Below, piece after piece: positions 1 to 64,000 of a stretch of 64,000 nucleotides of DNA; the first letter of the stretch is position 1, and each line of letters starts with the position of its first letter. The notes beneath the pieces were generated by a model, which was not told the origin of the DNA, did no database searches, and worked only from the letters and a program-made list of their open reading frames with translations. The DNA comes from Prevotella sp. (GTDB lineage Bacteria; Bacteroidota; Bacteroidia; Bacteroidales; Bacteroidaceae). The stretch covers positions 1-64,000 of the forward strand of contig JAFVFY010000017.1 in NCBI GenBank assembly GCA_017475265.1, written 5' to 3'. A program made the translations under genes and the position numbers.

Positions 1-2
1 AT

Positions 3-103
3 ACGAATTACACGAATTGATTTTAAATTATTCGAATTGCTGCGCCAGAGGAAATTCGTGAAATCAATAATAATTCGTAAAATTCGTGTAATTCGTTGTT
101 CAT
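3..103. repeat. AATTCGTG-armed palindromic repeat, copy 1
   Basis: Non-coding palindromic element. The outer arms at 3-18 and 81-96 are perfect 16-bp inverted repeats built from ACGAATT and CACGAATT words. Between them lies a core (35-64) containing GCTGCGCCAGAGG. The same arms and core recur in opposite orientation at 39338-39470, so this is a dispersed repeat family. No reading frame is present. Confidence 0.8.
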
Positions 104-340
104 AAAAAGTCAATTGTAAAGTTTATTTAGTGTCAGTTCCTAAGCAAGGAAAAGAGAGTGGAAAGCGACGGATATGAGTGGTATGAAGTTGTAAGTGGTT
201 CCAAACAGGGTGCTCAGAGCACCCCTTTAAATTCGGCACAGTCGTGGAAGATGAGTTCTTGCTGCAGATGTAGAGGTAGGTCTCGTGGCTGCTCTTTATT
301 CGTCTAGAAAGTGCAAAAAGAACCTTGTTTCAGAGAAATA
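104..340. other. non-coding stretch with a weak hairpin
   Basis: No gene is supported here. The only structure seen is a 7-bp stem with a 3-nt loop at 208-224 (GGGTGCT/AGCACCC) followed by CCTTTAAATT. It may be a weak terminator for a gene lying left of the window. Confidence 0.4.
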
Positions 341-350
341 AAGCATTTTA

Positions 351-382
351 TTTGTCTGAATCGTTTGTTTTTTATACCTTTG
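351..382 (+). promoter_or_regulatory. Bacteroidota-type promoter
   Basis: TTTG at 351-354, 20 bp, then TACCTTTG at 375-382 match the sigma-ABfr consensus. The box lies 18 bp upstream of the ATG at 401 and rules out the earlier in-frame start at 311. Confidence 0.8.
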
Positions 383-400
383 CAGACGAATAAAGCAATT

Positions 401-1840
401 ATGACTATGAATATCATTGGACGGAAAGAGGAAATCAGGGAGCTGGAAAGGCTTTACAACACTGACAGCTCTGAGTTTGTGGCAATATATGGTCGGAGAC
501 GTGTAGGCAAAACTTTCTTGGTAAAAGAGCTGTTCAAAGACCGTGTGGCCTTCTGGCATACCGGCCTTTCGCCTTACGACCGCGACAAGAAATACCTGTT
601 GCGCGACCAGTTGCAGACATTCTACTATTCACTGCAAGACTATGGGCTGCAAGGCGAGTCATGCCCGAAGTCCTGGCTTGAGGCTTTCCGGTTGTTGGAA
701 AAGCTGCTTGACCAGAAAGACGACGGGAGCCGACAGGTGGTGTTCATTGACGAACTGCCCTGGATGGACACCGCACGCTCGCGCTTCATACCTGCCTTCG
801 AGCATTTCTGGAATGGGTGGGCGGCTCGGCGGGATAATATCATGCTCATTGTCTGCGGCTCGGCCACTTCATGGATGGAAGACAACCTCATCAACAGCAA
901 AGGCGGCCTTTTCAATAGGTTGCATCATGAGATAAAGCTTTACCCCTTCACCCTCAGCGAATGTGAAGCGTATTTCCACAGCAAGGGGATGGCAATGAGT
1001 CGCTATGACCTTGCACAGACATACATGGTGTTTGGAGGCATCCCCCATTATCTCAGCCTTTTTGAGAAAGGACTGAGCACGCCGCAGAACATTGACCTGC
1101 TGCTCTTCAAGAAAGACGCAAAGCTGAAGATAGAGTTTGACCGTCTGTTCGGTTCGCTCTTCAAGAATCCTGAAGACCATATCAAGGTAATCCGTCTGTT
1201 GGCCCAGCGCAGGGGTGGCTGCACAAGGAAAGAAATTCTCGAGGCGACGGGACTGAAAGACGGCGGCGGTGCTTCCGACATTCTGAAGGGTCTGGCAGCA
1301 AGCGATTTCATTGCGGCATATTGTCCCTTCGGCGAGGGAAAGACAGAAAGGTATAAACTGACCGACTCCTTCTGCAGGTTCCACCTCACCTTCATAGACG
1401 GGCATAAAAGCATTGACCCGGAGTTCTGGCAGAAGAACAATCGCTCGGTGCGTCTGAACACGTGGCGAGGGTATGCCTTTGAGGAGCTTTGCTTCGCCCA
1501 TATTCCGCAAATAAAGCGAGCACTTGGAATAGCGGGTGTCAGCACCACAGAGTCTTCATGGATAGTAGAGACTGCCGACCGAAAGCAGCAAATGGACATG
1601 CTCATCGACCGCACCGACAATGTGGTGAACCTTTGCGAAATCAAATTCTATGGTGATGCCTTTACTATTGACAGACAATACGATGCTTTGCTCCGCAGCC
1701 GCACACAGACATTGACAGACCATCTGCCCCGAAAAAAGACCGTCCACCTTACCTTCCTTGCTTCCTACGGTCTGAAGCAGAACGAGTACAGCAGTCAGGT
1801 GCAAAGTGTAGTAACGCTCGATGATCTATTCGGACGTTAA
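401..1840 (+). CDS. AAA ATPase with C-terminal DUF234-type nuclease-like domain
   Basis: A 479-residue protein of the archaeal-type ATPase/DUF234 family common in Bacteroidota. Walker A (GRRRVGKT) is near residue 31 and Walker B (VVFIDELPW) near 115. A winged-helix-like stretch follows, then a C-terminal domain with a D...EIKF pattern (MDMLID, then NLCEIKF) resembling the PD-(D/E)XK fold. The ATG at 401 was chosen because the promoter ends at 382; an ATG two codons later is also possible. Substrate and role of the family are poorly known; proposals include defence or DNA transactions. It is monocistronic here, facing away from the repeat at the left edge. Family assignment is firm, function is not. 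Confidence 0.85.
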   Translation: MTMNIIGRKEEIRELERLYNTDSSEFVAIYGRRRVGKTFLVKELFKDRVAFWHTGLSPYDRDKKYLLRDQLQTFYYSLQDYGLQGESCPKSWLEAFRLLEKLLDQKDDGSRQVVFIDELPWMDTARSRFIPAFEHFWNGWAARRDNIMLIVCGSATSWMEDNLINSKGGLFNRLHHEIKLYPFTLSECEAYFHSKGMAMSRYDLAQTYMVFGGIPHYLSLFEKGLSTPQNIDLLLFKKDAKLKIEFDRLFGSLFKNPEDHIKVIRLLAQRRGGCTRKEILEATGLKDGGGASDILKGLAASDFIAAYCPFGEGKTERYKLTDSFCRFHLTFIDGHKSIDPEFWQKNNRSVRLNTWRGYAFEELCFAHIPQIKRALGIAGVSTTESSWIVETADRKQQMDMLIDRTDNVVNLCEIKFYGDAFTIDRQYDALLRSRTQTLTDHLPRKKTVHLTFLASYGLKQNEYSSQVQSVVTLDDLFGR

Positions 1841-1946
1841 TAATTCTGAAAAGCCACACCTCCCATTTGGAAAGTCGCCCCGAAAAGTGTAAACGTCATC
1901 ATTATGTACAGAAGGAAGATAGAAGAGAAACGGAGAGCTAGAGCCG

Positions 1947-2984
1947 TCAGTTCCTTAGTTTTTCCTCAAAGGTCTTGAGGGCTTTCTCCACCGTGGCAAC
2001 GGCCTCGGCCATGGTGCAGTAGAGCCGACCACCGGCGGCGTTGAGATGGCCTCCGCCGTTGAAGAACTGTGCGGCCATCTCGTTGCAGGGGAACTGGTCA
2101 ACGCTGCGCAGGGAGACCCACACAAGGTTGTCCTTCTCTGTGTCCTCGCGTAAAGAAATGCTCAGGCGGTGGCCCTTCATCTGTAACGGCAAGTTCACCA
2201 AGCCCTCGGCATCGCCCTTCATAAAGTGGAAGCGGCGAAGGTCATCGCGGGTGAGGGTGAAATAGCTGGCGTGGCGACTGGCATCGATGACCAGCCGCTT
2301 GTACAGCACATAGCCCATCAGCCGCAGGCGGTTCTCGGAGAAGGTGTGGTAGACGTTGCGGTAAATCTTGTCCTTGTTGATGCGCTTGGTGAGCAGCTGC
2401 GAGATAATGAAGAAGATGTCGGGGTCGCAGCTGTTGTAGGTGAAGCCGCCTGTGTCGGTCATCATGCCGCAGTAGATGGGCACGGCGAAGTGCTTGCCCA
2501 GTTGCTCGAAGCATCCCAGTTGCCAGGCAAGTCGGAAAACCAGCTCGCAGGTACTGCTGGCCTGGGGCCGCGAGACGGTGACAAGCGTCTGCACGTCTGG
2601 GTCGAGATGATGGTCTATGAGGATTTTCTTTGCGGGTGAACCGCAAAGGGCGGACTCCATGTCGGCGGTGCGTGAGGCGGTGTTGAAGTCGAGGCAAAAG
2701 ATGAGGTCGGCATGGGCCAGCGTCCAGTCGCAGCCCTCGCGATGCTTGTCGTAGCGGATAATCTTCTCGCTGTTGGGCAGCCACTGCAGGTAGTCGGGAT
2801 ACTGGTCGGGCACTATCAGCTGAGGCTCCTTGCCGTAGACGGTGCGCAGCAGCTCCGCCCACGCCAGGCACGACCCCAGGGCGTCGCCGTCGGGGTTCTG
2901 ATGGCACACACACACTATTGTTTCGCTGTCACGTATGATTTCTGTTAGCAGGCTGGCCTGTTCAGTGGTGATAATATCGGTCAT
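1947..2984 (-). CDS. nrnA: DHH-family phosphoesterase, NrnA-like oligoribonuclease/pAp phosphatase
   Basis: A 345-residue cytoplasmic phosphoesterase. DHH-domain motifs appear in order: HQNPDGDALGS near residue 28, LDFN, the signature IDHH, and GMMTDTGGF. The DHHA1 motif GGGHLNAAGG lies near the C-terminus. Members degrade 2-5-nt RNAs from either end and dephosphorylate 3'-phosphoadenosine 5'-phosphate. Length and motif set are full. The gene is divergent from the S41 protease, with its own promoter at 3062-3093, giving a leader of about 70 nt. The symbol follows the family; whether both activities are present cannot be read from sequence. Confidence 0.9.
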   Translation of the reverse strand: MTDIITTEQASLLTEIIRDSETIVCVCHQNPDGDALGSCLAWAELLRTVYGKEPQLIVPDQYPDYLQWLPNSEKIIRYDKHREGCDWTLAHADLIFCLDFNTASRTADMESALCGSPAKKILIDHHLDPDVQTLVTVSRPQASSTCELVFRLAWQLGCFEQLGKHFAVPIYCGMMTDTGGFTYNSCDPDIFFIISQLLTKRINKDKIYRNVYHTFSENRLRLMGYVLYKRLVIDASRHASYFTLTRDDLRRFHFMKGDAEGLVNLPLQMKGHRLSISLREDTEKDNLVWVSLRSVDQFPCNEMAAQFFNGGGHLNAAGGRLYCTMAEAVATVEKALKTFEEKLRN

Positions 2985-3061
2985 AGTTGGGATTGGGGGT
3001 TATGTCCCGCTTTCAGCGGGGACAATGGACGAAAACTGGAAGAGTGATAAGTTTAGGGGTG

Positions 3062-3093
3062 CAAAATTACGCATTATTCCGTAGATGGCCAAA
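3062..3093 (-). promoter_or_regulatory. promoter of nrnA
   Basis: On the minus strand, TTTG (3093-3090), 20 bp, TAATTTTG (3069-3062): a near-perfect Bacteroidota promoter. Confidence 0.75.
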
Positions 3094-3132
3094 ATTTTTG
3101 GCCTTTTTCTTGCCTGTGTGGGGAGAAAGGTG

Positions 3133-3140
3133 TAACTTTG
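3133..3140 (+). promoter_or_regulatory. -7 box of the S41 protease gene
   Basis: TAACTTTG matches TAnnTTTG; the -33 element is poor (CTTG at 3109-3112, 20 bp upstream). It places transcription start near 3146, ahead of the duplicated start region. Confidence 0.55.
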
Positions 3141-3152
3141 CACTTTCAAAAA

Positions 3153-3206
3153 ACAAACGACATGAAAAGATTCCTTCAAAAACAAACGACATGAAAAGAT
3201 TCCTGA
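3153..3206 (+). repeat. 29-bp tandem duplication of a translation-start region
   Basis: A block containing AACAAACGACATGAAAAG is present twice with a 29-bp period, so the start codon exists at 3162 and again at 3191. The first ATG opens a 10-codon frame whose TGA (3192-3194) overlaps the second ATG (3191-3193). Confidence 0.9.
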
Positions 3207-4765
3207 TTATCATTCCCCTCATAGTCCTGGCCATGCAGGCCTTGGCCCAGCAGTCTGCCCCCCTTGAGGAGTCCCTGCGCAAGCTGCAGATGGCTCAGGT
3301 AGCTATCAGCAGTATCTATGTAGACGAGGTCGACAATAACAAGCTCGCCGAGGATGCCATCCGCGGTATGCTCGAGAAACTAGACCCTCACAGCAGCTAC
3401 ACCACCCCCAAGGAGACGAAGCAGTTTACTGAACCGCTCAATGGTTCCTTCGAGGGCATTGGCGTGCAGTTCAATATGGTGGAGGATACGCTCATGGTCA
3501 TCCAGCCCGTCACCAACGGTCCGTCGGAGAAGGTGGGTATCATCGCCGGCGACCGCATCGTTGGTGTCAACGATACCACTATTGCCGGCGTGAAGATGTC
3601 GAAGGAGGAAATCATGCGCCGTCTGCGTGGGCCGAAGGGAACTGTGGCGCGGTTGAAGATTGTGCGTCAGGGCATACGCGACACGTTGCGCTTCGACGTG
3701 GTACGCGACAAGATTCCCGTTCACTCCATTGACGCCACTTATATGATTCGTCCTAAGATAGGCTATATCCGTGTGGGAAGCTTCGGTGCTACGACCTACA
3801 AGGAGTTCTTGGAGAGCATGGACACCCTGAGAAAGCAGGGCATGGAGAGCCTTGTCCTTGACCTGCAGGAGAACGGCGGCGGCTATCTGCAGGCAGCAGC
3901 TGATATGGCGGGTGAATTTCTAAGTCAGGGCGACATGATAGTCTATACGAAAGGACGTCGGGTGCCTCGTCAGGAGTATCACGCTCCAGGCAATGGACGA
4001 TTCACCGAGGGTCGCATGGTGGTGCTCGTAGACCAGTTCTCGGCTTCGGCGTCGGAGATTGTCACCGGTGCCTTGCAAGACCATGACCGGGCTACCGTCG
4101 TAGGACGCCGCACCTTCGGTAAGGGACTCGTGCAGCGCCCCATCGACTTGCCCGACGGCTCGATGATTCGTCTCACCGTGGCACATTACTATACGCCGTC
4201 GGGAAGGTGCATACAGAAGCCTTACGAGAAAGGAAACAAGAAGGGTTACGACCATGACCTCATAGACCGACTGAACAGCGGCGAGCTGACAAACGTGGAT
4301 AGCATACACTTCGCCGACTCGCTGAAATTCCAGACCTTGAAGGAGCATCGCACCGTTTACGGTGGAGGTGGCATCACACCCGACGTGTTCGTGCCGCTGG
4401 ACACCACGCGCTATACGCGCTATCACCGCGAACTAGCGGCCAAGAGCATCATCATTCAGCAGAACCTGCGCTTCGTGGACCAGCACCGCAAGGAGTTGAA
4501 GAAGAATTACCCCTCATTCGAGAAATACAAGCAGGAGTTTGAGGTGCCGCAGGAGCTCATTGACAAAATCGTGGCCGAGGGCGAGAAGCAGAACGTGAAG
4601 CCCCGCGACGATGCCGAGCGCGACAAGACCATGCCCTATCTGAAGCTACAGCTGAAAGCCCTCATTGCCCGCGACCTGTGGGACATGAACGAATATTTCT
4701 CTATCTTTAACGAGGAGAACGATATTGTGCGAAAGGCATTGCAACTATTGGAGCAGGAGAAATGA
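3191..4765 (+). CDS. S41 family C-terminal processing peptidase (CtpA/Prc-like)
   Basis: A 524-residue exported serine protease. The signal peptide covers residues 1-20 (IIIPLIVLAMQALAQ). A PDZ domain spans roughly residues 75-160 (GIGVQFN, GDRIVGVND). The tail-specific protease core carries the catalytic serine in SASASEIV and the catalytic lysine in TFGKGLVQ, so the Ser/Lys dyad is intact. It cleaves periplasmic proteins at their C-termini. The start at 3191 is set by the signal peptide. The preceding out-of-frame ATG at 3162 lies in a duplicated copy of the start region. The stop codon overlaps the start of the M23 peptidase gene, so the two are co-transcribed and likely coupled. Confidence 0.92.
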   Translation: MKRFLIIIPLIVLAMQALAQQSAPLEESLRKLQMAQVAISSIYVDEVDNNKLAEDAIRGMLEKLDPHSSYTTPKETKQFTEPLNGSFEGIGVQFNMVEDTLMVIQPVTNGPSEKVGIIAGDRIVGVNDTTIAGVKMSKEEIMRRLRGPKGTVARLKIVRQGIRDTLRFDVVRDKIPVHSIDATYMIRPKIGYIRVGSFGATTYKEFLESMDTLRKQGMESLVLDLQENGGGYLQAAADMAGEFLSQGDMIVYTKGRRVPRQEYHAPGNGRFTEGRMVVLVDQFSASASEIVTGALQDHDRATVVGRRTFGKGLVQRPIDLPDGSMIRLTVAHYYTPSGRCIQKPYEKGNKKGYDHDLIDRLNSGELTNVDSIHFADSLKFQTLKEHRTVYGGGGITPDVFVPLDTTRYTRYHRELAAKSIIIQQNLRFVDQHRKELKKNYPSFEKYKQEFEVPQELIDKIVAEGEKQNVKPRDDAERDKTMPYLKLQLKALIARDLWDMNEYFSIFNEENDIVRKALQLLEQEK

Positions 4766-5286
4766 TGAAAAAATTGATTTGTTTGTTAATCCTGGCCATG
4801 CTGGCCGTCGGTTGTTCACACCGCAACTATCCCACATCTTCAACCGGTCCGACAACTGTTCACGGAGATTTGCAATCCTCATCCTCATGGCATTTCCCCC
4901 TGCCCGGAGCCAAGGTCATCAGTCCCTACGGTCAGCGTGGCGGCCGGATGCATACGGGTGCCGACCTCAAGACCAAGGCAAAGGACAAGATCTACGCCGC
5001 CTTTGCCGGTGAGGTGGTCTTTTCTGATCGTTTCTCAGGCTATGGCAATCTCGTGCGCATCAATCATGGCAACGGGCTGGAGACCTATTACGCCCACAAC
5101 TCGAAGAACCTGGTGAAGAAAGGCCAGTACGTCAAGGCTGGTCAGGTGATTGCTCTTGTCGGACAGACGGGTCGCGCCACCACACCCCATCTGCACTTTG
5201 AGACGCGAGTAAACGGCAAGCCTCAGAATCCTGCCAACTATTTCGACCTAAGCAATGGTGTACTCCGTAAAAAAGCCGGTCATTAA
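4762..5286 (+). CDS. M23 family metallopeptidase lipoprotein
   Basis: A 174-residue lipoprotein with lipobox LAVGC near residue 18 and a complete LytM/M23 domain. Zinc-binding motifs are HTGADL and HLHFE, with an additional conserved histidine in YYAHNSK. M23 enzymes cut peptide cross-links in peptidoglycan; a cell-envelope location is expected. ATG at 4762 or 4765 may serve; both overlap the protease stop. The linker between lipid anchor and domain (residues 35-40) is encoded by a GGAGATTTGCAATCCTC repeat element that also occurs in the GH115 gene. Protease plus M23 peptidase in one transcript suggests joint wall processing (inference). Confidence 0.9.
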   Translation: MMKKLICLLILAMLAVGCSHRNYPTSSTGPTTVHGDLQSSSSWHFPLPGAKVISPYGQRGGRMHTGADLKTKAKDKIYAAFAGEVVFSDRFSGYGNLVRINHGNGLETYYAHNSKNLVKKGQYVKAGQVIALVGQTGRATTPHLHFETRVNGKPQNPANYFDLSNGVLRKKAGH

Positions 5287-5321
5287 TAATTACAGTATTA
5301 ACTTTAAAAACCTTAAGTCTT

Positions 5322-5933
5322 ATGAAAAAACTATTTTGGTGTTTAGCTTTTATCGCATCGAGTATCATCCCTTCAAATGCCCAAGGCATAGCATTTGGTG
5401 TAAAGGGTGGTGTGAATTTTACCAAGATGAGCATCGACAATGATGCCGTCAAGTCAGAGGCTGGTGTTGGCTTCTTCGTCGGCCCGACGCTGAAGATCGA
5501 CTTCCTTTCGTTCCTCGGTGTCCAAGGAGCCCTGATGTATGAGCAGGCCAACAGCAAGGTGGACGATGAGACACTCAAGCGTCAGAGCATCATCCTGCCC
5601 ATTGATCTCCGCTTGAACCTCAAACTGAATGAGACTAGCGGTCTCTATCTGGCCACCGGCCCGCAGTTTTGCTTCAACGTTGGCAACTCAGAGTTCGAAT
5701 GGAACAAGACAAGCACGTACAAGAACACTTTCGATTTTAAGAAGTCGATGTTCAACTGGAACTTCGGCATCGGTGCCATGCTTAGCAAGCATCTTGAGGT
5801 GGGCGGCGTTTACAGTCTCGGCATCTCCAAGACCGGTGAGCTGGAGGCTGAGATAGACAAAGCCAAGGCCAACAACAACGAGCTCAAGCCCAAGTCGAGC
5901 ACTTGGCAAATCTCTGCCACCTGGTTCTTCTAG
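5322..5933 (+). CDS. outer membrane beta-barrel protein (PorT-like)
   Basis: A 203-residue protein with a signal peptide (residues 1-21, ending SNAQ) followed by alternating amphipathic strands typical of the small Bacteroidota outer-membrane barrel families. Examples are [10 protein letters not shown] near residue 25, [10 protein letters not shown] and [11 protein letters not shown]. The terminal aromatic residues (ATWFF) are a barrel-assembly signal. The function is unknown; PorT itself belongs to type IX secretion, but nothing here proves that link. It follows the M23 gene by 35 bp. Its TAG stop lies within the CTAG at 5930-5933 that also supplies the obgE stop on the other strand. Confidence 0.8.
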
Positions 5934-7123
5934 TCACTATTCTCATAGTCTTCATACTCGAAGTCATCGAGGTCTTCAATGTCCTCGGCATCAACCTCTT
6001 CCAGCTCTTCGTCCTCGCCCTCGTCGGCCAATTCCTGCTGGAAGAGGCTCATGTCTTTGTCGCGGTGCACGAGGGTGTCTTCGGCGGTGATGGCCTGTAG
6101 CTTGTTGCTCTCGGCGTTGAGTTCCTCCCAGAGCACGTCCTTCAGTTCGTCGAGGTGATAACCGCTGACGGCCGAAATAAAGACGATGGGCAGGGATTCC
6201 AGTCCCTTCGCGGTCATATCGGCCTCAAGCTGCTCGCGCAACATGTCTTCCAGCTCCTTGTCGAGCAGGTCGCACTTCGTGATGGCCAGCACGCGGTGCT
6301 TCTTCAACATTTCGGGGTTGAACTTCTCCAGTTCGCCGAGCAGGATTTCGTATTCGCGACAGATGTTGTCCGTGTCGCCCGGCACCATGAAGAGCAGCAG
6401 GGAGTTGCGCTCTATGTGTCGCAGGAATCGCAGTCCCAGGCCTCGGCCCTCGGCGGCTCCTTCGATGATTCCTGGTATGTCGGCCATGACGAACGACTTG
6501 CCGTCACGGTAGCCGACGATACCCAGCGAGGGCTCCATAGTGGTGAAGGGGTAGTTGGCAATCTTCGGCCGGGCGTTGCTCAGGCTGGAGACGAGTGTCG
6601 ACTTGCCAGCATTGGGGAATCCCACGAGGCCCACGTCGGCCAGCAGCTTCAGCTCCATGATGACGGTCATCTCCTGTGCAGGTTCGCCGGGCTGTGCATA
6701 GCGTGGCGCTTGGTTTGTGGCCGTGCGGAACTGGAAGTTCCCCAGTCCGCCGCGTCCACCCTCCAGCAAAACGATTTCCTGTCCGTCGTAGGTCACGTCG
6801 CAGACATAGCGACCTGTCTCAGCATCATAGACCACTGTACCGCAGGGAACGTCGACGTAAACATCCTTGCCGTCGGTGCCGTGGCACTTGTCCTTGCCGC
6901 CATTGCCGCCGTGCTCGGCTCGGATGTGGCGCTCGTAGCGCAGATGGAGCAGCGTCCAGTAGTTGTGGTTGCCGCGCAGGATGATACTGCCGCCCTTGCC
7001 GCCGTCGCCGCCGTCAGGGCCACCATTGGGGTTATACTTCACATGCTTGAGGTGCATACTGCCGCGCCCACCCTTGCCCGAGCGGCATTGTATTTTCACA
7101 TAGTCAACGAAGTTCGATTCCAT
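5930..7123 (-). CDS. obgE: GTPase ObgE/CgtA
   Basis: A 397-residue essential ribosome-associated GTPase acting in 50S assembly and the stringent response. The glycine-rich Obg fold occupies residues 1-158 ([16 protein letters not shown]). The G domain follows with G1 [10 protein letters not shown]3 DIPG, G4 TKCD and G5 SAVS. The C-terminus is a long acidic tail ([20 protein letters not shown]). It lies 2 bp after the phosphoethanolamine transferase gene and is probably co-transcribed with it. The stop codon is shared with the convergent barrel gene through a CTAG tetranucleotide. Confidence 0.96.
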
Positions 7124-7125
7124 CT

Positions 7126-8715
7126 CTATTGTTTTGTTGTTCTAAATATGTCAAAGTCTTTGTTGTAAGCAGGTGAATCGATAGACAGCAGGTTGAGCAC
7201 GGAATGGAAGATGTAATGCTGTTCGAGTACCGCTGGCAATTCTCCTTCTTCCTTCTCGTTTGATGAATACTTGTTGTCTGAAGTCTGTGGTCTAAATACC
7301 CTGAAGGTATCCGAGGTCCATACCAAGAATGGTATCTCATACTGCACCTTTGGTGCCAATTTCATGGGCAATCCGTGCATGAACATCTTGTTCTCGCCAA
7401 GTGACTCGCCATGGTCAGAAATAAAGATCATGGTGCTGTTCCATTCTTCCATAGCGCGCAGGGTGTTGATAAGGCTGTCCAGAAGAAAGTCGGTGTATAG
7501 TATGGTGTTGTCGTAGGCATTAACTAACAAACCGACATTTTTCTGACCTTCTTCCACATTCTCAGCCACTGGCTTATACATCTCAAACTCCTTTGGATAT
7601 TTGTCGGCATATTTGGGCCCGTGGCTTGTGCTGGTATGCAGCACCATCAGCACCTTGTTTTTCTTGCTTGACTCTATACGTTCACGAAGCCCCTTCAGGA
7701 GTATTCCGTCATGGTATATATTCTCGCTAGGATATTTCTTGCCAAGCTCTTCGTTCGTGAGATACTCGTCAATATGGATAGGCGGCTCTCCCCAGTTGGA
7801 GGTGCGCCATGATACGTCGACACCCGTCCGGAAGGCATAGTTAGGCAGTAACTCATACAGGTCATCGCTGTTTTTGGGTTCAAGAATAGCCTTGGTACCA
7901 GCCGTGGTGTAAGTGGCACAAGAGGTGGCCTCGTACACCTTCAGCCCTTCCTGACGGGACAGCAGCGGGTTGGTGTTGCGCTCATAGCCGTAGAGCTGGA
8001 AATTGGCTTTCCGCGCCGACTCGCCGATGACGAGCACCACCACAGCCTTCTCGTTGTCCAGAATCTTGCCATCAGGTAATTTTATCTCCTCGGCTTGTTC
8101 GCCATGACTGAAACTTATCACGCGACCGGTATTCACCAGGTATGACCACGGCTGTAGCAATCCCCCCAGTTCAGTATCATGCTGACTGATAAACAGCGTC
8201 TGACCGATATTCGCCAATGCTACCAGAAGGACAATAGCCAATGAACTGCCGCAGTAGACAGCCAGCTTTTTCGCTTTACCGAAGACTACCGGCTGTAGCA
8301 GGCACCACAAGGCAGGAAGTACGCCGAAGGCAATGATGAAAAGCCATAGCGGCCAACTGAAGAATCCTGAAGCCTCGGAGTATCGGGTATTGAACACGTT
8401 TTCTATGGTCGTTGCATCGATGATGACGCTGTAGGTAAGGATGAAATAGACCGCCGTGGCATTGACGAGTGAAAGAATGGCCAACAGCATACGGCCAACC
8501 ATCCGCATAACGAACATCAAGAGATAGGTCATCATGAAGTTGAGCATCAGCATGACGACAACCAGCGACGCCAGCAGGAAGATTCGTCCACCTGCATTTT
8601 CATTAGTATTGTCAGCGACATAACGAAAGAAAGGTATGTTGTATAACAACAAAGTCCCTATGCTGACGATACATGAAAAGGCTAAAAGCGAAATCGGCTT
8701 GTGGAATAGTCTCAT
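7126..8715 (-). CDS. phosphoethanolamine transferase, EptA-like
   Basis: A 529-residue inner-membrane enzyme of the alkaline-phosphatase superfamily. About five hydrophobic segments fill residues 8-200, followed by a periplasmic sulfatase-like domain. Its motifs are [16 protein letters not shown], the nucleophile region [10 protein letters not shown], and SDHGESLGE with the following MHG. The family transfers phosphoethanolamine from phosphatidylethanolamine to lipid A or other glycans, lowering negative charge and polymyxin binding. The ATG at 8715 is used; the in-frame TTG one codon upstream is less likely. A TACCTTTG box on the minus strand (8754-8747) lies 32 bp upstream. The acceptor substrate cannot be determined. 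Confidence 0.88.
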
Positions 8716-8840
8716 CAATTTTTCCGTTCTCTTTGATTTTAGAGTGCAAAGGTACTAAAAAAAGGGCAATCAGTTGTACTATTGTTACCTAAATTCTCTT
8801 AATATCATACCATTCCTATCATTATAAGCGTTTTTTTTCG

Positions 8841-8848
8841 TAACTTTG
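8841..8848 (+). promoter_or_regulatory. -7 box of the histidine kinase gene
   Basis: TAACTTTG matches TAnnTTTG. It lies 30 bp ahead of the ATG at 8879 and makes the earlier TTG at 8846 impossible as a start. Confidence 0.6.
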
Positions 8849-8878
8849 CAGCCGAAGACCGTAGGGACATACTTATGT

Positions 8879-9994
8879 ATGTCCGAAATCGTGCTTAGAA
8901 TGAAGGAATTGAAGTTCTGGCTTGTCGTTGCCGCCGTGGTTCTCACCGCCACGTCGCTTCTCGTGTCACACTTCCTGGTGCGTGACCTGAAGCGTGAGGA
9001 ACAGGGACGTATGGAATTGTGGGCAGAGGCGATGCGACAGTTCAGCGAGGCCGATGACGAGACCGACCTCAGCCTGGTGATGCACGTCATAGAGGGGAAC
9101 AATACCATCCCCGTCATCGTGCTCGACCAGGAGGGTAATGTTGCCGACTTTCGCAACATCGACGATACCACGAACATCGCCAGCCGTATGTTGGCCAGTG
9201 GCGACAGCATACGCATCAGCCCTTACCAACTGCTTGTCTACGAGGAGTCTACACTTTTGCGCCGCCTCACCCTCTATCCCTACTGGGCACTGGGTCTGGT
9301 GATGATATTCGCTGTCGTGGCCATTGTTGCGCTGATGGCCTCGAAGCGTGCTGAGCAGAACAAGGTGTGGGTGGGCCTCTCGAAGGAGACCGCCCATCAG
9401 CTGGGAACGCCCATCAGCAGCCTCATGGCATGGGTGGAGGTGCTGAAAGAGACCTATCCCGAGGACACGCTCATTCCCGAACTGGATAAGGACGTGAAGC
9501 GTCTGGAGCGCATCGCTGAGCGATTCTCGAAGATTGGTTCCCTGCCCGAGCCGGTGCCGGAGTCGATGAACGCCCTGCTTGACCGCGTCATAGAATACAT
9601 GGACAAGCGAACCTCTCAGAAGGTGGCCATCCGAGGCCATTACCCCAGTCACGATGTCGTTGTCTCGATGAATGCCTCGCTCTTTGAGTGGGTCATCGAG
9701 AACCTCTGCAAGAACGCCGTTGACGCTATGGAGGGTGGCAGCGGTCGCATAGATCTCTGGCTGCTGGAGGAGGACGGTACCGTTGCCGTTGAAGTCGTGG
9801 ACACGGGCAAGGGCATCAAGAAGAAGAACCTCAAGGCCGTCTTCCGCCCCGGCTTCACCACGAAGAAGCGCGGCTGGGGTCTCGGCCTCTCGCTGGCCAA
9901 GCGCATCGTCGAGGAGTATCACCACGGCCGCATCTTCGTCAAGGAATCGGAGCCTGGCAAGGGCACCACCTTCCGTGTAGAGCTGCGCCACTAA
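8879..9994 (+). CDS. membrane sensor histidine kinase
   Basis: A 371-residue two-component kinase (364 if the ATG at 8900 is used). Transmembrane helix 1 lies near the N-terminus (FWLVVAAVVLTATSLLV), a short periplasmic sensor of about 110 residues follows, then helix 2 (ALGLVMIFAVVAIVALMA). The phosphoacceptor region reads ETAHQLGTPISSL, a HisKA variant typical of Bacteroidota. The ATPase has N-box ENLCKNAVDAM, G1 DTGKGI and G2 GWGLGLSLAKR. No response regulator is adjacent, so it is an orphan kinase. It is followed across 55 bp of 9-nt repeats by a pseudouridine synthase. Confidence 0.88.
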   Translation: MSEIVLRMKELKFWLVVAAVVLTATSLLVSHFLVRDLKREEQGRMELWAEAMRQFSEADDETDLSLVMHVIEGNNTIPVIVLDQEGNVADFRNIDDTTNIASRMLASGDSIRISPYQLLVYEESTLLRRLTLYPYWALGLVMIFAVVAIVALMASKRAEQNKVWVGLSKETAHQLGTPISSLMAWVEVLKETYPEDTLIPELDKDVKRLERIAERFSKIGSLPEPVPESMNALLDRVIEYMDKRTSQKVAIRGHYPSHDVVVSMNASLFEWVIENLCKNAVDAMEGGSGRIDLWLLEEDGTVAVEVVDTGKGIKKKNLKAVFRPGFTTKKRGWGLGLSLAKRIVEEYHHGRIFVKESEPGKGTTFRVELRH

Positions 9995-10049
9995 CCCTAC
10001 TAAACCCATCACCCCCATTAACCCCATCAATCCCATCACCCCCACTCTA
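9995..10049. repeat. 9-nt intergenic microsatellite, junction 1
   Basis: About five imperfect units of the form CCCCATTAA/CCCCATCAA fill the whole gap between the kinase and the pseudouridine synthase. Related arrays fill the gaps at 12558-12598 and 13940-13992. Confidence 0.85.
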
Positions 10050-10844
10050 ATGCAAGTCATCTACGAGGATAATCATATTATAGTTGTGAACAAAGCTCCC
10101 GGCGAGATTGTTCAGGGCGACAAGACTGGCGACGTGCCCCTGGCAGACCTCGTGCGCCAGTATATCAAGGAGAAGTATCAGAAGCCTGGCAACGTCTTTC
10201 TCGGCGTCGTCCATCGTCTCGACCGTCCTGTCGGTGGCCTCGTCATTTTCGCCCGAACGTCGAAGGCCCTCTCTCGCCTCAACCGTATGTTCGCCAATGG
10301 AGAGGTGCACAAGACCTACTGGGCCATCACTCCCATTGACCATTCACCATTGACCATTGACCGAAATTGTGCCCCGACGATGTTCAATGGTCAATGTTCA
10401 GTGGTCAATGTTCAATGGTCAATGGTCAATGGACAATGGTCAATGGTCAATGGACAATGTTCAATGGTCAATGGACAGTTAACCCTCACCCACTGGCTCA
10501 CCCGTAACGAGCAGCAAAACAAGTCCTACGCTCACGACCACGAGGTTCCCGGCTCGAAGAAGGCTCAGTTGCGCCTCTCCTGCTTGGCCACTGGTGACCG
10601 CTATCAGCTCCTCGAGGTGCAGCTCCTCACGGGCCGTCACCATCAGATACGCTGTCAGCTCGCCGCCATCGGCTGTCCCATCAAGGGCGACCTCAAGTAT
10701 GGTGCGCCGCGCAGCAATCCCGACGGCAGCATCTCCCTCCTTGCCCGAAGCATTAGCTTCGTTCATCCCGTCTCTGGGGAGGAACTTTCCTTGCAGGCTC
10801 CCATACCCGACGATAGCCTCTGGAAAGCCCTTCAGCGAGTTTGA
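10050..10844 (+). CDS. RluA-family pseudouridine synthase with in-frame repeat insertion
   Basis: A 264-residue enzyme isomerising uridine in rRNA or tRNA. The catalytic aspartate is in HRLDRPVGGLVIFARTS. The C-terminal motif GRHHQIRCQLAAIGCPI is intact. It lacks an S4 domain, as in the short RluA/TruC/RluC-like group; the target base cannot be inferred. Residues 94-143 are an insertion encoded by heptanucleotide repeats: reversed units at 10331-10362, then TCAATGG units at 10381-10478 that give the peptide SMVNGQW repeatedly. The insertion falls between KTYWAI and LTHWL, probably a surface loop. The reading frame survives, so the protein is probably still made. Confidence 0.88.
   Translation: MQVIYEDNHIIVVNKAPGEIVQGDKTGDVPLADLVRQYIKEKYQKPGNVFLGVVHRLDRPVGGLVIFARTSKALSRLNRMFANGEVHKTYWAITPIDHSPLTIDRNCAPTMFNGQCSVVNVQWSMVNGQWSMVNGQCSMVNGQLTLTHWLTRNEQQNKSYAHDHEVPGSKKAQLRLSCLATGDRYQLLEVQLLTGRHHQIRCQLAAIGCPIKGDLKYGAPRSNPDGSISLLARSISFVHPVSGEELSLQAPIPDDSLWKALQRV
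10331..10478. repeat. in-frame heptanucleotide repeat block in the pseudouridine synthase
   Basis: CCATTGA-type units (10331-10362) face TCAATGG-type units (10381-10478), so the two arms could pair as a hairpin. Tandem TCAATGG has no stop codon and encodes the same heptapeptide cycle in all three forward frames. Confidence 0.9.
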
Positions 10845-10848
10845 ACAG

Positions 10849-11042
10849 CAAACCATCTGCGCGAGGCTGAGCAAACTAGCTGGCCACTGCTGAGCTAACC
10901 AGCTGACGAGGCTGAGCTAACCTACGCACTTACCTCATCTAACCTACGCACTTACCTCATCTAACCCACGCACTTACCTCATCTAGCCCACGCACTTACC
11001 TCAGCAAACCCGCTGACGTAGTTCAGCTAGCCTACGAACTGA
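10849..11042. repeat. 22-23-bp tandem repeat array between the pseudouridine synthase and purB
   Basis: About nine units starting five bases after the stop codon. Units at 10917, 10939, 10961 and 10983 are nearly identical (CTAACCTACGCACTTACCTC plus AT). Flanking units are degenerate (CTAACCAGCTGACGAGGCTG plus AG). The period is not a multiple of three, so this is not coding. No spacers are present, so it is not CRISPR. Confidence 0.92.
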
Positions 11043-11103
11043 CTAAATGATTAAAAAATATTAATTTTTGTCAGAAGATACATTCCATATCCTTTTTTAG
11101 TAC

Positions 11104-11111
11104 TACCTTTG
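11104..11111 (+). promoter_or_regulatory. -7 box of purB
   Basis: TACCTTTG, 78 bp before the purB start; no clear TTTG at the usual distance. Confidence 0.5.
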
Positions 11112-11189
11112 CATCACCAACGCAGATGAGAGGGCAAAAAGCCCACCGAATATAGAGTATAGAGAAAGACACTCAGGAAACTTACGATA

Positions 11190-12557
11190 ATGGAATTAAC
11201 AAACCTCACGGCCATTTCGCCTATTGATGGCCGCTACAGGGGTAAGACAGAACCCTTGGCCAACTACTTCTCGGAGTACGCACTTATACGCTACCGCGTC
11301 CGCGTAGAGATAGAGTATTTCATAGCACTTTGTCAACTGCCATTGCCACAGCTGAAGGATGTCCCGCAAGACCTCTTCCAGCCACTGCGCGATATATACC
11401 TCCATTTCACTGAGGCCGACGCCCTCCGTGTAAAGGAGATTGAGGCCACGACCAACCACGATGTCAAGGCCGTGGAGTACTTCATCAAGGAGTGCTTGGA
11501 TAGTGATGAAAATCTCAAATCTCAAATCTCAGATCTCAAATCTGTCAAGAACTTCATCCACTTCGGCCTCACCTCGCAGGACATCAACAATACCTCCGTG
11601 CCCCTCTCGCTGAAGGAAGCACTAGAGGAGGTTTTCATCCCTGTCCTTGAACAGCTCATTGAGCAGCTCAACGACCTTGCCGAGGCCTGGAAAACCATCC
11701 CCATGCTGGCCCGTACCCACGGACAGCCAGCTTCGCCTACACGTCTGGGTAAGGAGCTGAAGGTATTCGTCTACCGTCTGGAGGAGCAGTTGCGTACGCT
11801 GAAGGATACGCCTGTCACCGCCAAGTTCGGTGGCGCAACTGGAAACTTCAATGCCCACCATGTGGCCTACCCACAGTATGACTGGGCCGACTGGGCCGAC
11901 CATTTCCTCGCCGACAGTCTCGGACTGGAGCGTGAGCAGTACACTACCCAGATCTCCAACTATGACTATCTGGCAGCCATCCTCGATGCCCTGCGTCGCA
12001 TCAACACCATCATTATCGACCTCGACCGCGACGTCTGGATGTACATCTCCATTGACTACTTCAAGCAGCGCATCAAGGCCGGAGAGGTAGGTTCAAGTGC
12101 CATGCCACACAAGGTGAACCCCATCGACTTCGAGAACAGCGAGGGAAATATGGGTATGGCCAACGCTGTCCTCGCATTCCTGGCACAGAAATTGCCAGTA
12201 AGCCGCCTGCAGCGTGACCTCACCGACTCTACGGTCATCCGCAACGTCGGCGTGCCTCTCGCACATGCACTTATCGCCATTCAGAGCACCATGAAAGGCC
12301 TCTCAAAACTCATTCTCAACGAAGACAAGCTGCGCCAGGACTTGGAAAACAACTGGGCCGTCGTAGCAGAGGCCATACAGACCATACTCCGCCGTGAAGG
12401 CTACCCGAACCCCTACGAGGCACTTAAAGCATTAACACGTACAAACGAAAAAATCAATCAGGAGACAATAACAAATTTCATCAACACACTAAACGTATCA
12501 GATTCAGTAAAACAGGAGCTTGCCTCCATCACACCTTCAAATTACACTGGCCTCTAA
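11190..12557 (+). CDS. purB: adenylosuccinate lyase
   Basis: A 455-residue enzyme of the fumarase/aspartase superfamily. It splits SAICAR to AICAR and adenylosuccinate to AMP in purine synthesis. Signatures are SPIDGRY at the N-terminus, HFGLTSQDINNTS, ARTHGQPASPT and the family loop GSSAMPHKVNPIDFE. Residues 108-118 (NLKSQISDLKS) are encoded by a heptanucleotide array at 11511-11543 and look like an insertion just ahead of the conserved VKNFIHFGLTS. All catalytic segments are intact. A 22-bp tandem array lies upstream; a 9-nt repeat follows the stop. Confidence 0.96.
   Translation: MELTNLTAISPIDGRYRGKTEPLANYFSEYALIRYRVRVEIEYFIALCQLPLPQLKDVPQDLFQPLRDIYLHFTEADALRVKEIEATTNHDVKAVEYFIKECLDSDENLKSQISDLKSVKNFIHFGLTSQDINNTSVPLSLKEALEEVFIPVLEQLIEQLNDLAEAWKTIPMLARTHGQPASPTRLGKELKVFVYRLEEQLRTLKDTPVTAKFGGATGNFNAHHVAYPQYDWADWADHFLADSLGLEREQYTTQISNYDYLAAILDALRRINTIIIDLDRDVWMYISIDYFKQRIKAGEVGSSAMPHKVNPIDFENSEGNMGMANAVLAFLAQKLPVSRLQRDLTDSTVIRNVGVPLAHALIAIQSTMKGLSKLILNEDKLRQDLENNWAVVAEAIQTILRREGYPNPYEALKALTRTNEKINQETITNFINTLNVSDSVKQELASITPSNYTGL
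11511..11543. repeat. in-frame heptanucleotide array in purB
   Basis: Four to five units of AATCTCA/GATCTCA read through as NLKSQISDLKS. Confidence 0.88.
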
Positions 12558-12598
12558 GGATACCCATTAAACCCATTAGGCCCCCAAAAACTTTCACC
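12558..12598. repeat. 9-nt intergenic microsatellite, junction 2
   Basis: ACCCATTAA, ACCCATTAG and GCCCCCAAA in succession between purB and the next gene. Same family as 9995-10049 and 13940-13992. Confidence 0.75.
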
Positions 12599-13939
12599 AT
12601 GGACATCGAAAACGAGAAAAAAGATCAGCTCAACGAGCAGCAGTCCTCTAGCCGCGACGGCTATCAGAAGGATTTCAGGCCCGCAGGACGCTCGCCGCGC
12701 CCGCGTATCAGCCACAATGGTCCACGCCCGCAGGGCTACGACCGCAGCAACAGTTATAACCGCTATCAGCAGCGCGATGACGAGGGTGCCTTCCGTCCGG
12801 AAGGCTTCGGAACCTCTCTGCAGCAACAGCCCAGGGAGCAGCGTCCCTATCGCGCGCGTACATTTAATAATAATGCCCCCTACCAGCAGCGTGGAGGTTA
12901 TCAGCAGCAGGGTGGGGGATATCGTCCCCGCTATAATCAGGAGGGCGAAGAAGGAGGCTATCAACCTCGGCAGTACCAGTCCCGTCCGCAAGGCTACAAA
13001 CCGCGTCCCCAGGGTGGTGACTACCAGCAGGGTGGCTATCAGCAGCGCCAAGGAGGATACCAGTCCCGTCCGCAGCGATCCTACAATAGCCAGGGTGGCT
13101 ATCAGCAGGGTGGGCCGCGTAAGCCTTTCCAGAAGCGCCCACACACGGGCAACTATGACCCCAACGCCAAGTACTCCATGAAGAAACGCATTGAGTACAA
13201 GGAGGTGAACTACGACCCCAACGAGCCTATCCGTCTGAACAAGTTCCTTGCCAATGCCGGCATCTGCAGCCGCCGCGAGGCCGACGAGTTCATCCAGGCT
13301 GGTGTTGTCTCCGTCAACGGAGAGGTGGTCACCGAGCTGGGAACGAAAATCCTGCGTACCGATGTCGTGCGCTTCCATGAGGAACCAGTAAGCTTGGAGA
13401 AGAAGGTCTACGTGCTCCTCAACAAGCCCAAGGACTACGTTACTACCAGCGATGACCCGCAGCAGCGTAAGACTGTCATGGACCTCGTCAAGGGTGCCTG
13501 CCCTGAGCGTATCTACCCTGTGGGACGCCTCGACCGCAACACCACGGGCGTGCTCCTGCTCACCAACGATGGCGACCTCGCCTCGAAGCTCACACATCCT
13601 AAGTACCTGAAAAAGAAGATTTACCACGTTTACCTCGATCGTAACGTCACCGCTCACGACATGCAGACCATTGCAACTGGCGTGATGCTGGAGGACGGAG
13701 AAATCAAGGCCGACGACGTGCAGTATGCCGATGCCAATGACAAGAAGCAGGTGGGCATTGAGATTCACTCTGGCAGGAACCGCATCGTGCGTCGCATCTT
13801 CGAGTCGCTTGGCTATCGTGTACAAAAGCTCGACCGCGTGCAGTTCGCTGGTCTCACCAAGAAGAACCTCCGCCGTGGTGATTGGCGCTATCTCACAGAA
13901 GAGGAAGTTGACCGCCTCCGCATGGGAGCATACGAATAA
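12599..13939 (+). CDS. RsuA/RluB-family pseudouridine synthase with long Q/G/Y/R-rich N-terminus
   Basis: A 446-residue protein. Residues 1-190 are low-complexity, dominated by Gln, Gly, Tyr, Arg and Pro (repeats such as GGYQQ and [12 protein letters not shown]) and probably disordered RNA-binding sequence. An S4 domain begins near 205 ([20 protein letters not shown]). The synthase domain has the catalytic aspartate in [18 protein letters not shown] and ends with [17 protein letters not shown]. RluB-type members modify 23S rRNA U2605. Such basic extensions are common in Bacteroidota homologues. Placed 41 bp after purB. Confidence 0.92.
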
Positions 13940-13992
13940 GCTTACCCCATTACCCCATTAACCCCATAAAGCCCATTAAGCCCATAATAATA
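13940..13992. repeat. 9-nt intergenic microsatellite, junction 3
   Basis: Units CCCATTAAC, CCCATAAAG, CCCATTAAG fill the gap before asnS; third member of the family at nearby gene junctions. Confidence 0.85.
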
Positions 13993-15462
13993 ATGAAAAG
14001 AACAAAGATAATTGACGTGCTAAGGAGCACAGAATATGGAAAAGAAGTCTGCGTGAAGGGCTGGGTACGCTCGCACCGAGGCAACAAGAACGTCGACTTC
14101 ATTGCCCTTAATGATGGCTCCACTATCAAGACCATCCAGATTGTCGTTGACCCCGTTGCTTGTCCTGTAAGCGGTGCTAGCTGCGCCGCTCAGGAGCCTT
14201 CCCTCAAGGACGTTACCACCGGTGCCTGCATCTCAGTTGTTGGTACCCTCGTAGAGAGCCCCGCAGCAGGACAGCCCTCAGAAGTACAGGCCACCTCCGT
14301 CGAAATCCTCGGCCTCTGCGACAACACCTACCCGATGCAGAAGAAGGGTCAGTCTTTCGAATTTATGCGCCAGCACGCCCACATGCGTCTGCGTACCAAC
14401 ACTTTCGGAGCCGTCATGCGTATCCGTCACAACATGGCAATGGCCATCCACACCTATTTCCATGAGCACGGCTTCTATTATTTCCATACTCCACTTATCA
14501 CCGCCAGCGACTGTGAGGGAGCCGGAAATATGTTCCAGGTAACTACCAAGAACCTCTATGACTTGAAGAAGGACGAGCAGGGGAAAATCATCTACGACGA
14601 TGACTTCTTCGGAGAGCAGACCTCGCTCACCGTCTCTGGACAGCTCGAAGGCGAGCTGGGAGCCACCGCTCTCGGTGCCATCTATACCTTTGGCCCTACC
14701 TTCCGTGCTGAGAACAGCAACACACCGCGTCACCTCGCCGAGTTCTGGATGATTGAACCCGAAGTTGCTTTCCTCGACCAGGAGGAACTGATGGATCTCG
14801 AGGAGGACTTTATTAAATATTGTGTACGCTGGGCGCTCGACAACTGCAAGGACGACCTCGCCTTCCTCAACCAAATGATTGACAAGACTCTCATCGAGCG
14901 TCTCCAGTCGGTCATTAACACCGAGTTTGTTCGTCTGCCTTATACCAAGGGCATCGAAATCCTGCAGGAAGCTATCAAGAACGGACGTAAGTTCGAGTTC
15001 CCGTGCAACTGGGGCGACGACCTTGCCAGCGAGCATGAGCGCTACCTCGTCGAGGAGCACTTCAAGAAGCCTGTCATCATGACTGACTATCCCACAGCTA
15101 TCAAGGCCTTCTATATGAAGCAGAACAAGGAAGTAACGCCATCTGGTTCTTCCGTTGGCTATCGTGGCACCGTCGCTCCTGGCCCCACCATGCAGGGCAC
15201 TGACGTCCTCTTCCCCCAAATCGGAGAAATTATCGGAGGCAGCGTCCGTGAGGAAAGCTATGACAAGCTTATGGCTGAAATCAATCGCCGAAACATGGAG
15301 ACCGACAAGCTCTGGTGGTATCTCGACACACGCAGATGGGGCACCTGTCCGCACGCTGGGTTCGGATTGGGCTTTGAGAGGCTCATTCTCTTCGTCACGG
15401 GCATGCAAAACATACGTGATGTCATACCCTTCCCAAGAACGCCAAAAACAGCCGATTTCTAG
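13993..15462 (+). CDS. asnS: asparaginyl-tRNA synthetase
   Basis: A 489-residue class IIb synthetase charging tRNA-Asn. The N-terminal OB-fold anticodon-binding domain begins [16 protein letters not shown]. The catalytic domain contains motif 2 ([21 protein letters not shown] region) and motif 3 ([15 protein letters not shown]). The C-terminus ends near [10 protein letters not shown], as usual for AsnRS. A cysteine-containing stretch near residue 55 ([14 protein letters not shown]) looks like a short lineage-specific insertion in the OB-fold. It follows the RluB-like gene across a 9-nt repeat. Confidence 0.95.
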
Positions 15463-15531
15463 GAAAAATGTGGCTAATAACCCCGAATGTCGTATTTTTT
15501 TTATAGATTTTTGAAAAAAACCTTAAAAATA

Positions 15532-15563
15532 TTTGCACGAAACCGAAAATATGTCTATATTTG
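15532..15563 (+). promoter_or_regulatory. strong promoter of the large surface lipoprotein gene
   Basis: TTTG (15532-15535), 20 bp, TATATTTG (15556-15563): consensus match. The transcript would have a leader of about 200 nt ending in a very AT-rich, Shine-Dalgarno-free ribosome entry region (15735-15774), typical of highly expressed Bacteroidota genes. Confidence 0.85.
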
Positions 15564-15774
15564 CACCCAAAAATCGTGTCTCCGCGCCAGAGACGCGTCT
15601 GTGAGCTAGCCGTAAAGGCCCTAAAACACATGCAGGAGAGCTAGCAAATAGAATGGAAAAAAGGGTGAAGATGAAGATGAAAATAGATAGAGAAAAGATG
15701 TATAGAGAAAGAAAGATTAAACAACTGATGTATTAACTTTTTAATTTTTTTTATTAATTTAAATGTTTAACTGT

Positions 15775-18700
15775 ATGAAAAAACAATTTTTCAGTAAGTT
15801 GCTTATGGCAGCGATGTTCGTCTCTGCCGTAGGCTCGTTCCAGTCTTGTAAGGACTACGACGGCGACATCGCTAAGATTGAGCAGAACGCCTCCGTCCTT
15901 CAAGGCCAGGTGACTAGCCTTGAGAACGCTCTGAACACTGCAAAGTCAGAGCTCGCAGCTGCTCAGGCTGCTGCCGACAAGGCTGTGAAGGCCGCCGAGG
16001 AAGCCGCAAAGAATGGCGCAGATGCCAACGCCGTGGCTAAGGAGGCTAAGGAAGCTGTTGATGCTCTCGCAAAGACTGCTGTCCTTCAGGAGAACATTGA
16101 GGCCCTTGAAAAGGCTATCAATGATGTTAAGGCTATCGCCGAAGGTAAGGTTGACCAGAAGACTCTCGACGCCGAGATTGCTAAGGTTGCCGGACGTATC
16201 GACGCTATCGATCCTGTTCTCAACCAGCTCACCGAGGGTATCGCTGAGGTCGCTACTCTGAAGGGTCAGATTGAGAGCAACAAGAAGGAAGCTGCTGAGG
16301 CTATTGAGGCTCTTCAGGCCGATATGGCTGCTCAGAAGGCCGTCATCGAGAACTTCACGAACGATGTGACTGCCAAGCTTTCATTCCTGAGCGAGGAGAG
16401 CATTATGACTATGCTTGAGGCAAAGATTGCTGAGGCTGAGTCTTCAATCATGAAGCTCCAGGAGCGCCTTGATCAGATTGATGCTAACAGCAACAGCATC
16501 AGCGAGATTAAGAGCCAGCTCGAGAGCATGCAGGCTTCCATCAACGGTGCTGTTGAGAAGATGGACAATGTAAGCCCCTACTTCAGCACTCTGAATGTGA
16601 TGGTTGACAACGCTCTGACAAGTCTCGTTCTGAAACCCACTCTGTACTACGGTGGTATCGAGGCTGTTGAGGCTATCCACGGTCAGTATCAGCCCCTCGG
16701 CTTCTCTATCTATTATGCCGATGAGGATTACAACGCTGACAGAACAGGTGATGAAAATGCTCTTAATAACGAGTATGATCCCAACAACACCACAAACTGG
16801 CGTGACTGGGAGAGTGCAGGTTATGCTGCTACTTCTACCAATGCTTATGACATTACTTATGAGTATGCTCCGAAGAACGATCTGATTTACAAGTATCCCA
16901 CTATCGATGCTTACTATCACATCAACCCGAAGCACCTCACCCGTGCTGAGATTGGCGACATCGCCATCAACACTGAGGATCTTACCTATGTCAACACCAC
17001 TCAGACACGTGCCGAGCGCAATTCTTATGACATTGCTCTTGATGTTTGCGGCCCACAGGTGTACAAGATTGAGGATGGTCTTCTCCATGCTTACTTCACC
17101 AATAGCGCTGACATGTGGCATCGTATCGAGCTGTACGGAAGCCCCGTTGGTGGTCAGGTGACTGTTGTCTCTCTGGAGGCTACTGCTCCTACTGCTGATG
17201 GCACACGTACCGTCACTTCTGACTGGGGTGCTGTTGCACGCGTTCACCAGCATGGCTATTGCCTCGCTGACAACGACGCTACCATCACTCACTACGAGAC
17301 CTATCCTCACATCGACAAGCCCCAGGATACCGACTGTGGTATGATGGATGCTCAGCAGTACACTTGGACAGAGGAGCACGTTTCTAGCGACGACGCTACT
17401 CGCGAGACCAAGTACAACCGCGACATCGTTCACGTCTATCGTCAGGCTCGTTGGGCCATTGAGAACCCCTACACTCACACTCTGAAGTGGGATGGAACCG
17501 CTGTTGACCTGGATCAGGTTATCGAGGTTCACGCTCTGCATCACTACTATGATTCTGGCGACCGTGAGTATGATCTTCCCGTTGATATCGAGAAGCTCGG
17601 TTTCGCTCGCAAGTACACTATCGTTAACTATCAGTATCCTGAAACCCAGGGTATCAACATCAATGGTACTGAGGAGTCTCAGCACGCTCACATTGAGGAT
17701 GGTCACCTCCTGAAGGCTAACTTCATCACCAATGGTAAGCGTGATATCACTAAGACCAGCCGCACCTCTATCGGTCGTGAGCCTCTGGTGATGATTGAGC
17801 TCATTGATACTCTCGACGAGATGGCATGGAATCCCGATCACATGAACTGGGAGGCTGTTGTTAAGGATCACAATCCTCGTCACAACCTCGTGGCTGTTGG
17901 TTTCATCAAGTTCAAGATTGTTGACGAGACCGATCCTACGCTGCTGAACGTTAAGATTGACCTCCAGAATGAGAACATGTACGCTAGCTGCGCTGGTGAT
18001 ACTATCCTCACCAACTGGTACGAGGTTGAGGAGCAGATCCTCGACGCTATCAAGGTTAAGGGTCTTAGCATTTCGAAGTCTGAATTCGAGAGCAACTACA
18101 TCCTCCGTGGTGTCGCCGGTGAGGAGTATCCTTTCCGTGAGCTCATCATGAGTGGTGCTATTCCTAGCATCAATGGTCAGGTTTATGTTCCTTACACTCG
18201 TAAGACTCAGATTATCGGTACACGTCAGAACTGGGTATCCAGCGTTGACCTCAGCCGTTCTGAGAACTGGGTTCTCCCGCAGGTTGTCCTCAATGGTGAT
18301 ATCACCGAGTATGATGAGTATCCTCTCCGTCCGAACATGGAGCAGCGCTTCGTTGATCCTGATCGTTATGGTAACATTATTTACACTACCTACGACTGGC
18401 TGCATCGTGAGACCAACCTCATTGGTGTTACCTTCACAGCTGAGCAGATGCTGCAGCAGCTTGTAAAGCGTGACCACGAGGGTGTCTATCTTGACAGTCT
18501 TGGCAACAAGGTTGCTTACCTCTCTGAGGCTGACTTCTATCCCTACGTTGACACTAAGGTGGCTGCTAAGCTCGTTGATCCTAACCACAACGGTTGGCCC
18601 GAGGTTACAATCTGCTTCCAGGTTCGCGTTCACCTGAACAAGGCTACTATGAATCGTCCTAGCCGTGCTAATGAAAACGGTAACTGGTACAGCATCGCTG

Positions 18701-20607
18701 GTGTCTACGGTGGTAAGAATGCATTTGTCAATGCTAACGTTGATCCGTTCAAGAATGGTGAGCAGCATGTATGGGATGTTCGTCGCTTCGTGCTGAACCT
18801 GCAGCAGTGCCTGAAGAACCAGAGATGGCTTGCTTCTCTCAGCAACTATCCTAACGCCTTCGACTTCTTCTACAGCGAAATCACTGGCGACCGTGCCGCT
18901 GAGCGTATCGGCGTCCAGAAGGCTAAGCTTGGACGTCTCCATGGTGACCTCTACTTCTACACCAAGCACTGGCTCGGTGACATCGAGGAGGGTACTCCTT
19001 ACTGGCACGATGGTACTAAGGATGTTGTTGTTGATCAGTACAACCATGAGAAGATTAGCATTGAGGGCGACAAGTTCTATGCTGACAAGTATCTGATTAA
19101 GGTTTGCTACACCAAGAACCCGCTTGATACAGTTGTTTGGGCTCAGGAAGCTCAGGGTAAGCGCCACATCGGTAAGCTCGGTAAGTACCTCTTCGCTTAT
19201 AAGTATATCGAGAACCACGCTGACTATAGAGATTCTTGGACTGACAAGACTGGTGATCCTCGTACTGCTGACGATGCACTTGTGCTGAACTACACGCACT
19301 TCGACATGGCTGGTGGTGAGCTTATCGCTTGGATTGACAACTATGACACCTATCAGGCAGAGAACAGCCGCTATCCGTTCGCTAACCTCGACCGTGAGGG
19401 CAATCTGAATGAGAATGTCAATGTACACCTCAACTTCAACAGTAAGTTCGCTCAGGATCTGCTCAACCGTGCTGGTCGCTATGCTGAGAGCAACAACGGT
19501 ACACAGGATGGTTATAGCAAGGCTACTGATAATCCGTTCAGCGTATACTGCCACCTCAGCCTCTTCGAGGGCGACTGCATCCTCGCTGTCAATCCCGTCG
19601 CTTCTGAGCGTGCTGCTGGACAGGACTACATCGTTCGTCCCGACTATGTTGACAACTATGCTCTGACCGACGGTAGTGATATCCATCACTCAGCTGCTAT
19701 GAACTATGTTCCTGCAAATGGTCCTTCAATGCCTGCAGAAACCGAGTTCCATACCTTCTTCCACCGTCCCGCTGGTGTTCCTGTAATGCTGAACAATCCT
19801 GACTTCGTCGTTCGCTTCCTGCGTCCGATCAGCGTCGAGTTCCAGACACCTTGGCAGACTTCAGCTATCAACGCTGTTGAGGATGCTGTTGCAGGTAACA
19901 ACTCATTCACTGTTACTTATGTTAACATGTTCCGCAACCAGACTGGTTCGCCTTACAGCCGCATCTTCCCGATGGATTGGCGTAACTACACTCAGGTGAA
20001 GGATCAGAAGGATTGGATCCAGTACTATCAGGGTAAGATGAATCCTGGTGTGTTCAACGACAACGCTAATGATGGTGTTACCGTTTGGAACCAGGCTCCT
20101 TGGAAGCGCACCGTTTCTAATGGCTTCGGCTACATCAACGGCTTCAAGTACATGGATCTCGATCGTAGCTCTATCAACCGTGGCTCTAACATGATGTTCT
20201 ACAACTGGAACAACTGGGTATACACTCCGAACACCAGCGACACTTATGCTGACAGCTGGAACGAGATGAACGTTGTTCCTATGGTTGACCACATGCTGAC
20301 CAACTATGACGGTACTGAGGGCTTCCTGAGCAAGAACATTGCTATCATGGATCTCCAGATCACTCACAACATTGATCCGACCACTGGCAATATCAAGAGC
20401 ACGACCTTCACTTACACGAATGATCTCGTGAACCGCGGTCCGTTCGACATCTTGATTCCTGTGACTGTGAAGTATGCTTGGGGTGACATCACTACCACTG
20501 GTAAGTGGGAGAGCACCAACAACATCCAGCGCACGAACGATCGTTACTTCCACAACGCCAACATGAACTACATCAAGGTTCACTTTGGTCCTACGATCGC
20601 CAACTAA
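15775..20607 (+). CDS. very large coiled-coil surface lipoprotein (PL29-N-terminal-like)
   Basis: A 1610-residue protein of unknown function. The signal peptide ends at QSC, and the acidic KDYDGD that follows resembles the lipoprotein export signal that sends Bacteroidota lipoproteins to the cell surface. Residues 25-270 are alanine/glutamate-rich heptads (long coiled coil). The remainder is Tyr/Asp/Asn-rich and beta-like with no domain I recognise. The SCKDYDxDI start is shared with proteins annotated as PL29-lyase N-terminal domain, but no lyase domain is visible. Codon use is extremely biased and even over the whole length, and the promoter is strong, so I infer an abundant, possibly S-layer-like, product. 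The ATG at 15763 is an alternative start. A strong terminator follows. Confidence 0.8.
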   Translation: MKKQFFSKLLMAAMFVSAVGSFQSCKDYDGDIAKIEQNASVLQGQVTSLENALNTAKSELAAAQAAADKAVKAAEEAAKNGADANAVAKEAKEAVDALAKTAVLQENIEALEKAINDVKAIAEGKVDQKTLDAEIAKVAGRIDAIDPVLNQLTEGIAEVATLKGQIESNKKEAAEAIEALQADMAAQKAVIENFTNDVTAKLSFLSEESIMTMLEAKIAEAESSIMKLQERLDQIDANSNSISEIKSQLESMQASINGAVEKMDNVSPYFSTLNVMVDNALTSLVLKPTLYYGGIEAVEAIHGQYQPLGFSIYYADEDYNADRTGDENALNNEYDPNNTTNWRDWESAGYAATSTNAYDITYEYAPKNDLIYKYPTIDAYYHINPKHLTRAEIGDIAINTEDLTYVNTTQTRAERNSYDIALDVCGPQVYKIEDGLLHAYFTNSADMWHRIELYGSPVGGQVTVVSLEATAPTADGTRTVTSDWGAVARVHQHGYCLADNDATITHYETYPHIDKPQDTDCGMMDAQQYTWTEEHVSSDDATRETKYNRDIVHVYRQARWAIENPYTHTLKWDGTAVDLDQVIEVHALHHYYDSGDREYDLPVDIEKLGFARKYTIVNYQYPETQGININGTEESQHAHIEDGHLLKANFITNGKRDITKTSRTSIGREPLVMIELIDTLDEMAWNPDHMNWEAVVKDHNPRHNLVAVGFIKFKIVDETDPTLLNVKIDLQNENMYASCAGDTILTNWYEVEEQILDAIKVKGLSISKSEFESNYILRGVAGEEYPFRELIMSGAIPSINGQVYVPYTRKTQIIGTRQNWVSSVDLSRSENWVLPQVVLNGDITEYDEYPLRPNMEQRFVDPDRYGNIIYTTYDWLHRETNLIGVTFTAEQMLQQLVKRDHEGVYLDSLGNKVAYLSEADFYPYVDTKVAAKLVDPNHNGWPEVTICFQVRVHLNKATMNRPSRANENGNWYSIAGVYGGKNAFVNANVDPFKNGEQHVWDVRRFVLNLQQCLKNQRWLASLSNYPNAFDFFYSEITGDRAAERIGVQKAKLGRLHGDLYFYTKHWLGDIEEGTPYWHDGTKDVVVDQYNHEKISIEGDKFYADKYLIKVCYTKNPLDTVVWAQEAQGKRHIGKLGKYLFAYKYIENHADYRDSWTDKTGDPRTADDALVLNYTHFDMAGGELIAWIDNYDTYQAENSRYPFANLDREGNLNENVNVHLNFNSKFAQDLLNRAGRYAESNNGTQDGYSKATDNPFSVYCHLSLFEGDCILAVNPVASERAAGQDYIVRPDYVDNYALTDGSDIHHSAAMNYVPANGPSMPAETEFHTFFHRPAGVPVMLNNPDFVVRFLRPISVEFQTPWQTSAINAVEDAVAGNNSFTVTYVNMFRNQTGSPYSRIFPMDWRNYTQVKDQKDWIQYYQGKMNPGVFNDNANDGVTVWNQAPWKRTVSNGFGYINGFKYMDLDRSSINRGSNMMFYNWNNWVYTPNTSDTYADSWNEMNVVPMVDHMLTNYDGTEGFLSKNIAIMDLQITHNIDPTTGNIKSTTFTYTNDLVNRGPFDILIPVTVKYAWGDITTTGKWESTNNIQRTNDRYFHNANMNYIKVHFGPTIAN

Positions 20608-20655
20608 GAATTGTCAAGTTTCTGTCCCCATACAAGGACAAAACTCATAACTAAG

Positions 20656-20695
20656 AAAGGGGTGTATGGCATACAATGTTATGCACCCCTTTTAA
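20656..20695 (+). terminator. Rho-independent terminator
   Basis: 12-bp stem (20656-20667 with 20681-20692, one G-U pair), 13-nt loop and a short T tract, 49 bp after the stop of the large lipoprotein gene. Confidence 0.85.
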
Positions 20696-20714
20696 TTATT
20701 AACTCTCTAGACAC

Positions 20715-21230
20715 ATGAATTACAAAAACATTCGTATTTTCGTTCTGGTAGCTATTTCCGCTCCTCTTTTCCTCTTCTCCTGCGTTGGTGAGAAGAAAGA
20801 CGGCGGTAGTGTCAAGGAAGATATTAACATGCCTAGGATGACTCTTGACTCTCAGGACACTATTATCGTTGACCAGCTTGCTACTGAGTTTATTGAGCAC
20901 CTGAAGAATAAAGAGTATGAAGATGCTATTTCGATGCTTTATTATCTGCATCCTGATTCAAGTATCGTGCCTATGCCTCGAAATCTAGCTATTCGTCAGG
21001 AGCAGATTTTCCGTACTTTCCCTGTCCTGGATTATCGGTTTGAGAGCATCCGCTTCCGCACCGAGACGGATTGTCAGGTGAAGTTCAACATCACGTTCGC
21101 TCGTAGTGCTGAGGGCGAGGATCGTACTACTTCCCTTTACCTCCAGCCAATTCGTCGTGATGGACAGTGGTATCTCACCGTCCGTGATTCTTCATCGCCT
21201 GCCGGTTCTGTTTCCCGGATTGAGAACTAA
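20715..21230 (+). CDS. small lipoprotein of unknown function
   Basis: A 171-residue protein with signal peptide and lipobox LFSC near residue 23, followed by a Gly/Lys/Glu-rich linker. The mature part (residues 45-165) alternates helix and strand, with an N-terminal DQLATEFIEHLKNKEYEDAI reminiscent of small NTF2/SnoaL-like or DUF-type lipoproteins, but I do not recognise a family. Codon use resembles the preceding large lipoprotein gene, and it sits 107 bp behind it beyond a terminator. It has its own terminator directly after the stop. A partner role for the upstream surface protein is possible but unsupported. Confidence 0.7.
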   Translation: MNYKNIRIFVLVAISAPLFLFSCVGEKKDGGSVKEDINMPRMTLDSQDTIIVDQLATEFIEHLKNKEYEDAISMLYYLHPDSSIVPMPRNLAIRQEQIFRTFPVLDYRFESIRFRTETDCQVKFNITFARSAEGEDRTTSLYLQPIRRDGQWYLTVRDSSSPAGSVSRIEN

Positions 21231-21235
21231 TAATA

Positions 21236-21273
21236 TATCGGGCCGTGATATGCTTCACGACCCGGTATTTTTT
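21236..21273 (+). terminator. Rho-independent terminator
   Basis: A 13-bp stem with one mismatch (21236-21248 with 21255-21267), 6-nt loop, then six Ts. Confidence 0.88.
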
Positions 21274-21298
21274 CTACTTCCAGCACCATTTTAATACT

Positions 21299-22237
21299 AT
21301 GTATTATCCACTCTTTGCCCTTTGGTACGCTTTATCGCTTCTGCCCTTTTGTGTACACTACGTGTTGAGTGACCTGCTCTACGTCATTGTATACCGTTTG
21401 CTTGGTTACCGTCGCGATGTCGTACGGAATAATCTGTCCACTTCGTTTCCTGAGAAAAGCCAGGAGGAGCTTCTTCAGATAGAGCGAGGTTTCTATCACT
21501 CTCTTTGCGACTATTTCGTTGAGACGGTGAAGATGATTTCCATGAGTCGTGAGCAGATGCGTCGTCATATCGTGTTCAAAGGTGCTGAAGTGGTTAACGA
21601 GAGTATTGAGGCTGGCCAGCCAGTGGCAGCTTTCATGGGTCATACTTTCAACTGGGAGTGGGTGGCCTCACTTCCTATGTGGGTGAGTCCTAAAGCACAG
21701 TGTGGACAGTTATACCATGCATTGGAGAATAAGGCTTTCGACAGACTTTTTATTCATCTCCGCCAGCGTTGGGGAGCGGTCAGTATTGTTCTTACCGACA
21801 TTTTGCGTAAGACCATCGAGTTCAAGCGTCAAGGCAAGGCTACGGTCATTGGCTACGTGGGCGACCAGGTGCCGCATTGGAACAACATCCATCACTGGTG
21901 TCAGTTCCTCAACCACGATACGCCCGTCATGACTGGCACCGAGCGTATAGCGCGCAAAAACCATCAGGCAATCGTCTATATCGACATACGTCGTCTACGT
22001 CGTGGCTACTACGAGTGTGAATTCCGCCTTATCACCCGACATCCTGAGCTGATGCCTGAGTATGATCCAACAGACATCTACCATCGTATGCTTGAGGAGA
22101 CCATCCGTCGACAGCCAGAACTGTGGCTTTGGAGCCACAATCGTTGGAAGCGTACCCGCGAAGAGTTCAATGAGCGTTTTGAGGTTGTTGACGGGAAAGT
22201 CATCGAGAAACAACAGCTTTGTGATTCCAAGCAATGA
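21299..22237 (+). CDS. LpxL/HtrB-family lipid A acyltransferase
   Basis: A 312-residue inner-membrane lysophospholipid acyltransferase. The N-terminal hydrophobic segment (LFALWYALSLLPFCVHYVL) anchors it. The HX4E active-site motif is HTFNWEW near residue 115. A later conserved block is GYVGDQVPHWNN, followed by TGTERIARKN. Members add secondary acyl chains to lipid A, or to other lipids in some Bacteroidota. The start at 21299 avoids the terminator at 21236-21273 that the longer in-frame start would overlap. It is convergent with the histidine kinase gene, 29 bp apart. Confidence 0.9.
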   Translation: MYYPLFALWYALSLLPFCVHYVLSDLLYVIVYRLLGYRRDVVRNNLSTSFPEKSQEELLQIERGFYHSLCDYFVETVKMISMSREQMRRHIVFKGAEVVNESIEAGQPVAAFMGHTFNWEWVASLPMWVSPKAQCGQLYHALENKAFDRLFIHLRQRWGAVSIVLTDILRKTIEFKRQGKATVIGYVGDQVPHWNNIHHWCQFLNHDTPVMTGTERIARKNHQAIVYIDIRRLRRGYYECEFRLITRHPELMPEYDPTDIYHRMLEETIRRQPELWLWSHNRWKRTREEFNERFEVVDGKVIEKQQLCDSKQ

Positions 22238-22266
22238 CTATTGCGTGGCACATCATCATCAATTAA

Positions 22267-23184
22267 TCATGGCAGCGTAAATACGAAGCGGGCACCGCCG
22301 GTGTAGTTGGTATCGAGCACGATGTCACCTCCCAGGCGGCGGGCGATGCTACGGGCAACGGTGAGGCCAATGCCTGTTCCGTCGTAGTATTCGTCGAGCT
22401 GCACGAACTCGTCGAAGATGTGCTCTGCTTCCTCTGGTGGCACGCCGATGCCGTTGTCTTCGACGACAAAGGCCAGTTTGTCGCCCTGCAGCTCCATGCC
22501 TAGCACTACCTTCCCTTCCTTCACCGTCTTGCCGGCAGCGATGTCTGCCTCAGCCGGATGTGTGAATTTCCGTGCATTGTCGAGCAGCAGTGACAGGGCA
22601 CGTGTTGCCTGTTCCAGATTGGTGTGTAGTATCACCGTGTCGGCACCCTCGGCTATCTTCATGTCGAAGGTCAGATGGTCGGCTACGGTGATACCACTCT
22701 CGTCGGCAGCTTGTGCGGCCACTTGCACCCCCGGCACGTCGTCGTTGCGCTCAATTTCTGTCTGGCTGCTGGCATCGGCAAGTTCCAGCATCTTCTTCAC
22801 CAAAGAGGTGATGCGGTTGGTGTTGTCGCTGATGCCGTGGGTCACCTCCTCACGGGTGGTGTCGTCTAGCTCCATCCCCGGGGTGGTGAGAATCTGGGTG
22901 AACCCGCTGAGAATGTTCAATGGCGTGCGTATTTCGTGAGAGATTTGCTGTATGAAATCGGTCTTCATACGCGATGACTCCTCAGCTCGTGCACGCGCTT
23001 TGTCCAGTTCTTTGTTGGTTTCCTCCAGTTGGTGGTAGGTTTCCTCCAGCTTGTCGTAGAGCAGCAACGACTCTTGATAGCCTTCCGACATACTGTCGAA
23101 ATTTTGCTCCAGCAGCGCGTTCTCCTCCTTGAGGTGCTGCAGTTCGTCAAGTACCCGCTGATATTCTTCCTGTGTGACTTGCAT
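22267..23184 (-). CDS. cytosolic histidine kinase of the partner-switching operon
   Basis: A 305-residue kinase with no membrane segment. Residues 1-80 form a coiled coil (EELQHLKEEN-type heptads), HisKA has ISHEIRTPLNILSGF, and the HATPase has N-box LDNARKF, G1 VEDNGIGVPPEEAE, and G2 GTGIGLTVARSIARRLGG. No PAS or receiver domain is present. ATG at 23184 follows the STAS stop by 7 bp; the longer frame begins with TTG. As last gene of an operon with phosphatase, anti-sigma-like kinase and STAS protein, it is likely to feed into or respond to the same switch (inference). Confidence 0.88.
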   Translation of the reverse strand: MQVTQEEYQRVLDELQHLKEENALLEQNFDSMSEGYQESLLLYDKLEETYHQLEETNKELDKARARAEESSRMKTDFIQQISHEIRTPLNILSGFTQILTTPGMELDDTTREEVTHGISDNTNRITSLVKKMLELADASSQTEIERNDDVPGVQVAAQAADESGITVADHLTFDMKIAEGADTVILHTNLEQATRALSLLLDNARKFTHPAEADIAAGKTVKEGKVVLGMELQGDKLAFVVEDNGIGVPPEEAEHIFDEFVQLDEYYDGTGIGLTVARSIARRLGGDIVLDTNYTGGARFVFTLP

Positions 23185-23191
23185 TTCCTTC

Positions 23192-23506
23192 TTAATTCGT
23201 TGCTTTCTGCTCAACGGTCATAAACTTGGTGAATCCCGTCATGGCCAGCACCTTGTAGATTTCAGGATTAACGTTGGTCATCTTGAACTGCCCCTTCGAC
23301 ATCATCACCTTGCGCATCGTCTTCTGTATGATGCGCAACCCTGAGCTAGCCATATAGTTCAACTCCGAGCAATCCATTACCAGGTCGATGTTCGGCTCAC
23401 TGAACACTGGCTCAATGTCTTGTTCAAACTGTTCAGCGTTCATCGTGTCGATACGCTTGTCGGTCTTAATGATGGTCTTACCACCTTCTTTCAAAATCTG
23501 TGTCAT
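23192..23506 (-). CDS. STAS-domain anti-sigma factor antagonist
   Basis: A 104-residue single-domain STAS protein. The phosphorylatable serine lies in LNYMASSGLRII, the standard SpoIIAA/RsbV context, after the strand LVMDCSE. In characterised systems the RsbW-like kinase phosphorylates this serine and the SpoIIE/RsbU phosphatase removes it, changing which partner is bound. All three parts are encoded consecutively here. 36 bp after the RsbW-like gene. Confidence 0.9.
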   Translation of the reverse strand: MTQILKEGGKTIIKTDKRIDTMNAEQFEQDIEPVFSEPNIDLVMDCSELNYMASSGLRIIQKTMRKVMMSKGQFKMTNVNPEIYKVLAMTGFTKFMTVEQKATN

Positions 23507-23542
23507 ATTTTGGTTCTCCTTTTATTTTATTTCAATGATTGT

Positions 23543-23956
23543 TTAGTCTTTCAGTTCTTTCTTCATCGTCAGTAGGTTTTTACCTTCCAGCCGCTGATAG
23601 GTTACTTGATTCATAATGTTCTTCATGATGTAGATACCCATTCCGCCGAGGTCGCGCTCTGCGGGATTGATTTCCACATTAAAATCTTCTTTCATCGTTG
23701 GGTCGAATTCCTTCCCCTGATCTGACAGCATAAAGGTTAGTTCTTTGCCGTCGCTCTCTGCCACTAGTTCTATGTGGGCATCTGTTCCCTTAGGATAGGC
23801 GTAGAAAATGATGTTCGACACCATTTCCTCCAGTACGAGGTTCAGGTTCATCTGCATTTCCATGCTGAGTCCCAGTTCTTCGCAGATTTCCTCGATGAAC
23901 TGTTCCACATGTTCCAGTTCGGCGATTTGGTTTTTAATGTTTATTACCTTTCTCAT
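23543..23956 (-). CDS. RsbW/SpoIIAB-like serine kinase (HATPase_c_2)
   Basis: A 137-residue GHKL ATPase without a phosphoacceptor histidine. The N-box reads NLVLEEMVSNIIFYAY, the G1 region SDQGKEFDPT, and the G2 region GGMGIYIMKNIMNQVTY. This is the profile of anti-sigma serine kinases, which phosphorylate the STAS partner. Bacteroidota lack sigma-B, so its second binding partner is unknown. It lies 15 bp downstream of the phosphatase gene in one operon. Confidence 0.9.
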   Translation of the reverse strand: MRKVINIKNQIAELEHVEQFIEEICEELGLSMEMQMNLNLVLEEMVSNIIFYAYPKGTDAHIELVAESDGKELTFMLSDQGKEFDPTMKEDFNVEINPAERDLGGMGIYIMKNIMNQVTYQRLEGKNLLTMKKELKD

Positions 23957-23971
23957 ACCTAATAGGCTTTT

Positions 23972-26074
23972 TTACTTTGTTTCTATCTTAATGCACATCA
24001 TCGTGAGGTCATCGTTGGGTTCGGCACCGTTGCGGTGCAAGCTTACTGCTTCGGCCATTGTCTCAACTACCTGCTGGGCAGAGGCAAATTGTGTCTGTCT
24101 TAGCAGGTCAAGCACACGTTCGTCGCCCAACTGTATCTGTTGACTGTTCTCGGCCTCGTTAAGTCCGTCAGTATAGATAAACAGCGGGCGTCCTTTGATG
24201 GTTTCTATCTCCTCTCCTTCATACTTCAGCCCTGGCCAAAGGCCAAAGGGCGCATTGGATTCCATGTCGAGGAAGTCGCCTTTGTTCTCCCCGCCGCCGA
24301 TGACGGGCGGATTATGTCCTGCGTTGCAGAAGTCGAGGTGTCCTGTCTTTAGGTCAATGAGCCCCAAAAAGAACGTGACGAACATGCCGTTCTCGCTATC
24401 GTCGTCGCAGAGGGCATCATTTATTCGTGTACAAATCTCGGTGGGCATGAGCAGCTGGGCGGCAAGCGTACGGAAGAGTTGGGTGGTTTGCGCCATTAAC
24501 AGCGATGCCGGTACTCCCTTTCCGCTGACATCGCCAACAGCGAAGTAGAGCTTGTCGCTACTGAGCACGTAGCCATAGAGGTCGCCACCCACCTCCTTGG
24601 CAGGAGTCATCGAGGCATACATGTCGAGCCCTTCGCGCTTGGGGAACGTGCTGGGCACCATCGACATCTGTATGTGGCGGGCGATCTTAAGCTCGTTTTC
24701 CATCAGCTCCTGAGCAGATTTCACCTTGGCGTATCGCTTGGCGGCACGGTGGCGTACAAGGGTGAAGATGCTGAAGAATATGAAAAGGGACACGATGGCG
24801 AAGATGAGGCCGACGTTGCGCTGCTGAGAGAGCTCTGTCCGCTGGTGTGCTATCTGTGCCTCTTTCTCCTGTGTCTCGTAGATGGTGGCCAGCTCGGCGG
24901 CGGCGTCGTTCTTCTGCGCTTCGATGGCAGGTGCTATCAGCGAGGCAATCTTTGCTGCTACGGCCAGGGCGGAGTCCTTTCGACCAGCCTTGTAATTAAA
25001 CTCGAACTTGGGGAAAAGATAGGTCCTGATGACTTCGAGGTTTGGCTCCATGTTCCATTCGGCTGCGATGCGGTCAAAGTCCTGGAAGATGTCGGCCGCC
25101 TCGGCATTGCGACCAACACTACTCAGATAGTTGCACGAGAAAATACGCGCCTCGTCGGTCTTCGAGTATTCCGTCTTCAGGAATTCCTCGAAATCCTTGG
25201 CCGCCTCCTCCTTTTTTCCTTGGGCAAGTAGTATCTCTGAACGTTTCAAGGAAGTTTGCCCGTTTATCTGATCCACAAAAGCGGAGTCAGCTCCCGGCTG
25301 TTTCTTGTACCAAGAGAGCAACAAGTCGCAACGGTCAATCCATTTCTGCTGCTCATGGAGTGTTTCTATGCCATTATACACGGAGGATATATTGGTCACC
25401 CCGATAATGCAACTGCGGAAATAGGTAAGATTGACATCCTCCTTTTCCATATACCTCTTGTAGTATTGGTATGCCTGTTCGAAGCTCTTTTCTGCCTCGT
25501 CCATCCGGTTCAGCTCCTTTTGGCAACCGCCAATGACGGTGAGAAGGTTACCCTTCCTGTCCGATGTTATGTCGGGGTCCTGTGCGATACAGGTAAAGGC
25601 GGGCAGCGCTACACGCAGGGCTTCCTCATATTGGTTCAACGACATGTAATAGCTAGCCAAGCTGCTAGCGGCCCTGCTATATAATTTAGGCTCCTCGTCG
25701 GCATCGTTAGTCTCGACTATCTTCTTCAGATACTCATATGACTCCTTCGAGTCTCCTCGGTTGGTGTATGCCAAGGCCCTGTAAAAGTCTGCCTTGATGG
25801 GTGGCAGAAGATTCTCGTCGGTGAGGCTGTCTGTCAATTCAATGATGCGCTCCACGTCGCCAGTTCTGGCCACAGCGCGCACCATCTCCTCCGCTGCCAA
25901 GCTTAGTGAGTCGGCCACGCTGCTATTATTGCCTTGCGTCCTGCCGTTTTGGCAAGCCGTCAAGTTCAGTAGCAATGCAGACAGCACTATCACTAACGCG
26001 GTATCGTATAGCTTCACGATACCGTTCACCCGATGGTGGATGTCCTGCAATATGTTGTTAAACCATTTCTTCAT
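23972..26074 (-). CDS. SpoIIE/RsbU-family PP2C phosphatase with TPR sensor region
   Basis: A 700-residue envelope protein. An N-terminal hydrophobic segment ends in a lipobox-like LNLTAC (about residues 28-41). Helical TPR-type repeats fill 60-410. A transmembrane helix (GLIFAIVSLFIFFSIFTLV) follows, then a coiled linker and the PP2C domain (about 470-700). Metal-ligand motifs are KEVGGDLYGY, AVGDVSGKGVPASL, CNAGHNPPV, YTDGLNEAEN and NDDLTMM. It should dephosphorylate the STAS protein encoded downstream, with the periplasmic TPR region as probable sensor. First gene of the operon; promoter at 26112-26142. Confidence 0.92.
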   Translation of the reverse strand: MKKWFNNILQDIHHRVNGIVKLYDTALVIVLSALLLNLTACQNGRTQGNNSSVADSLSLAAEEMVRAVARTGDVERIIELTDSLTDENLLPPIKADFYRALAYTNRGDSKESYEYLKKIVETNDADEEPKLYSRAASSLASYYMSLNQYEEALRVALPAFTCIAQDPDITSDRKGNLLTVIGGCQKELNRMDEAEKSFEQAYQYYKRYMEKEDVNLTYFRSCIIGVTNISSVYNGIETLHEQQKWIDRCDLLLSWYKKQPGADSAFVDQINGQTSLKRSEILLAQGKKEEAAKDFEEFLKTEYSKTDEARIFSCNYLSSVGRNAEAADIFQDFDRIAAEWNMEPNLEVIRTYLFPKFEFNYKAGRKDSALAVAAKIASLIAPAIEAQKNDAAAELATIYETQEKEAQIAHQRTELSQQRNVGLIFAIVSLFIFFSIFTLVRHRAAKRYAKVKSAQELMENELKIARHIQMSMVPSTFPKREGLDMYASMTPAKEVGGDLYGYVLSSDKLYFAVGDVSGKGVPASLLMAQTTQLFRTLAAQLLMPTEICTRINDALCDDDSENGMFVTFFLGLIDLKTGHLDFCNAGHNPPVIGGGENKGDFLDMESNAPFGLWPGLKYEGEEIETIKGRPLFIYTDGLNEAENSQQIQLGDERVLDLLRQTQFASAQQVVETMAEAVSLHRNGAEPNDDLTMMCIKIETK

Positions 26075-26096
26075 AGGTTCTCATTCGAGTCGTAGC

Positions 26097-26312
26097 TTAG
26101 TTTCTGTGCTGCAAAGTTACGAATAATAGCTGAAAGTGCAAAACTTTCTCCCTTTTTTCTCTTTTTCCCTTTGTTTTTTTAGCTTTCTCAATGTAAATGT
26201 TTTCGGATAGGTCTGCTATGGGAAAAACCTGGCACAGGCTCATGTACCGGGCAACTACTTCATCAAATCTCTTTCTCTTTTCAAGTGCAATCTCGCCCAT
26301 CAGCGAGCCCAT
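26097..26312 (-). CDS. possible small helical protein
   Basis: A 71-codon frame with plausible helical composition (MGSLMGEIALEKRKRFDEVV) but a low-complexity Lys/Arg tail that runs across the promoter of the next operon. It continues in the same frame as the DUF5053 gene: only the TAG at 26355-26357 and 14 open codons separate them. It could be a separate gene, the decayed C-terminal part of the upstream gene, or chance. Confidence 0.35.
   Translation of the reverse strand: MGSLMGEIALEKRKRFDEVVARYMSLCQVFPIADLSENIYIEKAKKTKGKREKREKVLHFQLLFVTLQHRN
26112..26142 (-). promoter_or_regulatory. promoter of the partner-switching operon
   Basis: Minus strand TTTG (26142-26139), 19 bp, TAACTTTG (26119-26112). 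The leader to the ATG at 26074 would be about 32 nt. Confidence 0.8.
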
Positions 26313-26354
26313 CTCATTGGTCAGTCTTTCAATCTTTGTTCGCCTCTCTTTGAA

Positions 26355-26750
26355 CTAAAACGCCAGTGCAGCAAGTGAGAGCTGCTTGCTGATATCCTGG
26401 AGGGCGGCGCGGAACTGCCTACGCTCGTCCTCGGTGAAGGCGGCCTGCTTGCCATTGACAGTGTTACCATTCACCTTCTGCATGAGCCATCCGCGTGACT
26501 TGCCGAAGTATTTCTTGGCAATGTAGCTAAACGATATGGCCTCTGGCACGTCTCCCATCTTGGCCAGCCTTGCACGGGCAATCATCTCCTCGCCCTCGGC
26601 AAGCACCTTGTCAAGGCCGTCGACGAACTGATTAACACCTTCTTCAAGTTCATCTCCAGACAATGCCGTTGCATGTGGCCGCTGTTCTGTTATTTCCTCA
26701 AAATATGCCCTTATCTTCGGGTCTTTGATACTGTTTACTGGATTCTCCAT
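26355..26750 (-). CDS. DUF5053-like protein
   Basis: A 131-residue cytosolic protein with the pattern of DUF5053: SFSYIAKKYFGKSRGWLMQK, then NGNTVNGK and a C-terminal ALQDISKQL helix. The central part resembles a helix-turn-helix, but no function is established. It follows a 61-residue ORF by 47 bp and shares its promoter. Such genes are usually found singly or as duplicates in Bacteroidales. The assignment rests on recalled family appearance. Confidence 0.7.
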   Translation of the reverse strand: MENPVNSIKDPKIRAYFEEITEQRPHATALSGDELEEGVNQFVDGLDKVLAEGEEMIARARLAKMGDVPEAISFSYIAKKYFGKSRGWLMQKVNGNTVNGKQAAFTEDERRQFRAALQDISKQLSLAALAF

Positions 26751-26797
26751 AATTTTGTTTTTTTAGTCCCCACTACAGAAAGAGTGGGGATTGTTAA

Positions 26798-26983
26798 TTA
26801 CCTTAGCAATTCTTCTATCATATCGATGTTTTTCTGAAACTCAATCATCCTGTCAAGCAGCTTGTCGATGAGAGGTCCCTTTCTCCATTCGGGAATGCTT
26901 TTGTCTTTCATCACCTCTTGGATGGAAAGCTTTGTGTATTCCAGACATCTTCGATAGAAGTCAAGTCCTTCTTGTAGTTCCAT
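26798..26983 (-). CDS. small protein of unknown function upstream of DUF5053
   Basis: A 61-residue, mostly helical protein (MELQEGLDFYRRCLEYTKLS). The ATG at 26983 is chosen because the promoter at 27029-27060 lies inside the longer frame. It is the first gene of the small operon with the DUF5053 gene. No family recognised. Confidence 0.6.
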   Translation of the reverse strand: MELQEGLDFYRRCLEYTKLSIQEVMKDKSIPEWRKGPLIDKLLDRMIEFQKNIDMIEELLR

Positions 26984-27028
26984 TCGCTTTGTTTCTGGTT
27001 CAACAGTTAATGACCTCTTTTGACGATG

Positions 27029-27060
27029 CAAAGATAATAAACTTTTGTTTAATAAGCAAA
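27029..27060 (-). promoter_or_regulatory. promoter of the DUF5053 operon
   Basis: Minus strand TTTG (27060-27057), 20 bp, TATCTTTG (27036-27029): consensus match, about 40 nt upstream of the ATG at 26983. Confidence 0.8.
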
Positions 27061-27156
27061 TGCTTGAGAATTTTTCTCCTTTGGGTATCATCAAGAGTTA
27101 AACTTTTGTAAAAATGGAATGCCCCCTAAAACGGAACCTCTAAAGGAAAGAAAAGC

Positions 27157-27181
27157 AAAACCCGCTGAAAAATCAGTGGGT
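27157..27181 (-). terminator. terminator after tRNA-Ser
   Basis: On the minus strand, 9-bp stem (27181-27173 with 27168-27160, one mismatch), 4-nt loop, then TTTTGC. It lies 17 bp after the tRNA 3' end. Confidence 0.7.
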
Positions 27182-27197
27182 TCTTAAATTCTTGGAG

Positions 27198-27285
27198 CGG
27201 AGAGAGCGAGATTCGAACTCGCGAACCAGTTTTGCCGGTCACACGCTTTCCAGGCGTGCCTCTTCAGCCACTCGAGCATCTCTCC
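27198..27285 (-). tRNA. tRNA-Ser (anticodon GGA)
   Basis: An 88-nt class II tRNA. The acceptor stem pairs GGAGAGA (27285-27279) with TCTCTCC (27205-27199), with discriminator G at 27198. The TTCGAAT T-loop is present, the long variable arm is typical of tRNA-Ser, and the anticodon GGA lies at 27251-27249. CCA is not encoded. A TACCTTTG box (27354-27347, minus strand) is the likely promoter. Confidence 0.95.
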
Positions 27286-27452
27286 TTTTGTGTGCTGCTG
27301 TGACGCTTGGACGCGTCACCTGCTTTATTGTTACGAAAAGCGCGTGCAAAGGTACGAACAAAAAACGAGAAATGCGAAAGTTTTTAATTATTTTAACCGA
27401 AATCGCTTTTACTGACAAAAACTGACAAAAACCGGCTTGTACTTTTCCCCGT

Positions 27453-27917
27453 CTATTTCAGGATAACCTCCATTGTTGTTTTCTGTACCTGCATCCCCAT
27501 ATTCCTATAGAAATGCAGGGCGGGGTCGTTTCCTTCCCACACGTTCAGGGTGATGTTGTTGCATCCGATTGACTGGGCATAATCACTGACATATTCGTAC
27601 AACGCCTTGCCTACGTGCTTGCCGCGTGCTTTTTCATCCACACAAATATCATCGATATATAATGTCTTGATGTCTTGAAGCAGTTGGTCGCCTTTGTGTT
27701 CCGTAATCTGGCAGAAAGCGTAGCCTTGCACCCCTCCGTCATCGTAAACGAAGACGGGGGTGTTGTCATCGACGAGAATGGATTCAAGCTCCTGCGCGCT
27801 ATACTTGGTCGTGTAGGGTTTGAACAGGTCGGGGCGTAACTTGTGGTGCACCATGTTCACCTGATGCAGCAGTTCTATGATACGGTGGATGTCTTCTTTG
27901 TTGGCTTTTCTAATCAT
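27453..27917 (-). CDS. GNAT family N-acetyltransferase
   Basis: A 154-residue acetyl-CoA-dependent transferase. Motif A reads IDDICVDEKARGKHVGKALYEYV (Q/RxxGxG/A-type pyrophosphate loop in ARGKHVGKAL), and motif B lies in LNVWEGNDPALHFYRNMGM. The substrate is unknown. Its ATG overlaps the stop of the 684-residue gene (ATGA), so translation is probably coupled and it is the last gene of that operon. Confidence 0.9.
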   Translation of the reverse strand: MIRKANKEDIHRIIELLHQVNMVHHKLRPDLFKPYTTKYSAQELESILVDDNTPVFVYDDGGVQGYAFCQITEHKGDQLLQDIKTLYIDDICVDEKARGKHVGKALYEYVSDYAQSIGCNNITLNVWEGNDPALHFYRNMGMQVQKTTMEVILK

Positions 27918-29968
27918 TTCTGTAAGCGTTTCTTGAACTGTTTATACTCATCGCAACGCGATACGTAGTCGCTCTCCGTGGCGTTGCTGAAATGGACGAA
28001 GTTTGCTAGGGCCGTGAAGGCTTTGTATTGCGGGGTATTGGGGCGCGGAACAATGTCGTACTTCATTTCCGAACTGTTCCAGTCAAGGTCGTACCACGTC
28101 TGGTCTTCGCTGTATAGTTCGCCATAGGATAGGGCGAAGAGAGCACGTTCTTTCAGCTTCTGGTCGGCCGTCTGACTGGCTTGTCGGAGCAGGTCGCGTG
28201 TACGTGCCAGAAGGTCGGCTTCGTTTGCACGCAGGGTGTCGTTGACGCTCTTTCCGTCGCGCATGAGGTACCAGCAGTCACCGGTATAGGATGCCTGTGC
28301 ATATCTTACGGCGAGGTCGTAGCAGCGTTGCTGGCGTGATGTACCGGCAAGGACGCTCAGCTCGCCTTCCAGCGATTCCATCTCCTTTGAGAATACGAGC
28401 TTCGGGTTGGCTAGGAGCATGGTGGGGTCAATGGAGTTATAGGTTTGGTCTTCCTTGAGCCACTGGCGCTTTATCCAAGGTTCCACTTTCCACTGTCGGA
28501 AGGCGGCATAGGGTGCGTAACCTCTCTTCTGATAGAATGATGCCGGCACCTTGGTCAGCCATTGCTTGGCCTCCTTCCACTGGCAGAGACGCATGTACTT
28601 GGTTCCCATGAGGTCGTTCATCTCGTTGTCGTCGAGTTGCAGCGCGGCGTAACGGTCAATGGGTGATATGCCTGGGTTGTGTACATAGTCGATGAGCTTC
28701 TTCGTGTTGGCGATGCTCATGGTGTCGATTTGCTCCTTCACGGCGTATTCGTCAACACTTTGCATTAGTGCCAGAGCTGTGTTGAAGCGTCCGACCTTGG
28801 TGTAGTGGTCGTTCAGCACCTTGTGCACCAGACGATCCTTTGCTCCGAAGAAGAAGTAGTTGTTAGGTGCCAGCGAGTCAATCCACGGTAGCTCATCAGC
28901 CAGGAACTTGTCGAAGGCGGCATCGTCTTTGGTGGTGGTTGCTGCGGAGATGTAGAGCCGCAGCACACGGGCACAATCCTTCATGCGTTGTGTGCCTTCC
29001 AGGTTTGCTGTCCTGTTGATGTCTGCTCTTGCCAGCAACTGGTTGCCGAAGAGGAACTCCAGCCATGCCAGCGCGCTCTGCCACATGACGGGTTGCTTCG
29101 AGCGCTTCTCGCTGACGGCCTTGCGTGCCAGCTGACACATCTCCATCGCCTCGCTCTTCTGTATGTCGCGGATGAAGAGTTTTCCTTGCACTCCCCATCC
29201 CTCTTCGTCCACGTCGACGGCCTCCTGTGCATTGTTCACGAAGTCCTGCAGCAAGAAGGGCAGCACGGCGGAGTTGGGATCGCGGTTGTACTCCTCGCTG
29301 ATGGCCTTGTAGGAGCGGCGCTGGTAATACTGTGTCATGAGGCTCTGCCAGTCGCCAAGCTCAGCGAATATCTTTCCGGCTTCGTCGGAACGCCCGGTGT
29401 GGAGGAGTGCGCCGGCATAGATGTCGTGCATCATGTCCTTGTAGATGGTTTCGATGAACTGTGTGGCGGTTTGCTCCCAGAAGCTGACGTTCTCGGCGTG
29501 GCGCCCCAGGAGCATATTGCAGCGCATGAAGAGCAGGGCATGCTGGCTGCGTAGCTTCGACTTCAGTTTCCCTTCCGCGTAGGTACGAACCTGCAGCAAC
29601 GTCTGGCGACGCTTGGCCAGTTGCTCCTTCGTGGGGTATTCCCACTGCTCGTATCTCACCTCGCGTGCACAGTTCAGGTAGAGGTCGAGGTTCTCCAGAT
29701 AGGACGACATGAGCTGGTCGCCGTGACTGGCAGCGTACTTCTTTGTCTCGTCCATGTTGAAATAATAGTACTCCACTTCATCGCCCATGCCCATGTAGGC
29801 CTTCCAGTTGGCGTTGCACACCTTGTCGGCACGGTCGCTGAATTCCTGGCGGTCGTAGAGGCTGTAGAGGTAGTTGTTGTGTGAATCCATCCAGATGCAG
29901 GCAGCTGCGGGCAATGCCGACACGAGGAGTAGAATGCTAGTGACGATAGATTTTCTGGTATGTGTCAT
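27914..29968 (-). CDS. large exported protein of unknown function
   Basis: A 684-residue protein. The N-terminal signal (SIVTSILLLVSALPAAAC) ends in a possible lipobox AAAC. The mature part is helical, rich in Trp, Tyr and Arg, with irregular helical-hairpin repeats that look TPR/SEL1-like (for example HAENVSFWEQTATQF and HTGRSDEAGKIFAELGD), but no named family is recognised. It overlaps the preceding lipoprotein gene by 32 bp and the GNAT gene by 4 bp: a three-gene operon of unknown purpose. ATG at 29968 chosen; the longer frame begins with TTG. Confidence 0.7.
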   Translation of the reverse strand: MTHTRKSIVTSILLLVSALPAAACIWMDSHNNYLYSLYDRQEFSDRADKVCNANWKAYMGMGDEVEYYYFNMDETKKYAASHGDQLMSSYLENLDLYLNCAREVRYEQWEYPTKEQLAKRRQTLLQVRTYAEGKLKSKLRSQHALLFMRCNMLLGRHAENVSFWEQTATQFIETIYKDMMHDIYAGALLHTGRSDEAGKIFAELGDWQSLMTQYYQRRSYKAISEEYNRDPNSAVLPFLLQDFVNNAQEAVDVDEEGWGVQGKLFIRDIQKSEAMEMCQLARKAVSEKRSKQPVMWQSALAWLEFLFGNQLLARADINRTANLEGTQRMKDCARVLRLYISAATTTKDDAAFDKFLADELPWIDSLAPNNYFFFGAKDRLVHKVLNDHYTKVGRFNTALALMQSVDEYAVKEQIDTMSIANTKKLIDYVHNPGISPIDRYAALQLDDNEMNDLMGTKYMRLCQWKEAKQWLTKVPASFYQKRGYAPYAAFRQWKVEPWIKRQWLKEDQTYNSIDPTMLLANPKLVFSKEMESLEGELSVLAGTSRQQRCYDLAVRYAQASYTGDCWYLMRDGKSVNDTLRANEADLLARTRDLLRQASQTADQKLKERALFALSYGELYSEDQTWYDLDWNSSEMKYDIVPRPNTPQYKAFTALANFVHFSNATESDYVSRCDEYKQFKKRLQK

Positions 29969-30815
29969 AGTCGTATCGATTAATGTTATCTTTGTCAAGA
30001 CAATAAATGATGATGGTGTTGGCCATGTCGTCGCGAACCTTCTCTACCATTTCCTTCGCGCCGAGAATCTCGTTGGCTTCCACGGTGTGCTCTATGCGCA
30101 CGCCACCAATGGTGCGCTGCCAAGCGTAAACGGGGTAGGCGGCAGCCAAGGGCAGCGGATAGTCGGCGAGGTAGCGCATGTAGGGCTGCACGTCGCGCAG
30201 GTCGAGGATGGGATTCCGCTCTGCGAATTTTTGCGGGTCGCCGGTGTTGTAAACCATGAGAACTCCATAGTCAGCGGGCGGTGCGGGCATCGACAGTTGG
30301 TGCAGGCGGATGGTGGTGGAAAGGGCCATACCGTAGCTTTGCGCCTCGCGGCGCACCTCCGAGAGGAAGTCGTAGTAGGTCTTTCGGCTGCGCAGCGTGT
30401 AGTCGCAGTCAATCTGTAGCTCACGTGCTGGTGGCAGGTCGTGGGTCTCATTCATCTGCACGACACGGGTTACGAGCTTCCTAGCCAGGTCCTTGCCTTG
30501 CAGGGCAGACGGTCTCATGCAATCCTCGGTGATGTAGATAGTGGGTACCAGTTCAATGTGGGGGCTTTGAAGTTCAAACCGTATCGTGGCGTTGGGCATG
30601 GGTTGCCCGTCGGTCATCACCACGTCGAAGTAACGGCAGAAGACGCGGTGTATGTCGTGCTCTTGCAGAAAGGCTGTCTCTGCGGAATCCAGGCCCCATG
30701 TGGTGCGCCAGTAGTAGGCCGTGTTCTCCACAGGCAGCGTTGGCACCACGTTGTCATGGTGCCGACATCCCGTCAAGAGCAGGAGCGAGAGGAGCAGAAA
30801 GCTGTTCAATCTCAT
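29937..30815 (-). CDS. lipoprotein of unknown function, possibly TIM-barrel (DUF3142-like)
   Basis: A 292-residue lipoprotein with lipobox LLTGC near residue 17. The remainder alternates strands and helices in the way of a TIM barrel: HRVFCRYFDV, ELQIDCDYTLRSRKTYYDFL, and YGVLMVYNTGD. The acidic IDCDYT strand end is reminiscent of DUF3142, but this is a weak impression. First gene of an operon with the 684-residue protein and the GNAT enzyme. Its start codon lies in the first unit of a 22-bp tandem repeat. Confidence 0.65.
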   Translation of the reverse strand: MRLNSFLLLSLLLLTGCRHHDNVVPTLPVENTAYYWRTTWGLDSAETAFLQEHDIHRVFCRYFDVVMTDGQPMPNATIRFELQSPHIELVPTIYITEDCMRPSALQGKDLARKLVTRVVQMNETHDLPPARELQIDCDYTLRSRKTYYDFLSEVRREAQSYGMALSTTIRLHQLSMPAPPADYGVLMVYNTGDPQKFAERNPILDLRDVQPYMRYLADYPLPLAAAYPVYAWQRTIGGVRIEHTVEANEILGAKEMVEKVRDDMANTIIIYCLDKDNINRYDYDTYQKIYRH

Positions 30816-30878
30816 AGATTATGCCGTTCAATCCCATAGATTAAGCCGTTCAATCCCATAGATTAAACGGCTTAAACT
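30801..30878. repeat. 22-bp tandem repeat spanning a start codon
   Basis: Units begin at 30813, 30835 and 30857 (CATAGATTAAGCCGTTCAAT plus CC), with a partial unit before. The CAT of the first unit is the reverse complement of the lipoprotein start codon. Adjacent units can pair as a 12-bp hairpin (30843-30854 with 30862-30873). Confidence 0.88.
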
Positions 30879-30889
30879 CCAAAAGGGTT

Positions 30890-32659
30890 CTATTGCTTAC
30901 CGGCCATGATGTCGATGACGTTGGCTATGTCGGCCACGTCAACGATGCCGTCTGCGTTCACGTCACCCTTCTTACCGCCGCCGGCACCGGGCGAGAGTTG
31001 TATTTGCATAGTGACGACATCGGAGTTGTCGAGGCCCGCTTTGCTGGTATAAAGGCTGATGGTGTAGAGGAAGGTGAGGCTAACCTCGGTGTCGCCACCC
31101 TGCTTGATGTCGGCATCGGAAATCTCATAGTGATACTCCACGCCCTCGTCCTCGCTGCTGAATGTCAGTTTGCCGTTGTTGAGGGTGATGGCGGGCTTGG
31201 CGCACTTGCCATAGATGTATTTGAACCCGCTCCAAGGTGCGGTTGCCTTATAGGAGTCTACGGCAACCGTCGGCACGTGGAGCGTGGCGTAGTCTATGCG
31301 GGAGTCTTTGAAAGTCAAGTCATTGGCTGTGGGCACTTTTACTGCTTGGCAATACACGTCGGCAAGCTCGGGGCAATTGTAGAAGGCATAGTCGTTGATG
31401 GCTGCTATGTCTTTGCCCATGCTGACGGTAGTGAGGTTCTTACATTCATAGAAAGCCCTTTTGTCTATGACTTTCACGCCGTCGGGAATAGTGACGGAGG
31501 TAAGCCCATAGCAACTATAGAAAGTTCCTTCTTTCAGGCTATCCAAACTGTTAGGAATGTTGACTGAGGTGAGTCCGCTACAACTTCCGAAAGCATAACT
31601 GTCTAATTCCTTCACGCTTTGGGGAACTGTAATGGAGGTGAGACCGGAACAATATGCGAAAGCAGAATTTCCGATACTCGTCACGCTGTTGGGAATGGTA
31701 ATGGAAGCGAGGCCTCTGCAGCCGTTAAAAGCATTTCCCCCGATACTCGTCACGCTGTTGGGAATGGTGACAGAGGTGAGGCCTTTGCAATAGGCGAAAG
31801 TGTATGGCTCTATTGTCGTAATCTTATCGGGAATGGTGACGGAAGTGAGGCCGCTACAACCACTGAAAGCTTCCCTACCTATGCTTGTCAGGCTGCTTGG
31901 GAAGGTGACGGAGGTCAGGTCTGTGCAATAATAGAAAGCGCAGGGTGCAAGGCTCTTCACACCGCTTGGTATTTCCAGGTTCGTTATCTTTTCTCCATTC
32001 AGGTAAAGGCTGTGGGCCTGATTAACTGGTATTGGGGCTTGACACCACAGCTTCAAGTCGGAGATGTAAATCGAAGTAACTTTGCTACAAGCCCCGAAAG
32101 CACCCAGTGTAACGTTCGTCAAGTTGGAGTGAGCGGTGATGGAGGTAATGGACGTGCAGCTATGGAAAGCAAGGCGCCCTATGCTGGTCACGTCGTCGGG
32201 TATCACCAGGTCGGTCAACAACGTTCCGTTCAGGTAAAGGCTATGGCCACAATAGAGTGGCTGTGCACCCGTAGTATAATGAATTGCTTCATACTCTATC
32301 TTGCACCATGCGCTGAGGTCTGAGATATGAACACCCTTGGTCTTCAGCTTGTTGCAACCATAGAAAGCCCCGTCTCCTACGAATTTCATGTTGGCAGGAA
32401 TGGTGACGGAAGTCATTTCTGTACATCCCAAGAAAGCTTCCGCTGCAATGGACGTCACGGGATAGGTGACACCGTTTTGAGTCACGGTCTCAGGAATGAC
32501 GATGTCGCCCTTGTACTTGACGTTGTCCTTGTACTGGAGGACTGTGGCTCCCTTTGTCTTGGAGATAAGGTCATACCACAGACTGCCGATTTGCACTTCT
32601 ATGGCAAAGGTGTTTGCTGCCATCGACAGCAAGAACGAAAGTAAAATGCTTTTTTTCAT
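30890..32659 (-). CDS. BspA-like leucine-rich repeat protein with dockerin-like tail
   Basis: A 589-residue secreted protein. Signal peptide residues 1-19 (SFLLSMAANTFA). About 14 LRR_5 (BspA/TpLRR) repeats of the form LTSVTIPNSVTSIGGNAF span residues 50-440. A short beta domain follows, and a single dockerin-like calcium motif (GDVNADGIVDVADIANVID) ends the protein. BspA-type repeats bind host or matrix proteins in oral relatives; the ligand here is unknown. Only one half of the usual two-motif dockerin is present, as is common in Prevotella. Divergent from the broken gene at 32939. Confidence 0.9.
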   Translation of the reverse strand: MKKSILLSFLLSMAANTFAIEVQIGSLWYDLISKTKGATVLQYKDNVKYKGDIVIPETVTQNGVTYPVTSIAAEAFLGCTEMTSVTIPANMKFVGDGAFYGCNKLKTKGVHISDLSAWCKIEYEAIHYTTGAQPLYCGHSLYLNGTLLTDLVIPDDVTSIGRLAFHSCTSITSITAHSNLTNVTLGAFGACSKVTSIYISDLKLWCQAPIPVNQAHSLYLNGEKITNLEIPSGVKSLAPCAFYYCTDLTSVTFPSSLTSIGREAFSGCSGLTSVTIPDKITTIEPYTFAYCKGLTSVTIPNSVTSIGGNAFNGCRGLASITIPNSVTSIGNSAFAYCSGLTSITVPQSVKELDSYAFGSCSGLTSVNIPNSLDSLKEGTFYSCYGLTSVTIPDGVKVIDKRAFYECKNLTTVSMGKDIAAINDYAFYNCPELADVYCQAVKVPTANDLTFKDSRIDYATLHVPTVAVDSYKATAPWSGFKYIYGKCAKPAITLNNGKLTFSSEDEGVEYHYEISDADIKQGGDTEVSLTFLYTISLYTSKAGLDNSDVVTMQIQLSPGAGGGKKGDVNADGIVDVADIANVIDIMAGKQ

Positions 32660-32853
32660 TGTTTTTTGAATGTTAATTGGTTAAGACGAATGATTAATGG
32701 CTGCAAAGTTACGAAAAAAGGTTAGAACAGCGAAGCAATTTGGAAAGTTTTTAACAAATTGCCTTAAAATATAGACAAACTACGAGAAAAGGGCATCTTT
32801 TCTATGGTTTTGAACGGCTTATTTGGAGAAACTCCAATTTTTGCCGATAATAT

Positions 32854-32885
32854 TTTGGTGGTTTCGCAAACTTTCCTTAATTTTG
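32854..32885 (+). promoter_or_regulatory. promoter of the broken secreted-protein gene
   Basis: TTTG (32854-32857), 20 bp, TAATTTTG (32878-32885). A minus-strand TAACTTTG box at 32711-32704 probably serves the LRR gene in the same divergent region. Confidence 0.75.
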
Positions 32886-32938
32886 CACCGTATTTATCAA
32901 TGTCAACTTTTTCTGTTTAATAAATACAAAACTAACCA

Positions 32939-33555
32939 ATGATGAAAATGAAATTACTCTTTTCCGTGTTGCTCCTGTTCATGGGAGTGAGCATGCAGGC
33001 TCAGTCTGTCGCTGCCGAGCAGATGGACGAGCATTTCAACGACAGCACCAATCTGCCCTACGGATGGTTTACTGAGGGCTGGAAGGTAAAGGACGGCGTC
33101 ATTCGGACGAAGGCATCCTCCAGTTTTGACTTTAGCTCTATGGGTCAAGGTGAAGGAAGCCCCGACATTAGCGAGCTCCTCAGTTCTCTGATGGGTGGCG
33201 GTGACGAGGATAACTACCTGCTCACTCCGCCCCTTGTGGTTAACGAGGGCGAGACGCTGGTGTTCTCTGCCAAGAAAGAGAAGACGCACCTGCCGCTCCC
33301 GGCACGTACAAGACGCTGTTCCAGAACGTCGACCAACAGGGCACCAGTACAGGCGAGAACATCAGCTTCGACGACCTAAGCTACGAGCCCGTCATCCCCT
33401 ACATCGAGGATATTACCGTAGGCATCCAGCCCACTATCATTGCCATCGAGGCCGACGGCACCAGCCGCTATTTCGACCTACAAGGACGTATGCTGAACGG
33501 AAAGCCCGCTAAGGGAGCGTTCATCGAGAATGGAAAGAAAATCATTAACAAGTAA
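32939..33555 (+). pseudogene. frameshifted, internally deleted choice-of-anchor-type secreted protein
   Basis: The first frame (32939 to about 33290) encodes a signal peptide ending MQAQS and the start of a choice-of-anchor/cleaved-adhesin type domain (DEHFNDSTNLPYGWFTEGW ... DNYLLTPPLVV). The frame is lost after VFSAKKEK. A second frame then continues from about 33288 to the TAA at 33553 with GTYKTLFQNVDQQGTSTGEN and the typical Bacteroidota sorting-tail sequence YFDLQGRMLNGKPAKGAFIE. Family members are usually several hundred residues longer, so a central deletion that ended out of frame is the simplest reading. Promoter and both ends remain. A sequencing error cannot be excluded. Confidence 0.75.
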
Positions 33556-33585
33556 ATACATCGTGTAGACAGCATCCTGAGCAAA

Positions 33586-33939
33586 ATGAAAATAAAGAAT
33601 CTGATACTTTGTGGTTTAGTGGGATTGTTGCTGACATCATGCGCCACGAAGGAGAATGCCATCACCCAGCTGGAGGACTTTACTTACGAGCTGCGCGACA
33701 ATAGCCGCAACTATGATGTAGAGGACTGGCAGAAGGCTGGCAAGAAATTCCTGAAAATCCGGAAGAATGTCAGCAAGCACGAGTTTGACTATACCGCTGA
33801 GGAAAAAGCAAAGATTGGCCGTCTGGAGGGCGACTGTGCCCGCTACATGGCGAAGGGAGCCAAGGAAGGCTTCTTCGACAAGCTGCAGAACATCGGCAGC
33901 GAAATCATGGGTGTCCTAGAGGGCATCCTCGGCATGTGA
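33586..33939 (+). CDS. small conserved lipoprotein (DUF6565-like)
   Basis: A 117-residue lipoprotein with lipobox LLTSC at residue 19. The mature part is helical with the pattern EDFTYELRDNSRNYDVEDW and DYTAEEKAKIGRLEG, which I associate with Bacteroidales DUF6565. Function unknown; periplasmic or outer-membrane location expected. It begins 30 bp after the pseudogene stop and may use its promoter. Confidence 0.7.
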   Translation: MKIKNLILCGLVGLLLTSCATKENAITQLEDFTYELRDNSRNYDVEDWQKAGKKFLKIRKNVSKHEFDYTAEEKAKIGRLEGDCARYMAKGAKEGFFDKLQNIGSEIMGVLEGILGM

Positions 33940-33975
33940 TAGCCATGATGAGCAGCACAGCCAGACTTCTAGACG

Positions 33976-35676
33976 TTAAAGGCCTTGTTGGTCATTTGCT
34001 TTCAGCATTTCGCTGGGCTGGATACCAAACTCCTTCTTAAAGCAGGTGGCGAAATACTTGGGATCTCGGAATCCTACTTTGTAGGCCAGGTCTGAGACGC
34101 GGAGGTCGGGCTGTTCCTCTGCCAGTCGTCGTGCCTCCTTCATGCGTAGGGTGCGTATGAAGGCGGTGACGTTGAGTCCTGTCAGTGAGCGCAGACGGTT
34201 GTAGAGCGTGGAGGCCGACATGCCCATCTCTGCAGCGAAGGCATCGCGGTCGAAGTCTGCATCGTCGAGGTGTGCCATGACACATTTGCGTACCTTTGTG
34301 AGGAAAAGCTCGTCGGCGGTAGGCTGCTGCTGCTGCCCTGCCTCGGGGGTGTTGTTGACCAGTGCCGTCACACGTTCGCGCAGTATGCGTCGACGGTTTT
34401 CCACGAGGTTGTTGATGCGCAGCTCCAGGTCGCCGAGACGGAAGGGTTTGTTGATGTAGTCATCGGCACCCAAGAGCATCGACTCCTTGCGGTCTTCCTC
34501 GCTGGTCTTGGCAGTGAGCAGGATGATGGGAATATGGTTCAGCTCTTCCGATGTTTTTATCTGTCGTGTCAGCTCATTACCACTCATTTCGGGCATCATC
34601 ACGTCGGCAACGATGAGGTCAGGTTCTTCCCGTTGCACCACCTCCATGGCTATGCGCCCGTTTGAGGCCGTGGTGATGTGGTAGTGGCTGCCCATCATAG
34701 TCTTCATGAGCATGAGGAGTTCCTTGTTGTCCTCCACCAGTAGAATGTGATAGGCATCCTCACCAGGCGTAGTGTCGATGGTGGGCTTTGGTTCCTCCCT
34801 CTCTCTTGAGAGTGCGGGCAGGTCGATGATAGCCGTTCGTGGCGTGCTCAGGTCTATGGTGTGGCTTCGGTCAATCTGTGCCGGGTTGTAGTGTTCCTTG
34901 GTGATTGGCAGCGTGACGGTGAAAGTCGTGCCCTTACCTTCCTCGGTGTCACAGTCGATGGTTCCTCCGTGCAGGAACACCAGTTCGCGGGTAAGCGCCA
35001 GTCCCAGTCCTGTGCCGCTGGCTTTCACACGACGGTAGTCGCCATCGTGGAATCGGTGGAATAGCTTGCGCCGCTGCTCGGGCGAAAAGCCGATACCTGT
35101 GTCAGAGACGCAGATGGTAACGTGGTCGTATTTGTCGTTGGTGTATGCCTCCAGCGTTACCTTTCCAGGGGCGTTGGTGTATTTGAACGCGTTGGAAAGC
35201 AGGTTGTAGATGATTTTGTCCACCTTATCGGTGTCTATCCAACCCATCATCGAGTGTGGGTCGCACTTGATACTGAACTCCAGGTTTTTCTTCCTCATCA
35301 GCGGCTCTATGCACACCGCCGTCTGTCGGATGTACTCCATTACGTCGCCCTGTGATACCATTAGCTTCAGCTCTCCCGACTGCGATTTGCTAGTTTCAAG
35401 TATCTGTTGGAGCAGTCGTGTCATGCGCTCCACGTTGAGCTCCATGAGTGCGTAGTCAGTGGCGAAGCGCGGTTCACGGGCCCTCAGGTGCTCCACGGAA
35501 GCGGAGATGACGGTGAGCGGGGTGAGCAGCTCGTGCGATATGTTGGTGAATACACTGGCCATCTGCAGTCGGTTGCGGATGCGCATGCTGCGAATATAAA
35601 GGTAACGCAATAATACCAGCAGCCCTAGCAACCCTAACAGTGCCACAATAATTAATAATATAAAGGCCGTGTTCAT
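33976..35676 (-). CDS. hybrid two-component regulator: histidine kinase, receiver, AraC domain
   Basis: A 566-residue one-protein signalling system. One transmembrane helix (LLIIVALLGLLGLLVLL) is followed by HisKA (NISHELLTPLTVISASV), HATPase (NLLSNAFKY, DTGIGFSPEQ, GTGLGLALTREL), a receiver domain (LLVEDNKELL, phospho-Asp in IVADVMMPEMSG, Lys in NKPF) and a C-terminal AraC helix-turn-helix (VSDLAYKVGFRDPKYFATCFKK). Typical hybrid systems of glycan loci carry a large periplasmic beta-propeller sensor; here it is absent, leaving only a membrane anchor. ATG at 35676 is required by the TACCTTTG box at 35751-35744. Target genes are not indicated by position. Confidence 0.92.
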   Translation of the reverse strand: MNTAFILLIIVALLGLLGLLVLLRYLYIRSMRIRNRLQMASVFTNISHELLTPLTVISASVEHLRAREPRFATDYALMELNVERMTRLLQQILETSKSQSGELKLMVSQGDVMEYIRQTAVCIEPLMRKKNLEFSIKCDPHSMMGWIDTDKVDKIIYNLLSNAFKYTNAPGKVTLEAYTNDKYDHVTICVSDTGIGFSPEQRRKLFHRFHDGDYRRVKASGTGLGLALTRELVFLHGGTIDCDTEEGKGTTFTVTLPITKEHYNPAQIDRSHTIDLSTPRTAIIDLPALSREREEPKPTIDTTPGEDAYHILLVEDNKELLMLMKTMMGSHYHITTASNGRIAMEVVQREEPDLIVADVMMPEMSGNELTRQIKTSEELNHIPIILLTAKTSEEDRKESMLLGADDYINKPFRLGDLELRINNLVENRRRILRERVTALVNNTPEAGQQQQPTADELFLTKVRKCVMAHLDDADFDRDAFAAEMGMSASTLYNRLRSLTGLNVTAFIRTLRMKEARRLAEEQPDLRVSDLAYKVGFRDPKYFATCFKKEFGIQPSEMLKANDQQGL

Positions 35677-35898
35677 AATAATATTAATACAGGATCGGGA
35701 ACGATAACCCGCTTTTTGTGTTATATGGTTGAAAAAACGTGAGCAAAGGTACGCCATTTTTCTGAAACAGAAAAGTTTTTTGGGGAAAAATAGTACGCAA
35801 CGGGTTTAAAATACGTGATTTTAGGTAGAAAAATAGTTAAATCACGATTTTTAAACCTAAATTAACCATGATTGAACCTCTATTTGAAAATAATGTCT

Positions 35899-35995
35899 TA
35901 CCTTTGCACTCGTCAAATAAGATTTTTTTAATGGTTAAGGTTTATGGTTGATTAATTTCATTGGAAAAGTCCCGCTGTGAAGCGGGGCTTTTTTT
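35899..35995 (+). ncRNA. candidate small RNA with promoter and terminator
   Basis: TACCTTTG (35899-35906) predicts a transcript from about 35912. A perfect 12-bp hairpin (35966-35977 with 35982-35993, 4-nt loop, one G-U pair) plus a T tract ends it near 35995. No convincing frame lies between (longest is six codons). No gene upstream on this strand needs the terminator, so a small RNA of about 80 nt is the best explanation. The -33 element is poor. Confidence 0.5.
35966..35995 (+). terminator. strong Rho-independent terminator
   Basis: Stem arms AAAAGTCCCGCT and AGCGGGGCTTTT around GTGA, followed by further Ts. Confidence 0.9.
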
Positions 35996-36068
35996 ATGTG
36001 TTCAGCATGAGCATCAGCTAACGGGTGGCGTAAATGTAGCGGGCATAAGATGGAATGTTTCCCATAGC

Positions 36069-36956
36069 CTATTCTTCCTGTTCGTAATAATAAGAATAGT
36101 CGATGCCTTTCATAAAGATTTCGCGGTCATCGATGCGGTCGGTCATAGCCCCTCGCAGGAGAGCCTTTATTGGCATAGGGTCTGTTGTGCTTGTGCGCAT
36201 AGCAGCGAGATAATCTTTCTTGTCTATCTTGCTCCAATCGACACAAAGCTTCAGGCGCGCCTTGAAGATAAGGTCCAGCCAAATGCGGGTACTGCGGCCA
36301 TTGCCTTCCATAAAGGGGTGAGCCACATTCATCTCCACATATTTATTAACTATCTCATCGAAAGTGGTCTCTGGCATACCTTCAATAATCCTCAGATTCT
36401 GCATCAGATATTCCGCACGACAAAACAAAGTGCCGTCCTTCCAGATGGTCTTGGTGCGTATATGTCCGGCAAAGTCGTATAGCCCACCGAAGAGGTAAGC
36501 ATGTATCTGTTGTAGGCATTTCACTGTTCCTGGCTCCATGCTTTCAAGCAATCCGCTCTCAATCAACGTGTAAGCTTTCTTTTTGCTCTGTCCGTCAATA
36601 CTGTTGTCGCTATAGGTGAACCAATCCAAGAATGCTCTGGCACGATTGTTAGGATAGTTCTTTGCCAGCGTTTGCACACATTCGGCATCCAGCGCATCAG
36701 CCGCACGTTGTTTGCCGTCTGGTGCTTGGAATTTGAACTCGTGAGTGACACTCACGAGTTGTACACCATCTGTCGCCAGCTTCTTTTTCAACCAACGCCA
36801 ATAGTTTCCCGCTTTTACATAATCCTCCTCATCGTTGATGGCCCGCACGATGTCAGTTGCCGAGAACCACCACTTACTGTGTTCCTCGTCCCAAACAGCC
36901 CGAACTTCACGGTCGTTGAAGAAGCGGATAGACTTTTTTGTACTATTCGATGCCAT
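36069..36956 (-). CDS. Fic-domain protein with Bro-N-like N-terminal domain
   Basis: A 295-residue protein. Residues 8-110 resemble the Bro-N domain of phage antirepressors (IRFFNDREVRAVWDEEHSKW, then FSATDIVRAI). Residues 120-290 are a Fic domain with the active-site loop HPFMEGNGRSTRIW, i.e. HPFxxGNGR intact. Fic enzymes transfer AMP or related groups to protein hydroxyls. I see no clear inhibitory (S/T)xxxE(G/N) motif, so it may be a class needing a separate antitoxin or a different control. It starts 4 bp after the stop of the other fic gene (ATG at 36968 would overlap it). Confidence 0.88.
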   Translation of the reverse strand: MASNSTKKSIRFFNDREVRAVWDEEHSKWWFSATDIVRAINDEEDYVKAGNYWRWLKKKLATDGVQLVSVTHEFKFQAPDGKQRAADALDAECVQTLAKNYPNNRARAFLDWFTYSDNSIDGQSKKKAYTLIESGLLESMEPGTVKCLQQIHAYLFGGLYDFAGHIRTKTIWKDGTLFCRAEYLMQNLRIIEGMPETTFDEIVNKYVEMNVAHPFMEGNGRSTRIWLDLIFKARLKLCVDWSKIDKKDYLAAMRTSTTDPMPIKALLRGAMTDRIDDREIFMKGIDYSYYYEQEE

Positions 36957-36960
36957 AGCC

Positions 36961-38010
36961 CTATTCATCCTTAATGATTTCCCAATGACCAGTCTTGTAT
37001 GATCCAACCCATTGTATGAGCTTTCTCTCTTGCAAGTGCGCAATATCACGCTGAATGGTTTTTCTGTTTACATTCAGTTTTTCCGAGAGATATTTTGTGT
37101 TTACTGTGACATTTAGTGCGGCACCATCTGCGACACCATTTTTAATCAATTCCACAATAACTCGCTGTCTTTCAGTCAGTTCTTCTGCGACATTTACTGC
37201 GACATCCTGTGTACTGATTGTCGGTTCATCCTCCTCCATGCTCTTCCTGTATTCCGCTATCTGCTTGATAAGGTTCTCGCAATGGTGGTCGAGCATAAAG
37301 GCTTTGAATCTGTCCGAACAATCTTCTTTTTCGCTCTGCTCCAACGAGGTGATGTATTGCTTGCGCTTCTCTTTCTTAACAATCGATGGTATGACGCCAA
37401 ACTCATACTGAATCATATTCATCACCAGTCGGCTCATGCGTCCGTTGCCGTCTGCCCACGGATGAATCTCCACTAAGCGGTAGTGAGCTTCGAAACTCAG
37501 GTCATACACTTTCTCTATCTCTTTCGGGTCGATATGCCTCCGCTCCTCGTTGAGCCACTGGCAGAATGCCTCAGTCCTTGACGGCACTTTCTGATAGGCG
37601 ATGTAAGACCTGCCGCCAATACCGGCACTCACATTCAACAACCTCAGTTCGCCCTTTGCTGCGGAGAAATTACCCGCCATTGCGCTATATTCCGACCCTG
37701 TGTTCTTCATCACCAATGCCGAAAGACTACATAACAGATCGACACTGTAGTCTGTGTGCTGTCGTGCATAAATCATTCCCTGCTCGTAGGCCGTCTTGAG
37801 GTCGAGGTTCATCATCTGCTCGATGAGCGGCTTCTGTGCACCTATTCCTTCGTCGAACAGTAGCCTGTTCTCCAGCTCTGTTACCGTCGAACCCTCGATG
37901 GCGGTGGAATGTGTGATAATAGAATAAAGGTAGAACTTGGCATAGTCTATCTGCTGGTCTATGCCGAGTTGCTTGTATTCTTCATATATGGGCCTTATCG
38001 TCTTTCTCAT
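36961..38010 (-). CDS. Fic family protein with class II inhibitory motif and winged helix
   Basis: A 349-residue protein. An N-terminal inhibitory helix with STAIEGS matches (S/T)xxxE(G/N), so autoinhibition of class II type is expected. The Fic active site is HPWADGNGRMSRLVMN. The C-terminal quarter is a winged helix (YLSEKLNVNRKTIQRDIAHL), a DUF4172/Fic_N-like layout common in Bacteroidota. It is 6 bp downstream of a 39-codon remnant that resembles a methylase gene end, and upstream of the Bro-N-Fic gene. Target proteins unknown. Confidence 0.92.
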   Translation of the reverse strand: MRKTIRPIYEEYKQLGIDQQIDYAKFYLYSIITHSTAIEGSTVTELENRLLFDEGIGAQKPLIEQMMNLDLKTAYEQGMIYARQHTDYSVDLLCSLSALVMKNTGSEYSAMAGNFSAAKGELRLLNVSAGIGGRSYIAYQKVPSRTEAFCQWLNEERRHIDPKEIEKVYDLSFEAHYRLVEIHPWADGNGRMSRLVMNMIQYEFGVIPSIVKKEKRKQYITSLEQSEKEDCSDRFKAFMLDHHCENLIKQIAEYRKSMEEDEPTISTQDVAVNVAEELTERQRVIVELIKNGVADGAALNVTVNTKYLSEKLNVNRKTIQRDIAHLQERKLIQWVGSYKTGHWEIIKDE

Positions 38011-38016
38011 GTGTTT

Positions 38017-38136
38017 TCAATTTTCAATTTCCAAATCGTGGTCGATGAACTCAATGTATTTGCTGGGCACCAACGTCCAGTTGTTTTGCTCTATCTTATC
38101 AAGATTCAGCGTTTCCTCTTTTACTTTCTTAGCCAT
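38017..38136 (-). pseudogene. 39-codon remnant resembling type I methylase (HsdM) ends
   Basis: A frame encoding MAKKVKEETLNLDKIEQN followed by WTLVPSKYIEFIDHDLEIEN. The second half matches the characteristic C-terminus of Bacteroidota type I DNA methyltransferases (LVPSKYIEFxDRD). The first half could be the N-terminus, so this may be an internal in-frame deletion that left promoter, start and end. It lies in operon spacing before fic. Assignment is from recalled family appearance. Confidence 0.6.
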
Positions 38137-38193
38137 ATATACCTGAATAGTGTGGCAAGCAACATCACGGTCACCATAGACAGTTAACGGCTA

Positions 38194-38201
38194 CAAAGGT
38201 A
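38194..38201 (-). promoter_or_regulatory. -7 box ahead of the methylase remnant and fic genes
   Basis: Minus-strand TACCTTTG, 57 bp before the remnant's ATG; -33 element weak. Confidence 0.55.
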
Positions 38202-38356
38202 CGAATAATTTGGGAAAGAAATGCCATTTAGGGTGAAAAACAATAAAATTCATCAAAGAAAATGGACTTTTTCTCGATCCCTCTGCTCGAAAAGTTGGAA
38301 GATAACGAGAAAATGTCTATTCAATAGGACCGACGAAGCGAAACCGGAGAGTGATA

Positions 38357-38451
38357 GTGACAGTAAATGACAGTAACTTTTAAACTTTCTCGCGTACGTG
38401 TGTGCGCGTGTACGCGAAGAAGTTTCTATTTTCTACTGTCATTACTGTCAC
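38357..38451. repeat. 95-bp imperfect inverted repeat
   Basis: Outer arms GTGACAGTA/ATGACAGTA pair with TACTGTCAT/TACTGTCAC. Inner arms AAACTTTCTCGCGTAC pair with GTACGCGAAGAAGTTT. The centre is alternating purine-pyrimidine (GTGTGTGCGCGTG), which can also adopt Z-DNA. No coding frame. Confidence 0.75.
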
Positions 38452-38465
38452 TGTCCCACAAGAAC

Positions 38466-38553
38466 ATGTCACTTACGGCTCGTAAGTATGTTGTTTAGGC
38501 CTCGTAAGTATGTCACTTAGCACATGTAAATATGATACTTAGCAACCAAAAAC
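38466..38553. repeat. 22-bp tandem repeat upstream of ruvA
   Basis: Four units starting at 38466, 38488, 38510 and 38532 (ATGTCACTTACGGCTCGTAA plus GT; the last degenerate). It shares the CACTTAC word and 22-bp period with the array at 10849-11042. The rest of the 38137-38662 gap holds the fic-side promoter and the 95-bp inverted repeat; I see no gene. Confidence 0.85.
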
Positions 38554-38662
38554 AATATAGTTATGAAAGCAATGAGCAAAGCCCTGCATTGACGTGAATG
38601 GTTGATGTCACACAATAAATGGCGTGAGGGGGACGTTAATTCCATATAATATAATAAGGTAT

Positions 38663-39295
38663 ATGATAGAATACATACGCGGAGAACTGGCTGAGCTGAC
38701 ACCGGCTCTGGCCACCATCGAGGCTGGTGGCGTGGGCTACGGCCTGAACATTTCATTGAACACTTATTCGGCACTACAGGGGAAGTCGGCTTCCCCCCAG
38801 ACGTCTGGCAAGGGGGCAATTGTGCGGCTCTACGTCTACGAGGCCATCCGAGAAGATGCGTACGTGCTCTATGGCTTCTATAATAAAAAGGAACGCGAGA
38901 TGTTCGAACAACTGATTACCGTGAGCGGCGTAGGTGCTAACACGGCGCGGATGATGCTCTCAGGGATGAGCGTGCCGGAACTGTGCAATGCTATCTCGAC
39001 GGGTAACGCGAAGCTCATACAGAGCATCAAGGGCATCGGTAAGATGACGGCGCAGCGCATCATCGTGGACCTTAGGGACAAGATTGTGGCGCTGGGCATC
39101 GCCGACGAGATTCCTGCCGGTGGCACTGTGCAGGCACCAGTGAACAACGCCGTGCGCGACGAAGCCGTGGCCGCACTCACCATGCTTGGCTTCTCACCGG
39201 CTCCTACTCAGAAGGTTGTCGTCAGCATCCTGCAACAACAACCCGACCTGCCCGTAGAACAGGTGGTGAAACTCGCACTGAAACAGATAAAGTAA
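38663..39295 (+). CDS. ruvA: Holliday junction branch migration protein RuvA
   Basis: A 210-residue subunit that binds four-way junctions and loads RuvB. Domain I is an OB-fold ([32 protein letters not shown]). Domain II has two helix-hairpin-helix motifs ([13 protein letters not shown] and [16 protein letters not shown]). Domain III is the C-terminal RuvB-binding bundle ([19 protein letters not shown]). The ATG at 38663 gives the family's normal N-terminus; the longer frame adds 13 unrelated residues. Confidence 0.96.
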
Positions 39296-39337
39296 GGGAC
39301 TGACACCAAATCAACTTTTGACCTTTTTTTATAAACA

Positions 39338-39470
39338 ACGAATTACACGAATTGCACGAATTGACACGAATTATTACTAATTTCACGAATTATTCTCTGA
39401 CGCAGCAATTCGTAAAATTAAATATGAATTCGTGTCAATTCGTGCAATTCGTGTAATTCGTGTAATTCGT
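39338..39470. repeat. AATTCGTG-armed palindromic repeat, copy 2
   Basis: Longer copy of the element at 3-103, in opposite orientation. Arms of four to five ACGAATT/GCACGAATT words at 39338-39372 pair with AATTCGTG words at 39427-39470. The core has CTCTGACGCAGCAATTCG. It fills the gap between ruvA and the glycosyltransferase gene. Confidence 0.9.
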
Positions 39471-39479
39471 TGTTTAGAT

Positions 39480-40490
39480 TTATAGGTAATCGTGCTGTCC
39501 GGTGAGTTTGCGGATGCGGTGGAGTAGGGAGGCCCAGATGTTGCGGAAACTGCCGTAGCGCAAGTTTCGCCATAGCTCCTCCATGCTTCGTGAAGTCTTA
39601 ACGAGCGGGTGTTCCCATGCCATGATACGGAACACCCGTTCTTTGTATTCCACATTCTCAATGACGTACTTCGGGTGGCGAAGGGGGAAGCTGACGTCGT
39701 GGCTGGGCATCGTCATCAGTCGCTGCATGGCCTTGGGCAGCGTCTTCAGCGAGCTGGTGAAGTGTGCCGACTCGGAGGAAACGCCGCTGTTGCTAATCAT
39801 GTTGCGGGTGGGCACGATGGTAAGGCCCGAGGAGAACATGAGTGCCTGCCAGAGCTGCGTCTCGTAGATGGGCTGACCAGCCTGTTGATGGCTACGCATC
39901 TTGCGCACCATCTCCTTCCACCCGTAGTGGCGACTGTCGACGAGGGTCTCCAGCTGGTGCATATTATAATTGTCATCGATGACGGAGTAGTGCTCATCCC
40001 ACTGATCTACGACGCGCCGCCACGTGGCCCATCCCCAGATGGGCATGACGGTGGTGAAAAGGTAGTCGTAGGGTGAGTCAGTCACTTCCTCGTGGTTGAA
40101 CCCTGCGATGAGGCCCACCCGCTGGTCGTCGGCATATCGGTCGAGCAGTTCCTTGCAGAAAGGGATGAACGAGGCAGACGGCGTGCTGTCGTCCTCAAGC
40201 ACGATACATCGGTCCTGCTCTCCAAACACCCACCGTTGTGCGCGGTAGTTCGAAGCCCAGGCCCCGCCGTTCTCCGTGTGATAGCTGCGGTGCACCTCGG
40301 CGGGCCAGTCGATGTTTTCGTCGCTGACAATCTCACGTGCTGCTGCCAGTTTCTCAGCCTCTTCAGCGTTGCGCGGACCGTCCTGATAGAGGTATAGCCG
40401 TGCGGGTCTGGCTTGGCGAATCACGTCGAAGGTGCGGCGCAGCGTCTCCGTGCGAGTGAAGAAGATGAGCAGCACGGTAACGTCGGTCAT
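39480..40490 (-). CDS. glycosyltransferase, GT-A fold family 2-like
   Basis: A 336-residue enzyme (346 with ATG at 40520). The GT-A nucleotide-binding start is TVLLIFFTRTETLRRTFDVI, and the DxD-type metal motif is LEDDSTPSASF. A later WGWATWRR block is typical of Bacteroidota glycosyltransferases of this type. It has no membrane segment, so it probably acts on the cytosolic face in surface glycan or glycoprotein synthesis; sugar and acceptor unknown. ATG at 40490 gives a leader of about 35 nt from the promoter at 40530-40561; ATG at 40520 would be nearly leaderless. Confidence 0.85.
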   Translation of the reverse strand: MTDVTVLLIFFTRTETLRRTFDVIRQARPARLYLYQDGPRNAEEAEKLAAAREIVSDENIDWPAEVHRSYHTENGGAWASNYRAQRWVFGEQDRCIVLEDDSTPSASFIPFCKELLDRYADDQRVGLIAGFNHEEVTDSPYDYLFTTVMPIWGWATWRRVVDQWDEHYSVIDDNYNMHQLETLVDSRHYGWKEMVRKMRSHQQAGQPIYETQLWQALMFSSGLTIVPTRNMISNSGVSSESAHFTSSLKTLPKAMQRLMTMPSHDVSFPLRHPKYVIENVEYKERVFRIMAWEHPLVKTSRSMEELWRNLRYGSFRNIWASLLHRIRKLTGQHDYL

Positions 40491-40529
40491 TGTCGCTGGT
40501 ATGATGGTCTTTTCTGACATAATGTGCTG

Positions 40530-40561
40530 CAAAGGTAAACAATTTGTGCGAATTGACCAAA
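40530..40561 (-). promoter_or_regulatory. promoter of the glycosyltransferase gene
   Basis: Minus strand TTTG (40561-40558), 20 bp, TACCTTTG (40537-40530). Confidence 0.8.
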
Positions 40562-40576
40562 AAGAGACCTTCATTT

Positions 40577-40607
40577 TTTGCCAGTTCACACAAAATGTGT
40601 AATTTTG
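40577..40607 (+). promoter_or_regulatory. promoter of the Oar-like receptor gene
   Basis: TTTG (40577-40580), 19 bp, TAATTTTG (40600-40607); 31 bp before the ATG. The divergent glycosyltransferase promoter is directly adjacent. Confidence 0.82.
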
Positions 40608-40638
40608 CACGCGAAACAGAATAACCATTAAAGACACT

Positions 40639-43600
40639 ATGCGAAAGAAACTGTTTTTTCTTGTAGCCATGCTGCTGACCCTCTCGTTAACGGTCATGGC
40701 GCAGGTAACCACGTCGGGTATCAATGGTAAGGTGACTGCTGGTGGCGAGGAAGCCATCGGAGCCACCGTCACCGCTCGTCATACTCCTTCGGGCACCGTA
40801 TATAATGCGGTGACCAATGTCGAAGGCCGTTACTCGCTGATGGGACTGCGTGCCGGAGGCCCCTATAGTGTGGAGATTTCATATATTGGTTTCCAGCCGC
40901 AGACATTCACCGGCATACAACTGGTGCTGGGTCAGAACTCCGTCATTGACGCAGCCCTTCAGGAAAACTCTCAGGTGCTCAAAGAGGTGCAGGTGCTCTC
41001 CTCTGGTGGGCGCAACACCATGCGCAGCGACCGTTCAGGTGCCGTCACCGTGATCAATACCGACCAGATGCAGGCCGTGCCCACGGTAGGCCGCAGCATG
41101 ACCGACATGATGAAGATGACACCGCAGAGCACGACGAATAGCGGTATGGCAATCGGCGGCGGTAACTACCGCCAGTCGAGCGTCACCATCGACGGCGCCT
41201 CGTTCAACAATGCCTTCGGACTCAATGCCTCGCCACTTCCCGGTGGCGGCACGCCTATCTCGCTCGACGCCTTGGAACAGATGACTATCTCGCTGACACC
41301 CTACGACGTGCGTCATAGCGGATTCATCGGCGGCGGCATCAACGCCGTGACCAAGAGCGGAACAAACGAGTTCAAGGGAAGCCTCTATTCCTATATCACC
41401 AGCACCTCGCTCATGGGCAACCGTGTGGGAACGACGACCATACCCGTCGATGACGGGCGCTACGACACATACGGCCTGACCCTCGGCGGTCCCATCTTGA
41501 AGGACAAGCTCTTCTTCTTCGTCAACGGCGAGATAGAGGATAACGTTACGGCAGGCCCCAACGCACGCGCCGGACAGGGTCGCTCTTCCTATTCCAACAC
41601 GGCACGGCGTCCGCAGATAGAAGAGCTGGAGAGCCTTTCCGACTACATGCAGCAGACCTATGGGCTGACCACTGGCCCCTGGCAGGCCTACATCGTGAAG
41701 ACACCAGCCTTCCGCATACTGGCTCGCCTGGACTGGAACATCAACAAAGACCATAAATTCAGTGCGCGATTCACGAAGTCCAACCGCAAGACCTCTTCGC
41801 CCGCATCGGCATCGCGCACCATAGGCTCCAGCCAGGCAACCGCCATCTACGGCGGCCACCAGAACACCTACGGCAGCAACTCGTACTACGGCATGAGTCC
41901 GGAGTCGAGCCGCTACTACTCGGAGTTCAAGTTCACATCGGTGGCAGCCGAGCTGAACAGCCAGTTCGGACACCTGCACAACAAACTGCGCGGCACCTAC
42001 TCCTTCCAGGACCAGCCGCGAAGCACGGAGCATGGCGACTCCAACCCCGTCGTGGAGGTCGTCATGAGCGACGGACAGGGCCACTTCCCCACTTGGGCAA
42101 TGATGGGTGACATCTTTACATACGGCAACCTGGCGCAGACTAAGAACACCGTCATCACCGATGAGCTGAACATGACGCTGGGCAACCACAACCTCTTTGC
42201 TGGGGTGCAGTTTGAGCACAATTACGCTGCCAACGGCTATGCCCAGGCCGCTGCAGGCTACTACGCCTATGAGGCCACGCAGGAAGAGGTGAGTGCCGGC
42301 AACTGGGCTGCTGTCTTCGGACGCACGCCCCGTGTCTTCGGCATCACCTACGGCAACAACGAGGGTCACACCATGTTCACCTCGGAGATGAAAACCAACC
42401 AGTGGTCGCTCTACCTGCAGGACAACATGAGCCTCAGCGAGCGTCTGCGCTTGTCTGTAGGAGCACGTTTCGAGCTGCCGTCATACCCCTCATTAGCCAA
42501 CAACTACAACGAAGACTACTATAACCTGGACTTCGGCGGCCAGCATTTCCGTACCGACAACGTGCCCGATGCCAGCGTGAGCTTCTCGCCGCGCGTGGGC
42601 TTCAACTGGGACGTTCTGGGCAACCACAAGGTCATCCTGCGTGGCGGTTCAGGTCTCTTCGTGGGTCGCATGCCCTTCGTGTGGCTCGTCTCGGCGGTGG
42701 GAAACAGCGGCATGGGCCAGACATCCTACGTGGCCACGACAACTAACGGTCTGAAAGCCCCCACGCTGGTCACCAGCCAGGCCGACATGCTACAACAGAT
42801 AGGGGCCACGAGCACCACGTCCATCCCTTCGGGTCCGACCATCCTCAGCGAAGACCTGCGTATGCCGAAGACCTGGAAGAGTTCGCTGGCCGTCGATGTC
42901 AACCTGCCCGGCGACATCGACTTCTCCCTGGAAGGCATCATGAATCGTGACTTGAACCCCGTGGTGGTGTCGAACAAGAACGTCTACTGGGACGGCACTT
43001 CGACCATCGACCTGGGACACGGTGACGTGCGCCACCTGATGAGCTCCTACAACAAGCAGCAGGCCTACGTGCTAGAGAACTCCGGCTCGAAGGCATACTA
43101 CATGTCACTTACCGCACAGTTGCGCAAGTCGTTCTCCTTCGGCCTCGACCTCTCAGCCTCCTACACCATCTCGCGCGCAAAGGCTTATACCGAGGGCATC
43201 GGCGACCAGGTGTCGTCGGCCTACAACAACTACCGCAGCTCCATTAACGCCGTGAACGACAATGAGACGGGATATGCAACCTACGTGGCTCCCAACCGCC
43301 TGCTCGTCGCATTGCGCTACAAGCTGAAGGAGAGCAACAACGCCACATCGACCTTCAGCCTCGTCTATGACGGCTACCAGTACGGATTCCTCGGCGACTA
43401 TGCCTTTAATCGCTACTCCTACATCTTTAGTTCGAACATCAACAACGACAGCTATGCACCGGGCAACCTTATCTACGTGCCGGCTTCGCGTGAAGAACTC
43501 AATTCCTGGAAGTTCAAGGAGGGTGTTGTCGATGGAATGCCCTACACGGCTGAAATGCAGCGTGACGATTTCTGGACCTTCATCAACCAGGACGACCACC

Positions 43601-43977
43601 TCAAGAACCGCAAGGGACAGTATTCAGAGCGTGGAGGAGCGAAGATGCCCTGGCACCACCAGCTGGATTTTCACTATATGCGCGACATGAACATCATGCT
43701 GGGCAAGACGAAGCATACGTTGCAGCTCGGACTGGATATGGAGAACGTGCTCAACTTCCTCTGCAAGGACTGGGGCGTCAACAAGCAGATAACGGGTAAC
43801 GCCCTCCTTTCCTACGATGCCAAGACCGGCGAGTACACCTATAACCTGGTGAACAACGAGCGTCACCTCTCCACCTCGCAGAACTTCACTGGCACCACAC
43901 CCAACATGACGGCAGGCGTGAACACTGTTCCCTCCACCTACCGCATCATGTTCACCGTGCGTTATCTGTTCAACTAA
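40639..43977 (+). CDS. Oar-like TonB-dependent outer membrane receptor
   Basis: A 1112-residue outer-membrane protein. Signal peptide ends VMAQ (residue 21). A carboxypeptidase-regulatory-like domain follows (residues 25-110, GINGKVTAGGEEAIGATVTA). The plug lies around 125-250 (SVTIDGASFNNAFG, GGGINAVTKSGTNEFKGSLY), and the 22-strand barrel fills the rest, ending in FTVRYLFN with terminal aromatic. No SusD partner follows, consistent with the Oar subgroup rather than SusC. Substrate unknown (peptide or glycan). A hairpin separates it from the CotH gene. Confidence 0.92.
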   Translation: MRKKLFFLVAMLLTLSLTVMAQVTTSGINGKVTAGGEEAIGATVTARHTPSGTVYNAVTNVEGRYSLMGLRAGGPYSVEISYIGFQPQTFTGIQLVLGQNSVIDAALQENSQVLKEVQVLSSGGRNTMRSDRSGAVTVINTDQMQAVPTVGRSMTDMMKMTPQSTTNSGMAIGGGNYRQSSVTIDGASFNNAFGLNASPLPGGGTPISLDALEQMTISLTPYDVRHSGFIGGGINAVTKSGTNEFKGSLYSYITSTSLMGNRVGTTTIPVDDGRYDTYGLTLGGPILKDKLFFFVNGEIEDNVTAGPNARAGQGRSSYSNTARRPQIEELESLSDYMQQTYGLTTGPWQAYIVKTPAFRILARLDWNINKDHKFSARFTKSNRKTSSPASASRTIGSSQATAIYGGHQNTYGSNSYYGMSPESSRYYSEFKFTSVAAELNSQFGHLHNKLRGTYSFQDQPRSTEHGDSNPVVEVVMSDGQGHFPTWAMMGDIFTYGNLAQTKNTVITDELNMTLGNHNLFAGVQFEHNYAANGYAQAAAGYYAYEATQEEVSAGNWAAVFGRTPRVFGITYGNNEGHTMFTSEMKTNQWSLYLQDNMSLSERLRLSVGARFELPSYPSLANNYNEDYYNLDFGGQHFRTDNVPDASVSFSPRVGFNWDVLGNHKVILRGGSGLFVGRMPFVWLVSAVGNSGMGQTSYVATTTNGLKAPTLVTSQADMLQQIGATSTTSIPSGPTILSEDLRMPKTWKSSLAVDVNLPGDIDFSLEGIMNRDLNPVVVSNKNVYWDGTSTIDLGHGDVRHLMSSYNKQQAYVLENSGSKAYYMSLTAQLRKSFSFGLDLSASYTISRAKAYTEGIGDQVSSAYNNYRSSINAVNDNETGYATYVAPNRLLVALRYKLKESNNATSTFSLVYDGYQYGFLGDYAFNRYSYIFSSNINNDSYAPGNLIYVPASREELNSWKFKEGVVDGMPYTAEMQRDDFWTFINQDDHLKNRKGQYSERGGAKMPWHHQLDFHYMRDMNIMLGKTKHTLQLGLDMENVLNFLCKDWGVNKQITGNALLSYDAKTGEYTYNLVNNERHLSTSQNFTGTTPNMTAGVNTVPSTYRIMFTVRYLFN

Positions 43978-44002
43978 GTACCCGAATAGCGACCTATACA
44001 AT

Positions 44003-44041
44003 AATGTTCACCAGTTGGTGTTACACCAGTTGGTGAACATT
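44003..44041 (+). terminator. 18-bp hairpin between receptor and CotH genes
   Basis: An imperfect inverted repeat (two mismatched positions) with a 3-nt loop. Each arm contains the palindrome CACCAGTTGGTG. No T tract follows on the plus strand, so it may be an attenuating or stabilising element, or a protein-binding site, rather than a classical terminator. Confidence 0.5.
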
Positions 44042-44056
44042 ATGTACTATATAGAA

Positions 44057-46018
44057 ATGAAACTCAGACTATTGCTCGTACTGCTGGCCTGTGCCATCTC
44101 CCCTTGGCGGACACTAGCGCAGGAACCTGTGTTCAGCCATGAACATGGATTTTATGACGAGCCGTTTGTGTTGACCATAGAGGCTGATGTCGAAGGTACT
44201 GCCACCTTGCGCTATACACTAGATGGCTGCGCCCCCACGGAGAAGAGTGCTGTTTACGACGGTAAGCCGTTGGTTATCAGTGGAACTACCGTTGTGCGGG
44301 CTGCCATCTTCGACGGTGATGTATGCCTCACGCCGGTCACGACGGCTACCTATCTTTTCGTTGAAGACATCCTCAAACAGTCAAACACGCCTGAGGGCTA
44401 CCCGGACACCTGGGGCCGCTACTGCCAGATTAATGGCACAGCAAAGGCCGACTACGAGATGGATCCAGAGATGACCAACGATCCCGTCCTGCGTCCGAAG
44501 ATTATCGAAGGTCTGCAGTCGCTACCCGTAGTGAGCATCGTCACCGACCCCGACAATCTCTTTAGCCATGAGAATGACTCCGTACGTGGCGGCATCTACA
44601 TCTTCACCGGCCCTCCAGTTGGCGATAATACCGGCCACGGATGGACTCGGCCGGCAAGCGTGGAGATTTTTTCTCCTCAATCTTCAATGGTCAATGGTCA
44701 ATCCTCAATGGTCAATGGCCAATGGTCCTGCGGTCTTCGTCTTCATGGTGGCCACGGCCGTCTGCCTGAGAAGAATCCCAAGCACTCTTTCCGCCTTGTG
44801 TTCAAGGAGAAATACGGTCCCAAGACGCTGAAGTACCCGCTCTTCGGCGAAGACGAACCCTCGAAGTTCGACCAACTCATACTGCGCTGTCATTTTGGCA
44901 ACTCTTGGCAACATTGGAAAGAGGACAACCGACAGAAGGCACAGTACACCCGCGACGTATGGGCTCGCCGCATGCAGCGCCGCCTGGGCCGCACCAGTGT
45001 CAACGCCCTCTACGTCAACCTCTTTCTTAACGGCATGTACTGGGGACTCTACAACATTGCCGAGCGCGTCGATGACCAGTTCGGTAAAGACCATATCGGC
45101 GGTGTGAAGGCCGACGTGGACGTCATCAAGATTGAGGAGTCGGGCGGCAACCACCTAGAGGCAGCCCAGGGCAACATAGATTCTTGGAAGCGCGCGACCG
45201 GTCTTGCTGCCATTGTCGGCGGCTCTAGTGTCAATGTTCCCGGTATTCCTGCCGACCTCTCTGCCGACGAAGCCTACAAAGCCCTCAAGGACTCGCTGTT
45301 GGACATCCCCGCCTTCATCGACTACATGCTCATCAACCAGTATGGCGGCAATACCGACTGGGACCATCATAACTGGTATGCTGTGCGTAGTCGTGGTGCC
45401 GACAACAAGGGCTTCCGCATCCTTAGCTGGGATTCGGAAGTCATTGAAGAGAAAGTTAACGAGAACAATCTTGGGAAGAACAATGGCAAGAACTACCCTA
45501 CAGGCATCTTCCATAACCTTTTGCACAACGATGATTTCGCCCGCAGATACGTGCGTCGTGCCAAACAACTGCTTGCTCCCGAAGGTCTGTTGGGTGAGCA
45601 AAGCGTCGTCGAACTATGGGACAGCCTGCATGATGTCATCGCTTCGGCCCTTTACGCTGAGTCTGCCCGCTGGGGCGACTACCGCCGCGACGTACACAAA
45701 TACACCACTAAGGGTCAGCTCTACACCGTAGACGACCACTATGCTGCTGAGCGTAACCGGCTGCTCACGCAGTATTTCCCCTATCGTTCAGACATCGTGC
45801 TCGGTCAGATAACGAGTCTCGTGGATATCGATGATGCTGACATAGAGGGCGATGTCAACGACGATGGTAGTGTTGACGTGGCTGACATCTCGGCCATCAT
45901 CACCGTTATGGCTGGTGGGAGCACGAACGTCTCGTCCACATCAGCTGACGTGAACGGCGACGGCGTTGTGGATGTTGCCGACGTGTCGGCGGTCATCACG
46001 ATTATGGCTTCTGAGTAA
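44057..46018 (+). CDS. CotH-family secreted protein with dockerin domain
   Basis: A 653-residue secreted protein. The signal peptide (LLLVLLACAISPWRTLAQ) is followed by a chitobiase-type beta-sandwich (residues 30-105, TLRYTLDGCAPTEKS). The CotH kinase-like domain spans about 150-560 (PVVSIVTDPDNL, GLRLHGGHGR, ILSWDSE). A two-motif dockerin closes it (GDVNDDGSVDVADISAIIT and DVNGDGVVDVADVSAVIT). CotH proteins are atypical protein kinases of spore coats and cellulosomes; the role here is unknown. Residues 206-223 (SSMVNGQ repeats) come from heptanucleotide DNA at 44673-44726. The 3' end overlaps the GH67 gene end by 17 bp. Confidence 0.88.
   Translation: MKLRLLLVLLACAISPWRTLAQEPVFSHEHGFYDEPFVLTIEADVEGTATLRYTLDGCAPTEKSAVYDGKPLVISGTTVVRAAIFDGDVCLTPVTTATYLFVEDILKQSNTPEGYPDTWGRYCQINGTAKADYEMDPEMTNDPVLRPKIIEGLQSLPVVSIVTDPDNLFSHENDSVRGGIYIFTGPPVGDNTGHGWTRPASVEIFSPQSSMVNGQSSMVNGQWSCGLRLHGGHGRLPEKNPKHSFRLVFKEKYGPKTLKYPLFGEDEPSKFDQLILRCHFGNSWQHWKEDNRQKAQYTRDVWARRMQRRLGRTSVNALYVNLFLNGMYWGLYNIAERVDDQFGKDHIGGVKADVDVIKIEESGGNHLEAAQGNIDSWKRATGLAAIVGGSSVNVPGIPADLSADEAYKALKDSLLDIPAFIDYMLINQYGGNTDWDHHNWYAVRSRGADNKGFRILSWDSEVIEEKVNENNLGKNNGKNYPTGIFHNLLHNDDFARRYVRRAKQLLAPEGLLGEQSVVELWDSLHDVIASALYAESARWGDYRRDVHKYTTKGQLYTVDDHYAAERNRLLTQYFPYRSDIVLGQITSLVDIDDADIEGDVNDDGSVDVADISAIITVMAGGSTNVSSTSADVNGDGVVDVADVSAVITIMASE
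44673..44726. repeat. in-frame heptanucleotide array in the CotH gene
   Basis: TCAATGG-type units, read as SSMVNGQSSMVNGQW; same unit as in the pseudouridine synthase gene. Confidence 0.9.
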
Positions 46019-47816
46019 AAGAGCGGAAATAGGTGGTGCAGACACGCTGCCATTCCTTTGCGTTGAGGAGCTGCTCCTGAAGTTTTGCATTTACTTCGTT
46101 CCACCGTTGCTGGTCGATGCAAGGTTTTTCCTCCTGCCAGATGCGGATGAAGTCCTCCACTTCGTTCACTCCCCGCTGGTAGCGGAACTCCATTTCCTCC
46201 ATGACGGTGCGCCCGCTGCTCAGGCGGCGCGTCCAGGGTACGCGGTGGAACCACAACAGGAGGTTCTCCGGACAGGTGTTCACATCCTCGTAGAGTGAGC
46301 GGAAAGGTTCACGATACTGTCCCGTAGCACCGCTGCCCGTTGCCATCGTGCGGTCGAAGCCAATGCCCAGCGAGTCGGCCTTGTGGTAATAGACGGGGCA
46401 CCACTCTATCGGATAGCGGGCAATGAAGCCGTCGGGCTCAGGGCCGTAGTGGTGGTCGAACTTAAAGATATGATGCAGACCTATCGGCATCATGTAGTCT
46501 ACACAGGCCTCGCGCGAACGAAGCATCATGCTGATTAATTGATGATTAACCATTGAACAATTGCCCTCCGCAGGGTCAATGGTCAATGTCTGTTTAATCC
46601 ATTCCTCAGCAATCTCCCTTGACGTCAGCTGTGGGTTCCAGGCCAGGCGACCGAAGGCGTACCAGTTGGCTTGGGCGAAGTGGTGGCCGCACCAGTTGCG
46701 GTCGAGTCCGATGTTCGACACGCCGGCGATACCCACAAGATTCTTCACACCATCCGACGCGCCTATTCCTACGTTCTGGAAGAACTCCTTCCACATCGGA
46801 GCCAGATAAACCAGATGCGTGCTATGACCCAGGTACTCCTGCGTTATCTGCAGTTCGGCCATCTGCTGCGTGTTCTTCATCTGGTCGAAGATGGGAGCGT
46901 GAGGCTCACGTGGCTGGAAGTCCAGCGGGCCGTTCTTCGACTGAAGGATGACGTTCGGGCGGAACTGCCCGTCCAACTCGGCAAACTCCGAGACGGCTTG
47001 CTTTACACGGTCTTCACCCTTATGCTTGGCACCGTAGACAAACGATCGCCACATCACGATGCCGCCATAGGGCTGCAGCGCGTCGGCGAGCATGTTGGCA
47101 CCGTCGGCATGAGTGCGTCCGTAGTCGAAGGGACCGGGCTGTCCCTCGCTGTTGGCCTTCACCAGGAAACCGCCGAAGTCAGGAATCAGCTTGTAAATTT
47201 CCCGAGCCTTAGCCTTCCACCAACGCTGCACCTGTGGGTTCAACGGGTCGGCGGTCTCTGTGTCGCCAAGTGCCTTGGGCGAGCCGAAGTTCACCGACAG
47301 ATAAACCCTCACACCCCAGGGGCGCAGTTGGTCGGCAATCGTCTTCACGCTGTCCAGATAGACGGCAGTGAGCATCTTCGGCGAGGCGTTCACATTGTTC
47401 AGTACCGAGCCGTTGATGCCAATGGAGGCCAGGGCTTCACCGTATTCTTTGATGAGTGAGAGATTTCCATTATTCATCCAAAAGACGCTCTTTCCGGCAT
47501 ATCCTCGCTCGATACTGCCGTCGAGGTTGTCCCAGTGGTTAATGATTCGATACTTGAACGCGGGATGGCTCTCGCCCTGTTCGCCGCGCATCAGGGCATA
47601 GCGCCCGTAGAGCAGTCCCTGTTCCGTGCGGGCCTCCACGAGGCGACCGGTAATGCGGTAGCCGTCGTCGGCGGGCATGGTGCTGTCAATACGCGTGGTG
47701 ATGTCGGTAGGCATTTCACCCCTGAGCCACAGACGGTGGCCGTCTTCGGCAAAGGCCGATATGGGTGTAAACAAACATAGAAATGCCAGGATGCTGAGTG
47801 CTGATATTGTCTTCAT
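46002..47816 (-). CDS. GH67 alpha-glucuronidase
   Basis: A 604-residue exported or periplasmic glycoside hydrolase removing (4-O-methyl)glucuronic acid from the non-reducing end of xylo-oligosaccharides. Signal peptide residues 1-23. The N-terminal domain and TIM barrel carry the family sequences INHWDNLDGSIERGYAGKS, YLSVNFGSPK and FLVKANSEGQPGPFDYGRTH (acidic active-site region). The C-terminal helical domain includes IGLHHIFKFDHHYGPEP. Residues 410-429 (DPAEGNCSMVNHQLI) derive from a heptanucleotide repeat at 46531-46588, an in-frame insertion between barrel and C-domain. Own promoter at 47842-47873. Confidence 0.94.
   Translation of the reverse strand: MKTISALSILAFLCLFTPISAFAEDGHRLWLRGEMPTDITTRIDSTMPADDGYRITGRLVEARTEQGLLYGRYALMRGEQGESHPAFKYRIINHWDNLDGSIERGYAGKSVFWMNNGNLSLIKEYGEALASIGINGSVLNNVNASPKMLTAVYLDSVKTIADQLRPWGVRVYLSVNFGSPKALGDTETADPLNPQVQRWWKAKAREIYKLIPDFGGFLVKANSEGQPGPFDYGRTHADGANMLADALQPYGGIVMWRSFVYGAKHKGEDRVKQAVSEFAELDGQFRPNVILQSKNGPLDFQPREPHAPIFDQMKNTQQMAELQITQEYLGHSTHLVYLAPMWKEFFQNVGIGASDGVKNLVGIAGVSNIGLDRNWCGHHFAQANWYAFGRLAWNPQLTSREIAEEWIKQTLTIDPAEGNCSMVNHQLISMMLRSREACVDYMMPIGLHHIFKFDHHYGPEPDGFIARYPIEWCPVYYHKADSLGIGFDRTMATGSGATGQYREPFRSLYEDVNTCPENLLLWFHRVPWTRRLSSGRTVMEEMEFRYQRGVNEVEDFIRIWQEEKPCIDQQRWNEVNAKLQEQLLNAKEWQRVCTTYFRSFTQKP
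46531..46588. repeat. in-frame heptanucleotide repeat in GH67
   Basis: Degenerate CCATTGA/TCAATGG units flank a CCCTCCGCAGGG near-palindrome; translated on the minus strand as part of residues 410-429. Confidence 0.75.
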
Positions 47817-47841
47817 AGCTTGTAAGGTGATTTTAACGGTG

Positions 47842-47873
47842 CAAAGATACTACATTTATATGAACTGAACAAA
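47842..47873 (-). promoter_or_regulatory. promoter of GH67
   Basis: Minus strand TTTG (47873-47870), 20 bp, TATCTTTG (47849-47842), about 26 bp before the start. Confidence 0.82.
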
Positions 47874-47912
47874 AAAATATCGGCAAATGGCGGTTTTCCG
47901 TTCTTTTTTTGT

Positions 47913-47920
47913 TACCTTTG
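47913..47920 (+). promoter_or_regulatory. -7 box of the DUF1593 gene
   Basis: TACCTTTG 24 bp before ATG 47945; no good -33 element. It lies back to back with the GH67 promoter. Confidence 0.6.
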
Positions 47921-47944
47921 CACCCTCACGAAATCCTAAAGCCC

Positions 47945-49345
47945 ATGATGAATAGATTAGCTCTGATTGTGACGGTGCTGCTGGCTATCCTTGTAGCAAG
48001 CCCCGCCAAGGGAAAGGAGACAAAGCTGAAGCCGCGTCTCGTAGTGTTTACAGACATTGCTCCTGCCGATGTCGAACCTGATGACATGGAGTCGATGGTG
48101 AGGCTGATGGCCTACGCCGACTGTTTCGAGATAGAGGCGCTGATTACCTCTGTGGGGTGGAACTGTGACCCTTATCCTGTGGAGTGGAAGGCATATCTGA
48201 CACGTGTCATCGAGGCCTACCGCAAGGATGTGTCCCGGCTGATGAGGCGTTCTGGACAGAAGGGCTTTCTACCCCTGGAACAAGAGGACACTAAGCAAAA
48301 GATGGGTTACTGGCCCAGTGCCGACTATCTGACGCAGCGTGCCGTGATGGGCAGCGTGAATGGCGGCATCAAGGCCATCGGTGAGAATAACGACTCGCCG
48401 GGCAGCGCACTTCTTATTCGTCTGGCCGACGAGGACGACCCCCGGCCTATCTATGTGGCGGCATGGGGCGGTGCCAACACATTGGCACAGGCTATCTGGC
48501 GGGTGAAGCAGACACGCACAGCCGACGAGTTTCGCCGTTTTGTACGCAAGTTTCGAATCTATACCATCACCGACCAGGACATGGCCTACAACAATCGGAT
48601 GAACCGTGCCTATAGCTCGCACATGTGGCTGCGGCAAGAGTTTGCCGACGACTTGCAGTTCGTCTGGGACGAGGGTGCTTGGCAGGAGCAATGTGAACTG
48701 GGAAAGCGCCACTGGCAACAGCACAAGGACAACATTCAGGGTCATGGGGTTTTGGGCGGCGAATATCCTGACTACAAATGGGGTGTGGAGGGTGACACGC
48801 CGAGCTTTCTCTATGTGATGCCCAATGGCCTCAGCGACCCGGAACAGCCAGTACAGGCGGGATGGGCAGGCTATCACGAGCGCGGCATCAGCCCCGACTC
48901 GCTGACCACGGCCTGGAACAGCTGGCAGGAACCCGTGCGCAGCATCTCCGTAGGCTACAAGCAGCGTTTCTATCCCGACGAGCTCAACGACTTCATGGCT
49001 CGCATGCAATGGGCTGCCGAGGGGCGCGGCAACAAGAATCCACAGGTGGTCGTCAATAGTCAGAAAGGCTTGTCGCCCATCCTGGTCAAGGCGAAGCCCG
49101 GACAGGTAGTCCGTCTCGACGCGTCGCGCTCTTCCGACCCTGACGGCGATGCCCTTTCCTTCGTCTGGTGGCAGCAGCCCGAAATCGGCGACATGCGTCT
49201 CTCCATCGACGGCGCTAATCAGGCAAAGGCCTCAATCCTTATCCCTGCCAATGCCAAGGGAAAGACGTTCCATATCATCTGCGAAGTCCACGACAATGAT
49301 CCCTTCCACCTCGTGGCATATCGCAGGGTCATCATCACTATCTAG
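47945..49345 (+). CDS. DUF1593 nucleoside-hydrolase-like secreted protein (Sde182-type)
   Basis: A 466-residue secreted protein. Signal peptide (LALIVTVLLAILVASPAKG) is followed by a nucleoside-hydrolase-like domain (residues 28-340) whose metal-site pattern is FTDIAPADVEPDDMESMVRL. The C-terminal beta-sandwich contains VRLDASRSSDPDGDALSFVW, a cadherin/PKD-like calcium-binding strand set. The family includes Sde182, annotated as cellulose-binding; enzymatic activity is unproven. Its position between GH67 and GH115 suggests a role in plant polysaccharide use. The ATG at 47948 is an alternative. Confidence 0.88.
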   Translation: MMNRLALIVTVLLAILVASPAKGKETKLKPRLVVFTDIAPADVEPDDMESMVRLMAYADCFEIEALITSVGWNCDPYPVEWKAYLTRVIEAYRKDVSRLMRRSGQKGFLPLEQEDTKQKMGYWPSADYLTQRAVMGSVNGGIKAIGENNDSPGSALLIRLADEDDPRPIYVAAWGGANTLAQAIWRVKQTRTADEFRRFVRKFRIYTITDQDMAYNNRMNRAYSSHMWLRQEFADDLQFVWDEGAWQEQCELGKRHWQQHKDNIQGHGVLGGEYPDYKWGVEGDTPSFLYVMPNGLSDPEQPVQAGWAGYHERGISPDSLTTAWNSWQEPVRSISVGYKQRFYPDELNDFMARMQWAAEGRGNKNPQVVVNSQKGLSPILVKAKPGQVVRLDASRSSDPDGDALSFVWWQQPEIGDMRLSIDGANQAKASILIPANAKGKTFHIICEVHDNDPFHLVAYRRVIITI

Positions 49346-49351
49346 CTTGGA

Positions 49352-51979
49352 TTATTTTGTCCTTGTGTGGTTGCTCTCGTCCATGAAAAGGTAGGACGGC
49401 ATATAGCCTCCGAAGTCTACTACTATCTTCTCGAATACAATGCCGGGATGGCGGGGATGGAGGGTAAGCTCTTGAATCTTGGCGGCTTTGCTGACGGGAA
49501 GGGTGACGACCTTCTCCACGATGCGACGGGCCACGGCGGGATAGTATTCGGAATACATATAGGGCTGACGGTCTACGAGCGTCTTGTTGAAGTTCACCAC
49601 CTGAGGTTCGGAGCCGTTGAGGCTGACGGTATATTCAAATCCGCCGACGTTGAGGAAGTCGAGGGTAGACTTCACGATGATGTGTACCTTCACGGAGTCA
49701 AGGGGCGAGGTGTTTGAGTCGGGTAGGGTGAAACGGTAGGTGAGGGTGGCATCGCCGACAGGCTCGGTGTAGGGCGTGAGGGCGACGGCGCTGCGGGTGC
49801 GGCCATAGTAAGGATAGACCGTCCAGAAGGTGCCCTCTGGTGCTTCAGTCTTGAAGAAGTGCTCGGCCTCCATAGAAATGTAGCCGTTGTTAGGAGTGAA
49901 GGTGTAGCCGCCCTCGTTGGCAGAACCAACGGGCACAGTGGTGGTGCGGGGTAGCATCTCGTGGGGGAAGTTGTCGTTCCATGAGCGGTAGCCGATGTGC
50001 TTCTGCGTCATCATGCCTTTCCATTTTCCTCCGGCGATGTCTGTGTTATAGGCGGCGCAGAGCAGGGAGTCGCGGTGGAAGCATTGTGCCACGCGGTCGG
50101 CCCAGAGGTTGGCATCGGGGTCGTTGCTCTTGGCCAGATGCTGGTTCATGGCCTGGGCGTAGTACATATCATAGAGGTTGGCCATCGCCTGTACGGGGAA
50201 GAGAATCAGTTGACGGTAGAAGTCGCGGGCCTCCGCGGGAATCTCTTCGTAGAGGCGCAGGGCGCGAAGCTCTAAGCGTTGGTAGTCGTCGGCCACCTGC
50301 TTCCACTCGCCTGTCTCCACGTTGTAGGTGCGGGCGTCGAGCATCTCGGGGGTGACGCGGGCCATGTACTTGCAGTTCAGGTTGTAGATGTCGGCGGCCT
50401 CGGCAGCTATAGTAGGCCACGCTTCCCAGCGTGGCAGCACCGAAGAGGGATTGTCACGCTGGGAAGCGTGACCTACTATGGAAGCGAAGAAGCGGCGGGT
50501 GTGGTCGGTGACGTTCTGCTGGGTGTACTCCTTGGGGTTCCAGGCCATATCCATAAAGAGCTGAATGGGGTACTCCATAGGCTTGAGATCACCGACATTA
50601 AGAATCCACATACGCTGTATGCCGAAGTCGTAAGCCAGGGAGAGCTGCTCGAACATTTGTTGCGTCTGGGTGACATTGAGCCACTTCGTGTTGCGGGGAG
50701 CACCCACGTAATCCACGTGATAATAGATGCCCCATCCACCCTTGCGGCTGCGCTCAGCGGCGGTGGGCACACGGCGAATGTCACCCCAGTTGTCGTCGCT
50801 GATAAGAATCATCACGTCATCGGGCACGCGAAGGCCGGCATCGTAGTAGTCCTGTACCTCTTTATATAATGCCCACACCTGCGTGGTCTTCGCGGCGGGC
50901 TTCCCTGTCACGTCCTTGATAATCTTGCGCTGGTTGTTGATGATGCACTCCATGAGTTGCGTGTCGGCCTTGTCGCTCATGGCCTCGTCGCCGTCGCCGC
51001 GCATACCGATGGTCACCATGTCCTCGGTGCCCTTCATGCGCTCGATGCCCTCACGGAAGAACTGGTCGAGCTTCGCCTGGTTTGTCTGGTAGTTCCAGGC
51101 TCCCCACTCGCGACGGTGGCGGGCATACTCCTGGTGGTTACGCGCCATCGGCTCATGGTGCGAGGTGCCCATGATGACGCCCATGCGGTCGGCGGTCTTG
51201 CCGTTCTCGGGGTCGTCGGCATAGAAGGCCCATCCCCACATGGCGGGCCAGAGCATGTTTCCTTTAAGACGGAGAATCAGCTCGAATACCTTCTCGTAGA
51301 AGCGGTGGTCGCCATAGTCGGTGCCCCAGGTGTTCTTCACCCAAGAGGTGAGGCAGGGGGCCTCGTCGTTAAGGAAGAGTCCTCGGAACTCCACAGCGGG
51401 TTCGTCGTCGGTATAGGTGCCGGGCAAAAAGAAAGCCTCGTCGTGACGTGCTATGGGAGCATCGGCCCACCAGTACCAAGGCGAGACGCCCAGCTGGCGG
51501 CTCAGCTCGTAGATGCCGTAGATAGTGCCTCGGCGGTCGCTGCCAGCGATAACGATGGTGGGATTTGAGGTTTGAGAGTTGAGAGTTGAGAGTTGAATGT
51601 CGGTAATGATGAACTTCTCGCGCTTGCCTTTCAGGTCAGATAAAATATTAACTGATTTACGATTTGCGATTTCATCGATGACGGGATTCTTGCCGAGGGT
51701 GCCAATAAGGATGGTCGGGGATTGCAAATCCCCTCCAACAGATTGCAAATTCCCTTCAACAACAGATAGGGTAGGGGCTTTCCCCAAGACCCGCTCCATA
51801 TCGGCCTGGAGGTTGCGGATGGCAATCTTCACGCCCTCGTCGTCGTTGTCACTATAGCCGATGGTAGCATTGACGAGGCTGACTGCTCCCGGCTGTTGGG
51901 AAAAACTGATGAACTGCTCTGCGGCTGAGAGCATAGACATTTGCAGCAAAGCAAACAAGGAAAGAATGAGTCGTTTCAT
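49352..51979 (-). CDS. GH115 xylan alpha-1,2-glucuronidase
   Basis: An 875-residue exported enzyme removing glucuronic acid from internal and terminal positions of xylan. Signal peptide residues 1-19. An N-terminal GH20-like domain (TIYGIYELSRQLGVSPWYWWAD) precedes the TIM barrel (LFLNDEAPCLTSW, RLKGNMLWPAMWGWAF, TSHHEPM), a helical domain and a C-terminal beta domain. Three in-frame repeat insertions exist: residues 76-88 (GNLQSVGGDLQS), 128-140 (heptanucleotides, QLSTLNSQTSN) and 501-524 (a palindrome). All conserved blocks remain open. It is convergent with DUF1593, 6 bp apart. A TAATTTTG box (52005-51998, minus) lies upstream. Confidence 0.93.
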   Translation of the reverse strand: MKRLILSLFALLQMSMLSAAEQFISFSQQPGAVSLVNATIGYSDNDDEGVKIAIRNLQADMERVLGKAPTLSVVEGNLQSVGGDLQSPTILIGTLGKNPVIDEIANRKSVNILSDLKGKREKFIITDIQLSTLNSQTSNPTIVIAGSDRRGTIYGIYELSRQLGVSPWYWWADAPIARHDEAFFLPGTYTDDEPAVEFRGLFLNDEAPCLTSWVKNTWGTDYGDHRFYEKVFELILRLKGNMLWPAMWGWAFYADDPENGKTADRMGVIMGTSHHEPMARNHQEYARHRREWGAWNYQTNQAKLDQFFREGIERMKGTEDMVTIGMRGDGDEAMSDKADTQLMECIINNQRKIIKDVTGKPAAKTTQVWALYKEVQDYYDAGLRVPDDVMILISDDNWGDIRRVPTAAERSRKGGWGIYYHVDYVGAPRNTKWLNVTQTQQMFEQLSLAYDFGIQRMWILNVGDLKPMEYPIQLFMDMAWNPKEYTQQNVTDHTRRFFASIVGHASQRDNPSSVLPRWEAWPTIAAEAADIYNLNCKYMARVTPEMLDARTYNVETGEWKQVADDYQRLELRALRLYEEIPAEARDFYRQLILFPVQAMANLYDMYYAQAMNQHLAKSNDPDANLWADRVAQCFHRDSLLCAAYNTDIAGGKWKGMMTQKHIGYRSWNDNFPHEMLPRTTTVPVGSANEGGYTFTPNNGYISMEAEHFFKTEAPEGTFWTVYPYYGRTRSAVALTPYTEPVGDATLTYRFTLPDSNTSPLDSVKVHIIVKSTLDFLNVGGFEYTVSLNGSEPQVVNFNKTLVDRQPYMYSEYYPAVARRIVEKVVTLPVSKAAKIQELTLHPRHPGIVFEKIVVDFGGYMPSYLFMDESNHTRTK
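50409..50479. repeat. 71-bp palindromic element inside the GH115 gene
   Basis: 25-bp arms (50409-50433 and 50455-50479) match at 24 of 25 positions around a 21-bp loop. On the gene strand it encodes VGHASQRDNPSSVLPRWEAW within the protein. Confidence 0.92.
51561..51597. repeat. in-frame heptanucleotide array in GH115
   Basis: TTGAGAG units with period 7, read on the minus strand as QLSTLNSQTSN. Confidence 0.88.
51717..51754. repeat. GGATTTGCAATCC element, doubled, inside GH115
   Basis: A near-palindrome GGGGATTGCAAATCCCC and a second partial copy, read as GNLQSVGGDLQS. A 15-of-17 match lies at 4864-4880 in the M23 peptidase gene. Confidence 0.75.
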
Positions 51980-52057
51980 ATATCTCGGAGTTTGCTGCAA
52001 AATTAGTGAGTATTCACCATATAGGTTTTCACTCACGTATCAAATAGTTAAGCAAAA

Positions 52058-52089
52058 ATTGCACAGGTCGGAATTAATGACTACCTTTG
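52058..52089 (+). promoter_or_regulatory. promoter of the DUF4491 gene
   Basis: ATTG (52058-52061), 20 bp, TACCTTTG (52082-52089), 28 bp before the ATG. Confidence 0.7.
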
Positions 52090-52117
52090 CACCCAGTAAT
52101 GTTAAACCCCTGAAACT

Positions 52118-52417
52118 ATGTACTTCACAGGTATCATCATCGCCATCATGACCTTTCTCACCATAGGCATTTGGCATCCCATCGTCATCAAGACGGAATA
52201 TTACTGGGGAACCCGTCCCTGGATTCTCTATCTGCTCGTAGGCATCTGCTGCTGCGTGGCAGCCCTGTTCATCGCTAACGTCTACCTCTCGTCGTTCCTC
52301 GGCGTCTTTGGAGCTTCTGCCCTTTGGGGCATCGGCGAACTGTTCTCACAGAAGAAACGCGTAGAGAAGGGTTGGTTCCCGAAGAATCCCAAGCGCAAGG
52401 ACTATATATCCTTGTAG
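52118..52417 (+). CDS. DUF4491 small membrane protein
   Basis: A 99-residue inner-membrane protein with three hydrophobic segments (GIIIAIMTFLTIGIW, ILYLLVGICCCVAALFI, SSFLGVFGASALWGIGELF) and a basic C-terminal tail. The order and the motif GASALWGIGELFSQKKRVEKGWF match DUF4491, found across Bacteroidales and Clostridia; function unknown. Monocistronic with its own promoter, divergent from GH115 and convergent with the S41 gene. Confidence 0.85.
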   Translation: MYFTGIIIAIMTFLTIGIWHPIVIKTEYYWGTRPWILYLLVGICCCVAALFIANVYLSSFLGVFGASALWGIGELFSQKKRVEKGWFPKNPKRKDYISL

Positions 52418-52424
52418 GTATCCT

Positions 52425-53573
52425 TCATTGTTTTATTCCATATTTCTCAATAACAAATTTCCATGATGCATCCTTGTCGTCGAGGTTGACTTCGATGTCT
52501 GGCTGCATACAGGGTTCGTCGGTCTTGGATTCATCTGGACGGGCAAAGAACTGGCACGAGACACTTCCATAAACTTCCGTATTGGGTAAGCGAAAGGCAA
52601 GGACGTGACCATAGTGGGAAGGCCCGAAAGTGGAGGTTGTGCCGATGATAGTTCCAAAGTGGTTGTCACGGGCGTGGGTTAAGAGGTTTCCTGCGCTACT
52701 AAAGGTCTTCGGCCCCATTACGAAGACCACCTGTCCCTCGTAGAGCTTTGGCTGCTGATAGTCGCCGATTTTGTTGGCAGGTTCCTGATAGAGTTCGTCC
52801 TTGTGGCCTTCTTTTTCCCAGTTTTTCTTGAGTTCAACAGCATTCGGAAAGTATTCCGTCATGAAGTTGGAAAGACGGGTGTAGGCGGTGAAGGTCTTTA
52901 TCTTGTTTATTGGATAAAGATGTTCTATCAGCATGCTACAATACTGGTCGGAACCGCCGCCATTGTACTGCACATCCACCACCAGCGTCTTGATGTTTCC
53001 CGCCTCCATCTCGGCAAACATCCTGTCAAGGAACGTCGGGAAAGGGTCGGCTGGGTTATTAGCGCATTTGTTGAATTGCAGATAGCAGATGCTCTTGTCT
53101 GGGAAAATCTGGTAGTCGTAAACCGTAGCGTGAGGACGCATAATGTGTTCCCTGTCGGGAGCGAAAGACGTGATGCCCGCCTCCATCAGTTTCTTCCTCT
53201 CTGCTAATGTGGCCTCTTTTACTTGCTTTGTTGTTGTTACGCAGGTATGCTTGTCTTTCAGTTTTCCCAAGACCTCGTTCAGGGCATCGGCAAGAGCTTC
53301 GTCCGTCTCAAGGCTCTTGCACCGCTCCAACAGCGCCACCTTCTTGGAGAACCATTCCTCGCGCCGTTCGGGTTTAACGTAATAGGGATGCGTTTCTGCC
53401 ACCAAATCCATAAAGAGGATGGCATCTTTCTGATACTTGTTGCATGTCTGGTACATTGTGTTGGCCTGATATGCAGAATCACTAAGCACCTTTAGCTTGC
53501 TTATGTCCTGTGCAACTGCCGTTAAGCCGGTCAGCAGAACTATCAATACCGATAATAGCTTTTCTTTCATCAT
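52425..53573 (-). CDS. S41 family peptidase, tricorn/IRBP-like subgroup
   Basis: A 382-residue exported protein. Signal peptide residues 1-23 (LLSVLIVLLTGLTAVAQ). A helical N-domain (residues 30-130) precedes the S41 core with SICYLQFNKC, TLVVDVQYNGGGSD and the nucleophile region GPKTFSSAGNLL. No PDZ domain is seen, and the Ser/Lys dyad of CtpA is not evident, as in the IRBP-like subgroup. It is therefore unlike the protease at 3191. ATG at 53570 or 53573 is used; the in-frame GTG before it is less likely. Substrate unknown. Confidence 0.85.
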   Translation of the reverse strand: MMKEKLLSVLIVLLTGLTAVAQDISKLKVLSDSAYQANTMYQTCNKYQKDAILFMDLVAETHPYYVKPERREEWFSKKVALLERCKSLETDEALADALNEVLGKLKDKHTCVTTTKQVKEATLAERKKLMEAGITSFAPDREHIMRPHATVYDYQIFPDKSICYLQFNKCANNPADPFPTFLDRMFAEMEAGNIKTLVVDVQYNGGGSDQYCSMLIEHLYPINKIKTFTAYTRLSNFMTEYFPNAVELKKNWEKEGHKDELYQEPANKIGDYQQPKLYEGQVVFVMGPKTFSSAGNLLTHARDNHFGTIIGTTSTFGPSHYGHVLAFRLPNTEVYGSVSCQFFARPDESKTDEPCMQPDIEVNLDDKDASWKFVIEKYGIKQ

Positions 53574-53677
53574 CACTTGTCATGATTATTTTGCAGCTCC
53601 AAGAACTCCTCCTGCGTCTGATGGGAGTGACCAACGCTATACAGCTTGTTCATTATGGTTACTGGAGCGTTTGTGGT

Positions 53678-54217
53678 TTACCCTATCAGTTTGTCGGCCT
53701 GTGCCTTCAACTCTGCTTTCTGTTCGTCGGTGAGGGTGAGGACATCCGTACCCCAGGCCTCGGCGGGAACGGCGATGCCTGTCTGTTCGGGCAGCACATC
53801 GGCCTTGATGAAGGTGAGCAGCTCGGTGAGTTTGGCGCGACAGTTGGCGGTGGCAAACTTTCCGCCTGCACCGCTGATGGCGACGCGCTTGCCGTTGATG
53901 CAGGTCGGCGTGGTGTAATCCATCGGGATGACGGGACGCGAGAGCCAGTCGAACAGGTTCTTCAGGTGGCCGGGATAGCTGAGGTTGTACTCAGGCGTGA
54001 ATATCCACAGAGCGTCTGCCTCAGAGACGGCCTTGCGGATGCGTGCAACAGTTTCTAATTCCGGTTGCTCAATGTCCTGATTCAGCAGTGGCAGGTCGCT
54101 GTAATCCAGTTCCAACACTTCGGCGCGGTCGCCGATAATCTCCTTGGCCACGTTGGCCAGCTGGCGGTTGAAGGACTTCGCCCTCAACGAGCCGATGATG
54201 AATAGAATCTTTTTCAT
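53678..54217 (-). CDS. NADPH-dependent FMN reductase-like flavoprotein
   Basis: A 179-residue flavodoxin-fold reductase. The FMN phosphate loop is GSLRAKSFNRQLA. The family signature TPEYNLSYPGHLKNLFDWL contacts the isoalloxazine ring. Members reduce FMN, quinones or azo/chromate compounds with NAD(P)H. Start at 54217 is fixed by the conserved MKKILFIIGSLR beginning and the promoter at 54226-54257, which lies inside the longer frame; the promoter sits only 8 bp from the start, so the leader is very short. Confidence 0.92.
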   Translation of the reverse strand: MKKILFIIGSLRAKSFNRQLANVAKEIIGDRAEVLELDYSDLPLLNQDIEQPELETVARIRKAVSEADALWIFTPEYNLSYPGHLKNLFDWLSRPVIPMDYTTPTCINGKRVAISGAGGKFATANCRAKLTELLTFIKADVLPEQTGIAVPAEAWGTDVLTLTDEQKAELKAQADKLIG

Positions 54218-54225
54218 AGTCGCTG

Positions 54226-54257
54226 CAAAGGTACGAATAAGAGAGCGAATAACCAAA
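54226..54257 (-). promoter_or_regulatory. promoter of the flavoprotein gene
   Basis: Minus strand TTTG (54257-54254), 20 bp, TACCTTTG (54233-54226). Confidence 0.8.
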
Positions 54258-54422
54258 TATATTTTGAGTTTTTCCGACAAAAGACCCTTTTGTAATAAGA
54301 AGATTGTGGAAATCCTTGGTGAAAGACAACACACTGTATCTATGAAACCCAGAATCGCGCCCTTTTCGCCTTAAAAATATAAAAAGGAGGTGGCAAACGC
54401 ACGATATTACGAAAATAATCAT

Positions 54423-54430
54423 TAACTTTG
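54423..54430 (+). promoter_or_regulatory. -7 box of the Rpn nuclease gene
   Basis: TAACTTTG 26 bp before the ATG; no recognisable -33 element. Confidence 0.55.
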
Positions 54431-54456
54431 CGGCATAATTCAAAAACAATACGACT

Positions 54457-55374
54457 ATGGAAGAAAGGAAGCGCGAAAGATATGTGAATCCCTACACCGA
54501 TTTTGGATTCAAGAAACTCTTTGGTACAGAGCTGAACAAGGATTTGCTGATTAGCTTGCTAAATGCCCTTTTCGACCGCTCTGCCCAACAGTCGCCAGGC
54601 GAACCTAAACAGGTTGTCAAGGACTTGAGGTATCTCCCTACGGAGAAGATGGCGTCGTTTGGTCAGCGTCGTGCCGTTTTTGACGTCTATTGCGAAGGTG
54701 AGAACGGCGAGAAATTCATCGTCGAGATGCAGCAAGCCAGTCAGGACTTCTTCAAAGACCGCAGCGTGTTTTACTCTGCTTTCCCCATTATCGAGCAGGG
54801 CAGAACAGGTGACTGGGACTTCCATCTGAACAATGTCTATACCATCGGCATCCTGAATTTCATTTTCCCTGGTGACGAGTACGACAAGGATTGCTTCCAT
54901 CATGAGGTGAAACTGATGGACATTGAGGACAAGCATGTGTTTTACGACAAACTGACCTACGTTTATCTTGAAATGCCCAAGTTCAACAAGACCGAGGACG
55001 AGCTGGTTTCAATGTACGATAAATGGCTCTTTGTACTAAGGAATCTGACACGGCTGATGGAACGTCCCGCTGCTTTGCAGGAGCGCATCTTTCAACGTGT
55101 ATTCGACCAAGCAGAGATAGCTCGCTTCACTCTTGACGAATCAAGAATCTATGAAGAAAGTCTAAAACAATACCGAGACATGAGCAATACAATAGCATCT
55201 GCTGAGCGAAGAGGTCGAGCAGAAGGCCGAGCAGAAGGTCGAGCAGAAGGTCGAGCAGAAGGCCGTATCGAAACCAATCGTGAGAATGCCCGCCGCATGA
55301 AGGTCAAGGGTTATGCCGTTGAGGATATTGCCGAGATTACTGGCCTTACCGACGAGGAAATCAAGGGATTGTAA
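54457..55374 (+). CDS. Rpn/PD-(D/E)XK nuclease family protein (transposase_31-like)
   Basis: A 305-residue protein starting with the family hallmark NPYTDFGFKKLFGTE. The nuclease core has D in AVFDVYCEGENGEKFIVEMQ (D...ExQ), as in PDDEXK_2/Rpn proteins, which promote recA-independent recombination or act in defence. Residues 253-268 are four GRAE units from a 12-bp tandem repeat (55213-55260), a linker known to vary in length in this family. A C-terminal helical pair (VKGYAVEDIAEITGLTDEEI) follows. Members are often multicopy; its spread here as a mobile unit is not evident. Confidence 0.9.
   Translation: MEERKRERYVNPYTDFGFKKLFGTELNKDLLISLLNALFDRSAQQSPGEPKQVVKDLRYLPTEKMASFGQRRAVFDVYCEGENGEKFIVEMQQASQDFFKDRSVFYSAFPIIEQGRTGDWDFHLNNVYTIGILNFIFPGDEYDKDCFHHEVKLMDIEDKHVFYDKLTYVYLEMPKFNKTEDELVSMYDKWLFVLRNLTRLMERPAALQERIFQRVFDQAEIARFTLDESRIYEESLKQYRDMSNTIASAERRGRAEGRAEGRAEGRAEGRIETNRENARRMKVKGYAVEDIAEITGLTDEEIKGL
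55213..55260. repeat. 12-bp tandem repeat in the Rpn gene
   Basis: Four units GGTCGAGCAGAA/GGCCGAGCAGAA giving GRAE x4; length changes would stay in frame. Confidence 0.92.
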
Positions 55375-55381
55375 ATTTAGA

Positions 55382-55468
55382 GATTACCATTAGGAGTGAA
55401 AACATTTAGCGATTACCATTAGTAGCGAAAACATTTAGCGATTACCATTATGAGTGAAAACAGAACAT
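55382..55468. repeat. 29-bp tandem repeat ending in a start codon
   Basis: Units at 55382, 55411 and 55440 (GATTACCATTAGGAGTGAAA plus ACATTTAGC). Only the third unit has T in place of G or A at the key position, making the ATG at 55450 of the esterase gene. Confidence 0.92.
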
Positions 55469-57111
55469 TTGCGATGCTTGCCATCGCCAGTCTTACACTT
55501 CTGAGTGCTTGTACGGCGAAGAAGTCAGAAGAAGTTACCCTTCAAGTGAAGACCCAGTATGGCGTCCTTGAGGGCATCGAGGAAGACGGAGTTAAGAAAT
55601 TCCTGGGAGTACCTTTCGCGCAAGCGCCTGTTGGTGAACTCCGTTGGAAGGCTCCGCAACCCGTTCAGTCATGGGAGGGTGTACGTGATGCCAAGCAATT
55701 TGGTGACGACCCCATGCAACCCAGCATCTTCGGCGACATGTCGTTCCGTGGCAAAGCGAAGAGCGAGGATTGCCTCTACCTGAACATCTGGACGACGGCA
55801 AAAACCACGGCTGACGCCCTTCCCGTGCTCATCTATTTCAATGGTGGCGGCTTGATGGCTGGTTCTGGCAGCGAGCCTCGTTACGACGGCACCTCCATTG
55901 CCAAGGAGGGTGTTATCGGAGTGACGGCCAACTATCGTGAAGGAGTGTTTGGCTTCTTTGCCCATCCAGAACTCACGGCAGCTTCCGAATACAAGGGCAG
56001 CGGCAACTACGGCTTCCTCGACCAGGTGGCGGCCATCAAGTGGGTGAAGGAGAACATCGCAGCCTTCGGCGGCAACCCTGACCGTATCACCATCGTGGGT
56101 GAGTCAGCAGGTTCGTTCTCCGTGTCGCTCCTGATGTGCTCTCCGCTTTCCAAGAACCTCATCGCCGGAGCCATGCTCTCTTCTGGTGCAGAAGTGTTGC
56201 CGTTCAAGGCTTCCTCGCTGGCCGATGCCGAAGCCGCCGGAGCCGCCCTTCTGAAGAATGCTGGCATAGAAAGTCTTGATGCCGCTATGTCGATGGATGC
56301 CGACTCTCTCCAGAAGCTGCTTCCTCCCAGAGGCATGGCCAACGTGGTGCTCGATGGCTACTTCCTGGCTGAGAGTGCTGACGACGTGTTTGAGAAGGGT
56401 GAGCAATCTCAGGTGCCTCTGCTGGCAGGATGGAACTCCCTCGAGGGTCATCCCCTTCAGTCGCTCATGGGTCAGGCGCCCACCGTCGAGAACTACAAGA
56501 ACGTCATGAGAATGCGTTTTGGCGATATGACCGACGAGATTTTCGAAGCCTACGGCATCACGGCCGACGAGGATGTGTTGAGTCAGAAAGGCTTCGACCT
56601 CGCCTCCGACCTCTTCACCGGCTTCCCTACCTGGAAGGCTTGCGACTACCACGTCCGCACCTCCACTCAACCCGTCTATCGCTACCACTACATGCACCCG
56701 CGTCCACAGGTATCAGCCAAGATGGGCGACAAGACAGGTGCCCTTGCCGGTGGCGTGCGTGAGAAAACCGAGGAAGAGAAGAAGGCTGAATCCCAGCAAC
56801 CTCCCATCCAACCTGGTGCCGTTCATTCTGCCGACATCGAGTACGCCATGGGAACCCTCGACACCAACGAATACTACGACTGGCAGGAAGAGGACTTTGC
56901 CATTTCAAAGTTGTTCCTCACCTTCTATGCCAACTTCTGCAAGACGGGCAATCCCAACGGCGAGGGGCTTCCCCAGTGGACGGCCATCACCAAGGACAAC
57001 CTTGACAATGCGCCTGTCATGATTATCGACGTTGAATCGAAGGAGGTTGCTTCCCCTGAGAAGGAGAACGCCTACCGCACGTTGGAAAAGTTCTACAGAA
57101 GCCAGGAGTAA
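55450..57111 (+). CDS. type B carboxylesterase lipoprotein
   Basis: A 553-residue alpha/beta hydrolase lipoprotein. Lipobox LLSAC near residue 21. The family N-terminus is KFLGVPFAQAPVGELRWKAP, the oxyanion hole FNGGG, the nucleophile serine in IVGESAGSFSVSL, and the catalytic histidine probably in AVHSADIEYAMG. Family members in xylan loci can be acetylxylan or feruloyl esterases; the substrate here is not determined. The start codon lies in the last unit of a 29-bp repeat and the stop codon in the first copy of a 42-bp duplication. A region of charged residues (REKTEEEKKAESQQPPIQP) near residue 440 looks like a flexible insertion. Confidence 0.9.
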   Translation: MSENRTFAMLAIASLTLLSACTAKKSEEVTLQVKTQYGVLEGIEEDGVKKFLGVPFAQAPVGELRWKAPQPVQSWEGVRDAKQFGDDPMQPSIFGDMSFRGKAKSEDCLYLNIWTTAKTTADALPVLIYFNGGGLMAGSGSEPRYDGTSIAKEGVIGVTANYREGVFGFFAHPELTAASEYKGSGNYGFLDQVAAIKWVKENIAAFGGNPDRITIVGESAGSFSVSLLMCSPLSKNLIAGAMLSSGAEVLPFKASSLADAEAAGAALLKNAGIESLDAAMSMDADSLQKLLPPRGMANVVLDGYFLAESADDVFEKGEQSQVPLLAGWNSLEGHPLQSLMGQAPTVENYKNVMRMRFGDMTDEIFEAYGITADEDVLSQKGFDLASDLFTGFPTWKACDYHVRTSTQPVYRYHYMHPRPQVSAKMGDKTGALAGGVREKTEEEKKAESQQPPIQPGAVHSADIEYAMGTLDTNEYYDWQEEDFAISKLFLTFYANFCKTGNPNGEGLPQWTAITKDNLDNAPVMIIDVESKEVASPEKENAYRTLEKFYRSQE

Positions 57112-57153
57112 GCACGGAAGCCAGGAGTAAAGTTCTACAGAAGCCAGGAGTAA
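57088..57153. repeat. duplicated 3' end of the esterase gene
   Basis: AAGTTCTACAGAAGCCAGGA plus GTAA occurs at 57088-57111 and 57130-57153; GAAGCCAGGAGTAA also at 57117-57130. The real stop is in the first copy, so the others are untranslated. Confidence 0.9.
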
Positions 57154-57165
57154 ACACAGTCGCCC

Positions 57166-58695
57166 TCAATTCCCTCTGGTCACGGTCGTGACCATGCGTT
57201 CGCTGCTTTGCAAGCGGCTGACGACGCTACGTGTGTCTGTCGTTACAGGACGGAGGCAGAAATCAGGCGTGTTGTAGGAGTCGAGCAGAAGGCGGTAATA
57301 CCCCTTGGGGTCACGCTGTGGCAGCATGAATGGTTTCGTTGCCCTTCCATGTTCATCGATGGAGGCGAAGTATACCCGCGTGAAAAGACCGTCATCGCGT
57401 CGGCTGGTGAACAGGAACCAATGGCTGTTTGCTGACCAGCTGTGCAAGCTCTCCGCCCTCTCCGTATTCACCTCGTCCAGAGGTCGCGTCTCTCCCGTCA
57501 GCAGGTCGAGCAGCCACAGGTCGGCTTCTGGGTGCCAGATGGAGAAATAGCCGTAGTTCACCTGCGTGTACATGACGTAGCGGTTGTCGTAGCTAGGACG
57601 TGGCCAGGTGGCGCTCTTGCCGGTAAGGCGCGTGTTGACCAGTGTGTCGACCGTCTGTCCGATGCTGCCCGTCGAGGCGTCGAAGGCTACGCGGCAAAGG
57701 CTGTAGCGCTCCTTGTCGTAATCGGTGGGATAAACCTGCCGTCGTGCGGTGGTGAAGTAGAGCCACTGGCCGTCGGCCGAGAAAGCCGGGGTGTTCTCTG
57801 CCCAAAGCCTTTTCATGATGAGCGTGTCCTGAACGATGACATGGTTCTCCGTGTCGTAGACGAACACGTCAGACGACGAGTCGTACACCTCGATGCGTTT
57901 CTTATTCGAAAGGTGGAACATCTGCGAAGTCTTGTTCGTTGAGAAGGCGATGAAACGCCCGTCGGGATGCCAGTAGGGGTATACCATCGCGCCGCCCAGC
58001 GAGTCGTTCTTCGACTGCAGCACCTCCAGCTCGTCGCCAATCGTTCCTCCCTTACTGTTTCTGATGATGGTGCCGCCGTGGTCAGCGCGGGCGTGGAACA
58101 CATACTGGTCGGGGTTCGTGGCGTTGGCCGTATGGCAGTTGACACAGGTGCCCATCGACCAGCTGTTCTCCACCAGCGGCTTCTCGTCGAAGGTGCTGAG
58201 GCAGCGTTGGTAGAGGCTCATAGGGCCGAACATCTCGTAGCCAGGAGCTATGCGGCGGTAGGTGATGCCCCAGGCGCCGATGGAGTCGTTGCTGACGTAG
58301 ATGCAGAAGTCGCGGTAGCGTGTCCAGCGGCCGTCGCGTCGGGCACAGACAGAGACGCTAAGGCTGTCGCCACGGTTGGCAGCCAGCAGGCGGTGCCACT
58401 CGTCTACGTCGAACTCCGCACTTTCCCCATTCACGTGCATCGAGCCGCCCTTGCCGCCCGTCACCTCCACGTCGATGGCCGAGACGCTGTCGCTGAGCAT
58501 CGAGAAGTTCAGCGGGGCAATGTCGAGGGGAACCGTCACGCCCACGTAATCGGGATATATCTGTGGCAGCTCATCGCTCTGCTCGGCATCCTCCCCGGGG
58601 ACAATTTGTCCGCAACCGACGAGGAGAGCGGTCAAGCACAGGAGCAAGAACGAGCACCTGTTCCTACAGGAAGAATTGGTCTTGGGTGTTTTCAT
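57166..58695 (-). CDS. TolB/PD40-type beta-propeller lipoprotein with CxxCH motif
   Basis: A 509-residue lipoprotein (lipobox LLVGC). Residues 30-160 are a beta-rich N-domain. A single CVNCH motif follows near residue 182, the covalent heme-attachment pattern of c-type cytochromes. Then come PD40/TolB propeller blades (YWHPDGRFIAFSTN, PAFSADGQWLYFTT, SANSHWFLFTS). Such cytochrome-propeller proteins occur in Bacteroidota next to a TPR lipoprotein gene, as here (upstream gene overlaps by 32 bp). The function is unknown; heme binding is inferred from the motif only. Confidence 0.82.
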   Translation of the reverse strand: MKTPKTNSSCRNRCSFLLLCLTALLVGCGQIVPGEDAEQSDELPQIYPDYVGVTVPLDIAPLNFSMLSDSVSAIDVEVTGGKGGSMHVNGESAEFDVDEWHRLLAANRGDSLSVSVCARRDGRWTRYRDFCIYVSNDSIGAWGITYRRIAPGYEMFGPMSLYQRCLSTFDEKPLVENSWSMGTCVNCHTANATNPDQYVFHARADHGGTIIRNSKGGTIGDELEVLQSKNDSLGGAMVYPYWHPDGRFIAFSTNKTSQMFHLSNKKRIEVYDSSSDVFVYDTENHVIVQDTLIMKRLWAENTPAFSADGQWLYFTTARRQVYPTDYDKERYSLCRVAFDASTGSIGQTVDTLVNTRLTGKSATWPRPSYDNRYVMYTQVNYGYFSIWHPEADLWLLDLLTGETRPLDEVNTERAESLHSWSANSHWFLFTSRRDDGLFTRVYFASIDEHGRATKPFMLPQRDPKGYYRLLLDSYNTPDFCLRPVTTDTRSVVSRLQSSERMVTTVTRGN

Positions 58696-59275
58696 AGTTC
58701 TCACGCAGTTTGTTGAAGATTTCGTGCTGTCGTATTTGCTCCGGGTGCAGGGCAAGGGTTCTCATTTCGCCGACCCACTCCTTGCTGGAGAAGTTCTCCT
58801 CGACGATGCCGATGTATTTCAGCGCCAGCTCGTATTGCCCCGTGATGAGTGCCGTCTCGGTGAGCCGACGTAGCGCACGCTCACTGTCTTTTACCCCCGT
58901 CTTCTTCACCATTGCCTCAAAGGCGGCACGCTGTGCCATTGTGACCATGCCCAGCTGCATGTACACGTCGCTCATCATCATGGCGGCCAGCTCGCTTGTC
59001 AGCACTTCGCGCGAGTCGGAAAGGCACTCCTTGACGACATGCTGGTCAGTATGCCCCAGGCGATACTGTGCCAGGCACACCACCTTGCGACATGCCAGCG
59101 ACTGTGTGGGTTGCTGACGGTTTTTCTCGACAATCTGCTCCCACTTCCCCCTCAGTTGAAGCGCGTCGTACTCACGCTCCTCGTCGGTTCCGTCGAAATG
59201 ACGGGGTGTTGACGAACAGCCAAAGACAATGAACAGTAAACAATAAACAATGAACAATAAGCAGTATCTAATCAT
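58664..59275 (-). CDS. TPR-like lipoprotein whose signal peptide is encoded by repeat DNA
   Basis: A 203-residue lipoprotein: lipobox VFGC, then a helical repeat region (residues 35-195) resembling TPRs (LAAMMMSDVYMQLGMVTMAQ, LITGQYELALKYIGIVEENF). Residues 3-18 (two YCLLFIV heptads) are encoded by a heptanucleotide array at 59223-59267. The consensus promoter at 59281-59312 ends 5 bp before the ATG, implying a leaderless or near-leaderless mRNA; the signal peptide leaves no later start. Operon partner of the PD40/CxxCH lipoprotein. Confidence 0.8.
   Translation of the reverse strand: MIRYCLLFIVYCLLFIVFGCSSTPRHFDGTDEEREYDALQLRGKWEQIVEKNRQQPTQSLACRKVVCLAQYRLGHTDQHVVKECLSDSREVLTSELAAMMMSDVYMQLGMVTMAQRAAFEAMVKKTGVKDSERALRRLTETALITGQYELALKYIGIVEENFSSKEWVGEMRTLALHPEQIRQHEIFNKLRENYENTQDQFFL
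59223..59267. repeat. heptanucleotide array encoding a signal peptide
   Basis: Units AACAATG, AACAGTA, AACAATA in tandem; read on the minus strand as YCLLFIVYCLLFIV. Confidence 0.92.
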
Positions 59276-59280
59276 GGCCA

Positions 59281-59312
59281 CAAAAGTACAACATTTTCCC
59301 GTAACCGCCAAA
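59281..59312 (-). promoter_or_regulatory. promoter of the TPR-lipoprotein operon
   Basis: Minus strand TTTG (59312-59309), 20 bp, TACTTTTG (59288-59281). Confidence 0.7.
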
Positions 59313-59319
59313 TAATAGC

Positions 59320-59355
59320 AAAAAAAAGATGCTGCGTCGCAGTGGGCGCAGCATC
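59320..59355 (-). terminator. terminator of the SusC/SusD operon
   Basis: On the minus strand a 9-bp perfect stem (59355-59347 with 59336-59328), 10-nt loop, then eight Ts. It lies 32 bp after the SusD stop. Confidence 0.9.
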
Positions 59356-59386
59356 CTTTCGTCTTATGCTTATTACTATTAGTTGC

Positions 59387-61369
59387 TTATTTACCAACGT
59401 AAGCCTCGTTCTGTGTGCAGAGCGTATTCTTGGTGATTTCGTCCTCAGGAATAGGCATATCCATCTTCAGGTCGTTGTAGTCGTAGTCGCGGTTCGTCCA
59501 GGGAACGTCCTTCAGGTTTTCTACGTTACGCTTCGGATAGTTGGTAGCCACGTGGTCGGCCATGAAGCCCGACTTCTGCATATCCGGACGGAGACACCAC
59601 TCGCAGTTGAACTCCTTACGACGCTCGGTGTTGACAGCCACCTTCCAGACGGGTGACTTGAAGCCCTTGGCAGCAGCATACTTGGTGTAATAAGTCTGGG
59701 CATCCTCGACAACTGCGCCGTTGCTTCCGAATGGGATAGGATACTCGGTGCGGTTCTTGTAGAAAGGACCTCCGTCAAACTTGGAAATGGGAACACCTGC
59801 GGCCACAGAGTCGGCAATCTGTTCCTTTGTTATCTCGTCGCGGCCAACCCAGCTAGCGAAGCTGTTGTAGTATGACAGGTACTTGTCGGTCAGAGCAACC
59901 TCCTTGCCGTCCTCCAGCTTACCGAAGGCACGGTTACGCAGGGTGTTGATTTGCTTCCAGCCTTCAGCTTCGTTGCCTGTACGGAAGCAGCACTCAGCAT
60001 AGTCGAGCATCACGTTGGGAAGACGCTTCCAGTAGATAGGAGTCGGGCTCCAGTGGCCGTCACCCCAAGACTTGTAGTTGGCAGAGGCGGTACGCCACAT
60101 CTTGGAACTCCAGATGGAAGGTGCCCACTCACCGTTGTTGAAGTGGAACTGCTTGGTGGCTGTACCAGGATTGCCCTTGCCGAGCACCTCCTGCAGATAG
60201 GGGTTCACACCGTAGATGGAGGGTTCGTACCATCCCTCATACTGCGGGTCGTAGGCAGGATTGTTGGGGTCGATCTGAGGAACGGCACCCGTGTAGCAAG
60301 AGCCGGCGCGGCGCTTGTCGCCCTTCTCATAGCAGGAATACCACTCCCAGGAGAGGTACAGAGAACCCCAACCGCCGTTCTCAGGACATGCGGTGTACCA
60401 CTTCAGCATCAGCTTCGAGGTGAGGTTGTCCCACTTACCCCAGTTGCTGCCTTCGTCGAGCTGCTCCACCCAAATGGCCTCAGGTCCCCAAGCAGAAGCG
60501 GGATCCCACAGCGTGGTGAACGACTCGTTGAGCTTATAGGTGCCACTGTTCAGAATCTCCTTGAAGCAGTCAGAAGCGAGCTTGTAGCACTCGTCGGCAG
60601 TCGTAGGAGCTTCGCCTACGCCCTCGATGCCATTCTTGCCATCGGTGATACGATAGGCCTTCCACATATAGGCATCGCCTAAGTAAGCAAGAGCCATACC
60701 CTTGGTGGCACGGCCGTATTCGCCGTCCCAAGGTGCCCACTGAAGCAGTTCAGCAGCGGCCTTGAAGTCCTCGATGATGAAGTCCCACATCTCGGCGTAG
60801 GTCTCAGCCTTGGCTTTCAGCGGAGTGTTGGCACCGTTTTCACCTGTTGCCAGCATGGGTACACGACCGAAGGTGGTGGCGAGCCAGTGGTAGAAGAAGC
60901 CACGCAAGGCACGGCCTTCGCCCTCCAGATACTTCAGCGACTCTTCGCCGCCCACTGCATCTGCAGGATAGCTCTTTAGCTGCTCCAGGAAGTCGTTTGC
61001 ACGGCAAATGGCACCGTATGCTTGCTTCCAACCGTTAAGCAACTCAGAAGAGTTGGAGTTCCAAGCCTGAACGTTCCAGTCTTTATCCCAACCTGTTGCC
61101 TGAGTATCAATCGTCGGGTGGCAACCTGTGAACAGATTGGGCTTGAAGCCCCAGTCGCCGTCATAACGGCCATCCGTTTCATCCGGGTACATTAGGTCAT
61201 AGACACCGTTGAGTGCCCTCTTGGCATTGGCCTTGCTCTCGTATGATGCAGCGGGGTCAACCACATCGAATGCAGTAACATCCAGATACTCGTCGTTATT
61301 GCAGGATGTAAGGCCAAGACCCGTCACGCAGAATAAAGCTGCACTTGCATAAAAATATCTTGTCTTCAT
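59387..61369 (-). CDS. SusD/RagB-family nutrient-binding lipoprotein
   Basis: A 660-residue outer-membrane lipoprotein. Lipobox LTSC near residue 22, followed by acidic-rich NNDEYLDV. TPR-like helices scaffold the family fold (SKANAKRALNGVYDLM, RALRGFFYHWLATTFGRVP, AYLGDAYMWKAYRI). The C-terminal RagB region holds YKSWGDGHWSPTPIYWKRLPN and ERRKEFNCEWCLRPD (usually E-R-x-x-E-F/L). It caps the SusC channel and binds the imported glycan. Downstream partner of the SusC gene, 52 bp apart. Confidence 0.94.
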   Translation of the reverse strand: MKTRYFYASAALFCVTGLGLTSCNNDEYLDVTAFDVVDPAASYESKANAKRALNGVYDLMYPDETDGRYDGDWGFKPNLFTGCHPTIDTQATGWDKDWNVQAWNSNSSELLNGWKQAYGAICRANDFLEQLKSYPADAVGGEESLKYLEGEGRALRGFFYHWLATTFGRVPMLATGENGANTPLKAKAETYAEMWDFIIEDFKAAAELLQWAPWDGEYGRATKGMALAYLGDAYMWKAYRITDGKNGIEGVGEAPTTADECYKLASDCFKEILNSGTYKLNESFTTLWDPASAWGPEAIWVEQLDEGSNWGKWDNLTSKLMLKWYTACPENGGWGSLYLSWEWYSCYEKGDKRRAGSCYTGAVPQIDPNNPAYDPQYEGWYEPSIYGVNPYLQEVLGKGNPGTATKQFHFNNGEWAPSIWSSKMWRTASANYKSWGDGHWSPTPIYWKRLPNVMLDYAECCFRTGNEAEGWKQINTLRNRAFGKLEDGKEVALTDKYLSYYNSFASWVGRDEITKEQIADSVAAGVPISKFDGGPFYKNRTEYPIPFGSNGAVVEDAQTYYTKYAAAKGFKSPVWKVAVNTERRKEFNCEWCLRPDMQKSGFMADHVATNYPKRNVENLKDVPWTNRDYDYNDLKMDMPIPEDEITKNTLCTQNEAYVGK

Positions 61370-61421
61370 ATCTGTATTCTTTTTTACTATTTTACTTTAT
61401 TACCTTCTTATCATTTCATTC

Positions 61422-64000
61422 TTAGAAAGTGATATTCACACCACCCATCCATGTGCGCGGCTGGGGATAACGACCGGTGTCAAGACCTTGGTAGAGGACG
61501 GAACCGCTACCGCACTCAGGATCACCATACTTGTTGTAGCCAGAGATAGTGAACAGGTTGCTGACACCAAGATAGACGCGAGCCTTCTGGATAGCAAGCT
61601 TGCTGGAGAATTCGCGCGGGAGAGTGTAACCCACCTGGAGGTTGGCAAGACGGAGGAAGTTACCGTTCTTCACCCACAGGTCGCTGACACGGGTGTTACG
61701 GGCATAGTCACCGATGGAGAGACGGGGGAGGGAGCCATGACCGTCGCGGAATGCCTCGTCGTAAGCAGACTTCAAGATGTTAGGCGTAGTCTGGTCGTCG
61801 AGCTGGGTCATCGAGCTCAGCTTCATGGCTGAGTAAGAAAGGATGTCCTGTCCGAGTACACCATACATATAGAGGTTGAAGTCCCAGTCCTTATAGGTTG
61901 CACCAATGGTGATACCGAAGTTCAGCGTCGGGAAGCCGTTGCCGAGGATCTTACGGTCGGAGTTATCGATACGGTGGTCACCGTTAAGGTCTTCGAACAT
62001 CAGGTCACCAATGGCCAGCGGGTGGTCGGTGTCGCACTTCGACTCAGCGTCGCCACCACCTACCCATAATGGGTCGCCGTTTGCATCCTTCTCGTCCGAC
62101 TTCCCCCACAGATAGTTGTAGTACTCATCTAACTGCTGCTGATTCTGGATAACGCCCTTGACCACGTAGCCATAGTATGAGCCCACGGCCTCGCCCTCCA
62201 TACAGATGGAGTGACGATCCCAGTGACCGTTACCGTCAACAGCACCTACCTGAGAACCGTCGATATAGGCACCGTTGCTTGATGCGGTATTGTAGACGGG
62301 GTCACCCATCGACTTTACCTTGTTCTTGATGGTAGAACCGGTCAGGCGGGCATTCCAAGCGAAGTCCTTGTTCACCTGCTTGTGATAGCCAACGGCGAAC
62401 TCGAAGCCCTTGTTCTGAATCTTACCATAGTTGGTGTAAACCTGTGAATAACCGGCAGACGGACGCATCTGGCGATAGAGCAGCAGGTCCTTCGTGTTCT
62501 TGATGAAGTAGTCAAGAGAGATGTCCCAGTTGCCAAGGAATGCGAAGTCGATACCGAAGTTGGTCATCTCGGTGGTTTCCCACTTCAGGTTAGCATCCTT
62601 CAGAGGCATGTAGAAACCGATGTCGCGGGTACGGTTGCCCCAGTATCCGGATGAACCGTTTTCGGGATAGGTGTTGTATGCACCGTCAATGTTCTGGGCG
62701 ATGACGGCTGCACCAGCAACACCACCGGCGTTACCTGTCTGACCCCAACCGACACGTACTTTCAGGTTGTCAACGAAGCTGACGTCTCTCAGGAACGGCT
62801 CCTCGCTGATACGCCAAGCACCGGCCACTGAGGGGAAGGTACCCCAACGGTTACCCGTAGAGAAGTTCGAGCTACCGTCACGACGGATGGTACCTGTCAG
62901 GACGTAACGATCCATCAAGCTGTAAGATGCACGTGCAAAATAAGAAATGGTGTTCACGTCGGCATCGTAGGCACCACCTGTTGTCTTGGAGTTGAGATCC
63001 ATGGTCAGGTTGATGTTACGGTTGTAGACGGAGGGGAAGTCTCTTGAACCAGAGTTCACCCACTGCCCCCAAGTCTTGCCGACCTCGTTACCGAGCATCA
63101 GCGTCAGGTTGTGGATGTCGTAGTTCAGATTATAAGTAAGGTATGTCTGCAAGTTGAGGCCGTAGCTGTGGCTGTTGCTCAGCGAGAAGGCGTATGTCTG
63201 GTCGGCTTGCATAGGAATCTCTGTCAGCACACCATCTATATAGTTGTAACGATGGCGTCCACCCGTGAAGTCGGAACTGTTGTTGCCAGTGTAGGTGTAA
63301 GTACCCTGTGTGCGGATGTCGAGCTTGTGGTGGCTGAGATTCAGGAGGGTCAGGTCAATGAAAGCGGTGGTTTGGATGCGGTCGAAGCCGTTACGGGCGC
63401 GGTCGCCATTCTCCATCTGTGAGGCGTAGGGGTTAGCGCCGATGTTGGTGTTACCTTCCCAACCGTTCACCGTTGCCTGAGAACCAGTTCCATAAGAACC
63501 ATCAGGATTGCGCAGGTTCACGTTGATGAGCTTGCCTGCAGCAGCATCATTATTGTACAGATAGTCAAGCGTCGGGGTCAGAGAAGCGAAGTCACGCAGA
63601 GACGACATGTTCTGGTTGTTACCCAAGCTCATGTTCGAACCTTTGCTCTCACTGTGGGTGTAGTTGATGTCGCCACCCACCAGCAAGTACTTGTTCACCT
63701 GAGTGCTGATGTTGGCACGAGTGGTGAAACGCTGGTAGTTAGAGTTCACAACGATACCGTCGATGTTGTTGTAACCGAACGAGAGGTTGTACTGGGTCTT
63801 GTCAGTACCACCGTTGACAGAAGCACCATACTGCTGCTTGAAGGCGGCGCGTGTCATTTCCTTCTGCCAGTCAATCTCGTTGAGCTTGCCGTCATACTTG
63901 GAATCCCACACGTTGTTGATGAACATGTCCTTGCCCTTTGCCTCGCGGATGGCCTTGGTGTAAGTGCCGAGGTCGAGGACGTCGAGGGTGTAGGGAAGTG
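61422..64000 (-). CDS. SusC/RagA TonB-linked outer membrane protein (partial, N-terminus outside window)
   Basis: The C-terminal 859 codons of a SusC-type transporter. The frame is open through the right edge, and the residues upstream of the first methionine (YTKAIREAKGKD) continue the protein, so ATG 63926 is not the start. Visible features are the end of the plug-barrel junction (GASVNGGTDKTQYNLSFGYN) and barrel strands. The C-terminal sequences NLQVGYTLPREF and TWMGGVNITF end in the aromatic residue needed for barrel assembly. It pairs with the SusD lipoprotein for glycan uptake; substrate cannot be read from this part. Confidence 0.93.
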   Translation of the reverse strand, partial: LPYTLDVLDLGTYTKAIREAKGKDMFINNVWDSKYDGKLNEIDWQKEMTRAAFKQQYGASVNGGTDKTQYNLSFGYNNIDGIVVNSNYQRFTTRANISTQVNKYLLVGGDINYTHSESKGSNMSLGNNQNMSSLRDFASLTPTLDYLYNNDAAAGKLINVNLRNPDGSYGTGSQATVNGWEGNTNIGANPYASQMENGDRARNGFDRIQTTAFIDLTLLNLSHHKLDIRTQGTYTYTGNNSSDFTGGRHRYNYIDGVLTEIPMQADQTYAFSLSNSHSYGLNLQTYLTYNLNYDIHNLTLMLGNEVGKTWGQWVNSGSRDFPSVYNRNINLTMDLNSKTTGGAYDADVNTISYFARASYSLMDRYVLTGTIRRDGSSNFSTGNRWGTFPSVAGAWRISEEPFLRDVSFVDNLKVRVGWGQTGNAGGVAGAAVIAQNIDGAYNTYPENGSSGYWGNRTRDIGFYMPLKDANLKWETTEMTNFGIDFAFLGNWDISLDYFIKNTKDLLLYRQMRPSAGYSQVYTNYGKIQNKGFEFAVGYHKQVNKDFAWNARLTGSTIKNKVKSMGDPVYNTASSNGAYIDGSQVGAVDGNGHWDRHSICMEGEAVGSYYGYVVKGVIQNQQQLDEYYNYLWGKSDEKDANGDPLWVGGGDAESKCDTDHPLAIGDLMFEDLNGDHRIDNSDRKILGNGFPTLNFGITIGATYKDWDFNLYMYGVLGQDILSYSAMKLSSMTQLDDQTTPNILKSAYDEAFRDGHGSLPRLSIGDYARNTRVSDLWVKNGNFLRLANLQVGYTLPREFSSKLAIQKARVYLGVSNLFTISGYNKYGDPECGSGSVLYQGLDTGRYPQPRTWMGGVNITF

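Follow-up and report, generated by a model that had tools for sequence, protein, structure and literature searches.

In-frame heptanucleotide arrays and palindromes at loop positions of unrelated genes in a Prevotella genome

Previously, two kinds of short repeats resembling those described here were reported. As described in excerpts of PMC10969869 and PMC2996958, Rickettsia palindromic elements (RPE) and the coding palindromes of Wolbachia and Methanocaldococcus are in-frame repeats that reside in non-structured segments of unrelated genes and encode a recurring peptide. Likewise, excerpts of PMC4692102 and PMC4679880 describe heptanucleotide repeats, namely the STRR of cyanobacteria, GGGAATC and GGGGATT of Xanthomonas and Nostoc, and TAACTGA of Beggiatoaceae. 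The same excerpts report inverted pairs for the Xanthomonas heptamers, and PMC4679880 mentions a two-unit TAACTGA set inside purC of Flexibacter litoralis, a Bacteroidetes, and cites Mrazek 2007 for polymerase slippage as the proposed origin of long heptamer SSRs. Among the titles and abstract openings of open-licence PMC articles, we found no heptamer or palindromic insertions within Prevotella or Bacteroidales genes.

Period-7 arrays in the window and in the genome

We applied Tandem Repeats Finder (TRF) and a lag-7 detector to the window, a 64,000-nucleotide stretch of a Prevotella sp. contig (JAFVFY010000017.1), for which period-7 arrays had been predicted inside six genes from the letters alone. 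Arrays in five of these genes were confirmed by TRF and the lag-7 detector, and all of them are read in frame (Table 1). The sixth array, placed at 46531-46588 in the GH67-like gene, fell below both detectors; it resembles a short inverted pair and shows a weak lag-7 excess, with matches at 28 of 66 positions (p 0.001 against shuffles, rising to 0.012 when any lag from 4 to 12 is allowed). At score 12, the window holds six period-7 arrays versus none across five Markov shuffles. Period 9 equals period 7 at this score (6 vs 6), and period 7 is ahead at score 15 (5 vs 2). The largest insert of the window is hosted by the RluA-type gene, for which a match was found in 40/40 genomes searched (own included), three of them weak. 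Its array consists of two arms in opposite orientation around a short loop, and the second unit of the left arm is CCATTCA, which abolishes the in-frame TGA.

Table 1. Host genes and heptamer features of the window. The labels CotH-like (given from sequence alone), GH67-like, GH115-like and lipoprotein-like are those of the original prediction.
Feature	Coordinates	Strand	Evidence
RluA-type pseudouridine synthase gene	10050..10844	+	Pfam PF00849, residues 9-206, spanning the insert
rluA left arm (CCATTGA)n, read PIDHSPLTIDR	10333..10362	+	
rluA loop between arms, 17 nt	10363..10379	+	
rluA right arm (TCAATGG)n, read MFNGQCSVVNVQWSMVNGQ...	10380..10474	+	
purB, adenylosuccinate lyase	11190..12557	+	Pfam PF00206 and PF08328; PDB homologues
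purB array (AAATCTC)n = (TCAAATC)n, read ENLKSQISDLKS	11510..11543	+	TRF
CotH-like gene	44015..46018	+	ORF, translation
CotH-like gene array (TCAATGG)n, read PQSSMVNGQSSMVNGQW	44677..44727	+	TRF
GH67-like gene, degenerate short inverted heptamer pair, read TIDPAEGNCSMVN	46545..46589	-	by eye
GH115-like gene	49352-52036	-	
GH115-like gene array (CTCTCAA)n = (TCAACTC)n, read IQLSTLNSQTSN	51564..51596	-	TRF, lag-7
Lipoprotein-like gene	58664-59311	-	
Lipoprotein-like gene array (TATTGTT)n, read RYCLLFIVYCLLFIVFGC	59226..59266	-	TRF

We extended the search to 723 kb of the same genome, a sample that leans towards contigs known to carry (TCAATGG)n arrays and in which ORFs were called by length, without a gene finder. 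Period 7 was the commonest period with 86 arrays, followed by period 9 with 24. Within the sample ORFs we counted 53 period-7 arrays versus none in each of five codon shuffles. Fifty-one of the 86 arrays lie at least 90% inside ORFs, so they are not mainly intergenic in the manner of heptanucleotide SSRs or STRR, and 35 are not contained in an ORF. Per base, however, arrays are denser outside ORFs, which make up 90% of the sample. The array hosts of the genome include purB, rluA, rsmH, hisS, purA and ribD; the in-frame insertions thus occur, as with RPE, in unrelated genes with housekeeping ones among them.

Reading frame, stop codons and loop positions

Because seven is not divisible by three, a change of one unit by slippage shifts the frame, and the original prediction accordingly suggested that each array could be an ON/OFF switch. 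The arrays share with contingency SSRs a unit length indivisible by three inside an ORF, and they are long (up to 138 bp) and in principle prone to slippage. However, all 20 (TCAATGG)3 arrays of the genome are read in sense through an open frame; 19 of them have no fewer than 61 open codons ahead of the array and 75 behind it (the frame exceeds the fetched stretch in seven of the 20, once at a contig end). At 40 loci of other Bacteroidales, 29 of 42 (TCAATGG)4 arrays are read in sense within ORFs of 100 codons or more. Among these 29, nineteen are flanked by 30 or more open codons on each side and the other ten lie no more than 30 codons from an ORF end, the latter being in favour of a switch; no gene split between frames was seen among the 13 arrays outside ORFs. 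One locus, L161, is ambiguous: open frames on either side are mismatched and look like the non-coding strand of opposite-strand genes, and the ORF there is probably not a gene. In species consensus sequences, one genome per species, we therefore saw no clear OFF state among 62 arrays (20 own and 42 from other Bacteroidales), with that single ambiguous case, against about two-thirds out of frame predicted under free drift of unit number. The sole orthologous gene pair compared, between this genome (G000) and G140, also differs by frame-preserving lengths: the right arm is 21 bp longer in G000, and its left side is 33 bp longer, a difference interpretable as 21 bp in the arm and 12 bp in the loop. 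Hosts such as purB, purA, hisS and rsmH are of the housekeeping type, in which an OFF state would be costly. We regard the switch as very improbable, and of the original prediction the in-frame insertion into unrelated genes stands without it.

Within genes, arrays rarely run in a stop-containing orientation. Of 47 CDS arrays whose stops fall on a single strand, 42 have a stop-free sense strand, and all five exceptions carry a substitution that abolishes the in-frame stop, as judged by eye. Of 18 arrays at ORF ends, 10 run in the stop-bearing direction. The pattern CCATTHACCATTGACC, which probes the second base only, has TCA in 18 of its 19 matches in this genome; these fall at 14 places, and at 13 of the places the frame is open in that orientation. 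The recurrent CCATTCA is not decisive for copying, as the TGA to TCA change also appears in other unit families (L040, L042); the recurrence may come from selection for serine or from mutation bias instead of copying.

The sites of the arrays correspond to variable loop positions in solved homologues. In all four clear alignments with distant homologues (PurB, RsmH, PurA and rhamnulokinase) the array-encoded peptides are absent from the homologue. The PDB homologue of RsmH has 13 residues where the host has 47, those of PurA and rhamnulokinase are seven and nine residues shorter at the array, and the PurB loop is 8 aa shorter in PDB 9bpl. Elsewhere in the genus, 24 of 29 loci have a shorter purB loop, mostly by 7 aa, and 29 of 29 have a shorter rluA loop. 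Since homologues lack the peptides and stop-bearing orientations are rare inside genes, neither observation named as contrary to the original prediction, the same peptides in distant genera or equally frequent stop-containing units inside genes, was made. Separately, in HisS the array replaces a loop at equal length, a case that counts against net insertion.

The sister species G367 provides a closer comparison. Its rluA has about 35 bp opposite about 146 bp in this genome, and the loop lacks this insert and instead shows period 7 with another unit (27 of 44 lag-7 matches, p 5e-5, or 5e-4 for any lag). Likewise, the purB loop of G367 has period 7 with another unit (19 of 38 lag-7 matches, p 0.002, or 0.016 for any lag). 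Two orthologous loops thus differ in unit while sharing the period. No target-site duplication was defined, and the nearest species found, which diverges by about 10-17% in DNA at the compared loci, is too distant for exact empty sites to be read.

These comparisons also bear on a reading in which the arrays provide useful linkers or signal peptides, the peptide itself spreading under positive selection. The (TATTGTT)n array supplies the hydrophobic stretch that precedes the cysteine of the lipoprotein-like start, and (TCAATGG)n is confined to genes in our sample (11 in CDS, 0 elsewhere, in a sample biased to array contigs). Insertion followed by simple purging would not lead one to expect such a distribution, which counts against it, although 13 of the 42 arrays in other Bacteroidales are outside ORFs. 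On the other hand, the sister species fills the same loops with period-7 arrays coding for other peptides, the stop-bearing orientation is frequent at ORF ends, and array density is greater outside ORFs. We therefore find a benefit of the peptide itself highly unlikely.

Palindromes, shared units and candidate drivers

Many of the arrays form the arms of a palindrome, in which a (CCATTGA)n arm is followed by a loop and a (TCAATGG)n arm, a feature that escaped the original prediction. The CCATTGA arm comes first in 19/19 Bacteroidales palindrome loci, and the encoded peptide takes the form IDHSPLTIDHS-loop-NGQWSMVNGQ. Palindromic DNA was seen for CCATTGA/TCAATGG pairs, and many arrays have a single arm. 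The heptamer GCTGCGC lies in the palindrome loops of 6 of 15 loci (20 rows minus four fetched by the core pattern and one duplicate), against a chance expectation of 0.06 over the whole list, and is absent from the other nine, including the window's own. A search of flanks for shared 10-mers returned two cores, GCTGCGC and GGACGCTTGC, and is treated as a lead, because overlapping stretches counted some loci twice. A search for the core pair gave two apparently unrelated matches (G073 and contig C45 of G367), and its reversed control gave two in G367, two in G140 and none in G000. A sub-threshold Rfam match of the palindrome to MIR6146 was taken as spurious.

The original prediction held that unit sequences differ while the period does not. 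Several unit families indeed exist, but the units are not unrelated, because TCAA is present in the gene sense in 36 of the 51 CDS arrays. Polymerase slippage acting locally, with a polymerase preference for period 7 and a separate seed for every array but no copying between loci, agrees with arrays that are graded in length and decaying, and with the report that heptamers are the most frequent type of long SSR in the majority of surveyed genomes (Mrazek 2007, as cited in excerpts of PMC4679880). However, unit identity is far from random, as four of 1172 possible unit classes account for 46 of the 86 arrays; the unit mix differs from species to species; the palindromes have a single order in Bacteroidales; and loops share a core. 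Slippage alone is therefore an unlikely explanation.

We consider it probable that the arrays are tolerated in-frame repeat insertions whose units are copied between loci. Heptamer arrays, many as arms of the palindrome, would enter loop positions of ordinary genes and change their unit number by 7-bp steps, and purifying selection in genes would leave net frame-preserving changes and stop-free orientations. Copying could be ectopic and templated, could involve gene conversion at array ends, or could take place through insertion of the palindrome. We infer this copying step from the occurrence of the same units at unrelated loci, for which it is the proposed cause; it would thus lead to species-specific unit mixes, and orthologous loops may then hold different units. 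The insertions would presumably confer no benefit.

A more far-reaching possibility, which we hold as tentative and rather doubtful, is that hairpins with the GCTGCGC core and heptamer arms constitute genus-wide protein-coding micro-elements, copied in frame into gene loops, with their arms then lengthened and rewritten one unit at a time from other arrays of the genome, so that hundreds of loci would evolve in concert. They would be driven by templated copying in steps of 7 nt, and would be a continuing supply of new protein loops in Bacteroidales.

No transposase, reverse transcriptase or other driver could be tied to the arrays. Reverse transcriptase was rejected as a candidate: PF00078 (E 0.001) is found in 23/60 genus genomes including this one and is missing from several array-rich species, with no match at this threshold in G079, G028 and G008, which hold 243, 159 and 149 (TCAANNN)4 matches at completeness of 99, 99 and 90%. 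RAYT (PF01797) is found in 13 of 15 array-rich genomes, defined by 60 or more (TCAANNN)4 matches, versus 7 of 15 array-poor ones in a hand-picked set of 30. Among the 13, G367 scores below the family cut-off, and two array-rich species have no RAYT match. One of the three PF01797 matches in this genome, the 3.3-kb locus L339, contains neither a heptamer array nor the GCTGCGC core. Reverse transcriptase and the RAYT of this genome are thus unlikely drivers.

Implications and comparison with known repeat systems

In-frame insertion of a non-triplet repeat into so many genes of the housekeeping type would mean that short repeats can keep feeding new protein loops, filtered by reading frame and by stop codons. 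The contrast with the sister species, which shares loop and period and differs in unit, makes the spread of heptamers directly testable. Two cautions apply to annotation: period alone is no ground for calling such genes phase-variable, and NGQWSMVNGQ-like peptides in Bacteroidales proteins may be DNA repeats.

Contingency loci likewise have a non-triplet unit inside ORFs; in contrast to them, the arrays show no clear out-of-frame state and their identified hosts are mostly metabolic or housekeeping genes. Dispersed small hairpins recall REP/RAYT systems, and free hairpins of the GGCTGCGCAT...ATGCGCAGC type were found by eye in this genome (L039, L227). The arrays differ in that the RAYT gene examined, at L339, has REP-like repeats of its own on its flanks, GACGGGGGTG/CCCCCGTC, and no heptamers. 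With the heptanucleotide SSRs, STRR among them, as described in the cited excerpts, the arrays share tandem seven-base units and the presence of one unit at many loci, and (TCAATGG)4 also occurs in records of Fischerella, Calothrix and Westiellopsis. The known repeats are described there as enriched in intergenic regions, whereas (TCAATGG)4 of Bacteroidales lies mostly in ORFs (29/42 vs 7/39 in other records, with ORFs called by length and one unclassified locus dropped; Fisher p 5e-6).

A further likeness, drawn from the descriptions in the excerpts cited above, is to RPE: both are in-frame repeats in unrelated genes, palindromic here in the CCATTGA/TCAATGG pairs, and we consider the two comparable. 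They differ in that the arms here consist of heptamer arrays whose length varies, a second arm is missing from many inserts, and several unit families coexist, in the phylum Bacteroidota. The Prevotella arrays may be a counterpart of the Rickettsia and Wolbachia coding palindromes beyond intracellular bacteria.

Heptanucleotide arrays and their stop filter

The original prediction placed in-frame period-7 arrays in six genes of the window. Both TRF and a lag-7 detector recovered five of them in place, whereas the GH67 array is degenerate and weakly supported. The window spans the first 64,000 bases of contig C14. At score 12 it contains six period-7 arrays, whereas five Markov shuffles gave none; period 9 also reaches six at this score, but at score 15 it has two against five for period 7. 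We extended the search, inside and outside genes, to a sample of 723,049 bases (15% of the source genome, G000; 4,750,954 bases in 135 contigs) comprising the window, 20 stretches taken at the start or end of a contig, and 20 from the interior of longer contigs. The sample is approximately unbiased, although TCAATGG may be over-represented because most contigs picked for interior stretches were known holders of TCAATGG arrays. At score 15 it yielded 86 period-7 arrays; period 9 formed the second commonest class (24), and each other period from 5 to 15 gave at most 12. The sampled ORFs carried 53 period-7 arrays, compared with none in each of five codon-shuffled versions. One contig (L009, C11) terminates within a TCAATGG array, and the assembly may therefore lack longer arrays or have collapsed them.

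With ORFs of at least 100 codons as the sole gene criterion, 51 of the 86 arrays are at least 90% contained in an ORF, and 46 of these are flanked by 30 or more codons on either side; another 18 run across an ORF end, and the remaining 17 are outside ORFs. Since ORFs cover 90% of the sample, array density outside genes is still several times higher, and coding sequence acts as a filter on arrays, not as a magnet. Stop-containing units are not equally frequent in genes: of the coding arrays in which just one strand has stops, 42 are stop-free in the gene direction and 5 are not (p 2e-8). By eye, all five exceptions escape the in-frame stop via a substitution in the critical unit. At ORF ends, the stop-bearing orientation occurs in 10 of the 18 arrays.

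Coordinates of repeats and related features in the window and in other loci
Feature	Position	Remark
Period-9 arrays	window 9993-10044, 13942-13985, 39338-39470	between ORFs
22-bp tandem repeats	window 10847-11040	directly downstream of rluA-type gene
TGA to TCA, stop-removing	window 10333, L035, L040, L042	by eye
TGA to TTA, stop-removing	L235 (same locus as L026)	by eye
Dispersed repeat CGCTCGGCCNNNGGACGCTTGCNNAGCAAGAA	L024:1629, 2665, 2712; L040:9065(-); L230:13096; L041, L223, L225, L233, L235, L311	
Same array, same site in two related genes	L014:4187-4217, L025:1939-1969	ELTFR.AINGQWSMVNSQSITYETDAVIG
RAYT-like Y1 transposase gene	L339:1344-2078 (G000 C37)	between 120-nt inverted REP-like clusters (GACGGGGGTG...CCCCCGG), 89% complementary

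Host proteins, reading frames and variable loops

As predicted, the arrays are read in frame: an open frame runs in sense through each of the 20 distinct (TCAATGG)3 arrays of G000. For nineteen of them this frame stays open for at least 61 codons before the array and at least 75 after it; the twentieth array is truncated by a contig end, and in 7 of the 20 the frame exceeds the fetched stretch. A Pfam scan of 20 array-bearing proteins identified RluA, PurB, RsmH (MraW), a UvrD-type helicase, a TrmA-type methyltransferase, RibD, ketoacyl synthase, peptidase M3, HisS, PurA, aminotransferase, ABC2 permease and FGGY kinase among the families; a domain match spans an array in 11 of these proteins, and one has no family.

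Alignment of purB and rluA with 29 other loci of the genus each showed the arrays to lie in a variable loop, which is shorter in 24 of the 29 for purB and in all 29 for rluA. Solved homologues of RsmH, PurA, PurB and rhamnulokinase lack the inserted peptides. At the array site the RsmH homologue has 13 residues vs 47 in G000, and the other three are 7, 8 and 9 residues shorter, respectively. In HisS the sequence is replaced with zero net insertion, and RluA matches among solved homologues align only left and right of the insert.

The rluA loop of the sister species G367 is without TCAATGG and has another period-7 stretch (27/44 lag-7 matches, p 5e-5), and its purB loop likewise holds period-7 sequence of other units (19/38, p 0.002; 0.016 for any lag 4-12). 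A third heptamer occupies the rluA loop of G007 (lag-7 0.57). In G088, the closest other relative, period 7 is doubtful in rluA (p 0.012; 0.08 for any lag) and not significant in purB (p 0.12). By eye, the rluA loop of G074 (L080) has an 18-nt inverted repeat of another kind, and the purB loops of G032 (L050) and G083 (L057) have hairpins. These other repeats and palindromes at orthologous sites indicate that the loops take small repeats repeatedly and that the period can persist while the unit changes.

The suggestion that each array is an ON/OFF switch fared less well. Freely changing unit number predicts two thirds of gene-borne arrays to be out of frame, yet none of the 20 in G000 is. Among the matches listed (80 loci, one unclassified locus dropped), 42 (TCAATGG)4 arrays fall in 40 Bacteroidales loci. 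ORFs contain 29 of them in sense (19 with at least 30 open codons on each side, 10 near an ORF end); the other 13 are outside, and none of these is flanked on both sides by long open frames in different frames. One of the ten ORF-end arrays (L161) does have long mismatched frames on both sides, which look like antisense frames of genes called on the opposite strand. In one gene shared with G140, the G000 copy exceeds the other by 21 bp in the right arm and by 33 bp on the left side; we read the latter as 21 bp of arm plus 12 bp of loop. At the level of species consensus sequences, the arrays do not look like switches.

Palindromic form and shared units

The insert in the rluA-type gene of the window consists of two opposed arms separated by a loop. 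All 19 distinct Bacteroidales pair loci among the loci searched have the order CCATTGA-arm, loop, TCAATGG-arm (the arm-pair search lists most loci once per strand). Of four other pair loci, that of Larkinella follows this order, and those of Fischerella, an Acidobacteria bin and Niastella are reversed. A general TTGA/TCAA test of the sample gave seven rows at five loci in the Bacteroidales order and none reversed. The resulting peptide, IDHSPLTIDHS-loop-NGQWSMVNGQ, variants included, recurs in many unrelated ORFs. Loops of the listed loci measure 20 to 49 nt. A GCTGCGC core is present in 6 of 15 loops found without using the core (chance expectation 0.06 for the whole list) and absent from nine, the window's own among them. 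A direct core-pair search found more core-bearing pairs in G000, G367 and G140, with 0, 2 and 2 in the reversed control.

By eye, L039 and L227 carry a related free hairpin. Separately, the dispersed repeat CGCTCGGCCNNNGGACGCTTGCNNAGCAAGAA has 11 listed occurrences, flanked by TCAACTC-like units in six and lying in frame within ORFs in L024 and L040; L228 is a twelfth 10-mer match, without context.

TCAA is present in gene sense in 36 of the 51 coding arrays, in units including TCAATGG, TCAACTC, TCAAATC and TCAATTC, and a single array may switch unit along its length (L009). Four units build 46 of the 86 arrays, out of 1172 possible unit classes, 1020 of which have one strand or both free of stops. 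(TCAANNN)4 was found in 48 of 60 genus genomes, G000 included, with 784 matches in G000 and 0 to 395 in the others, overlapping matches counted. The sister species G367 (87% complete) has 68. The reversed control gave 59 in G000 and exceeds the pattern count in some species; it is non-independent because TCAACTC arrays match it too. (TCAATGG)3 was seen in 3 of 35 other same-genus genomes; one genus search covered 398 genomes. Among the matches listed, G000 repeats also occur in Prevotella and Bacteroidaceae rumen records, and a Niastella vici locus (L129) has the most exact (TCAATGG)4 matches per locus (22 in 8 kb). Together with the content of G000, the rumen records point to a member of the Bacteroidales, probably Prevotella taken broadly.

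Probable spread of the arrays, and known systems

The arrays are inserted in frame at tolerant positions under an orientation and stop filter, their palindromes keep one order, their units are shared between loci within the genome, and two orthologous sites hold different units. Local slippage alone, as the source of arrays, leaves both the sharing of units between loci and the palindrome order unaccounted for. Most likely, new loci receive repeats through templated copying from other arrays, or the repeats travel as a small palindromic element; arrays would then gain or lose length by slippage, and selection in genes would retain frame-preserving changes. Two related genes share an array at one site, so duplication spreads arrays too. 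As candidate drivers, reverse transcriptase is absent in several array-rich species, and the sole RAYT locus examined carries its own repeats.

By description, the arrays work like the Rickettsia palindromic element (RPE). Because many are one-armed, we do not file them as RPE. In extracts of PMC4679880 and PMC4692102, heptamers are the commonest long simple repeat, and the heptamer families of cyanobacteria, Xanthomonas and Beggiatoaceae are mainly intergenic; extracts of PMC10969869 and PMC2996958 describe protein-coding palindromes from Rickettsia, Wolbachia and Methanocaldococcus. The present case joins heptamer arrays and protein-coding palindromes, in Bacteroidota.
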